From: a virus
Direction: 5' to 3' (one strand)
Length of the DNA stretch: 26,304 nt
Virus record (IMG/VR): IMGVR_UViG_3300030430_005318
Coordinates: 1 to 26,304 of that record
The first letter of the stretch is position 1. Each line of letters starts with the position of its first letter. This document shows, one piece after another, positions 1-26,304 of this stretch. A program made the position numbers and the translations under genes. The notes under the pieces were generated by a model. It saw only the letters and a program-made list of their open reading frames with translations. It searched no databases and was not told the DNA's origin.

Positions 1-1307
1 TCAAAGTGAAATGTTTTAATTTTTTTGTTGTCTCTTAATGCTTCGTTGAACACTGGACAAACATAAAACTCATTGTTAAATCTTACATTATTTTCAATCA
101 TTTGTTCAGCGTACTTAACATAGTCGGAGCCATGCTTCCAGTAATAAATGCCGGCAGTTGCTATGTCACTGATTGGTTTCTTCTCAGCAACTTCAGATAC
201 AAATCCTTGTTCATCAAGCTTGGCAAAACTCCATTTAGGGTGTGTAGCTGTAAAGGTAAGCATACCACCATCAACTTCGTCTGCCTCCATAGAATACATA
301 AACTCATTACTGTCCCAATCTAAAAACTGATCTGAGTTTGCAAAAATAAGCGGCTCATCATTATTAATAAACTCTTTAGCTAACAGCGTAGTGCATGCAG
401 CACCTTCTGTCATTCCATCGACCTGCACGATCTCACAACCGGGTGAAATTAAACTGAGAAGATGTTTTAAATTATATTTTTCGTAATGTTCTTTCTGTAC
501 CACAAAAATATGACGGGCATCAATATTCAAATTTTCTACGACAAGCTGAATCATAGGCTTGCCGTTAACCTCAATTAGTGGCTTAGGAAAGGTATATCCC
601 GCCTGTTGAAAGCGGGAGCCGGCTCCAGCCATGGGTATAAGAACGTTCATTTTGCCTCCTTGCCATTTAGGTCTTACGTTTTCTTTTTTATCCACTTTAT
701 CAATCGTTTCTTTAATTTTTTCATATGTAACATCACTGCTATTTTTTACAGCACAAAGGTGAGCGCCACTGTTGATTGCAGCCTTACGTCCGTGATGAGA
801 GTCTTCCACAACCACAGTCTCATGAGGGTCAACATTTGCTCTCAGCATGCATCTCATATAAATTTCAGCACTTGGCTTTGGCTTTGTAACATCTTGATTA
901 GAATAAAGAAAATCTATATGCTCAAAAAAGCCTCTCCTTATTAACTGTAACTTAGCAGTGTCTCTAATGGAATTTGTTGCACATGCAATCGTATATCCCT
1001 CAAGTTTAAGTTTCCTCAAAATCTTGATAATTCTATGATCATGATCAAAGTTATTAATGATCTCAATTGTTTTTTGTTGTTTAGCTTTCCAGATAGGAGT
1101 ATGAAATTCTTCCGGTAACCCTTTTCTTTCAGTAAGTATTTGTAATTTTTTTGTGGTCGATAAACCATCATACGTTGAAAGATGCTCTGCTCTATCAATA
1201 ATATAACACCTATCAATATCACCAAGAGCCATGTTTAAAGCCTGATAATGAAGTTCTCTAGCGTCTACGAGAACACCATCTAAATCAAATACAATTAGTT
1301 TAACCAT
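1..1307 (-). CDS. HAD phosphatase - sugar nucleotidyltransferase fusion (partial, cut by left edge)
   Basis: An open frame runs without a stop from an ATG at 1307 to the left edge (435 codons visible). Residues 1-219 form a HAD-superfamily hydrolase of the beta-phosphoglucomutase type: motif I DLDGV (D8, D10), motif II at about T111-N112, the motif III lysine region KPKPS at 142-146 and motif IV EDS at 168-170. From M220 follows a GT-A fold sugar-1-phosphate nucleotidyltransferase: GAGSRF at 228-233, then FPKPLI, and an NSDQ stretch that probably replaces the metal-binding DxD. A likely role is removing a phosphate from a sugar bisphosphate and activating the sugar phosphate as an NDP-sugar. 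An in-frame GGAGG stands just before the M220 codon (650), so the second domain may also be made alone. The start overlaps the end of the GT-A gene by 8 nt. The sugar specificity cannot be read from the sequence. Confidence 0.85.
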   Translation of the reverse strand, partial: MVKLIVFDLDGVLVDARELHYQALNMALGDIDRCYIIDRAEHLSTYDGLSTTKKLQILTERKGLPEEFHTPIWKAKQQKTIEIINNFDHDHRIIKILRKLKLEGYTIACATNSIRDTAKLQLIRRGFFEHIDFLYSNQDVTKPKPSAEIYMRCMLRANVDPHETVVVEDSHHGRKAAINSGAHLCAVKNSSDVTYEKIKETIDKVDKKENVRPKWQGGKMNVLIPMAGAGSRFQQAGYTFPKPLIEVNGKPMIQLVVENLNIDARHIFVVQKEHYEKYNLKHLLSLISPGCEIVQVDGMTEGAACTTLLAKEFINNDEPLIFANSDQFLDWDSNEFMYSMEADEVDGGMLTFTATHPKWSFAKLDEQGFVSEVAEKKPISDIATAGIYYWKHGSDYVKYAEQMIENNVRFNNEFYVCPVFNEALRDNKKIKTFHF

Positions 1308-2229
1308 CTCTAAACTTCTCCCCTTGTTTAAAAGGGTGCTTATCGATATCGTGCGCTGTATCGGTACCTATCCACAAATCACCCTTGCGCCAACCAACAT
1401 AATTCTTATCTGCTAACTCTATATCTTTTTCAAAATAGTAATATTGAACAAAGCTTGGCACTTTTGGAGGGCTAGGAGGATTTTCTACAAAGTCTTTTGA
1501 CCACCTTGTAAGCCACCCGTAATAGCTTGGTTGTTGTTTCCAAGTATCTTTCCATTTCCAATAAAATATTTGTGACGTGTGATACCACCCCTCATGGCTA
1601 ATATCATTTGTTTTCTCCTGCTTCCAATCTTCTTCACCGCCACGGTACTCACTAGTATCAAGCTCAAGAGCATCGTGTGCATTAAGCAAGCGTCCGTGAA
1701 CTCTGTCGTTAATTAACGAGTGCTCTTTGTTATAAATCAACGCACGAATATAATAATCAGCTTCTTTATTTGCGGGTGTCAGAAATCTTTCATCCCACAT
1801 GCCAATTTTTCTAACTGCTTCGGCCGTGTAGCTAACGATGTTATCACCAAGTTGACCGGTGACAAATGTATATTTTTGGTGCATCTTAAGCAAGTTAGTA
1901 GCCCAGTTAGGACTAAGAACAATATCATTTTGCATTGTAACCACAATCTTAGCATCTGGATTTTTTAAATCTTTAAAACCGTGCAGCAGTGCTTCATTCC
2001 AGTTGCGTGCTAAATTACCTGTATCCCAATCGGGTCTAGTATTATTATGTATTACATTTACTTTATCAACAAACTCAGGGCTTAATTCAAACTCGGAATG
2101 ATTATTTATTATATTAACTTCAGTATTAGGAATAGAAATAAAGTCAGTTTTATTAAAAAGTCTATCTAATGTTTCGTTTAACACATCGCTTCTTTTGTAT
2201 GTGGCTATAAAAATTTTTAAATTTTTCAT
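1300..2229 (-). CDS. GT-A family (GT2-like) glycosyltransferase
   Basis: The 309-residue protein starts with the GT-A nucleotide-binding strand (KIFIATYKRSDVLNETLDRL), followed by NIINN and, near residue 100, VTMQNDIVLSPNW, in the place where family 2 enzymes carry their DxD-type metal site. A later GMWDERFLTPANKEADYY stretch resembles the acceptor side and catalytic base region of that fold. No membrane segment or signal peptide is visible, so it should act in the cytoplasm. It overlaps the CMP-sugar synthetase gene at its start by 4 nt (ATGA) and the HAD fusion gene at its end by 8 nt, so all three are probably translated together. Donor and acceptor are unknown. Confidence 0.8.
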   Translation of the reverse strand: MKNLKIFIATYKRSDVLNETLDRLFNKTDFISIPNTEVNIINNHSEFELSPEFVDKVNVIHNNTRPDWDTGNLARNWNEALLHGFKDLKNPDAKIVVTMQNDIVLSPNWATNLLKMHQKYTFVTGQLGDNIVSYTAEAVRKIGMWDERFLTPANKEADYYIRALIYNKEHSLINDRVHGRLLNAHDALELDTSEYRGGEEDWKQEKTNDISHEGWYHTSQIFYWKWKDTWKQQPSYYGWLTRWSKDFVENPPSPPKVPSFVQYYYFEKDIELADKNYVGWRKGDLWIGTDTAHDIDKHPFKQGEKFRDG

Positions 2230-2894
2230 TTTTTTCTCATTTTTTCGTATAAAATTTCTGCTAACATAAACTCGTATTCTGTATCAACGTCTACAGCTTC
2301 TATTTCGTCCAACATATATGGATAAAACTTATCGCCCAGAATGTTCTTATTCTTAATCATAACCTCTCTAGGCAGTATGTTGGCGGCAAAATTAAGAGCG
2401 TAAATATCTGGTAAGTCCTGTGACCTTGGGTGATTCTTAGGATCATAATTAATTGCTTTACCATCCAGCCACATGTACTCTTTGATTACGTTTGTGGTAA
2501 CTACACAATCATAGTCTGTTTCACGTTTATAAATGTCTATGCATTCTTGTAAAGTCTCATCAGTAACCAGCGGGCTTGTTACGGGAGTCCATAAAATATC
2601 TTTACAATCCAAGCTAGAAGCAAGATGAACATACACATCACCCATGGGCACCGTATCACTAGCATAAAAAGGGTCTCTACGCATCGGATAAGCACCAAGA
2701 TCATTAGCAATCTCCAGCATATGATCATCGTCAGATGTGACCACTACTTTGTTAACATCGCGTAATTTTAGCGCCTGTTGTATTTTTAACGTCAACATAT
2801 TAGTGCCCCCAAAAGGTCTAATATTCTTACGTGGAACGCGCTTGGAGCCGCCTCTAACAGCGATTAAAACATTAATGTCAATATCTCTACTCAT
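2226..2894 (-). CDS. CMP-sugar synthetase (acylneuraminate cytidylyltransferase family)
   Basis: The 222-residue protein has the N-terminal signature of NeuA/PtmB/KdsB-type cytidylyltransferases: IAVRGGSKRVPRKNI at residues 11-25, which binds CTP. It also has VVTSDDDHMLEIA and ASDTVPMGDV in the expected order, and its length is normal for the family. The reaction would be CTP plus a nonulosonic acid (sialic, legionaminic or similar) giving the CMP-sugar and pyrophosphate. The gene lies directly behind an SDR gene (TAATG overlap), the same pairing as ptmA-ptmB in Campylobacter legionaminic acid synthesis. Two sialyltransferase-like proteins further up the cassette could use the product. I see no nonulosonate synthase (NeuB) in the window, so the acid would come from the host or from genes outside the window. 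The exact substrate is inferred. Confidence 0.85.
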   Translation of the reverse strand: MSRDIDINVLIAVRGGSKRVPRKNIRPFGGTNMLTLKIQQALKLRDVNKVVVTSDDDHMLEIANDLGAYPMRRDPFYASDTVPMGDVYVHLASSLDCKDILWTPVTSPLVTDETLQECIDIYKRETDYDCVVTTNVIKEYMWLDGKAINYDPKNHPRSQDLPDIYALNFAANILPREVMIKNKNILGDKFYPYMLDEIEAVDVDTEYEFMLAEILYEKMRKK

Positions 2895-3619
2895 TACAGT
2901 TGTCCCCCGTTCACATCAATTGCTGTACCAGTAATATATGAAGCAGCGCTTGAACACAAAAATAAAATAGGAGCCGCTTGTTCTGCAGGAGTTGCAATTC
3001 TTTTGATTGGTATTTTTTGTTCCAATTGGGCAATTGCCTGTTTTGACATTGACTCTTCTAGCATTTCAGTCATAGTTTGACTTGGACACACACAGTTAAC
3101 CAGTATGTTGTTCATTGATACTTCGTTTGCAAGTTGTTTAGTCAATCCGATAATTCCATATTTACTAGAAGTATAGTGTACACCACTAACAATACTCTTG
3201 TTTCTTCCAGCAATAGAAGACACATTTACTATTCTACCATAGTTTTGTTTTTTCATTAACATAACCGCTTGGCGACAAATTGCAAAAAATGATCTAAGAT
3301 TAATATTCATTACTCGATCCCACTCTGCAACATCGATATATTCTATCGGTTCGCAAAGATTTGTTCCAGCAACATTGATAACAAAATCTACACGATCAAA
3401 ATTAGAAAAAATGTTTTCTATGTCTTCTATTTTAAGCAAATCACACTTAAGGTCTGTGACTGAATCTAAGTTTGATGGAGTACGAGAGGCGTTATACACG
3501 ACAGCACCAGTTTCAGCAAACTGTCGGCATACTTCTTTTCCAATACCTTTGCTGCCACCAAATACTAAAACTACTTTGTTATTAAAATTAAACGCTATAT
3601 CATTCGTCTTCGTATACAT
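2894..3619 (-). CDS. Short-chain dehydrogenase/reductase (FabG/PtmA-like)
   Basis: A complete classical SDR of 241 residues. The cofactor motif GGSKGIG is at 21-27, NVAG at 82-85, the catalytic serine is in VNVSS (134-135) and the YxxxK pair is Y149/K153. The C-terminus has the usual ITGTAIDVNGGQL ending. It should oxidise or reduce a sugar hydroxyl or keto group with NAD(P)H. Sequence alone would suggest a FabG-type ketoreductase. Because the next gene is a CMP-sugar synthetase, a PtmA-like role in nonulosonate tailoring is more likely than fatty acid synthesis; this is inference from context. The start overlaps the cupin gene by 20 nt. Confidence 0.88.
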   Translation of the reverse strand: MYTKTNDIAFNFNNKVVLVFGGSKGIGKEVCRQFAETGAVVYNASRTPSNLDSVTDLKCDLLKIEDIENIFSNFDRVDFVINVAGTNLCEPIEYIDVAEWDRVMNINLRSFFAICRQAVMLMKKQNYGRIVNVSSIAGRNKSIVSGVHYTSSKYGIIGLTKQLANEVSMNNILVNCVCPSQTMTEMLEESMSKQAIAQLEQKIPIKRIATPAEQAAPILFLCSSAASYITGTAIDVNGGQL

Positions 3620-4031
3620 GATTCACATCTGGTCTTGTAATTGCATATCTAACACCGGGACCATCACCAACGCATTTAATGTGATGCCATGTATTTTTTG
3701 GAACTACAATAATATCATGTTGTTTCACACGTTGTGTTCCGATACCTTCAATCCACCATTCCCATTCGCCGTCAAGGATTACCCAGTTTTCATCTGCATC
3801 TGGGTGGAAATGTTTCCGATTACCCTCACCCGGTTGTTGTTGAATTACAACACCACCAAAAAGTTCGTTATAAGCAATTCTTGCAGCCCAAGAGCCCATT
3901 CCTAAATCATCACGTAATTCTTGTAAGTTTACAGTTGAGCAGTTCTCATACTTAACCAGTTCCGATTTTGGAACACCATCATTTTTTAACACGCTAACTA
4001 AGTCGCTGTCTGAATTTGTTTTTATTCCCAT
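3600..4031 (-). CDS. Cupin-domain protein
   Basis: The 143-residue protein ends in a single conserved cupin barrel. The first cupin motif lies around GEGNRKHFHPDADENWVIL (HxH-type ligands, then a Glu) with GEWEWW behind it. The second motif follows with DIIVVPKNTWHHIKC, in which the histidines are the expected metal ligands. Such small cupins occur in sugar-nucleotide clusters as isomerases or epimerases or as proteins without known activity. The gene begins with a TAATG overlap at the end of the double glycosyltransferase gene and runs 20 nt into the SDR gene. No substrate can be given. Confidence 0.8.
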   Translation of the reverse strand: MGIKTNSDSDLVSVLKNDGVPKSELVKYENCSTVNLQELRDDLGMGSWAARIAYNELFGGVVIQQQPGEGNRKHFHPDADENWVILDGEWEWWIEGIGTQRVKQHDIIVVPKNTWHHIKCVGDGPGVRYAITRPDVNHVYEDE

Positions 4032-5965
4032 TATCTTGTATCTCTTTTAAGTTTTGGAAGAGTTTTAAATCTTTCAATTCTACTGTCTAAATTTTCATCG
4101 TTCAGTAAGTTATTTACATGCTCATCAAAAATAAGTCTATCATCTTTCAACAAAACGTTTTTTAAATGCATAAGCTGTGACAGTTGATCATGAAGCAGTT
4201 TGTCTGGACCATAATTACGACCTTCTTCGCCATAAGTGTTAATATAAGATTGATTATATTTTTCTTTGTTTTGCTGCGGCTTTCCAATATTGTAAAAATC
4301 GAGACCAAAGACTTTTAATTGTTTGACCGGATAAGATAAAAGCATATTAATCGCACCGTACCCTGAATTAAAATTAGCAGTAAATGTAGTATAACTCCCT
4401 TTTCCAAATCTTTCAACATGAGATTTAGCATAAACTTGCCAATAAAGCGCCCAGCGCTCCCATTTACCATCATTTCTTTTTAAATTAACAAATGGAATCT
4501 GTAATTCTTTGAAAATTGGCTCAAATATATCATCATTAAAATACCAACCGGCTTGCCATTCTAGACCGCCTATTGGTTGCTCATGTCTTTTTTGTGCAGC
4601 GGCTGTGTCATTACATATAATAAACTTTGGTCTGTCTGATAAATCACTTGCCTTAATATGCTCAACTAACGGCATGCCATAATTTGGATTCAAACAACTT
4701 TGTATTATATCTGAGCGTGAGCCATATGATTCAGTATTGTAAATGTTGTGTTGAATTCTAACAACAACATCACATGAATCGATTTCAGCACCGTGTGTGT
4801 GGTTTGCTAAATAAGGTGCAGGACCAACTAGAGCAACAGTTTTATCTTTCAGATATTCCTCAAGTGAAGGATCTAATATGGAATTAGTGTGAAATAAAGA
4901 TTTATTATCACTTAATTTTTGATAATATTCAAGACACTCATTGTATGTAATCTTTCTTCCTTCAATTCTGCTGTTAATTTTATTGGCAATCTCTGGCCAA
5001 GGATCTAAAGGAGTTACAAAATCTTCAAATTGTAAACCTCTAAGTTCTTCATCAATTATTTTATTTGACTCATCTGAAAAGTTTGTTTGCTTTTCTTCAA
5101 GTGATAAATGTACATTTACAAACCTCTCATCATTTAAATCAAAAAATTTAGAAATCTTATCTAAGTCAAAGTAGTCAACATCATCTGGATTTTTTATGAT
5201 ATCGAAACTATTTTTTTCAAACAAACTAACAAAAAAATTCTTGACTTTTAATGAATCGTAATTTACATCAACACTAATATTCTCATCAATGTTTAATAAT
5301 TTTTTCTTTTTGAATGCTGGTAAAATTGATTTCCACATTTCGTCCATCTGATATTTTGTATATCCACCCTCACTATTATATGTTTGAGTGTCTTTACTAT
5401 CAGTTGGATTATTATGATGAACAATTTTATGACTGCAAACAACATTTCTTAAAAATGGTATTTCTTGAATGTTAAACATATGACAAGCATCGGTATCAGT
5501 TCGATGCTTAATAAACATCGGGAAGAACCACTGTAGTAGGCTTTTGTGTACAATCTTGATACCATTGTGAGTAAACGGTATGCAAGAATAATCTCTGCTT
5601 CTCAAAAAATTTAAATCTTGTGCGATTGGATTATCAATGCCGCGGCCGGGATAAAAAGTTAAAACAGCAGGATTAGATTCAAGATCTTTTAAAGTTTGTT
5701 CATATGCGTCTAATTCACCTTGTGGTTCGAGACCCATATCATAATCCATAAAAAAATAATAATCGTACTTTTTTGGCACCAGTTCAGCTAAAGTATTTCT
5801 AGTTTGTGACCAAATAGTATTAGGACAAAATTTAATAGCATCAGGGTTTTCTTCATCAAACGTAACAAAGTAAAAATCTGAGTGTTCTCTATTGTGAAAA
5901 AGCTTTACGTGCTCTGGATTGGGATCCTTTGGAGTTACTTGTAAGACGCAGAATCTTTTGTTCAT
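4031..5965 (-). CDS. Two-domain glycosyltransferase: GT-A-like N-terminus, GT29 sialyltransferase-like C-terminus
   Basis: I chose the ATG at 5965 (644 residues), which overlaps the preceding stop as ATGA; the in-frame codon at 5983 is only GTG. The N-terminal 225 residues look like a GT-A domain, with FFMDYDMG near 72-78 as the metal-binding DxD. A poorly conserved charged linker follows. The C-terminal part resembles the sialyltransferase (GT29) fold: ALVGPAPYL near 378, IDSCDVVVRIQHN near 395 and YGSRSDI near 414 match the order of the large sialyl motif, and a later FNSGYGAINMLL followed by VFGLDFYN fits the small motif. It would add two sugars in sequence, the second perhaps from the CMP-sugar made by the product of 2226-2894. 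The assignment is at fold level, and the acceptor is unknown. Confidence 0.72.
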   Translation of the reverse strand: MNKRFCVLQVTPKDPNPEHVKLFHNREHSDFYFVTFDEENPDAIKFCPNTIWSQTRNTLAELVPKKYDYYFFMDYDMGLEPQGELDAYEQTLKDLESNPAVLTFYPGRGIDNPIAQDLNFLRSRDYSCIPFTHNGIKIVHKSLLQWFFPMFIKHRTDTDACHMFNIQEIPFLRNVVCSHKIVHHNNPTDSKDTQTYNSEGGYTKYQMDEMWKSILPAFKKKKLLNIDENISVDVNYDSLKVKNFFVSLFEKNSFDIIKNPDDVDYFDLDKISKFFDLNDERFVNVHLSLEEKQTNFSDESNKIIDEELRGLQFEDFVTPLDPWPEIANKINSRIEGRKITYNECLEYYQKLSDNKSLFHTNSILDPSLEEYLKDKTVALVGPAPYLANHTHGAEIDSCDVVVRIQHNIYNTESYGSRSDIIQSCLNPNYGMPLVEHIKASDLSDRPKFIICNDTAAAQKRHEQPIGGLEWQAGWYFNDDIFEPIFKELQIPFVNLKRNDGKWERWALYWQVYAKSHVERFGKGSYTTFTANFNSGYGAINMLLSYPVKQLKVFGLDFYNIGKPQQNKEKYNQSYINTYGEEGRNYGPDKLLHDQLSQLMHLKNVLLKDDRLIFDEHVNNLLNDENLDSRIERFKTLPKLKRDTR

Positions 5966-6936
5966 TTTAATTCTCTTGACCACCGGTCAATCATTTCTTC
6001 AAGCATACTTTCAAAAGTATATTCAGGTTCCCATCCAAGTAATTCTCTTGCTTTAGAGGGATCACCCTTTAAGTATTTAAGTTCTTCGGGTCGCATATAT
6101 TTTGGATTTTGAACAATATAATCTTCATAATTCATATCAAGTTTGTCAAACACTACCCTACAAAGATCTCTAACTGAATGCGTCTCTCCTGTAGCCACTA
6201 TAAACTCGTCTGGAGTGTCGTGATTGATAATTGAGTGCATAGCTCTAACATAGTCTTTAGAATGTCCCCAGTCGCGATATGAGTCCATATTTCCTAACTC
6301 TAGCTTATCCATCAGACCATACTTGATTGACACAGCGCCTTTTACAACTTTATTGGTTACGAAGTTAGAGCCACGGCGGGGTGATTCGTGATTAAAAAGA
6401 ATACCGTTGCAAGCATGCAAGCCGTAAGCATTGCGGTAGTGCCTGACTAAATTATATCCCATAACTTTGGCACAGCCGTAAGGACTAACTGGGTTCATTG
6501 GTGTTGTTAATCTTTGGACTCCATCGTCATCAACAGAATTACCAAACATCTCTGATGATGATGCTTGATAAAACTTTGCTTCAGGGCACTCTGTTCTGTA
6601 AACTTCAAGCAAATGCAAAACTCCAAGTGCATTAGTTTTAATTGTAAACGATGGCATATCAAAGCTAATACGAACATGGCTCATAGCAGCTAAATTATAA
6701 ATCTCATCGGGCTGTACCTCTTTAACAATTCTAGCAATTGAAGGATAATCCAGCATATCTCCGTAAAAACCCTTTACTTCTTTATTTAAGCCATGCAGTC
6801 GGTAGTTTTGATTCTCAGCAACTGAGTGTCTGCGGAACATACCATAAACATCATAACCTAAAGAAAGCAAATATTCTGATAAATAGCTGCCGTCTTGACC
6901 GCCAATACCTGTGATTAACGCTGTTTTCTTGCTCAT
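5962..6936 (-). CDS. gmd: GDP-mannose 4,6-dehydratase
   Basis: The 324-residue protein is an extended SDR with the GMD signature: TALITGIGGQDGSYLSEYLL at the N-terminus, then GMFRRHS, SSSEMFG and the catalytic YGCAK. The segments NHESPRRGSNFVTNKV and GNMDSYRDWGHSKDYVRAM are typical of GDP-mannose dehydratases. The enzyme converts GDP-D-mannose to GDP-4-keto-6-deoxy-D-mannose with bound NADP. It is a little shorter than most bacterial enzymes (about 345-370 residues) but has all the core motifs. The product is the precursor of GDP-fucose, GDP-rhamnose and GDP-perosamine. The DegT-family gene directly upstream suggests the amino-sugar branch. GMD genes are known from other marine phages. Confidence 0.95.
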   Translation of the reverse strand: MSKKTALITGIGGQDGSYLSEYLLSLGYDVYGMFRRHSVAENQNYRLHGLNKEVKGFYGDMLDYPSIARIVKEVQPDEIYNLAAMSHVRISFDMPSFTIKTNALGVLHLLEVYRTECPEAKFYQASSSEMFGNSVDDDGVQRLTTPMNPVSPYGCAKVMGYNLVRHYRNAYGLHACNGILFNHESPRRGSNFVTNKVVKGAVSIKYGLMDKLELGNMDSYRDWGHSKDYVRAMHSIINHDTPDEFIVATGETHSVRDLCRVVFDKLDMNYEDYIVQNPKYMRPEELKYLKGDPSKARELLGWEPEYTFESMLEEMIDRWSRELK

Positions 6937-7523
6937 TTAAAAATCTCCATTTTTGATAAATCTGGCCAGTCTTCAACTGTCCACTGCTTAGGTGGTGTAC
7001 TAATAGCTTCAGGAAGCTTTTTAATACCAAGTGCAGCAGTTTCGGGGGTCATGTAATAATGATAACCAAATGTTTTTATATTTTGTTCTCTCCATGGTAT
7101 ATCAGGGCTTCTACCATCGTAGCTCATCTTTTTAAGTCTATCTGCTGCAGATTTATTGTCAGTCAATATCATGCCACCACGACCAAGACTTAAATGCTTT
7201 CTATATTGAAAGCTCAGGCACATGAACGTTCCTGATATGTAAGAGTTCTCTTTCCATAATACAGCAGCATCAATGATATTTGTACCGCCCAGATAATAAT
7301 AATCTTTCCAGTCCTCATTACGCCAATTAAAAGCAATATTAAGCTTATGTGCTAAAAATGGAACTGAGATATACGTTCTTTTCGGCACTGTAAACATTGA
7401 AATATTTTGTTCTCTCAGGCACAATTCTATTCCGTGTGTGCAACAATCCACAGCTACAGCATATGGAGAGCCAAAAAAGTCTGCAATTTGCTGTTCAAAT
7501 GTTTTTATATCGTCAAAACTCAC
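6933..7523 (-). CDS. Short DegT/DnrJ/EryC1-family aminotransferase, truncated
   Basis: I place the start at GTG 7523, which overlaps the upstream stop as GTGA and has GGGAGG at 7531-7536, 7 nt away; this gives 196 residues. The fold is that of PLP-dependent sugar aminotransferases: AVDCCTHGIELCLRE is the cofactor phosphate-binding helix, NIIDAAV carries the Asp that pairs with the PLP nitrogen, and QYRKHLSLGRGG carries the Schiff-base lysine (K109). The family is normally 360-400 residues long. Here the protein stops soon after TPETAALGIKKLPE, so most of the small C-terminal domain is missing. With GMD next door, GDP-perosamine formation is the obvious guess, but activity of such a short version is doubtful unless it dimerises differently or has a partner. 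Confidence 0.75.
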   Translation of the reverse strand: MSFDDIKTFEQQIADFFGSPYAVAVDCCTHGIELCLREQNISMFTVPKRTYISVPFLAHKLNIAFNWRNEDWKDYYYLGGTNIIDAAVLWKENSYISGTFMCLSFQYRKHLSLGRGGMILTDNKSAADRLKKMSYDGRSPDIPWREQNIKTFGYHYYMTPETAALGIKKLPEAISTPPKQWTVEDWPDLSKMEIFK

Positions 7524-8074
7524 TTGGTTGCCTCCCAATTTTGCATAATATGTATTCCGTTTTCTTTATCCATGTGAGGATAGTATGATTGACTTTGATC
7601 ATCATATTCTGCATGTATTGAATTTTTCCAATCGTATGGTTCAATTGTTTGAAAACCTACCTCTTTTAAAACACCTAAGAGCTTTGTTTGCGTGTAAACA
7701 GAAGTATGGTAAACTTTATCAGTGCCAAGATCATCATTATTTACATAAATTCTACCATACATTGGTCCAATGATTTTGTCAATATTTTTATCATATTTAT
7801 TGTACACTTCTAAAAGCTTATCAAAATCAACAGTTGAAATTCTAAGAACTCCTCCAGTTTTTAAAATACGATACCATTCAGTTAATGCCTGAACGCCTTG
7901 CTGAAAATCAAAATATTGAAACAATGCACTAGCATAAATTAAATCAACACATTCATCAGTAAACATGTTTAAGTTTGTAACATCTGTAGATATATGAACA
8001 TGTGGATCTTTATTAATATCTACATTAATAAAGCCGGATATATCGGTGCGGCCGCAACCTAGATTAAGTTTCAT
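7520..8074 (-). CDS. Class I SAM-dependent methyltransferase
   Basis: The 184-residue protein starts with the SAM-binding motif I of Rossmann methyltransferases (LNLGCGRTD), followed by the acidic strand 2 motif (INVDIN), a VDLIYASALFQYF motif IV/post-I segment and an ILKTGGVLRIS segment. This arrangement is typical of the Methyltransf_11 type that methylates sugars or small molecules. It sits between a second methyltransferase gene (ATGA overlap) and the aminotransferase gene (GTGA overlap), so O- or N-methylation of the sugar made here is plausible. The substrate is unknown. Confidence 0.88.
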   Translation of the reverse strand: MKLNLGCGRTDISGFINVDINKDPHVHISTDVTNLNMFTDECVDLIYASALFQYFDFQQGVQALTEWYRILKTGGVLRISTVDFDKLLEVYNKYDKNIDKIIGPMYGRIYVNNDDLGTDKVYHTSVYTQTKLLGVLKEVGFQTIEPYDWKNSIHAEYDDQSQSYYPHMDKENGIHIMQNWEATK

Positions 8075-8700
8075 TTAATTAATCCCTCAACTACAAACAT
8101 GCTCGATCTACCAACTCTTTTCATTAAATCAGAATCATATTTTAAAAGTTCTTTCGGCAGTAAATCATTTCCATAATCATAAGTCCTGCCATATCTTTTA
8201 AATTCAAGACCAGCTTTAGATATCATGGACTCCCAAAACTCTGGTGTTTCAAATCTGGTGCCGTCACCCTCGTCATCAGTGCATTCTCTTAAGCAATTTG
8301 GAACATCAAATATTATTTTTTTACACTTCTCAGCTTGTATCAATAAAATATCAAGAATCTCAGAATCACAAAAATGTTCTAGTACTCCTTGGTGTATAAT
8401 TGTATCGTAAAATTTAGTGTATGTTTGGCGTTTAAGTATATCTCCAACATAAAGACTGTTTTTTAAGTGCGGATATCTGTCTCCGGTTTGTTTGACTGCT
8501 ATTTCTTCAAGATCAAAGCCGGTTATATTAAAGTCTAAATCTCTTAACAGTTCTGTTGTTGTGCCAAATCCAAAACCAGCTTCCAGTATACTACCACCTT
8601 TTTTTGTGTGGTCTATAATACATTGTATAAACTGCTCTTGTATAATAGCACTACGAAATAACGTAAACCTTTTTTCGTTAAGCCAGTTATCCCAAGCCAC
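8071..8700 (-). CDS. Class I SAM-dependent methyltransferase
   Basis: The start is GTG at 8700, one base after the preceding stop, with a GGAGAG site about 7 nt upstream. The 209-residue protein has SAM motif I (ILEAGFGFGTTTELL), an acidic strand 2 end (ITGFDLEEIAV) and a HQGVLEHF motif like those of Methyltransf_25/UbiG-type enzymes. It differs clearly from the neighbouring methyltransferase, so the pair is not a recent duplication. A role in methylating a cassette sugar is inferred from context only. Confidence 0.85.
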   Translation of the reverse strand: MAWDNWLNEKRFTLFRSAIIQEQFIQCIIDHTKKGGSILEAGFGFGTTTELLRDLDFNITGFDLEEIAVKQTGDRYPHLKNSLYVGDILKRQTYTKFYDTIIHQGVLEHFCDSEILDILLIQAEKCKKIIFDVPNCLRECTDDEGDGTRFETPEFWESMISKAGLEFKRYGRTYDYGNDLLPKELLKYDSDLMKRVGRSSMFVVEGLIK

Positions 8701-8701
8701 T

Positions 8702-9121
8702 TTACTCTCCTATAAAATCTTTATCTGCTGATTGTCCGTAATAAGGTCCAGTTTTGTACTCAAGAACTAAAGTGTTATCTTCTAAAATTCTATAATTGTG
8801 TCCACCAAATAAAGTAATTGATAGGTCACCAGCCTCTAAAATCCTTGTTTCAACAATAGTATCATCTAAATCGTAGAATATAGCCTCAACTTTTCCAGTC
8901 ATCACAACCCACGATTCTTGAGCTATTGCTTGACTAGGAACTGGCTTATAAATATGTTTATGAGGCTTAAAAGTCTTACCTTTATTAAAGTTTAATATAG
9001 CAAGTTGCAGATATTCTTCTTCTTCTACGATATCATTTCTCACATCTTTAAGTTCTGCAGGTCTACACACAATATGCAAAAGCTTATTCTTCTCAACATT
9101 AGAATAAATCTTATCAAACAT
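8702..9121 (-). CDS. Cupin-fold protein (WxcM/WbuC-like)
   Basis: A 139-residue protein with a beta-rich cupin core. FKPHKHIYKP provides histidine ligands, QESWVVMTGKVEAIFYD is the conserved Glu-plus-glycine turn of the first motif, and AGDLSITLFGGHNYRIL is the second motif with its histidine. Small cupins of this kind appear in O-antigen clusters as sugar isomerases or as companions of cupin-type epimerases. It is distinct from the cupin encoded at 3600-4031. The start overlaps the preceding stop (TAATG). The function is unassigned. Confidence 0.72.
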   Translation of the reverse strand: MFDKIYSNVEKNKLLHIVCRPAELKDVRNDIVEEEEYLQLAILNFNKGKTFKPHKHIYKPVPSQAIAQESWVVMTGKVEAIFYDLDDTIVETRILEAGDLSITLFGGHNYRILEDNTLVLEYKTGPYYGQSADKDFIGE

Positions 9122-9813
9122 TATAAAGCTAGTGCCTCTTCCAAACTCATTTTTTTAAAGCAGTTCAAATTTGATACTGGACTACAATTAACAACCTCAA
9201 TATTATTCCAAATTGCACGATAAGCAAAATAGTTCCAAGTGGGCAGGTGCAAATCTAAACCTCTAGGCACATTATATTCGTCACCTTCTTGCTGGTAATC
9301 AGCAAACCAGTAATTTGGATTTTCATCGGGTGTTTTTTCCATTTTTAAGCCGGGTCCATCACGAACACAACCATCTACAAATTCAACATAATTGCAATCA
9401 ACACCTAAGAGGATAATTCTTTCATATCCTAAACAAACAGCGGTAGAGCAAGCATTAGCTCCAGAGTTTCCATTATCATTGAACTCGACAAAATCATCAG
9501 TGTTATTATTCCATTTATTCATACTACCAAATGGCTGTAGATTCACATACTGAAACCCTTCTGAATCACTAATATCTTTTACATAAAAACATTTTTCAAT
9601 TGGTGTATTGTCAATTAAATTTTCAAAACTCTCCCTATGATTAAGGGTAACTCTAAAATCATAACAGCCGTGATATTTCGGCCACCAATCCATTCTTTCG
9701 TAAGCTCTATAAGCTGAGTTAAGCCCAAAGGTATCAAAACCCCTAAGCATTTCAAAATCAACATCTTTAAGCGATGGACCGTTTCCCATAACAACAATAG
9801 TTTTTTTACTCAT
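9121..9813 (-). CDS. Sialyltransferase-like / DUF115-like glycosyltransferase
   Basis: The 230-residue protein begins with a strand-glycine motif, IVVMGNGPSLKDVDFEML, followed by FDTFGLNSAY, which closely recalls the start of Campylobacter CstI/CstII sialyltransferases (GT42) and also DUF115 proteins. Further on, SGANACSTAVCLGYERIILLGVDCNY matches the second conserved region of these folds. It is also similar in layout to the C-terminal half of the protein encoded at 4031-5965. It would use a CMP-activated sugar in the cytoplasm. GT42 and DUF115 cannot be separated by eye; the latter includes flagellin pseudaminate/legionaminate transferases (Maf), which would also fit a nonulosonate donor. 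Confidence 0.68.
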   Translation of the reverse strand: MSKKTIVVMGNGPSLKDVDFEMLRGFDTFGLNSAYRAYERMDWWPKYHGCYDFRVTLNHRESFENLIDNTPIEKCFYVKDISDSEGFQYVNLQPFGSMNKWNNNTDDFVEFNDNGNSGANACSTAVCLGYERIILLGVDCNYVEFVDGCVRDGPGLKMEKTPDENPNYWFADYQQEGDEYNVPRGLDLHLPTWNYFAYRAIWNNIEVVNCSPVSNLNCFKKMSLEEALAL

Positions 9814-10693
9814 AATGACTCCAAAATGCTTTTACTCTTGAGCGCATATGTTCAACTGTTGACTCTTTAGTAGCAAACCATTCCTCATTCTGATGTTGAA
9901 CATAATCACTTAAAATAAGATCGCAACCTAAAATTTTTGCTTCAATCACAAGCCTTGGGCATGTATCAAATCCAAGTGGTTGAAAAATCAAACCTTTAGA
10001 TGTTGAGAGTTTAATTAATAATTCATGATAAGGCAAGCCTTTAATTATTTCATACTCTAAATTATTCTCTTTAGCGTATTTTACACAACCTTGTGTGTTT
10101 TTAATTGGAAAATCAGAACCTAAAATTAAATATTTTTCGTCTTTTTTGTTATCTTTTATAGATTCAATAAAGTCTAAGTCGCGCCTATCAAATACAGAAC
10201 TTAACACTCTACAATTTTCTTCTTTAAGTGTCTTAATATTTTCTAAAAAGTACTGTCGCTGCGCATCACTCATAAACCAGACATTTTTAGCGTAGCTATA
10301 AAAAGCGGCATTTAATTTTCCACTGACTCTTTCAGCACAATCACAGTCTTTGCCTTCTGCAAGCTTGTGTATTTGTGGTGACCGATAATCACATAGTTTA
10401 TAATCATATTCTAATATTGAATAAGATATATTCTTGCAGAAAAATATTTTATGCTCGTCTTTAAGATAATGAAAATTACCAACTATGAAATGCACATTTT
10501 TATATTTTTCTAATACGTTAAGGCTTAATTCTTCAGAAATTAGTTTACCCAGAACAAAATCTTTACCACCAGTTTTTTCAATAATGTGTTCAATACCACC
10601 ATCAAATAGTGCTGATGTAGTAAACTCTGCTCCACCTTGAAAGTGTTCTGAGAAAGCATCTGCAAGAAATATGTATTTTATTTCTTTTTCCAC
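9806..10693 (-). CDS. GT-B-like glycosyltransferase (GT4-type), short
   Basis: The start is GTG at 10693, two bases after the preceding stop, and there is no strong ribosome site, so it may rely on coupled translation. The 295-residue protein begins IKYIFLADAFSEHFQGGAEFTT, the GGAE loop of GT4 acceptor domains. It has a second Rossmann start (KYLILGSDFPIKNTQG) and the donor-site region LIFQPLGFDTCPRLVIEAKILGCDLILSDYV, equivalent to the E-x7-E region of GT4 enzymes. It is shorter than the 350-430 residues usual for the family. It overlaps the next gene by 8 nt. Substrates are unknown. Confidence 0.7.
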   Translation of the reverse strand: MEKEIKYIFLADAFSEHFQGGAEFTTSALFDGGIEHIIEKTGGKDFVLGKLISEELSLNVLEKYKNVHFIVGNFHYLKDEHKIFFCKNISYSILEYDYKLCDYRSPQIHKLAEGKDCDCAERVSGKLNAAFYSYAKNVWFMSDAQRQYFLENIKTLKEENCRVLSSVFDRRDLDFIESIKDNKKDEKYLILGSDFPIKNTQGCVKYAKENNLEYEIIKGLPYHELLIKLSTSKGLIFQPLGFDTCPRLVIEAKILGCDLILSDYVQHQNEEWFATKESTVEHMRSRVKAFWSHYE

Positions 10694-10695
10694 GG

Positions 10696-11961
10696 TTACA
10701 TTAAGTCCGCCAAAAGCTCATCGACTTCTTCCTTGATGGCTTCTGTTTTGATTTCACCAGTAAAAGACTTCACAAACATTTCGTGCATTTTTTCTTCAGA
10801 AAATTGTTCTCTTAATTGTGATGATCTATCACAAGCACCATGTGCAATACTATCTTCGTTCTTGTTTATAATATCTTCGTAACATGTTCTCATTTGCTCT
10901 CTAGCCGATTGTTCTCTTGCGGCACACCATCCTGCTGTTTGTTCAATAACATCCTTCCAGACAGCTTCTGGGGGGACTTGAACCATGTCATATGAGACTT
11001 CATAGAAGTGTGCTTTACCATCTTCATCATAAAGGAAGTCTTTTTGTCCAGACCAGCCAACTGATACAACCGGCAAACCACTGTAAGACGCCTCAAAAAT
11101 AGGCAATCCAAAGCCTTCACCGTGAGGTAAGGCTACAAATGCACTAACTTTATCATGTAAGTATAAACTGTGCATTTCCTCTTCAGTCATATGACCATGC
11201 AGTAAGTGAACAGAGCACTTGCGTTCTGGAACATTTGCAGAATTAATAATTTGTCTAATATTATTCATGCATGTTTCTCTATCAATTAGACAATTTTTTG
11301 CAACGTTTGTTTTAACAATCATACCAACCTCTTCATCTTTAAATTCATTTAAAAACCAGTTGATTGTATTTTCCAAATTTTTACGAGGTCCAAATTGTGC
11401 AACTACAAGGAAGTTAAAATCGTGTTTCAAATTTAATTCTAGCTCTGGTAATTCCTCAAAAGTCTTAACTGGATAATTCACAGTAAATAAATCTCTCTGA
11501 TTTCTTAAAGTACCTGTAACTTCTCCTGTTTGATTGTTTTGAACTTCAAAAGCAGTAGAATCCATAATCTCTCTTGAATGGTTAGAGACTACAATATTAC
11601 GATTCATTCCATTACATTTTTCAATCCACAGTGCAGCACAGTGGGTGGTTTCAATACCTGCTGTATAACCAACATTTTCCCTAGCAATTACTTGAAACTC
11701 ATTTGGTATAGTAACCTGTAAAGACATATCGAATTGACCACCTTGTTGCATGTAAGCAATTGTTTTTTCAATTGTTTCATCAATCCATCGGCGCTCTTCG
11801 TTATCCTCAGTCATCCATGATGTGTGACCCCAAGTTATCGGCCGAATATAAATATCGAACAAATCCTCTCTACTTCTCAAAGATCTAAGAGCAAAACGTG
11901 CTTGTTCTCCATAGCCGCTTCTCGTAAGAAGTGGTCCAACTAATAATACGCTTTTTTTCAT
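10696..11961 (-). CDS. GT-B glycosyltransferase, family 4-like
   Basis: I place the start at ATG 11961 (421 residues). It overlaps the upstream stop as ATGA and has GGAGG just before it; a second ATG at 11982 lacks such a site. The N-terminal domain has LLVGPLLTRSGYGEQARFALRSL (the glycine-rich acceptor loop). The donor domain begins near FNFLVVAQFGPRKNLENTI and carries ALPHGEGFGLPIFEASYSGLPVV, the E-x7-E region of GT4 transferases. It is a retaining transferase without a membrane segment. The protein from the neighbouring gene is a paralogue of similar length, suggesting two consecutive linkages in one glycan. Confidence 0.88.
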   Translation of the reverse strand: MKKSVLLVGPLLTRSGYGEQARFALRSLRSREDLFDIYIRPITWGHTSWMTEDNEERRWIDETIEKTIAYMQQGGQFDMSLQVTIPNEFQVIARENVGYTAGIETTHCAALWIEKCNGMNRNIVVSNHSREIMDSTAFEVQNNQTGEVTGTLRNQRDLFTVNYPVKTFEELPELELNLKHDFNFLVVAQFGPRKNLENTINWFLNEFKDEEVGMIVKTNVAKNCLIDRETCMNNIRQIINSANVPERKCSVHLLHGHMTEEEMHSLYLHDKVSAFVALPHGEGFGLPIFEASYSGLPVVSVGWSGQKDFLYDEDGKAHFYEVSYDMVQVPPEAVWKDVIEQTAGWCAAREQSAREQMRTCYEDIINKNEDSIAHGACDRSSQLREQFSEEKMHEMFVKSFTGEIKTEAIKEEVDELLADLM

Positions 11962-13241
11962 GCTACCTCCATCAAGTGCCATCTGTCATAATTTTTTCTT
12001 GTTTCCCAAGAACCAGATTCTTCAATAACTCTGTCAAAAAATTCAATCCAAGATTTTTCAAAAGTTTCAAAATTAAAGTTATCTTTTACGTGTTGAACGC
12101 ATTTATCAGATAATTCTAAATACTTTTTCTTGCTTAGTTTTAATGCTTTGTTTAATGTTGCTTCAAAATCTTTTTGAGAAATTCTATCTTCGTAGATGTA
12201 GGGCACCTGTAGTGAGCCAATAATAGTCTTTGAAGTAGGCTTAATTCCCCAGCCAAACCAATTTGAACCGTCAGTAACCTGATCTTGTAGACCACCTGTC
12301 ATGTTCACAATAATTGGAGTTCCACACGACATTGATTCAAGTGTCGATAAACCAAAGCCTTCAGCATCAGAGATATTAATTGTATAATCAGCAGCATTAT
12401 ACATCACTGAAAGTTCTTGAGCACCAACTTTTGTAGTCGAAAGCAATATTTGACCTTGATTAAGACCCAAATGTTGTAAAATATGAGGTAAGTCTTGTCC
12501 ATGTGGGTCTTGAGCATCAGTGTGCATCAATAGCATTGCTTTGTCGTGACCAACCTTATCAAGCCATTCTTTGAACCACCATATAAGAGTTCCAGACTGT
12601 TTACGTCTTGCGTTTCTATTATTCCAAAAGAACACCTTTTTTCTTGGATTATTGTAAACATTACTAGAATTTATTAGATTAGACCTAATGTTTCTTACTT
12701 TTTGTAAGTTTTCTGCGTCTGTATATCTCTTAAAAAATGTAGGATTAACAGCATGCGGTATGTGTGCAGCAAACGAATCTGGTGACGCAGTGCTAACAAT
12801 TTTTTCTGTAACCTTTGATATCGACACAACATAGTCAGTTGAATCATAAAATTGTTTATTATACATTGGTACTGGGAAATTGTCCCAAACATGATAATAA
12901 ACCATAGGGACCAAAGCTCTGACTTCGTCTTCCATTTGCCAAAGCCATTCATAAAATCTTGGGTCTGTCATAAACCAAAGCACATCTGGCTTCTCTTTTC
13001 TCAGAACTGATCTAATAGTTTCATCATTTCCGTAATTGTCAACTGGTATAACAACAAAATCATCACCCCATGGTTCTACTTTTTGTGGTGTGTAGTCAGC
13101 ATGCTTTATTGCTCCACCTAAGCAAACAAATTTATATCTTCCGGTTTTTAAAAGTGCTTCAATCATATATTTTGTCTGTGTACCCACACCGGAAGGTGAG
13201 AGAGGATGATCAGACAAAACTAAAATTTTATGTTTTTTCAT
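11958..13241 (-). CDS. GT-B glycosyltransferase, family 4-like
   Basis: The 427-residue protein has a GT-B layout: ILVLSDHPLSPSGVGTQTKYMIEALL at the N-terminus, VSKVT-type linker sequences, then a donor domain with KVFFWNNRNARRKQSGTLI and SDAEGFGLSTLESMSCGTPIIV, the classical E-x7-E motif. It is the first gene of the sugar cassette, 7 nt behind the nuclease gene, with an AGGA site about 6 nt before the ATG. No separate promoter is obvious, so the promoter near 14030-14058 may drive the whole cassette. Donor and acceptor are unknown. Confidence 0.88.
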   Translation of the reverse strand: MKKHKILVLSDHPLSPSGVGTQTKYMIEALLKTGRYKFVCLGGAIKHADYTPQKVEPWGDDFVVIPVDNYGNDETIRSVLRKEKPDVLWFMTDPRFYEWLWQMEDEVRALVPMVYYHVWDNFPVPMYNKQFYDSTDYVVSISKVTEKIVSTASPDSFAAHIPHAVNPTFFKRYTDAENLQKVRNIRSNLINSSNVYNNPRKKVFFWNNRNARRKQSGTLIWWFKEWLDKVGHDKAMLLMHTDAQDPHGQDLPHILQHLGLNQGQILLSTTKVGAQELSVMYNAADYTINISDAEGFGLSTLESMSCGTPIIVNMTGGLQDQVTDGSNWFGWGIKPTSKTIIGSLQVPYIYEDRISQKDFEATLNKALKLSKKKYLELSDKCVQHVKDNFNFETFEKSWIEFFDRVIEESGSWETRKNYDRWHLMEVA

Positions 13242-13248
13242 TTATTCC

Positions 13249-14010
13249 TCAAGGACAGTGTTCTGTCTTATAAAACTTACAACCATATCCACCAGTACAG
13301 GATAACCTGTTTTTGATGTATCGTTGATTTTTAATATTGTACAGCGCGGTGTTTAAAAGTTTAAGAGCATTCTCTGTTTTTTTAGGTCCGCTTGTAACTC
13401 TAAAAAATTCTACATTGTTTTTCTTAGCTGTACGTTTAAGTAGTGCAAAGTGAGTTTCTACGTCTTTTGGATCAATGTCCATTTTTTGACAAAAGAAGTG
13501 TTTGTACAAAGTTAATTGATATGTCACCATTTTGTCACTTTTCTTACGTGAGTCCCAACCCCAAGAGCAGGTCTTCCAATCAAAAATATGAACCTTGCCA
13601 TCAGGGGTGGCTACCACAGCATCGATGTATCCTTTAAATAATTTATCCTCACCTTCAATTGGCTCATACAGTGGCATTTCAACAGCTAAGACCTCAAACT
13701 CTTCAAAGTATTCAGAAAGTGCATCGTCAATTTCTGGAATAATATTTCCACCTTGCTTCATCATTTGATGAACAAGCTTGTTGTCTACATCATCTTCAAG
13801 TTCTGCAATGTTCTTTTTAAGTTCTTTTACAAAAAAGTCCTCTTCAATTTCTTCATTGAGTAATTTTTTCTCACATACAGAGTGAATAGCAGAACCGAAT
13901 GCTGTATATTCATTACCGGTAAAGCCATCAATGCCATCAATGCGAGTGAGCTTGTGGTAAAAAGCACAAAAACTCCAATCTTTAAGTTCGGAGTAAGAAA
14001 TATGAGACAT
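13249..14010 (-). CDS. PD-(D/E)XK nuclease, Cas4/RecB-like, with probable Fe-S cysteines
   Basis: The 253-residue protein has the motif series of the RecB/Cas4 nuclease family: H43 (AIHSVCEKK), D130 in GYIDAVV, D144-W-K146, and Q165-x3-Y169 (the QxxxY motif). These should form the metal-dependent active site. Cysteines C15, C238, C244 and C252 have the one-plus-three arrangement that holds a [4Fe-4S] cluster in Cas4 and AddB, although the spacing C-x5-C-x7-C differs from the usual. A role as a phage exonuclease in recombination or host DNA breakdown is likely; there is no CRISPR array in the window, so a Cas4 role is not supported. A promoter lies just upstream. Confidence 0.85.
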   Translation of the reverse strand: MSHISYSELKDWSFCAFYHKLTRIDGIDGFTGNEYTAFGSAIHSVCEKKLLNEEIEEDFFVKELKKNIAELEDDVDNKLVHQMMKQGGNIIPEIDDALSEYFEEFEVLAVEMPLYEPIEGEDKLFKGYIDAVVATPDGKVHIFDWKTCSWGWDSRKKSDKMVTYQLTLYKHFFCQKMDIDPKDVETHFALLKRTAKKNNVEFFRVTSGPKKTENALKLLNTALYNIKNQRYIKNRLSCTGGYGCKFYKTEHCP

Positions 14011-14029
14011 AATAATACCTTTTTAATTT

Positions 14030-14058
14030 AATGTAACAGGTCTAGTAATAATTGTCAA
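14030..14058 (-). promoter_or_regulatory. Sigma70-type promoter before the nuclease gene
   Basis: On the minus strand TTGACA (14053-14058) is followed after 17 bases by TACATT (14030-14035; 4 of 6 to TATAAT). The -35 box overlaps the last codons of the metallopeptidase gene. The nuclease ATG is about 20 bases after the -10 box. It may also serve the sugar cassette behind it. Confidence 0.6.
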
Positions 14059-14746
14059 CCTCATTTTGTTCGCTAATTGAAATTATTTTTTCAAATGGGG
14101 CTTTTGCTACCTTAGATAAAAACTTGTGATTTGAGTCCATGTAATACTCTGTAAATGCGGTAGCAAAATATTCACGTAGTGATGTAGCTGCATATGGAGT
14201 TAAAAATACTCCAGATGATGCTTTTCTAAAATTATCATATCCCACTTTTTTAAAAAGAAAATCATCAAATTCTTGATTAAATTCTACATCTTTAAAAAAT
14301 GAACGAGGGGCTCGATAGTCCATATTCCAAAGTAAATCGTGCAAGAACATTCTTTTTTGTAGAAACTCATCATGTATTTTTCTATCGCCGTAAATTTCAT
14401 ATCCATACTGCTCCTCAACAGCATGCGCGGTTTCATGGATAATATCGTCTAACAAATCATTAAAATCGTCTTGAATATTTGATACATAAATCGTACCAGA
14501 GTCATAAAAAGCGTTAATTGAACGTTCTTCAAATTCCTCAAACTGTCCAACTATAATCATTTCGATAAGTGACGAAAAATCTTTTGGTAAAAGAGATTCA
14601 AATTTAGAAATTACTTTTTCAACATTTAAATCATCATTTAATAATTCATCTTTAAAATAAACATGTAAGCCATTTGGAGTATAAAAATCTACGTTACTCT
14701 TCTGAGTGGCTTCCTTCATTCTGCTTATTAAGGAGTTCTGTTCCAT
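14042..14746 (-). CDS. Zincin-like metallopeptidase domain protein
   Basis: The 234-residue protein has a zinc metallopeptidase signature HETAH at 104-108 (IIHETAHAVEE) and, after 80 residues, SLREYFATAFTEYY with E192, which is the position expected for the third ligand in the gluzincin/anthrax lethal factor-like group. No signal peptide is visible, so it would act inside the cell. Proteins of this type occur in large phages without an assigned substrate. Its start lies 53 nt inside the preceding small gene; an alternative ATG at 14719 would reduce this overlap. Proteolytic activity is predicted, not proven. Confidence 0.72.
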   Translation of the reverse strand: MEQNSLISRMKEATQKSNVDFYTPNGLHVYFKDELLNDDLNVEKVISKFESLLPKDFSSLIEMIIVGQFEEFEERSINAFYDSGTIYVSNIQDDFNDLLDDIIHETAHAVEEQYGYEIYGDRKIHDEFLQKRMFLHDLLWNMDYRAPRSFFKDVEFNQEFDDFLFKKVGYDNFRKASSGVFLTPYAATSLREYFATAFTEYYMDSNHKFLSKVAKAPFEKIISISEQNEVDNYY

Positions 14747-14984
14747 CGTCTAGTCCTAATTTATATCCACGTAAAAAGTTTTCCTCTGCTACTGAAACCA
14801 TAAACTCAGGAAATTCATGCGCCATAATTTCTGCAATCATATGTACAGTTACTTCCTCTCGATCAAACTTTTCACCAACGTATTTCACAAGATGTTCTTT
14901 AAGCTCTGAGTCTTGTTGCACAACTACACTCAACAAGTCTTCGCGATTGTATTCTTTTTCAGTAATAACTTTTTCTTCATTCAT
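14694..14984 (-). CDS. Small acidic protein, unknown function
   Basis: A 96-residue, mostly helical and acidic protein with a clear GGAAGG ribosome site before the ATG. It has no motif I recognise. Its middle (VTVHMIAEIMAHEFPEFMVSVAEENFLRGYKLGLDDG) looks amphipathic. It is the first gene behind the possible promoter at 15002-15030, and its 3' part overlaps the metallopeptidase gene by 53 nt, so the two proteins may work together. Confidence 0.7.
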   Translation of the reverse strand: MNEEKVITEKEYNREDLLSVVVQQDSELKEHLVKYVGEKFDREEVTVHMIAEIMAHEFPEFMVSVAEENFLRGYKLGLDDGTELLNKQNEGSHSEE

Positions 14985-15001
14985 AATAACCTTCCTATAA
15001 T

Positions 15002-15030
15002 ATTATAATAAATTATTGATTTTTTGTTTA
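15002..15030 (-). promoter_or_regulatory. Possible promoter in the gap behind phoH
   Basis: The 43-base gap between phoH and the small acidic gene contains a perfect TATAAT (15002-15007, minus strand) with TAAACA 17 bases upstream (15025-15030; 4 of 6 to TTGACA). The gap is very AT-rich, so a chance match is possible. Confidence 0.4.
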
Positions 15031-16368
15031 CAAAACTTTTGATGCTAGAGTAGCAAGTTCAGATCGCTCACCCTTTCGGAATGTCATGTGTCCTGAAATA
15101 TGATAACTTTTGAAACTTTCAACAGCATGTGCTAATCCGTTAGATGTTTCATTAACATACACATTATCAATCTGTTCAACATCTCCAGTCAAAACTATTT
15201 TTGTACCTTCACCAATACGAGTAATAATAGTCTTAATTTCATGTTTTGTTAAATTTTGAGCTTCATCAATTACAATGAAAGCGTTGGATATGGAACGCCC
15301 ACGAATATATGTAAGTGCCTCTATTTCAATTTTACCTTTTTCCATATACATTTCAAGTGATGTACGATCACCCATAAGAAACTTTAAATTATCTTGTATG
15401 GGCATCAACCATGGTAGCATTTTTTCTTCCATAGTTCCGGGTAAGTAACCTATATCTTTCCCAAGTGGTTGTACAGGGCGCGAAACAATAAGTCTAGAGT
15501 AATTATTTTCATCTTGTCTTAGACCTATTGTCTGTTGTAATCCGGCCGCAATGGCTAAAAGAGTTTTGCCTGAGCCTGCTCTCCCAACAAGAGAAATAAT
15601 TTTAATTTTTGGATCCATGAGCATGTCGATAGCAAAAGCCTGCTCTTTATTTCTAGATTCAATTTTCCAATCAGGCAATGTTTTGTGAACTATTTTCGAC
15701 AGTGGTTCATGTTCTGATTTAAATCTAGCTAATGCAGATTTTTTTTCATTGGCGTTACTAACCATCATGACATATTGATTTGGATAAATAATTCCAGACA
15801 TTTCCTCGCTAAGACTTTGTGGATATATCTCTTCTCCAGAATAAAATCTATCAATTACCTCATCATCAAAGTTAGCAACAACAAAGCCATTGTAAAGATC
15901 GTCTGACGATGTAACTGCTTTTTCAGAAACATAATCTTCGGCTGTAATCCCAACTGAATCACAAATAACTCGCATGTTAATATCGCGAGAAACCACAATA
16001 GTTTTACGATTATCTTTATTTGCTTGAATGGTTTTAGCAGTTGCAATAATTACATGATCAGGGTGTCGTAAGTCTAAATCAGGTGGAAAGATGACTTGTT
16101 TTAAATCAGTAAACGATACTACTTTTAAAATACCTTTACCTTTATCAATACGAATACCTTTTTCTAAACTGCCTTTTGAACGATAATCATCTAAAATTCG
16201 TATGATTTTTCTTGCATTAGCACCCACAGAATCTTGGCGCTTTTTATGTCCATCAATTTCTTCTAAAACTTTTAATGGTAAGAATATATCGTGATTATCA
16301 AATTTAAAAAGTACGTCAGCGTCGGTTAAGCAGACGCTTGTATCTAACACATAATTTTTTTTAGCCAT
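15028..16368 (-). CDS. phoH: PIN-PhoH protein (PhoH2-type ATPase)
   Basis: The 446-residue protein has an N-terminal PIN ribonuclease domain with its acidic residues (D9 in VLDTSV, E36/E37, D104, D129 in SRDINMR). A C-terminal PhoH ATPase follows, with Walker A GRAGSGKT at 262-269 and Walker B FIVIDEAQNL. This combination is the PhoH2 type, for which RNA unwinding and cleavage have been described for mycobacterial proteins. PhoH genes are very common in marine phages, where their role is unsettled (phosphate stress was proposed). A regulatory Pho box is not evident upstream. It is the last gene before a short AT-rich gap. Confidence 0.93.
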   Translation of the reverse strand: MAKKNYVLDTSVCLTDADVLFKFDNHDIFLPLKVLEEIDGHKKRQDSVGANARKIIRILDDYRSKGSLEKGIRIDKGKGILKVVSFTDLKQVIFPPDLDLRHPDHVIIATAKTIQANKDNRKTIVVSRDINMRVICDSVGITAEDYVSEKAVTSSDDLYNGFVVANFDDEVIDRFYSGEEIYPQSLSEEMSGIIYPNQYVMMVSNANEKKSALARFKSEHEPLSKIVHKTLPDWKIESRNKEQAFAIDMLMDPKIKIISLVGRAGSGKTLLAIAAGLQQTIGLRQDENNYSRLIVSRPVQPLGKDIGYLPGTMEEKMLPWLMPIQDNLKFLMGDRTSLEMYMEKGKIEIEALTYIRGRSISNAFIVIDEAQNLTKHEIKTIITRIGEGTKIVLTGDVEQIDNVYVNETSNGLAHAVESFKSYHISGHMTFRKGERSELATLASKVL

Positions 16369-16405
16369 ACTAGACTCGCTAAAATTAAATAGTATTTAAT
16401 ACCTT

Positions 16406-16882
16406 TTAATAACCATATAAACTTTTATGTTCTAATTTCATTTGAAGATATTTTTTGTTTTCGCGAGCCTCTTTCCATGCAGAGTAAAAGATTCTTGCTG
16501 ATTGTGCTTTTTCACATGTCAAAGCGTCCGGCTCCTGTGGAATAATCGTACCGTCATCATTATATTTTCTACCATCGCGATGGTTTGCATAACGACGGGC
16601 ACGAGTAAAACCCATGTGTAAAAACTTTTTCGCCATATCAGCACCAACAAAGTCACCATCATTAATGTATGTGTAAAACATTTCTAAGATGTTTTGACTT
16701 GATACTTGTGCTTCCCTAACGGTTTTAAATCGCCAGTAAGCACAAATCTTTGACTTGTAAGGCTCACAGATAAGAACACCCTGTTGTCCTCGTCCAATTC
16801 TATAAAGCTCAGGGTGTTTGCTATAATCTACGTTTGGATTCCACTTCTCAAAATATGTGCTATCAACTTGTTGTCTTGCCAT
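16406..16882 (-). CDS. DUF4385-family protein
   Basis: The 158-residue protein matches what I recall of DUF4385, a family shared by marine phages and bacteria: WNPNVDYSKHPELYRIGRGQQGVL near the N-terminus, then YWRFKTVREAQVSS and the middle block DFVGADMAKKFLHMGFTRARRYANH. No enzymatic motif is visible and the function is unknown. The start overlaps the previous gene by one base (TAATG). Confidence 0.75.
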   Translation of the reverse strand: MARQQVDSTYFEKWNPNVDYSKHPELYRIGRGQQGVLICEPYKSKICAYWRFKTVREAQVSSQNILEMFYTYINDGDFVGADMAKKFLHMGFTRARRYANHRDGRKYNDDGTIIPQEPDALTCEKAQSARIFYSAWKEARENKKYLQMKLEHKSLYGY

Positions 16883-17151
16883 TATTTTTTACCTGCTGGA
16901 AATCGACCTTGATTTCCCATACCATCGTAATCAACGAAATCACTATCTGGTTCAATATAATTCTGTTCTTTGCGGCTATCAAGTTTTTCAACTAATAAAG
17001 TTGACGCTATATCAATTTCTCTCATGACTTCCGCGTACAATCTAAGTTTTCCATTGCGTTGTAGTTCCAATGCTTGAGATTGTAGCCTTGCAATTTTTTT
17101 ATTAATACTTTTAATTTCTCTATTGAATAGAAAATCTTTAATAAATTTCAT
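16882..17151 (-). CDS. Short coiled-coil protein, DUF6435-like
   Basis: An 89-residue protein. Residues 10-58 form a helical, coiled-coil-like stretch (IKSINKKIARLQSQALELQRNGKLRLYAEVMREI), recalling small cyanophage and marine bacterial proteins in which a basic helix is followed by ALQ(R)NGDI-type repeats. The tail is acidic and unstructured. The function is unknown. Both ends overlap the neighbouring genes (ATGA and TAATG). Confidence 0.7.
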   Translation of the reverse strand: MKFIKDFLFNREIKSINKKIARLQSQALELQRNGKLRLYAEVMREIDIASTLLVEKLDSRKEQNYIEPDSDFVDYDGMGNQGRFPAGKK

Positions 17152-17483
17152 TTTTTTCTCCTTGGCAAATGTGGTCTAATTCCATATGCAAAAATGTAAT
17201 AACCGGCATCAAATAAGCTTTTCACGATAGGGAGACGAGAGACGCAAACTGCTTTATGAAATCCCATCTTCTCATACATTAACCTGAATGTCTCTGGTCC
17301 TTTTGTGGCTTTTTGGTCGAACCAGCCAATCATTTCTTTTTCAAAGTCTGCGACGTTGCCGTCAAAGTCTTCAGCACTAATATCAATAAATTCGATACCG
17401 CATGCTTCAGCCCTATCACGGATAGTGTTGATTTCTAATGAACAAACATAACAACTTTCATCATAGTAAACTTTATCAGACAT
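17148..17483 (-). CDS. DCC-type thiol-disulfide oxidoreductase (DUF393)
   Basis: The 111-residue protein starts VYYDESCYVCSLEIN, the DxxCxxC motif that defines the DCC family of thioredoxin-like proteins. FIDIS and the later VCVSRLPIVKSLFDAGYYIF segment fit the rest of the fold. It probably works as a cytoplasmic thiol exchange protein. The same phage segment also carries a thioredoxin-fold lipoprotein (22017-22607), so thiol redox control occurs twice. It begins one base inside the stop of the small membrane protein. Confidence 0.8.
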   Translation of the reverse strand: MSDKVYYDESCYVCSLEINTIRDRAEACGIEFIDISAEDFDGNVADFEKEMIGWFDQKATKGPETFRLMYEKMGFHKAVCVSRLPIVKSLFDAGYYIFAYGIRPHLPRRKK

Positions 17484-17578
17484 TAGTTATCCATATTGTC
17501 CAATATATAAAGTGAGAACGTAAATCCCAAAACGATAAACGCCACCACGCAATTTATAAAAACTTGATACATTTCCAT
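17483..17578 (-). CDS. 31-residue single-span membrane protein
   Basis: A small frame of 31 codons that starts 2 nt after the uvsE stop and ends in a one-base overlap (TAATG) with the DCC gene. AGGGGGGTGATA stands directly before its ATG. Residues 6-26 (VFINCVVAFIVLGFTFSLYIL) form one hydrophobic helix, followed by the acidic tail DNMDN, so the C-terminus should stay in the cytoplasm or be exposed depending on orientation. The tight junctions on both sides support it as real. The function is unknown. Confidence 0.65.
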   Translation of the reverse strand: MEMYQVFINCVVAFIVLGFTFSLYILDNMDN

Positions 17579-17580
17579 TA

Positions 17581-18510
17581 TCACCCCCCTTTTTGTTCTA
17601 ACAGAATACGGTATTTCATTAGTGCTAATTCTTTGTGCTTAGCTTCAATCATGATATCAAATTCATGACCATAATCATTAAGTGTATTATACACTAGATC
17701 CGAGTGTGCTTGTGGTTTAATTTTAGGATTATTATGCTCGGCCGAACGAGACTCTGCATAGTGAACCACAGGCTTAATATTTCCCCATGTGGAAAGTGCA
17801 AGCTCTAGTGCTTCTTGTTCAGTTTGTCCACCGGTGTGCAGCATGTGATGATGATAGTCAAACACAATTGGAATGCCAATGCGCTTGTAAACACCCTCGT
17901 ATAGTTCCAGTGTTGAATACAGCGACTCTTTATCGTCATTCTCAACAGTCAACCGTGAGCGTACATTTTCTGGTAGACGCTCAAAGTTACGACAAAAATT
18001 ATCAAGGGCAAACGGCTTGTCACCATAAGCAGCACCGACATGAATATTAAGCTTGGCATATGGAGTACGAGGTAAACCCATAAGATCAAACAACTCAGCA
18101 TGAACTGATAAATCTGTTTTAGTAAGTTGAAACACACGTTCTTTTGGAGATGCCAGTTTATTAAACGGACCCGGATGCGCTGTGAGGCGCATTCCATGCT
18201 CACGGGCATAGTTACCCGCCCTAAGTGCTGCAGCGTGAATAGCACCGAAATTAGGCATATCTGAGAGGCTATATTCAGAAGCCCAAGGAATAATATCCGA
18301 AGAAAGTCGATAAAAGTAAATTTCGTTCTTCAAATTCCATTCAAGAATAGTATGCAAATCTCTGAGATTTTGCAAAGCTAATTCTGATGCGTACTCAATA
18401 CCGCGCTCATCAAAAGTGCGACGAATCATACTTCGGTTAGTTGTGATGCGTTGCGACTTTGGCAACGAAGAAAAGCCCATATTAATACAAGCATAGCCCA
18501 AATGATTCAT
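17581..18510 (-). CDS. uvsE: UV damage endonuclease UvsE (UVDE)
   Basis: The 309-residue protein shows the TIM-barrel landmarks of UVDE: LGYACIN at the start, FYRLSSDIIPW, the HPG loop in LTAHPGPFNKLAS, KLNIHVGAAYGDK, the metal-binding LTVENDDK, and VFDYHHHMLH. These residues bind the metal cluster that nicks DNA next to pyrimidine dimers and other lesions. The length is normal for bacterial and phage versions. It has a good ribosome site (GGAGGG, 4 nt before the ATG). Light-damage repair is typical of phages from surface waters, which supports an aquatic source. Confidence 0.95.
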   Translation of the reverse strand: MNHLGYACINMGFSSLPKSQRITTNRSMIRRTFDERGIEYASELALQNLRDLHTILEWNLKNEIYFYRLSSDIIPWASEYSLSDMPNFGAIHAAALRAGNYAREHGMRLTAHPGPFNKLASPKERVFQLTKTDLSVHAELFDLMGLPRTPYAKLNIHVGAAYGDKPFALDNFCRNFERLPENVRSRLTVENDDKESLYSTLELYEGVYKRIGIPIVFDYHHHMLHTGGQTEQEALELALSTWGNIKPVVHYAESRSAEHNNPKIKPQAHSDLVYNTLNDYGHEFDIMIEAKHKELALMKYRILLEQKGG

Positions 18511-18557
18511 ATTACCCTCCAGTAATAATGATAACTTAACATTAACTTATATCAATG

Positions 18558-18863
18558 TCAAGAAGTTTCTGGGTATTTTATTAATTCGTAAATATTACCC
18601 CAAGGATCTTTCTTGTAAGTTGATATTGAACCATCTCTATGTTCTTTTAAAACATCATCTTCATCAAATTCATCTACTTCGATTGCAAAGTGTTGAGGAT
18701 GCTGACCTTTAATAACAAAAGCTATCTTTACATTTTCTAGCTGTACAAATGCCCAAGTATCATCTAAATACAGTATTTCTGCATTAAACTTAAGCTGATA
18801 CCATTTAGCTGCAAGTCGAGGCTCATCAACAATAAGACCTATGTGATCAATTTTAGTTGTCAT
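18558..18863 (-). CDS. VOC (glyoxalase/bleomycin-resistance-fold) protein
   Basis: I take ATG 18863 as the start (101 residues); a longer frame would run through tRNA-Thr. The protein is one betaalpha-betabetabeta repeat set of the VOC fold: KIDHIGLIVDEP with a metal-ligand histidine, a second HFAIEVDEF histidine, and the closing WGNIYELIKYP with a glutamate. It probably dimerises to form a metal site. The substrate is unknown. The start is only 6 nt after the tRNA-Thr CCA and has no Shine-Dalgarno sequence, which is unlike its neighbours. Confidence 0.78.
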   Translation of the reverse strand: MTTKIDHIGLIVDEPRLAAKWYQLKFNAEILYLDDTWAFVQLENVKIAFVIKGQHPQHFAIEVDEFDEDDVLKEHRDGSISTYKKDPWGNIYELIKYPETS

Positions 18864-18869
18864 AATGAA

Positions 18870-18945
18870 TGGTGCCCGCAGAGGGACTTGAACCCCCAAC
18901 CTACGGTTTACAAAACCGTTGCTCTACCAGTTGAGCTATGCGGGC
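18870..18945 (-). tRNA. tRNA-Thr (anticodon TGT), CCA encoded
   Basis: The minus strand gives a complete cloverleaf of 76 nt: acceptor GCCCGCA/TGCGGGC, D arm AGCTCAACTGGTAGAGC, anticodon stem ACGGT/ACCGT around loop TTTGTAA (anticodon TGT) and T arm with GGTTCAAGTCC. The 3' CCA is encoded. The upstream coding frame ends inside its 5' part, and the VOC gene begins 6 nt after its end. Confidence 0.96.
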
Positions 18946-19190
18946 AATTTTTTAATTATTTGCCAATCAAAAACCCAAACCATGGGTTTCTCATCTTTCT
19001 TATATGGTACACCAGATTTTATCAACTTATAAACATCTTTTTTATAAATTATTTTTGCATGCCAACCAGCAACACCAAGCATATTTTTTGTTGGCTCATA
19101 TCTCTTTTTTAATATGACTTTAACGACCGGTTTAGCAAAACCTCTAATTAAAACTTTATCATTTGTCGTATATTTTGTTTTCGATGTCAT
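18936..19190 (-). CDS. 84-residue basic protein, stop codon inside tRNA-Thr
   Basis: The best start is ATG 19190; the frame continues upstream only to a TTG. The 84-residue product is lysine-rich and beta-like (KVLIRGFAKPVVKVILKKRYEP, then MLGVAGWHAKIIYKKDVYKLI), which could be a small SH3/KOW-like fold, but I do not recognise a family. The final codons CCC GCA TAG are also the first bases of tRNA-Thr, so RNase P cleavage would remove the stop codon. Its start lies inside the end of the small membrane protein gene in another frame. Confidence 0.6.
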   Translation of the reverse strand: MTSKTKYTTNDKVLIRGFAKPVVKVILKKRYEPTKNMLGVAGWHAKIIYKKDVYKLIKSGVPYKKDEKPMVWVFDWQIIKKLPA

Positions 19191-19284
19191 TAATTTTTTC
19201 AATTGTTGATATTGTAGTTTCAGGCAACAATAAAACTTTGAAACAGAAAAAAGCAGCAAGGAACATTACCATTGCTAATATCAT
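19159..19284 (-). CDS. Small membrane protein (41-48 residues)
   Basis: This short frame begins at ATG 19284 (41 residues); a GTG at 19305 would give 48. It contains one hydrophobic helix (MILAMVMFLAAFFCFKVLLL) and then a polar tail (PETTISTIEKINDIENKIYD) that could form a coiled coil. The last 32 nt overlap the next gene. It lies just behind the second tRNA-Asn. No strong ribosome site is visible, so it is a plausible rather than certain gene, and the function is unknown. Confidence 0.45.
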   Translation of the reverse strand: MILAMVMFLAAFFCFKVLLLPETTISTIEKINDIENKIYDK

Positions 19285-19332
19285 CAACTCTGCTACTTCT
19301 TCCACATAGTAAATATGTTAGTATCTAGAAAA

Positions 19333-19409
19333 TGGCTGGGGCGGTAGGACTCGAACCTACAACGGTCGGGGTAACAACCCGATGCACCTGCCTGTGGCGC
19401 TTCACCCCA
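19333..19409 (-). tRNA. tRNA-Asn (anticodon GTT), CCA encoded
   Basis: The minus strand folds to 77 nt: acceptor TGGGGTG/CGCCCCA with one G-T pair, D arm GCGC/GTGC, anticodon stem TCGGG/CCCGA around TTGTTAC (anticodon GTT), T arm GTAGG/CCTAC around TTCGAGT, G73 and encoded CCA. G73 together with GTT fits asparagine. Its body differs strongly from the other tRNA-Asn at 20100-20176. Confidence 0.9.
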
Positions 19410-19412
19410 AGA

Positions 19413-19500
19413 GCCGGTTTTTTGTCTAGAACTAGGATAACCGAAAACCTCTGCCTACGTTTGGGTCGGCAGCCCCCTTCTGCTTATAAAGCGAGCAGAA
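19413..19500 (-). other. Structured spacer with three hairpins between microprotein gene and tRNA-Asn
   Basis: About 100 bases without a tRNA or a convincing frame hold three successive inverted repeats: a 7-bp stem (19478-19484 with 19494-19500), a 5-bp stem (19451-19455 with 19468-19472) and a 5-bp stem (19415-19419 with 19439-19443) enclosing CTAG-AA-CTAG. It does not fit a tRNA cloverleaf, and no T-run follows. It could be a small structured RNA or an RNA processing signal. Confidence 0.35.
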
Positions 19501-19511
19501 CAGCGCGGGGT

Positions 19512-19574
19512 TTATTTGCAGCAGCAATCACAACCACATGGTGCAGTGCAACCACAACATTCACATTTTTCCAT
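19512..19574 (-). CDS. 20-residue cysteine-rich microprotein, metallothionein-like
   Basis: A 21-codon frame starting at ATG 19574 encodes MEKCECCGCTAPCGCDCCCK. Nine of 20 residues are cysteine (4, 6, 7, 9, 13, 15, 17, 18, 19), arranged as CxCCxC, CxC and CCC. A strong GGAGGG site stands 7-8 nt before the ATG, as good as that of uvsE. It lies 30 bases behind the 158-residue gene and before the tRNA-Asn. So many clustered cysteines suggest binding of Zn, Cd or Cu/Fe ions, as in metallothioneins. It is shorter than known bacterial metallothioneins such as SmtA (about 56 residues). Without homologues a chance frame cannot be fully excluded, but composition and ribosome site argue against it. Confidence 0.6.
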   Translation of the reverse strand: MEKCECCGCTAPCGCDCCCK

Positions 19575-19604
19575 AATCAAGCCCTCCAAATATAAATAGA
19601 ATTA

Positions 19605-20081
19605 TCAAGCATCAAACGTTAATGTGCCATTGTTGGTTTCAACAGAAACTGTCCAACCAGTTACAAATGGGTCAATTTCAACAAAATTTTTGAACGGAAC
19701 TTCAACCTGAGCAGTTAGAGTTGTGAAGCCTCGTTTATGATCGTACTTCTCAGTTGAATATTCAATTAATTCAGTATCGTAAAAATTTTCAGTTAATGTT
19801 TCAGCCAAGAAATCTTCAAAAGCGAAACTACCTCGCTCATATTCTTCAAGAAAATCATTATCGCGAAGATGTTGAATGATATTACCATTCCAACGATTAC
19901 GAGCATCAAGTTTTGTATTAGAAATAAGTGAAGCAAAATCATAGATTACGCTTGTTTCATTGATTGCATCCTCTACTTCTGTTTCATTATGAACGAAGAC
20001 ATCCGTACCCTCTTCACGAGTAAGTGTAATCATTGCGTCTTCAGGCAAGTTTAGTGATTGTAGTCTTTTTACAACAGACAT
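19605..20081 (-). CDS. Conserved-looking phage protein, unknown function
   Basis: A 158-residue acidic protein with an excellent ribosome site (AAAGGAGA before ATG 20081), starting 18 nt behind the first tRNA-Asn and so probably transcribed with it. The N-terminal half is helical, and the C-terminal half is beta-rich (FTTLTAQVEVPFKNFVEI, then WTVSVETNNGTLTFDA). No catalytic motif, signal or membrane segment is visible, and I do not recognise the family. Confidence 0.75.
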   Translation of the reverse strand: MSVVKRLQSLNLPEDAMITLTREEGTDVFVHNETEVEDAINETSVIYDFASLISNTKLDARNRWNGNIIQHLRDNDFLEEYERGSFAFEDFLAETLTENFYDTELIEYSTEKYDHKRGFTTLTAQVEVPFKNFVEIDPFVTGWTVSVETNNGTLTFDA

Positions 20082-20099
20082 GTTTTCTCCTTTGGTAAG

Positions 20100-20176
20100 T
20101 GGCTGCCCCTCGCGGACTCGAACCGCGGACCCGCTGATTAACAGTCAGCTGCTCTAACCAACTGAGCTAAGGGGCA
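20100..20176 (-). tRNA. tRNA-Asn (anticodon GTT), CCA encoded
   Basis: A canonical 77-nt cloverleaf on the minus strand: acceptor TGCCCCT/AGGGGCA, D arm AGCTCAGTTGGTTAGAGC, anticodon stem GCTGA/TCAGC around CTGTTAA (anticodon GTT), T arm CGCGG/CCGCG with TTCGAGT, G73 and encoded CCA. It begins about 8 nt behind a consensus -10 box. Confidence 0.97.
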
Positions 20177-20184
20177 ATATAGTA

Positions 20185-20213
20185 ATCATAACCTATCTAA
20201 TTGTTACTGTCAA
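20185..20213 (-). promoter_or_regulatory. Sigma70-type promoter of the tRNA-Asn run
   Basis: On the minus strand TTGACA (20208-20213) is followed after exactly 17 bases by TATGAT (20185-20190; 5 of 6). The predicted start is within 1-3 nt of the tRNA 5' end. It should drive tRNA-Asn, the 158-residue gene, the microprotein and the genes that follow. Confidence 0.78.
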
Positions 20214-20228
20214 TCAATTATGTTATTC

Positions 20229-20732
20229 TTACCAAAGATAATAATCCCATTTTGATGATATCTGGCAATTACTGATATTTTTAAATATGTCAGACTTGGG
20301 TGCTTTTGGTTCTCTTAAAAGTGGCATATTCGCCTCTTCAGGTGTTTTACTGCCTTTTCTTTGATTACATTTTTTGCAAGCTGCAACTAAGTTGTCCCAT
20401 TTGTTTTTTCCGCCGCGTGAACGAGGTAAAATATGGTCAATAGTTAGTTTATCGGCCGAAAAGTGTTTAGCGCAGTATTGACATTGATTTTGATCACGCC
20501 ATATAATATTTTTTCTGTGGCATGGAATTGTGTGATATCTGAATTTTACAATTCGTTTCAGAACAATTACTGCTGGAAGATTAAAACTTTCACTAACTGA
20601 TTTTATAACACTATTATAATTTTCTACAGCTTGTGCTTTACCAACTAAACAAAGTACGAGTGCTTCTAATGCATCTATCACTTCTATGGGTCGATAAGAT
20701 GAATCAAGTTTTAATGTTTTTTCATTATCCAT
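20229..20732 (-). CDS. HNH endonuclease
   Basis: A 167-residue HNH nuclease of the small McrA-like group. After an N-terminal segment of the type seen in this group (LKLDSSYRPIEVIDALEALVLCLVGKAQAVE), CQYC and CKKCN (zinc cysteines) flank TIDHILPRSRGGKNKWDNLVAAC, which carries the DH and N of the betabetaalpha-metal site. It lies between the cytidylyltransferase gene and the tRNA-Asn promoter. It may be a homing-type or a restriction-type nuclease. The N-terminal half is not typical of free-standing homing nucleases, so I would not call it a mobile element. Confidence 0.9.
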   Translation of the reverse strand: MDNEKTLKLDSSYRPIEVIDALEALVLCLVGKAQAVENYNSVIKSVSESFNLPAVIVLKRIVKFRYHTIPCHRKNIIWRDQNQCQYCAKHFSADKLTIDHILPRSRGGKNKWDNLVAACKKCNQRKGSKTPEEANMPLLREPKAPKSDIFKNISNCQISSKWDYYLW

Positions 20733-20753
20733 TATTTTAATTACAGCGCTAAA

Positions 20754-21221
20754 TCATCGACCGGAATGTTTTACATTACCACGAGCTTCAGGTGACTTAA
20801 AATCTCTAGCTTTTTTAGCGAGTTCAGAAGAACTGTCTACTTTTTCTTCGCCCCCAACACCCCATAAAAGTTGAACACCAAGCTCTTCACAAACAGATTG
20901 TTCAGGTGTATTAGATTTTCCGCGATCACCGCCATTAGCGAAGAAAGTCGGCTTGTGGCGGGCGATGGCTTCACAAACAGTGCCATCGGTATCATCAACA
21001 GAGTCAACTAAAATTACACCTTTAATTGCATTTAAAATTTCAACACGGCGTTCCCATTCCATGAAAACAAAGCCTTTCTTTCTGTATAACCAATTATCAG
21101 AATTAGCGATAACAATTACATCACCATATTGTGCTGCATGTCTAATCATTCTAATATGACCGGCATGAACTGGATCAAAACCGCCAGAAACCATCACGGT
21201 TGCTTTTTTTTCTTCACTCAT
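20754..21221 (-). CDS. HxGH nucleotidyltransferase (RfaE/HldE C-terminal or TagD-like cytidylyltransferase)
   Basis: The 155-residue protein has the class I nucleotidyltransferase signature VSGGFDPVHAGHIRMIRHA (HxGH) and EWERRVEILNAI, as in HldE-type ADP-heptose and TagD-type glycerol-phosphate enzymes. The middle NGGDRGKSNTPEQSVCEELGV resembles the HldE C-terminal domain. It could activate heptose or another sugar phosphate for the glycan genes further left, but it may act in cofactor metabolism. Such genes occur in several large marine phages. Promoter 21257-21285 lies just before its start. Confidence 0.85.
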   Translation of the reverse strand: MSEEKKATVMVSGGFDPVHAGHIRMIRHAAQYGDVIVIANSDNWLYRKKGFVFMEWERRVEILNAIKGVILVDSVDDTDGTVCEAIARHKPTFFANGGDRGKSNTPEQSVCEELGVQLLWGVGGEEKVDSSSELAKKARDFKSPEARGNVKHSGR

Positions 21222-21442
21222 AAATCACCATTAGTTTTTTGTTTTATAGATTTATACATATACTCTATATTTTTTCTTTTGTCAAGAACTGTTTTTTCAA
21301 TTTCTTCAGTTTCAAGATCATAATCTTCTTTAATATCCCAAAGTGCATCTTCAATTGAATCAATTGGTTTTACAATTCTATTGATTGTTTTTTCTTTTTT
21401 TTCGTTGCTATAAAAATTTTGCAACCAGTTAAACATATTCAT
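21218..21442 (-). CDS. Small acidic protein, unknown function
   Basis: A 74-residue, charged and helical protein (heptad-like IEDALWDIKEDYDLETEEIEKTVLDKRKNI). AGGA stands 7 nt before the ATG, and the gene begins 14 nt after the end of the tmRNA, so the two are probably on one transcript. The end overlaps the cytidylyltransferase gene (ATGA). No family is recognised. Confidence 0.68.
   Translation of the reverse strand: MNMFNWLQNFYSNEKKEKTINRIVKPIDSIEDALWDIKEDYDLETEEIEKTVLDKRKNIEYMYKSIKQKTNGDL
21257..21285 (-). promoter_or_regulatory. Sigma70-type promoter inside the small acidic gene
   Basis: TTGACA (21280-21285, minus strand) and TATATG (21257-21262; 4 of 6) are 17 bases apart, about 36 bases before the cytidylyltransferase ATG. 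It lies within a coding region, so it is weaker evidence than an intergenic promoter. Confidence 0.55.
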
Positions 21443-21455
21443 AGTATTCCTTTAG

Positions 21456-21791
<336 letters not shown>

Positions 21792-21801
21792 GTTATCTAT
21801 A

Positions 21802-22017
21802 TTAATTAGATCCTCTAGTATTTTTTATAATGACACCCAACGGTGTATGATTAATACTATCAAGCCAAATTCTAATTTCATTGTTAACTTTTTTCTTTTC
21901 GGTATGTGTATAATCAATACTTTTTTTAGCTGCTTTTAAAGCTGCATTTTCAGATGAATGTTTACTAAGTAAATCACCCTGAATATAATTCCCATCATAT
22001 TTGTAAACTTTCCACAT
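21802..22017 (-). CDS. Small basic protein, unknown function
   Basis: A 71-residue protein starting MWKVYKYDGNYIQGDLLSKHSSENAALKAAKKSI, a strand-turn-helix pattern that resembles small phage proteins in which a residue-rich helix ends in KKSIDY. The end is basic. It starts in a TAATG overlap with the lipoprotein gene and ends 10 nt before the tmRNA. No family is recognised. Confidence 0.65.
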   Translation of the reverse strand: MWKVYKYDGNYIQGDLLSKHSSENAALKAAKKSIDYTHTEKKKVNNEIRIWLDSINHTPLGVIIKNTRGSN

Positions 22018-22607
22018 TATTGCAATCCTTCAATAATATTTCTTACATACAATTCATTAAAACCAGTATGCATATATTGAATTTTGCCATCTGTGTCAAT
22101 GTATGCATAAGTGGGAAATCCTGTAATAATATAACCATCTAATCCAATTCCTGTGGAGTCAAATATCATTTCTCTACTGGCGTATAAAACTGGCGCCGTA
22201 GTAATACCATGATTACTAACCCATCCATTAATTTCTTCTTCCGTAGGTTCTATTCCTGAATAATAACCATCAATTATAATGGTTGCCATTACAACATTTG
22301 AGTAACTATCTTGAATAGTCTGTGTAAAACTACCAGCATGCTGGCATGGACCACACCACATCGCTGAAAAATCTAACACAACTATTTTATCTTTTTGATT
22401 TTTTAATTGCCAGACTTCTTTATTTTGGTCATAAAGAACAATATTGCAGGCTGTCGAGCCAACAGAAGCTTGCGAGCAACCATCTGCAGCAATAACACCA
22501 AACTCAGTTGGAATTTCCTCAGCAGCTTTTGACTGCGTGTCTGTTTTTTGTGTTTCAAGTTCAGCAGGTCCGCATGTCAATAAACTGAGTAAGCTAATTA
22601 ATTTCAT
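22017..22607 (-). CDS. Thioredoxin-fold (TlpA/ResA-like) predicted lipoprotein
   Basis: The start is ATG 22607 (196 residues); the codon two positions upstream is TTG. The N-terminus MKLISLLSLLTC reads as a short signal peptide with lipobox LLTC and Cys12 as lipidation site; the hydrophobic part is unusually short. The thioredoxin domain has WCGPC at 84-88 and the cis-proline in GFPTYAYID. Two more cysteines (44 and 54) precede the domain. It would sit on the periplasmic side of a membrane and reduce or form disulfides. Phage thioredoxins are normally cytoplasmic, so this location is notable. It overlaps the HTH gene by 14 nt. Confidence 0.75.
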   Translation of the reverse strand: MKLISLLSLLTCGPAELETQKTDTQSKAAEEIPTEFGVIAADGCSQASVGSTACNIVLYDQNKEVWQLKNQKDKIVVLDFSAMWCGPCQHAGSFTQTIQDSYSNVVMATIIIDGYYSGIEPTEEEINGWVSNHGITTAPVLYASREMIFDSTGIGLDGYIITGFPTYAYIDTDGKIQYMHTGFNELYVRNIIEGLQ

Positions 22608-22911
22608 TTTCAAATACCTTATATGTTTTACAAATTCTATTAAAATTTTGTTGTGTAATTCCTAAAAATCTGCTGGCATCAGCTTTTGTTTTTGTAACTG
22701 ATAGAGAAAATTTTAGTAGAGCTTCTTTAGTTATAGAATCCATCTTATTCCAAATATCTAAACCATATAATCTATTGTTTAGTAAATTGGTAGATAATTC
22801 CAATTTGATTGCTATCAGATCTTCTAATGATAGTTTATTAATACAAATTAATAACTGATCATTAATAATATTTTGATCTTTTAATTTATTAATAATACTA
22901 TAATCTTTCAT
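22594..22911 (-). CDS. Fis-like helix-turn-helix protein
   Basis: A 105-residue helical protein whose C-terminus (ALLKFSLSVTKTKADASRFLGITQQNFNRICKTYKV) is a Fis-type HTH: a helix, the ADASRFLGI turn and a recognition helix. The N-terminal 60 residues are leucine-rich and may dimerise. It is the first gene behind the promoter at 22935-22963, so it may be an early regulator or may control its own operon. The ribosome site is weak. A DNA-binding role is inferred. Confidence 0.72.
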   Translation of the reverse strand: MKDYSIINKLKDQNIINDQLLICINKLSLEDLIAIKLELSTNLLNNRLYGLDIWNKMDSITKEALLKFSLSVTKTKADASRFLGITQQNFNRICKTYKVFENEIN

Positions 22912-22934
22912 AGACTTTCACAACTGACAGTTTA

Positions 22935-22963
22935 ACTATAATATTGATTTTTTCTCTTGTCAA
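22935..22963 (-). promoter_or_regulatory. Strong sigma70-type promoter before the HTH gene
   Basis: Minus strand TTGACA (22958-22963), 17-base spacer, TATAGT (22935-22940; 5 of 6). It lies in the 75-base gap before the HTH gene, with a predicted leader of about 17 nt. It probably also transcribes the lipoprotein, tmRNA and following genes. Confidence 0.8.
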
Positions 22964-22986
22964 GTAAAAAGTGTATTTTTTTTTAA

Positions 22987-23295
22987 TTATTCTAATTTAG
23001 AGTTAATAAAGGCATTAATGATTTGTCCCAGTAATTTTTGAGGCTCTTGCTGTTGTTCAACAAGCGATTCAGGAGTCAGCGCTTCTTTAATTAAATCTCC
23101 ATCCCTATTATATTTTGCTGGGCTGATTTCTGAAACCATATCGCCATTACGATCGCGAGGGACATATTCTAAAGTTTCTTCTTCAGTAACACGATTTGCT
23201 ATTATTAATGCTTCTTGTAATGTTTCAGTATTATTAATTCCAGCTAGTGTTGGACCAAATCTAGCTTGTAATTTTGAAAATAAATCTTCAGCCAT
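22987..23295 (-). CDS. Small protein, unknown function
   Basis: A 102-residue acidic protein (LFSKLQARFGPTLAGINN at the start; ending PQKLLGQIINAFINSKLE). It has no domain I recognise and no membrane or export signal. It starts in a TAATG-type overlap with the 260-residue gene and is the last gene of the right-hand block, before the 75-base promoter gap. Confidence 0.7.
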   Translation of the reverse strand: MAEDLFSKLQARFGPTLAGINNTETLQEALIIANRVTEEETLEYVPRDRNGDMVSEISPAKYNRDGDLIKEALTPESLVEQQQEPQKLLGQIINAFINSKLE

Positions 23296-24077
23296 TATAA
23301 CTCCAGTTCAGTTGCATCATCACCCGCTGGCTCAGTTGCTGGTTGATCAGCGGCCGCCATATCATACGCCTTGTTTGTAGGTTCATCGACTGATGGTTCT
23401 AATTCTTGCTCGAACTTTTTAAAGTAAAGTTTAAGATTCGCGATTAGATAATCATAAAATAATTCTTGATCTTCAGGGTTTGAAAGTAATTCGTAAGCAT
23501 CAATAATATTTGTTTCTATTTTTTTGAACGATTGGTACGCCACATTACGCCCAGTTTCGTCACCTTCGACGCCCGCTCCGAACGAATCTCTCGGATCCGC
23601 TTCCTTCTCTTCATCATCTGCAGATTTCTCGGCATCAGTGCGAATATCGATAAACTTATCATCATCAGAACCGCCAACATTTATTGATACCTCCTCTTCC
23701 ATATCTTTTATGCCTTCAGACTCACCTTTATGTGCATCATTATTGATTTCAACGGGAGTCAAAGTATTAACAACAGCGTTTACAATATGTGCTCTGTAAG
23801 AATCTCTTTGGTTTTTATCTGTTGTTAGAGACTTGTAGTCCTCTTCAATAATCGGAACTATTTTTTTCAATAACTGTTCCAAAACATTAATTCCAGTAGA
23901 CTTATTTGGAGTTGGGTCTGTGTCACTAACATTTTCACTCAAGTTTTTAAGTTCAATATCCAAAAAACCTTGGATTAACTTACGAAGTTGAGTTTCTTCA
24001 TTTAGTTTTTTACTCTTGACAGAGCGAATAATTTCTCTTATACTCTGTCTTAAGATTTGTTCTTCTTGTTGGTTCAT
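23295..24077 (-). CDS. Acidic 260-residue protein, unknown function
   Basis: Residues 1-115 are helical (QILRQSIREIIRSVKS, then VLEQLLKKIVPIIEEDY). A strongly acidic, disordered stretch follows at about 120-175, then a second helical part and an acidic end (PAGDDATELEL). Low-complexity acidic proteins with helical ends are common among phage scaffold or assembly factors, but nothing here proves this. It overlaps the 681-residue gene by 4 nt (ATGA), so they may work together. Confidence 0.65.
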   Translation of the reverse strand: MNQQEEQILRQSIREIIRSVKSKKLNEETQLRKLIQGFLDIELKNLSENVSDTDPTPNKSTGINVLEQLLKKIVPIIEEDYKSLTTDKNQRDSYRAHIVNAVVNTLTPVEINNDAHKGESEGIKDMEEEVSINVGGSDDDKFIDIRTDAEKSADDEEKEADPRDSFGAGVEGDETGRNVAYQSFKKIETNIIDAYELLSNPEDQELFYDYLIANLKLYFKKFEQELEPSVDEPTNKAYDMAAADQPATEPAGDDATELEL

Positions 24078-26119
24078 TTTACAATGCCTCTTTCCTTAAT
24101 TAGTTTCATAACCTCGTCAATCAAACTTAAATCGATATATTCGTTTTTCTTTCTCTTTTTGCTTTTGGGTCTAACCGACCCATATCCCAAAGGGGCTGCA
24201 TATCCCCCAACAGCACCCGCTCCTGACATTTCACCGATAGTGTCGAGCCCAAGTATATCTAATACTGTGTTGACGTTCTTTGCACCAACAAAATCTGTCA
24301 ACATCTCGCGACCCACATCGCTTTTGGTAGCTTCTACTAATACAAATCTAAGATCACTAGCATGGAATTGTTCTGGATCTTTACCGGCCTTGACACTTGG
24401 CATATTATTATATAAATCGGAACCTTTTTCCTTTTCGATCATTAAAAGTTCCATATATTCAGGCGAATGCACTGCCGGCTGCACCGCTGTTCCTTTAGGT
24501 GGTAATAGTTCAACACCTTGCTTGATATATTGTGCGGCGCCGGACCATCTTTTCCAATCACAATCTTTAGAGCTACAGCCGAGAAAAACTTTATCACCTA
24601 CATTAAGTGAACCTTCCTCACCAACATATTCATATGCAGCATTAATCGGTGAAGCATGATTTTTTGAAACACTTACTTCTACATTCGGCAAATCAGAAAC
24701 AAATGTATTCCATATTTTGAGAGAGTCCTGTGCGGTAACTTCTCGTCCATTTGGTAAAGTTCTAGCCTGCTTTGTGGGCTTTGATATTATAACAATAACT
24801 TCATCAGCCATGTTAGCATATTTTCGCACCATATCCAAATGTCCAAGATGTGGCGGTTTAAAAGCTCCGGGCACGACGGCTACGGTTTTTGGATATTCAT
24901 CATCAACCACCGGATCATCGTCTTCATCCTCATCTTCATTTAGTTCAGACGAGAACTTGTCACTTTTATCAATGGCAAAATTAGCTTTACTAAATTCTAA
25001 TCTATCAACAAATTTAATTCCGTTGCCTTTGTGATCGACAGCAACGTATCCTTCTGGATTACTAGCAACTAAATCTCCAGATTCATTTTCAATAAAGTGT
25101 CTTGTTCTGTAAACAGCATTGTTATATTTTTGAATAAAAATGTTTTTAGCTTCAAATAGTAATCGACTGATTCTAAAAATATTCTCTATGTCTTCTCTTC
25201 TTTCTCTAAAAGATCGTAAAGTCTGTCTAGTGTTTTGTGTTGCTTTCTGTTTACCTTTCACACTTTTAAGATTGTTTATCTTTTTTTGTGAACGTTGTGA
25301 AAACCAATTTAAGAATCCCTCATACGAGCTTTCTGGATCTTCTAAAAAGTTACCAGCTTTAATTTCACTATTAATATAAATGTTTAAAAGTGCCGCGGGT
25401 AGGTCTTCATAATTAATGCGTTCATTAACTTCGTCAGCTTCTGTTACTAATCTAACAATTTCTGCCTCTTCATCCTCCGTTAATGTTACAACACCGGTGT
25501 TATCATCAAAGTATGCATCATCAAACCATACTCCGGGTGTTTTTCTAAGTCCAGATATATCAGCACCAAAACTAGCATTACCATCTAAGTCATTATAAGT
25601 TGTGTGAAAAATGATTCCAAACTTAGACTCGCCAATCTCTCTTCCAAGATCAGAGTTTACAGGAACTGTATATGTGATGGTATTTGGTTTAAAACGATAA
25701 TGAGGTTCACCGTCAACTTCAATAGTTGACACCATCCCATCGTCAAACATAAAATCACCTTGCAGAATGTTTTGGATCTTAAGTGCCGGCAAATACCGTA
25801 AAGCTTTGGTTAATTTATCAACTAGTCCGGGCGCATGCCCATGATTCTTAACAATATCTTCTTCGGTGTAATTAATCTTTGGTACTTTATTGAAAATAGA
25901 CTTAGTACCAACAAAAAACCTACCGTTTTCAGGATTTGTACCAGCGAAAATAGCAGGCGCTCCGTCCCATTTGACGGACGTTTGAATCTTAGACTTGGTG
26001 TTACCCTTAAGAACTTTTAAAAGCTCTAGAAGGAAGGCTCTAGCCATGTTATAGCCATCTGAGCCTTGGGTAAGCACCAATTCTTCTAAGTGTGTGAGAT
26101 GAGTATTAGCTTTCGCCAT
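24074..26119 (-). CDS. Ligase-like (KxDG) - HxGH nucleotidyltransferase fusion
   Basis: The 681-residue protein appears to have two nucleotidyl-transfer domains. Domain one (about 40-375) has SVKWDGAPAIF with K50-x-D52-G53, the adenylated-lysine motif of ATP-dependent ligases and capping enzymes. LQGDFMFDD (119-127), FGIIFHTTY (167-175) and PEGYVAVDHKGNGIKFVDR (355-373, with K364/K369) lie in the order of motifs III, IIIa, IV and V. A helical insertion of about 80 residues comes before motif IV. After an acidic linker (395-408), domain two has VVPGAFKPPHLGHLDMVRKYA (H424-x-G-H427) and, later, HASDLRFVL, like the SxxxR region of NMNAT-type enzymes. Proteins of this type occur in T4-like marine phages; their reaction is not known to me. 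Confidence 0.7.
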   Translation of the reverse strand: MAKANTHLTHLEELVLTQGSDGYNMARAFLLELLKVLKGNTKSKIQTSVKWDGAPAIFAGTNPENGRFFVGTKSIFNKVPKINYTEEDIVKNHGHAPGLVDKLTKALRYLPALKIQNILQGDFMFDDGMVSTIEVDGEPHYRFKPNTITYTVPVNSDLGREIGESKFGIIFHTTYNDLDGNASFGADISGLRKTPGVWFDDAYFDDNTGVVTLTEDEEAEIVRLVTEADEVNERINYEDLPAALLNIYINSEIKAGNFLEDPESSYEGFLNWFSQRSQKKINNLKSVKGKQKATQNTRQTLRSFRERREDIENIFRISRLLFEAKNIFIQKYNNAVYRTRHFIENESGDLVASNPEGYVAVDHKGNGIKFVDRLEFSKANFAIDKSDKFSSELNEDEDEDDDPVVDDEYPKTVAVVPGAFKPPHLGHLDMVRKYANMADEVIVIISKPTKQARTLPNGREVTAQDSLKIWNTFVSDLPNVEVSVSKNHASPINAAYEYVGEEGSLNVGDKVFLGCSSKDCDWKRWSGAAQYIKQGVELLPPKGTAVQPAVHSPEYMELLMIEKEKGSDLYNNMPSVKAGKDPEQFHASDLRFVLVEATKSDVGREMLTDFVGAKNVNTVLDILGLDTIGEMSGAGAVGGYAAPLGYGSVRPKSKKRKKNEYIDLSLIDEVMKLIKERGIVK

Positions 26120-26304
26120 TATTCATCCCCTTTTGATTCTTCCAGTATATTAAGTTTTTCTTGAAGAACACCAATGTCATTGTTCAATTTACGTGCAAAT
26201 CTTTTAACTTCACGTAAGTGCTGTCTCGCTAACTGTAACCTTCGTTTTTCAGTTAGTGTTCTTGGTTTAAGATTGGAAATAATTTCTTGGAGACCTTGAA
26301 TATA
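26119..26304 (-). CDS. Coiled-coil protein, C-terminal part only (cut by right edge)
   Basis: The frame enters from the right edge and ends at TAA 26119-26121, sharing one base with the next start (TAATG). The 61 visible residues are one helix with heptad pattern (LTEKRRLQLARQHLREVKRFARKLNNDIGVLQEKLNIL). The function is unknown. Confidence 0.65.
   Translation of the reverse strand, partial: YIQGLQEIISNLKPRTLTEKRRLQLARQHLREVKRFARKLNNDIGVLQEKLNILEESKGDE

Follow-up and report, generated by a model that had tools for sequence, protein, structure and literature searches.

The window analyzed here, a 26,304-nucleotide stretch of viral DNA, carries a conserved and selected operon that is predicted to encode activated-sugar enzymes together with six proteins of glycosyltransferase type; it has no genes for a lipid carrier or a flippase. 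Its source is an uncultured T4-like marine phage, and the host is a bacterium. The cassette probably makes two unusual activated sugars that are joined into a glycan, either for the phage's own particle or for the host surface. Our tentative reading, held at somewhat short of even confidence, is that it serves glycan assembly by the phage, with two donor sugars, a cytoplasmic acceptor that would most likely be a virion protein, and outer sugars that are recombined. As the acceptor, a virion protein is slightly favored over the host O-antigen, and DNA appears unlikely.

ORF calling in positions 1-13241 yielded 14 complete minus-strand genes in a single run between 1300 and 13241, as the initial annotation had described, and a fifteenth, for a HAD-nucleotidyltransferase (3-1307), which is truncated by the window edge. 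Twelve of the 14 gene junctions overlap by 1-25 bases and the remaining two are gaps of 1 and 2 bases, lengths that rest on mechanical start codons. The cassette encodes six glycosyltransferase-type proteins, nucleotide-sugar enzymes, two cupin-type proteins and two methyltransferases. Pfam or profile searches supported the families that had been listed earlier, except for a 139-aa cupin without a Pfam match and a 295-aa glycosyltransferase assigned by eye only. The features are:

3..1307, minus strand, HAD phosphatase and NTP-transferase fusion, truncated by the window edge (PF13419 92.7 bits, PF00483 45.8 bits; phrog_3980/29467)
1300..2229, minus strand, GT2 glycosyltransferase (PF00535 28.1 bits, over cut-off)
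2226..2894, minus strand, CMP-sugar (ulosonate-type) synthetase (PF02348, CTP_transf_3, 55.4 bits, over cut-off)
2894..3619, minus strand, SDR oxidoreductase adjoining the CMP-synthetase (PF13561 157.5 bits)
3600..4031, minus strand, cupin A (PF07883, Cupin_2, 45.8 bits)
4031..5983, minus strand, GT-A glycosyltransferase with a GT29-like sialyltransferase domain (GT650, 650 aa; profile and fold)
5962..6936, minus strand, GDP-mannose 4,6-dehydratase family, GMD (PF16363 373.5 bits, over cut-off; TIGR01472 360.9 bits, cut-off 415)
6933..7538, minus strand, half-length DegT-type sugar aminotransferase, miniDegT (PF01041 65.3 bits)
7520..8074, minus strand, methyltransferase MT1, member of a four-gene core (PF08241 31.6 bits)
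8071..8700, minus strand, methyltransferase MT2 (PF08241 24.5 bits)
8702..9121, minus strand, cupinB, small conserved protein, cupin-like by eye, member of the core (no Pfam match)
9121..9813, minus strand, GT42-like (GT42/MptE-like) sialyltransferase (PF01973 33.9 bits, cut-off 34.6; PF06002 25.1 bits, cut-off 25; phrog_4603 E=5.9e-18)
9806..10693, minus strand, probable GT-B glycosyltransferase X295 (295 aa; read by eye, no Pfam or PHROG match)
10696..11982, minus strand, GT4 glycosyltransferase GT4a, cassette anchor (PF00534 29.3 bits; phrog_2170)
11958..13241, minus strand, GT4 glycosyltransferase GT4b, cassette anchor (PF00534 44.4 bits; phrog_2170)
13249..14010, minus strand, PD-(D/E)XK nuclease, conserved cassette border (PF12705 52.3 bits)

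A 97-kb contig that is 96.7% identical across window positions 1-19332 carries six more cassette genes beyond the left edge, with T4-like baseplate genes after them. On this contig the cassette, previously taken to occupy 1-13241, runs on for ~4.5 kb past that edge, and phage genes lie on both of its flanks, which bears out its placement in a phage genome. Bacterial DNA mis-binned as viral, an explanation to which the presence of a core block in bacteria (see below) lends something, was rejected as vanishingly improbable on account of these flanking genes and of the retention of the cassette in other viral contigs. Gene order is preserved in G000-G004, L007 and L088, barring local losses and small rearrangements; the PD-(D/E)XK nuclease holds the same position in relatives and, by annotation, in Immutovirus as well. 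Window positions 1-13400 gave no megablast match among 50,697 deposited phage records. Late-promoter timing of the cassette was considered and rejected: the T4-type motif TATAAATA occurs five times on the G001 plus strand, the structural gene starts appear unmarked by eye, and no T4-type late promoter linking the cassette with virion genes was found in G001, which counts against a virion role. The gp32, gp55, FtsH, LexA, Wzy-like, WecA-like, GDPD-like and HAD-tail assignments were likewise read by eye.

The cassette is under strong purifying selection. Between G000 and G001, dN/dS was 0-0.062 in all 15 window cassette genes, with 359 synonymous versus 40 non-synonymous differences summed over them. 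The available part of a 2010 study left open whether cyanophage 'LPS clusters' function or are filler DNA (PMC3037559). For this cassette, the selection test and the kept gene order contradict a functionless relic or filler for headful packaging, which we rejected as scarcely credible.

The first putative donor block contains GMD, miniDegT, MT1 and cupinB. MiniDegT has 201 aa, while its solved relatives have ~360-390 aa. Its structure model (pLDDT 93.5, pTM 0.90) matched GDP-perosamine synthase in Foldseek (E=1.9e-10), and K114 and D90 are invariant in 25 aligned sequences; this alignment left out L028 and L043 (stop codon shown) and, dropped together with them and not shown to fail, L031, L084 and L004, and L019 was shortened at its start. 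The DegT-type assignment stood by PF01041 score, at half the expected length. With so short an aminotransferase, the GDP-perosamine pathway that had been proposed is only partly supported; the GMD-family enzyme scored over its Pfam cut-off and under that of TIGR01472. In cupinB, H54, H56, E69 and H108 are invariant (25 aligned sequences). A search of its profile against the PDB returned mainly designed repeat proteins and CRP-type chains, which were judged to be chance matches. The four-gene core cupinB-MT1-miniDegT-GMD also sits in bacterial surface-polysaccharide-like loci, an observation that agrees with a host-surface role; in one of them, L131, the neighbors are Wzy-like and WecA-like by eye.

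For comparison we used 97 contigs, comprising G000-G007 and 89 loci (86 from IMG/VR and three GenBank phages; same-contig loci were merged or omitted). These were chosen for their resemblance to miniDegT or GT42, and there are near-duplicates among them (G000/G001, L020/L021/L022, L044/L046 and L095/L102). MT2 is present in only 5 of the 97.

The second block points to a CMP-linked sugar. The best NCBIfam model for the CMP-sugar synthetase was PseF, at 98.2 bits (cut-off 205.7), and S17, R19, K23, N24, Q159-D160-L161, D202 and D204 are invariant in 15 aligned sequences including that of the window. Cupin A and the synthetase are fused in the relative L093. The cassette also encodes a SIS protein and an HpaI-type (pyruvate-type) aldolase. 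All four of G001-G004 have genes for HpaI, SIS-HAD and the CMP-synthetase, and HpaI and SIS-HAD were found in 10 and 13, respectively, of the 97 contigs, many of which end short of that region. The SIS part of SIS-HAD scored below every curated cut-off and its HAD tail is one of the by-eye assignments; family membership is the sole basis for the HpaI, SIS and SDR roles. The NeuB family (PF03102) was found in 0 of 7 related phage records, which may be fragments, and in 9 of 14 controls. Since NeuB was not found and the synthetase scored below the cut-off for PseF, the ptmA-ptmB nonulosonate pathway of the initial annotation is unsupported as stated, and an HpaI-type aldolase and SIS protein occur instead; its broader pairing of an amino-sugar-type block with a CMP-ulosonate-type block held up. 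Together, two sialyltransferase-type enzymes, the CMP-ulosonate-type synthetase, the SIS protein and the pyruvate-type aldolase suggest a NeuB-free CMP-ulosonate route. In L017 the same slot holds KdsD-, KdsA- and KdsB-type genes, with KdsA above two equivalog cut-offs.

The 650-aa protein has no Pfam match, and a 12-sequence profile matched GT29 at E=0.05, which is weak by sequence alone. Its structure model (pLDDT 78.8, pTM 0.70) matched ST8SiaIII in Foldseek (E=8.7e-5, TMt 0.42); residues 324-624 aligned with ST6Gal1 (VIA Z 12.3 over 222 residues) and residues 2-194 with GalNAc-T2 (VIA Z 12.9). The GT29-like match is absent from the cassette contigs G002, G003 and L091. A CMP-synthetase was found in 19 of 19 contigs with the GT29-like domain versus 4 of 78 without it, in a biased set of 97; the Fisher P for this association is overstated because of biased picking and near-duplicates, and the match in L028, a 411-aa protein with a GT2-like start, may be false. 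The GT42-like protein showed homology to CstII chains (profile E=1e-6), with the alignment confined to profile positions 4-140.

Related viruses appear, from their gene content, to swap cassette parts like interchangeable coats. In L094 and L102 the flanks are intact, with identities of 93% and 92%, and the difference lies in cupinB-MT-miniDegT-(GMD or NDP-sugar dehydrogenase plus epimerase)-GT650; this block swap is one allele pair among three informative close groups. The difference picks out a sugar-setting block and the enzyme that probably uses that sugar, and donor and transferase are therefore testable as pairs. Distances of GT4b, GT4a and HAD-NTP follow those of PhoH (Spearman 0.79-0.88), and interior genes do so far less, keeping some backbone signal (19, 20 and 47 of 2000 permutations matched the observed correlation for miniDegT, SDR and cupinB, respectively). 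SIS-HAD correlated with the backbone at 0.90, on 5 contigs, and the GMD correlation is unreliable, as at least one row of its set is just 22% identical and probably not GMD. One distance comparison omitted L020 and L021, and another L020, L021, G001 and L087. The interior sugar genes vary in the manner of O-antigen loci, which counts against a virion glycan.

No membrane segment was found by hydropathy in any cassette protein, the peak 19-residue value being 1.42 versus 2.53-2.85 for six bacterial membrane controls chosen by eye. Wzx-type flippase (Polysacc_synt) and sugar-phosphate initiator (Bac_transf) families were found in 0 of 7 related phage records, and Wzy and ABC exporters were not seen in G001 by hydropathy, the only method applied to them. 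The reported lack of export and initiating-transferase genes thus extends past the window edge, where an export set with O-antigen genes, named in the initial annotation as the finding that would speak against it, was searched for and not found; nor was a flippase, polymerase or initiating transferase of the bacterial O-antigen/capsule locus type. These missing genes do not single out virion proteins, because the host's own Wzx/Wzy could serve to export a chain made by the phage. It is plausible, if less than evenly probable, that the cassette remodels the host O-antigen or capsule, placing sugars onto host lipid-linked precursors for export by host Wzx/Wzy or ABC systems and thereby blocking rival phages or grazers. 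Published accounts of P-SSM2, pelagimyophages and jumbo cyanophages adopt this interpretation, and both the core block in bacterial loci such as L131 and the exchange of interior genes fit it. However, the initiator and flippase families are missing from the 7 records and membrane proteins from the cassette. The GT4 anchor pair follows the phage backbone and has relatives at the corresponding site of a Flavobacterium phage, both of which would be odd if it were fitted to variable host precursors.

Glycans on phage DNA, protecting against restriction as in T4 glucosylation, had also been considered, and DNA glucosylation is among the phage glycosyltransferase roles reported in the available part of PMC12619734. 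The thymidylate-synthase-type family (dCMP hydroxymethylase, PF00303) was absent from G001-G005, of which G001-G004 bear the cassette and all may be fragments, and was found in G006 and G007; moreover, two donor pathways with sialyltransferase-type enzymes would exceed the needs of base glucosylation. DNA is thus a very improbable acceptor.

In the glycan assembly that we favor, GMD, miniDegT, MT1 and cupinB would produce a GDP-linked 6-deoxy-amino-type sugar. SIS-HAD, the HpaI aldolase, SDR, cupin A and the CMP-synthetase would produce a CMP-linked ulosonate, with pyruvate aldol addition replacing NeuB. GT4b and GT4a, whose distances follow the phage backbone, may build the base on a constant cytoplasmic acceptor, for which a virion protein is the likeliest candidate. 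In the 650-aa protein, the GT-A domain would attach the GDP-sugar and the GT29-like domain the ulosonate, which the GT42-like enzyme would also add, in both cases as an outer cap. Recombination could then alter the outer sugars, as in serotype switching. That the ulosonate is NeuB-independent, that an animal-type GT29 and a bacterial-type GT42 cap a virion glycan, and that exchange of sugar genes with their transferase amounts to coat serotype switching is, taken together, an unlikely proposal.

Searches of deposited phages by tblastn (E<=1e-5) returned 238 matches for GMD, 10 for GT4b, 8 for SIS-HAD (each spanning ~1/3 of it), 7 for miniDegT, 4 for the GT42-like protein (24% identity), 2 for HpaI (unannotated Staphylococcus records), 1 for the CMP-synthetase (a Moritella contig) and 0 for the 650-aa protein. 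A KdsB-type gene of phage S-SCSM2R was detected by a family model and missed by tblastn; therefore, the tblastn zeros are no proof of absence. The GT650 profile matched 0 of 281 genomes (E<=1e-10; no positive control) and the GT42-like profile 1 of 367. SIS-HAD matched 0 of 385 genomes in the class of G008 (E<=1e-15; no positive control) and, by its SIS part only, 3 of 291 from the G009 class, including L145, where SIS, AroB-like, PseF-like and SDR genes are consecutive; a search for its bacterial source gave weak SIS-only matches in 2 of 4 genomes. Because sampling was thin, these low counts do not establish a phage-only origin. Some family models were built from the same contigs, which inflates their members' scores, and the Immutovirus scores below are therefore quoted from other searches.

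Cassettes of this type are already known. Clustered glycosyltransferase and nucleotide-sugar genes within a T4-like phage genome, as found here, define P-SSM2-type surface-glycan (LPS) clusters, and according to the available parts of PMC3037559 and PMC2984593, the cyanomyoviruses P-SSM2, S-SSM7 and S-SM2 similarly group many sugar genes; the P-SSM2 cluster lies near phoH and tRNAs (PMC3037559, in part). Unlike the window, these three genomes have no CTP_transf_3 CMP-sugar synthetase (0 of 3). An environmental marine viral genome lists Gmd, WcaG, ManC, NeuA, KdsA and WaaG in the available part of PMC5332604; it shares Gmd and a CMP-sialate-type synthetase with the window but has KdsA where our phage has an HpaI-type aldolase, and that part of its description mentions no sialyltransferase-type enzymes, of which the window has two. 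Chloroviruses and mimiviruses, which are eukaryotic viruses, glycosylate their virions autonomously with viral nucleotide-sugar pathways and glycosyltransferases (PMC4691112, in part), a likeness by gene types. In Maf/FlmG flagellin glycosylation, Pse, Neu5Ac or Kdo is moved to protein in the cytoplasm, carrier-free (PMC7591256, in part), whereas the GT42-like protein here is a single domain. Synechococcus phage S-SCSM2R (PQ898602) resembles the window in its miniDegT (54% identical) and many glycosyltransferases and has KdsA and KdsB annotated; unlike the window, it gave no GT29-like or GT42-like match in the 196-244 kb examined of its 244 kb. In the Flavobacterium Immutovirus (MW353176), the PD-(D/E)XK nuclease is followed by GT4b and GT4a relatives (196 and 181 bits; GT4b tblastn E=3e-52), and a mini-DegT is present; its interior differs from that of the window, and its genome has no CTP_transf_3 gene. 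With S-SCSM2R (Synechococcus WH7803) and Immutovirus (Flavobacterium LMO8) as cultured relatives, the acceptor question is now testable; if virions do prove to be ulosonate-capped, phage coat serotypes would be comparable to bacterial ones.

The window is an entire IMG/VR virus record (26,304 bases). G001, another IMG/VR contig of 97,459 bases, was found to be colinear with the window at 96.7% identity over positions 1-19332, 92.7% over 19414-24295 and 91.2% over 24509-26304. This contig extends beyond the left edge of the window, where the cassette continues with six genes and is followed by phage genes, as follows.

Genes of G001 that lie to the left of the window
In the cassette: TylF-type methyltransferase, PF05711
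In the cassette: sulfotransferase-type protein, PF03567
In the cassette: GDPD-like protein of 152 aa, assigned by eye, no Pfam match
In the cassette: HpcH/HpaI aldolase, PF03328
In the cassette: SIS protein, 22.3 bits against a cut-off of 25, with a HAD-like tail by eye
In the cassette: NAD epimerase, PF01370
After the cassette: gp55-like sigma, assigned by eye, no Pfam match
After the cassette, among large genes: gp25, PF04965
After the cassette, among large genes: baseplate-J-like protein, score below cut-off

The presence of the gp55-like, gp25 and baseplate-J-like genes on one side of the cassette, and of PhoH, DUF6267, UvdE, HNH, tRNA and tmRNA genes on the opposite flank, shows that the window and G001 belong to a T4-like phage. 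The DUF6267 protein has relatives in 469 deposited records; most are from cyanophages, and Pelagibacter and Methylophilales phages are also represented.

Several features of these flanks were recorded separately. The DUF6267 protein (24074-26119) has a C-terminal cytidylyltransferase-like domain, and the UV-damage endonuclease UvdE (17581-18510) scored 196.9 bits. The tmRNA gene (21457-21791, minus strand; Rfam RF00023, 125.1 bits) specifies the tag peptide ANNNLHFQQRLAA, and three tRNA genes, one Thr(tgt) and two Asn(gtt), lie within 18870-20176. A small zincin-like protein (14042-14746), with a sub-threshold Pfam match to a metalloprotease domain family (16.9 bits against a 27.4 cut-off), adjoins the nuclease and keeps this neighbour position in relatives. 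At 2835-4582 of G001, the N-terminus MKLLLENWR is contained in, or starts, four consecutive ORFs and is possibly a shared leader; further short ORFs begin with an LKQxIxEE-like sequence by eye.

Our results indicate that this T4-like phage has a real glycan cassette that is selected and modular. The window holds 15 of its genes, one truncated by the edge, and the full cassette in G001 comprises 21 genes over ~17.7 kb (19.9-37.6 kb), including the six beyond the edge. The gene order is PhoH-zincin-PD(D/E)XK-GT4b-GT4a-X295-GT42-cupinB-MT-miniDegT-GMD-GT650, followed by (cupinA-SDR)-CMP synthetase-GT2-HAD/NTP-TylF-GDPD-HpaI-SIS/HAD-epimerase-gp55, where X295 and GT650 are proteins of 295 and 650 aa and miniDegT is a half-length DegT aminotransferase. 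From PhoH to gp55 this order is conserved in G001 and three related phage records (G002-G004), apart from local losses and small rearrangements, and in loci L007 and L088 it was seen only to the ends of the loci. The dN/dS values between the window and G001 were 0-0.062 for all 15 cassette genes and 0-0.053 for five neighbouring phage genes.

Two cassette proteins resemble sialyltransferases. A profile of 16 sequences for the 230-aa GT42-like protein (9121-9813) matched CstII structures over its first 140 positions (E=1e-6), and the protein matched PHROG 4603, 'alpha-2,3-sialyltransferase', at 5.9e-18. One record labels a Klebsiella phage relative of 24% identity (LR881104, 2327-2869) 'structural protein', and another labels it sialyltransferase. 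GT650 (4031-5983) had no Pfam or PHROG match and no tblastn relatives among 50,697 phage records; its profile gave seven weak matches in the PDB, six of them to GT29 sialyltransferases (best E=0.05). Its predicted structure (pLDDT 78.8, pTM 0.70) matched human ST8SiaIII (E=8.7e-5) and ST6Gal1 (9.7e-5) in Foldseek, with TMt of 0.42-0.43. In VIA-align, residues 324-624 of the model aligned with rat ST6Gal1 (Z 12.3, rmsd 3.9, 222 residues) and residues 2-194 with GalNAc-T2 (Z 12.9, rmsd 3.9, 184 residues); the top row was a mannosyltransferase (Z 13.1), with a range reaching residue 533. From these profile, Foldseek and VIA-align matches, we read GT650 as a putative fusion of a GT-A domain with a GT29-like one. 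A CMP-synthetase was present in 19/19 contigs with the GT29-like domain versus 4/78 without it, using HMMs built here on a biased set of 97 contigs that contains near-duplicates. The two are also found together in L018 and L044/L046, where the gene order differs and GT42 is absent; G002, G003 and L091 have the CMP-synthetase and GT42 genes without a GT29-like match. Sialyltransferase-type caps are predicted from family and fold.

We compared the distances of cassette genes with those of PhoH across 14 contigs. The PD(D/E)XK, GT4b, GT4a and HAD/NTP genes track PhoH (Spearman 0.79-0.87), and for the interior genes tested (X295, GT42, cupinB, miniDegT, GMD, GT650, cupinA, SDR, CMP-synthetase and GT2) this correlation is weak or absent (0.03-0.40). 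In a 16-contig set some of the interior genes did retain a weak backbone signal, with the observed value reached in 19 (miniDegT), 20 (SDR), 47 (cupinB) and 68 (GT42) of 2000 permutations, and SIS-HAD correlated with the backbone at 0.90 in 5 contigs only. Three close groups were informative, and one of them showed a single exchange of the sugar block. Loci L094 and L102 share 93.2% DNA identity until the final bases of the GT42 gene, and 91.7% identity resumes inside the GT29-like domain. Between these points one allele reads cupinB-MT-miniDegT-NDP-sugar dehydrogenase-epimerase-GT650 and the other C-methyltransferase-cupin-MT-cupinB-miniDegT-GMD-GT650. The flanking proteins are 94-99% identical, versus 33% for cupinB, 39% for the methyltransferase MT1, 68% for miniDegT and 52% for GT650. 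The GT-A domain is thus exchanged along with the genes that supply the sugar, which suggests that this sugar is its substrate.

The signature residues of the CMP-synthetase (2226-2894) are kept across 15 aligned sequences, seven of which are only 27-32% identical to that of the window. HpaI-type aldolases couple pyruvate to aldehydes, and on the basis of this chemistry a donor route can be proposed from family membership. In this route, SIS and HAD would make an aldose, HpaI would join it to pyruvate, SDR would perhaps oxidise the product, and CTP activation would yield a CMP-ulosonate. The SIS-HAD and HpaI genes are present in 4/4 of G001-G004; the HpaI protein is above the Pfam cut-off and far under the curated HpaI cut-off (104.1 vs 368.8). 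Relatives fill the CMP-ulosonate role in different ways. L093 has a CMP-synthetase-cupin fusion followed by a class-III aminotransferase, as does L099 going by gene labels. Phage contig L017 (11603-14589) has KdsD-, KdsA- and KdsB-type genes after GMD, likely a CMP-Kdo route: KdsA passed two equivalog cut-offs (PRK05198, 344.7 vs 242; TIGR01362, 332.2 vs 314), KdsB one subfamily cut-off (221.4 vs 193) and the KdsD-type protein none. The donor pathways of the cassette, the CMP-ulosonate route and the making of a GDP-amino sugar by GMD and miniDegT, possibly with MT1 and cupinB, are predicted from family and fold. Separately, L145 (7123-10251; a genome in the class of the Prochlorococcus centre) has consecutive SDR-, PseF-like, AroB-like and SIS-type genes, which may form a further route of the ulosonate type.

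The 201-aa miniDegT gave a confidently predicted structure (pLDDT 93.5, pTM 0.90) matching sugar aminotransferases, including GDP-perosamine synthase (E=1.9e-10, TMt 0.39). All 25 aligned sequences share its Lys114 and Asp90, and Lys114 aligns with a lysine of perosamine synthases that we take to be the PLP lysine. The viral contig scan returned 96 miniDegT relatives, of which 80 were kept, and the bacterial and archaeal genome scan returned 18 loci. The cupinB-MT1-miniDegT-GMD block is common to phages and bacterial loci, since the four genes are adjacent in that order in 8/18 of the latter (L120, L121, L122, L124, L125, L126, L131 and L132), labelled Neomarinimicrobiota, Prochlorococcus, alphaproteobacteria and Altibacter. 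L131, on a 380-kb contig, has two strongly hydrophobic neighbours, Wzy-like and WecA-like by eye. L125, binned as Altibacter, looks by eye like a phage contig and has GT29-like, SIS-HAD-like and CMP-synthetase genes besides the block. This presence of the core in bacteria favours an action of the cassette on the host O-antigen, which is also how such clusters are interpreted in PMC2984593, PMC7029224 and PMC7824862.

A virion protein is also a candidate acceptor. The enzymes are all soluble: the maximum 19-residue hydropathy of any cassette protein was 1.42, as compared to 2.53-2.85 for six bacterial membrane controls chosen by eye. The initial annotation had seen no flippase or membrane segment, and this description held, with Polysacc_synt (Wzx type) matching 0/7 of the related records G001-G007, possibly fragments (the family was found in 13/14 control genomes). 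Beyond the left edge, where it had proposed a search for exporters and NeuB, no export genes were found in G001, with Wzy and ABC types covered by hydropathy only; of its plus-strand ORFs of at least 60 aa, only three exceeded 1.8 (2427, 1385 and 105 aa). NeuB and Bac_transf each matched 0/7 of these possibly fragmentary records (control matches in 9/14 and 10/14 genomes). The anchor transferases track the phage backbone, and a Flavobacterium phage, the cultured immuto (strain LMO8), has relatives of them in the equivalent position. Carrier-free precedents in favour of a virion protein exist in Maf, which places Neu5Ac or Kdo on Ser/Thr (as cited by PMC7591256), in the virion glycans of mycobacteriophages (as cited by PMC12619734) and in giant viruses (PMC4691112). 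Placement of the glycan on phage DNA is disfavoured by the absence of the PF00303 family from the possibly fragmentary records G001-G005.

Such clusters are already known. In the literature covered, mostly without subscription journals, no phage GT29-type enzyme and no phage HpaI-type ulosonate route were found. Earlier reports describe clusters of this type in P-SSM2, S-SSM7 and S-SM2 (PMC3037559), clusters with cupins and epimerases, polymorphic among related viruses, in jumbo cyanophages (PMC7824862), Gmd, NeuA and KdsA together in the genome of a marine virus (PMC5332604), and kdsA/kdsB among genes of marine viruses (PMC10653327). Unlike the phage of the window, P-SSM2, S-SSM7 and S-SM2 have no CTP_transf_3 match (0/3). 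The cultured Synechococcus phage S-SCSM2R (PQ898602; host strain WH7803) has one such match, annotated KdsB and adjoining an annotated KdsA (L156, 15919-17340), with miniDegT elsewhere.
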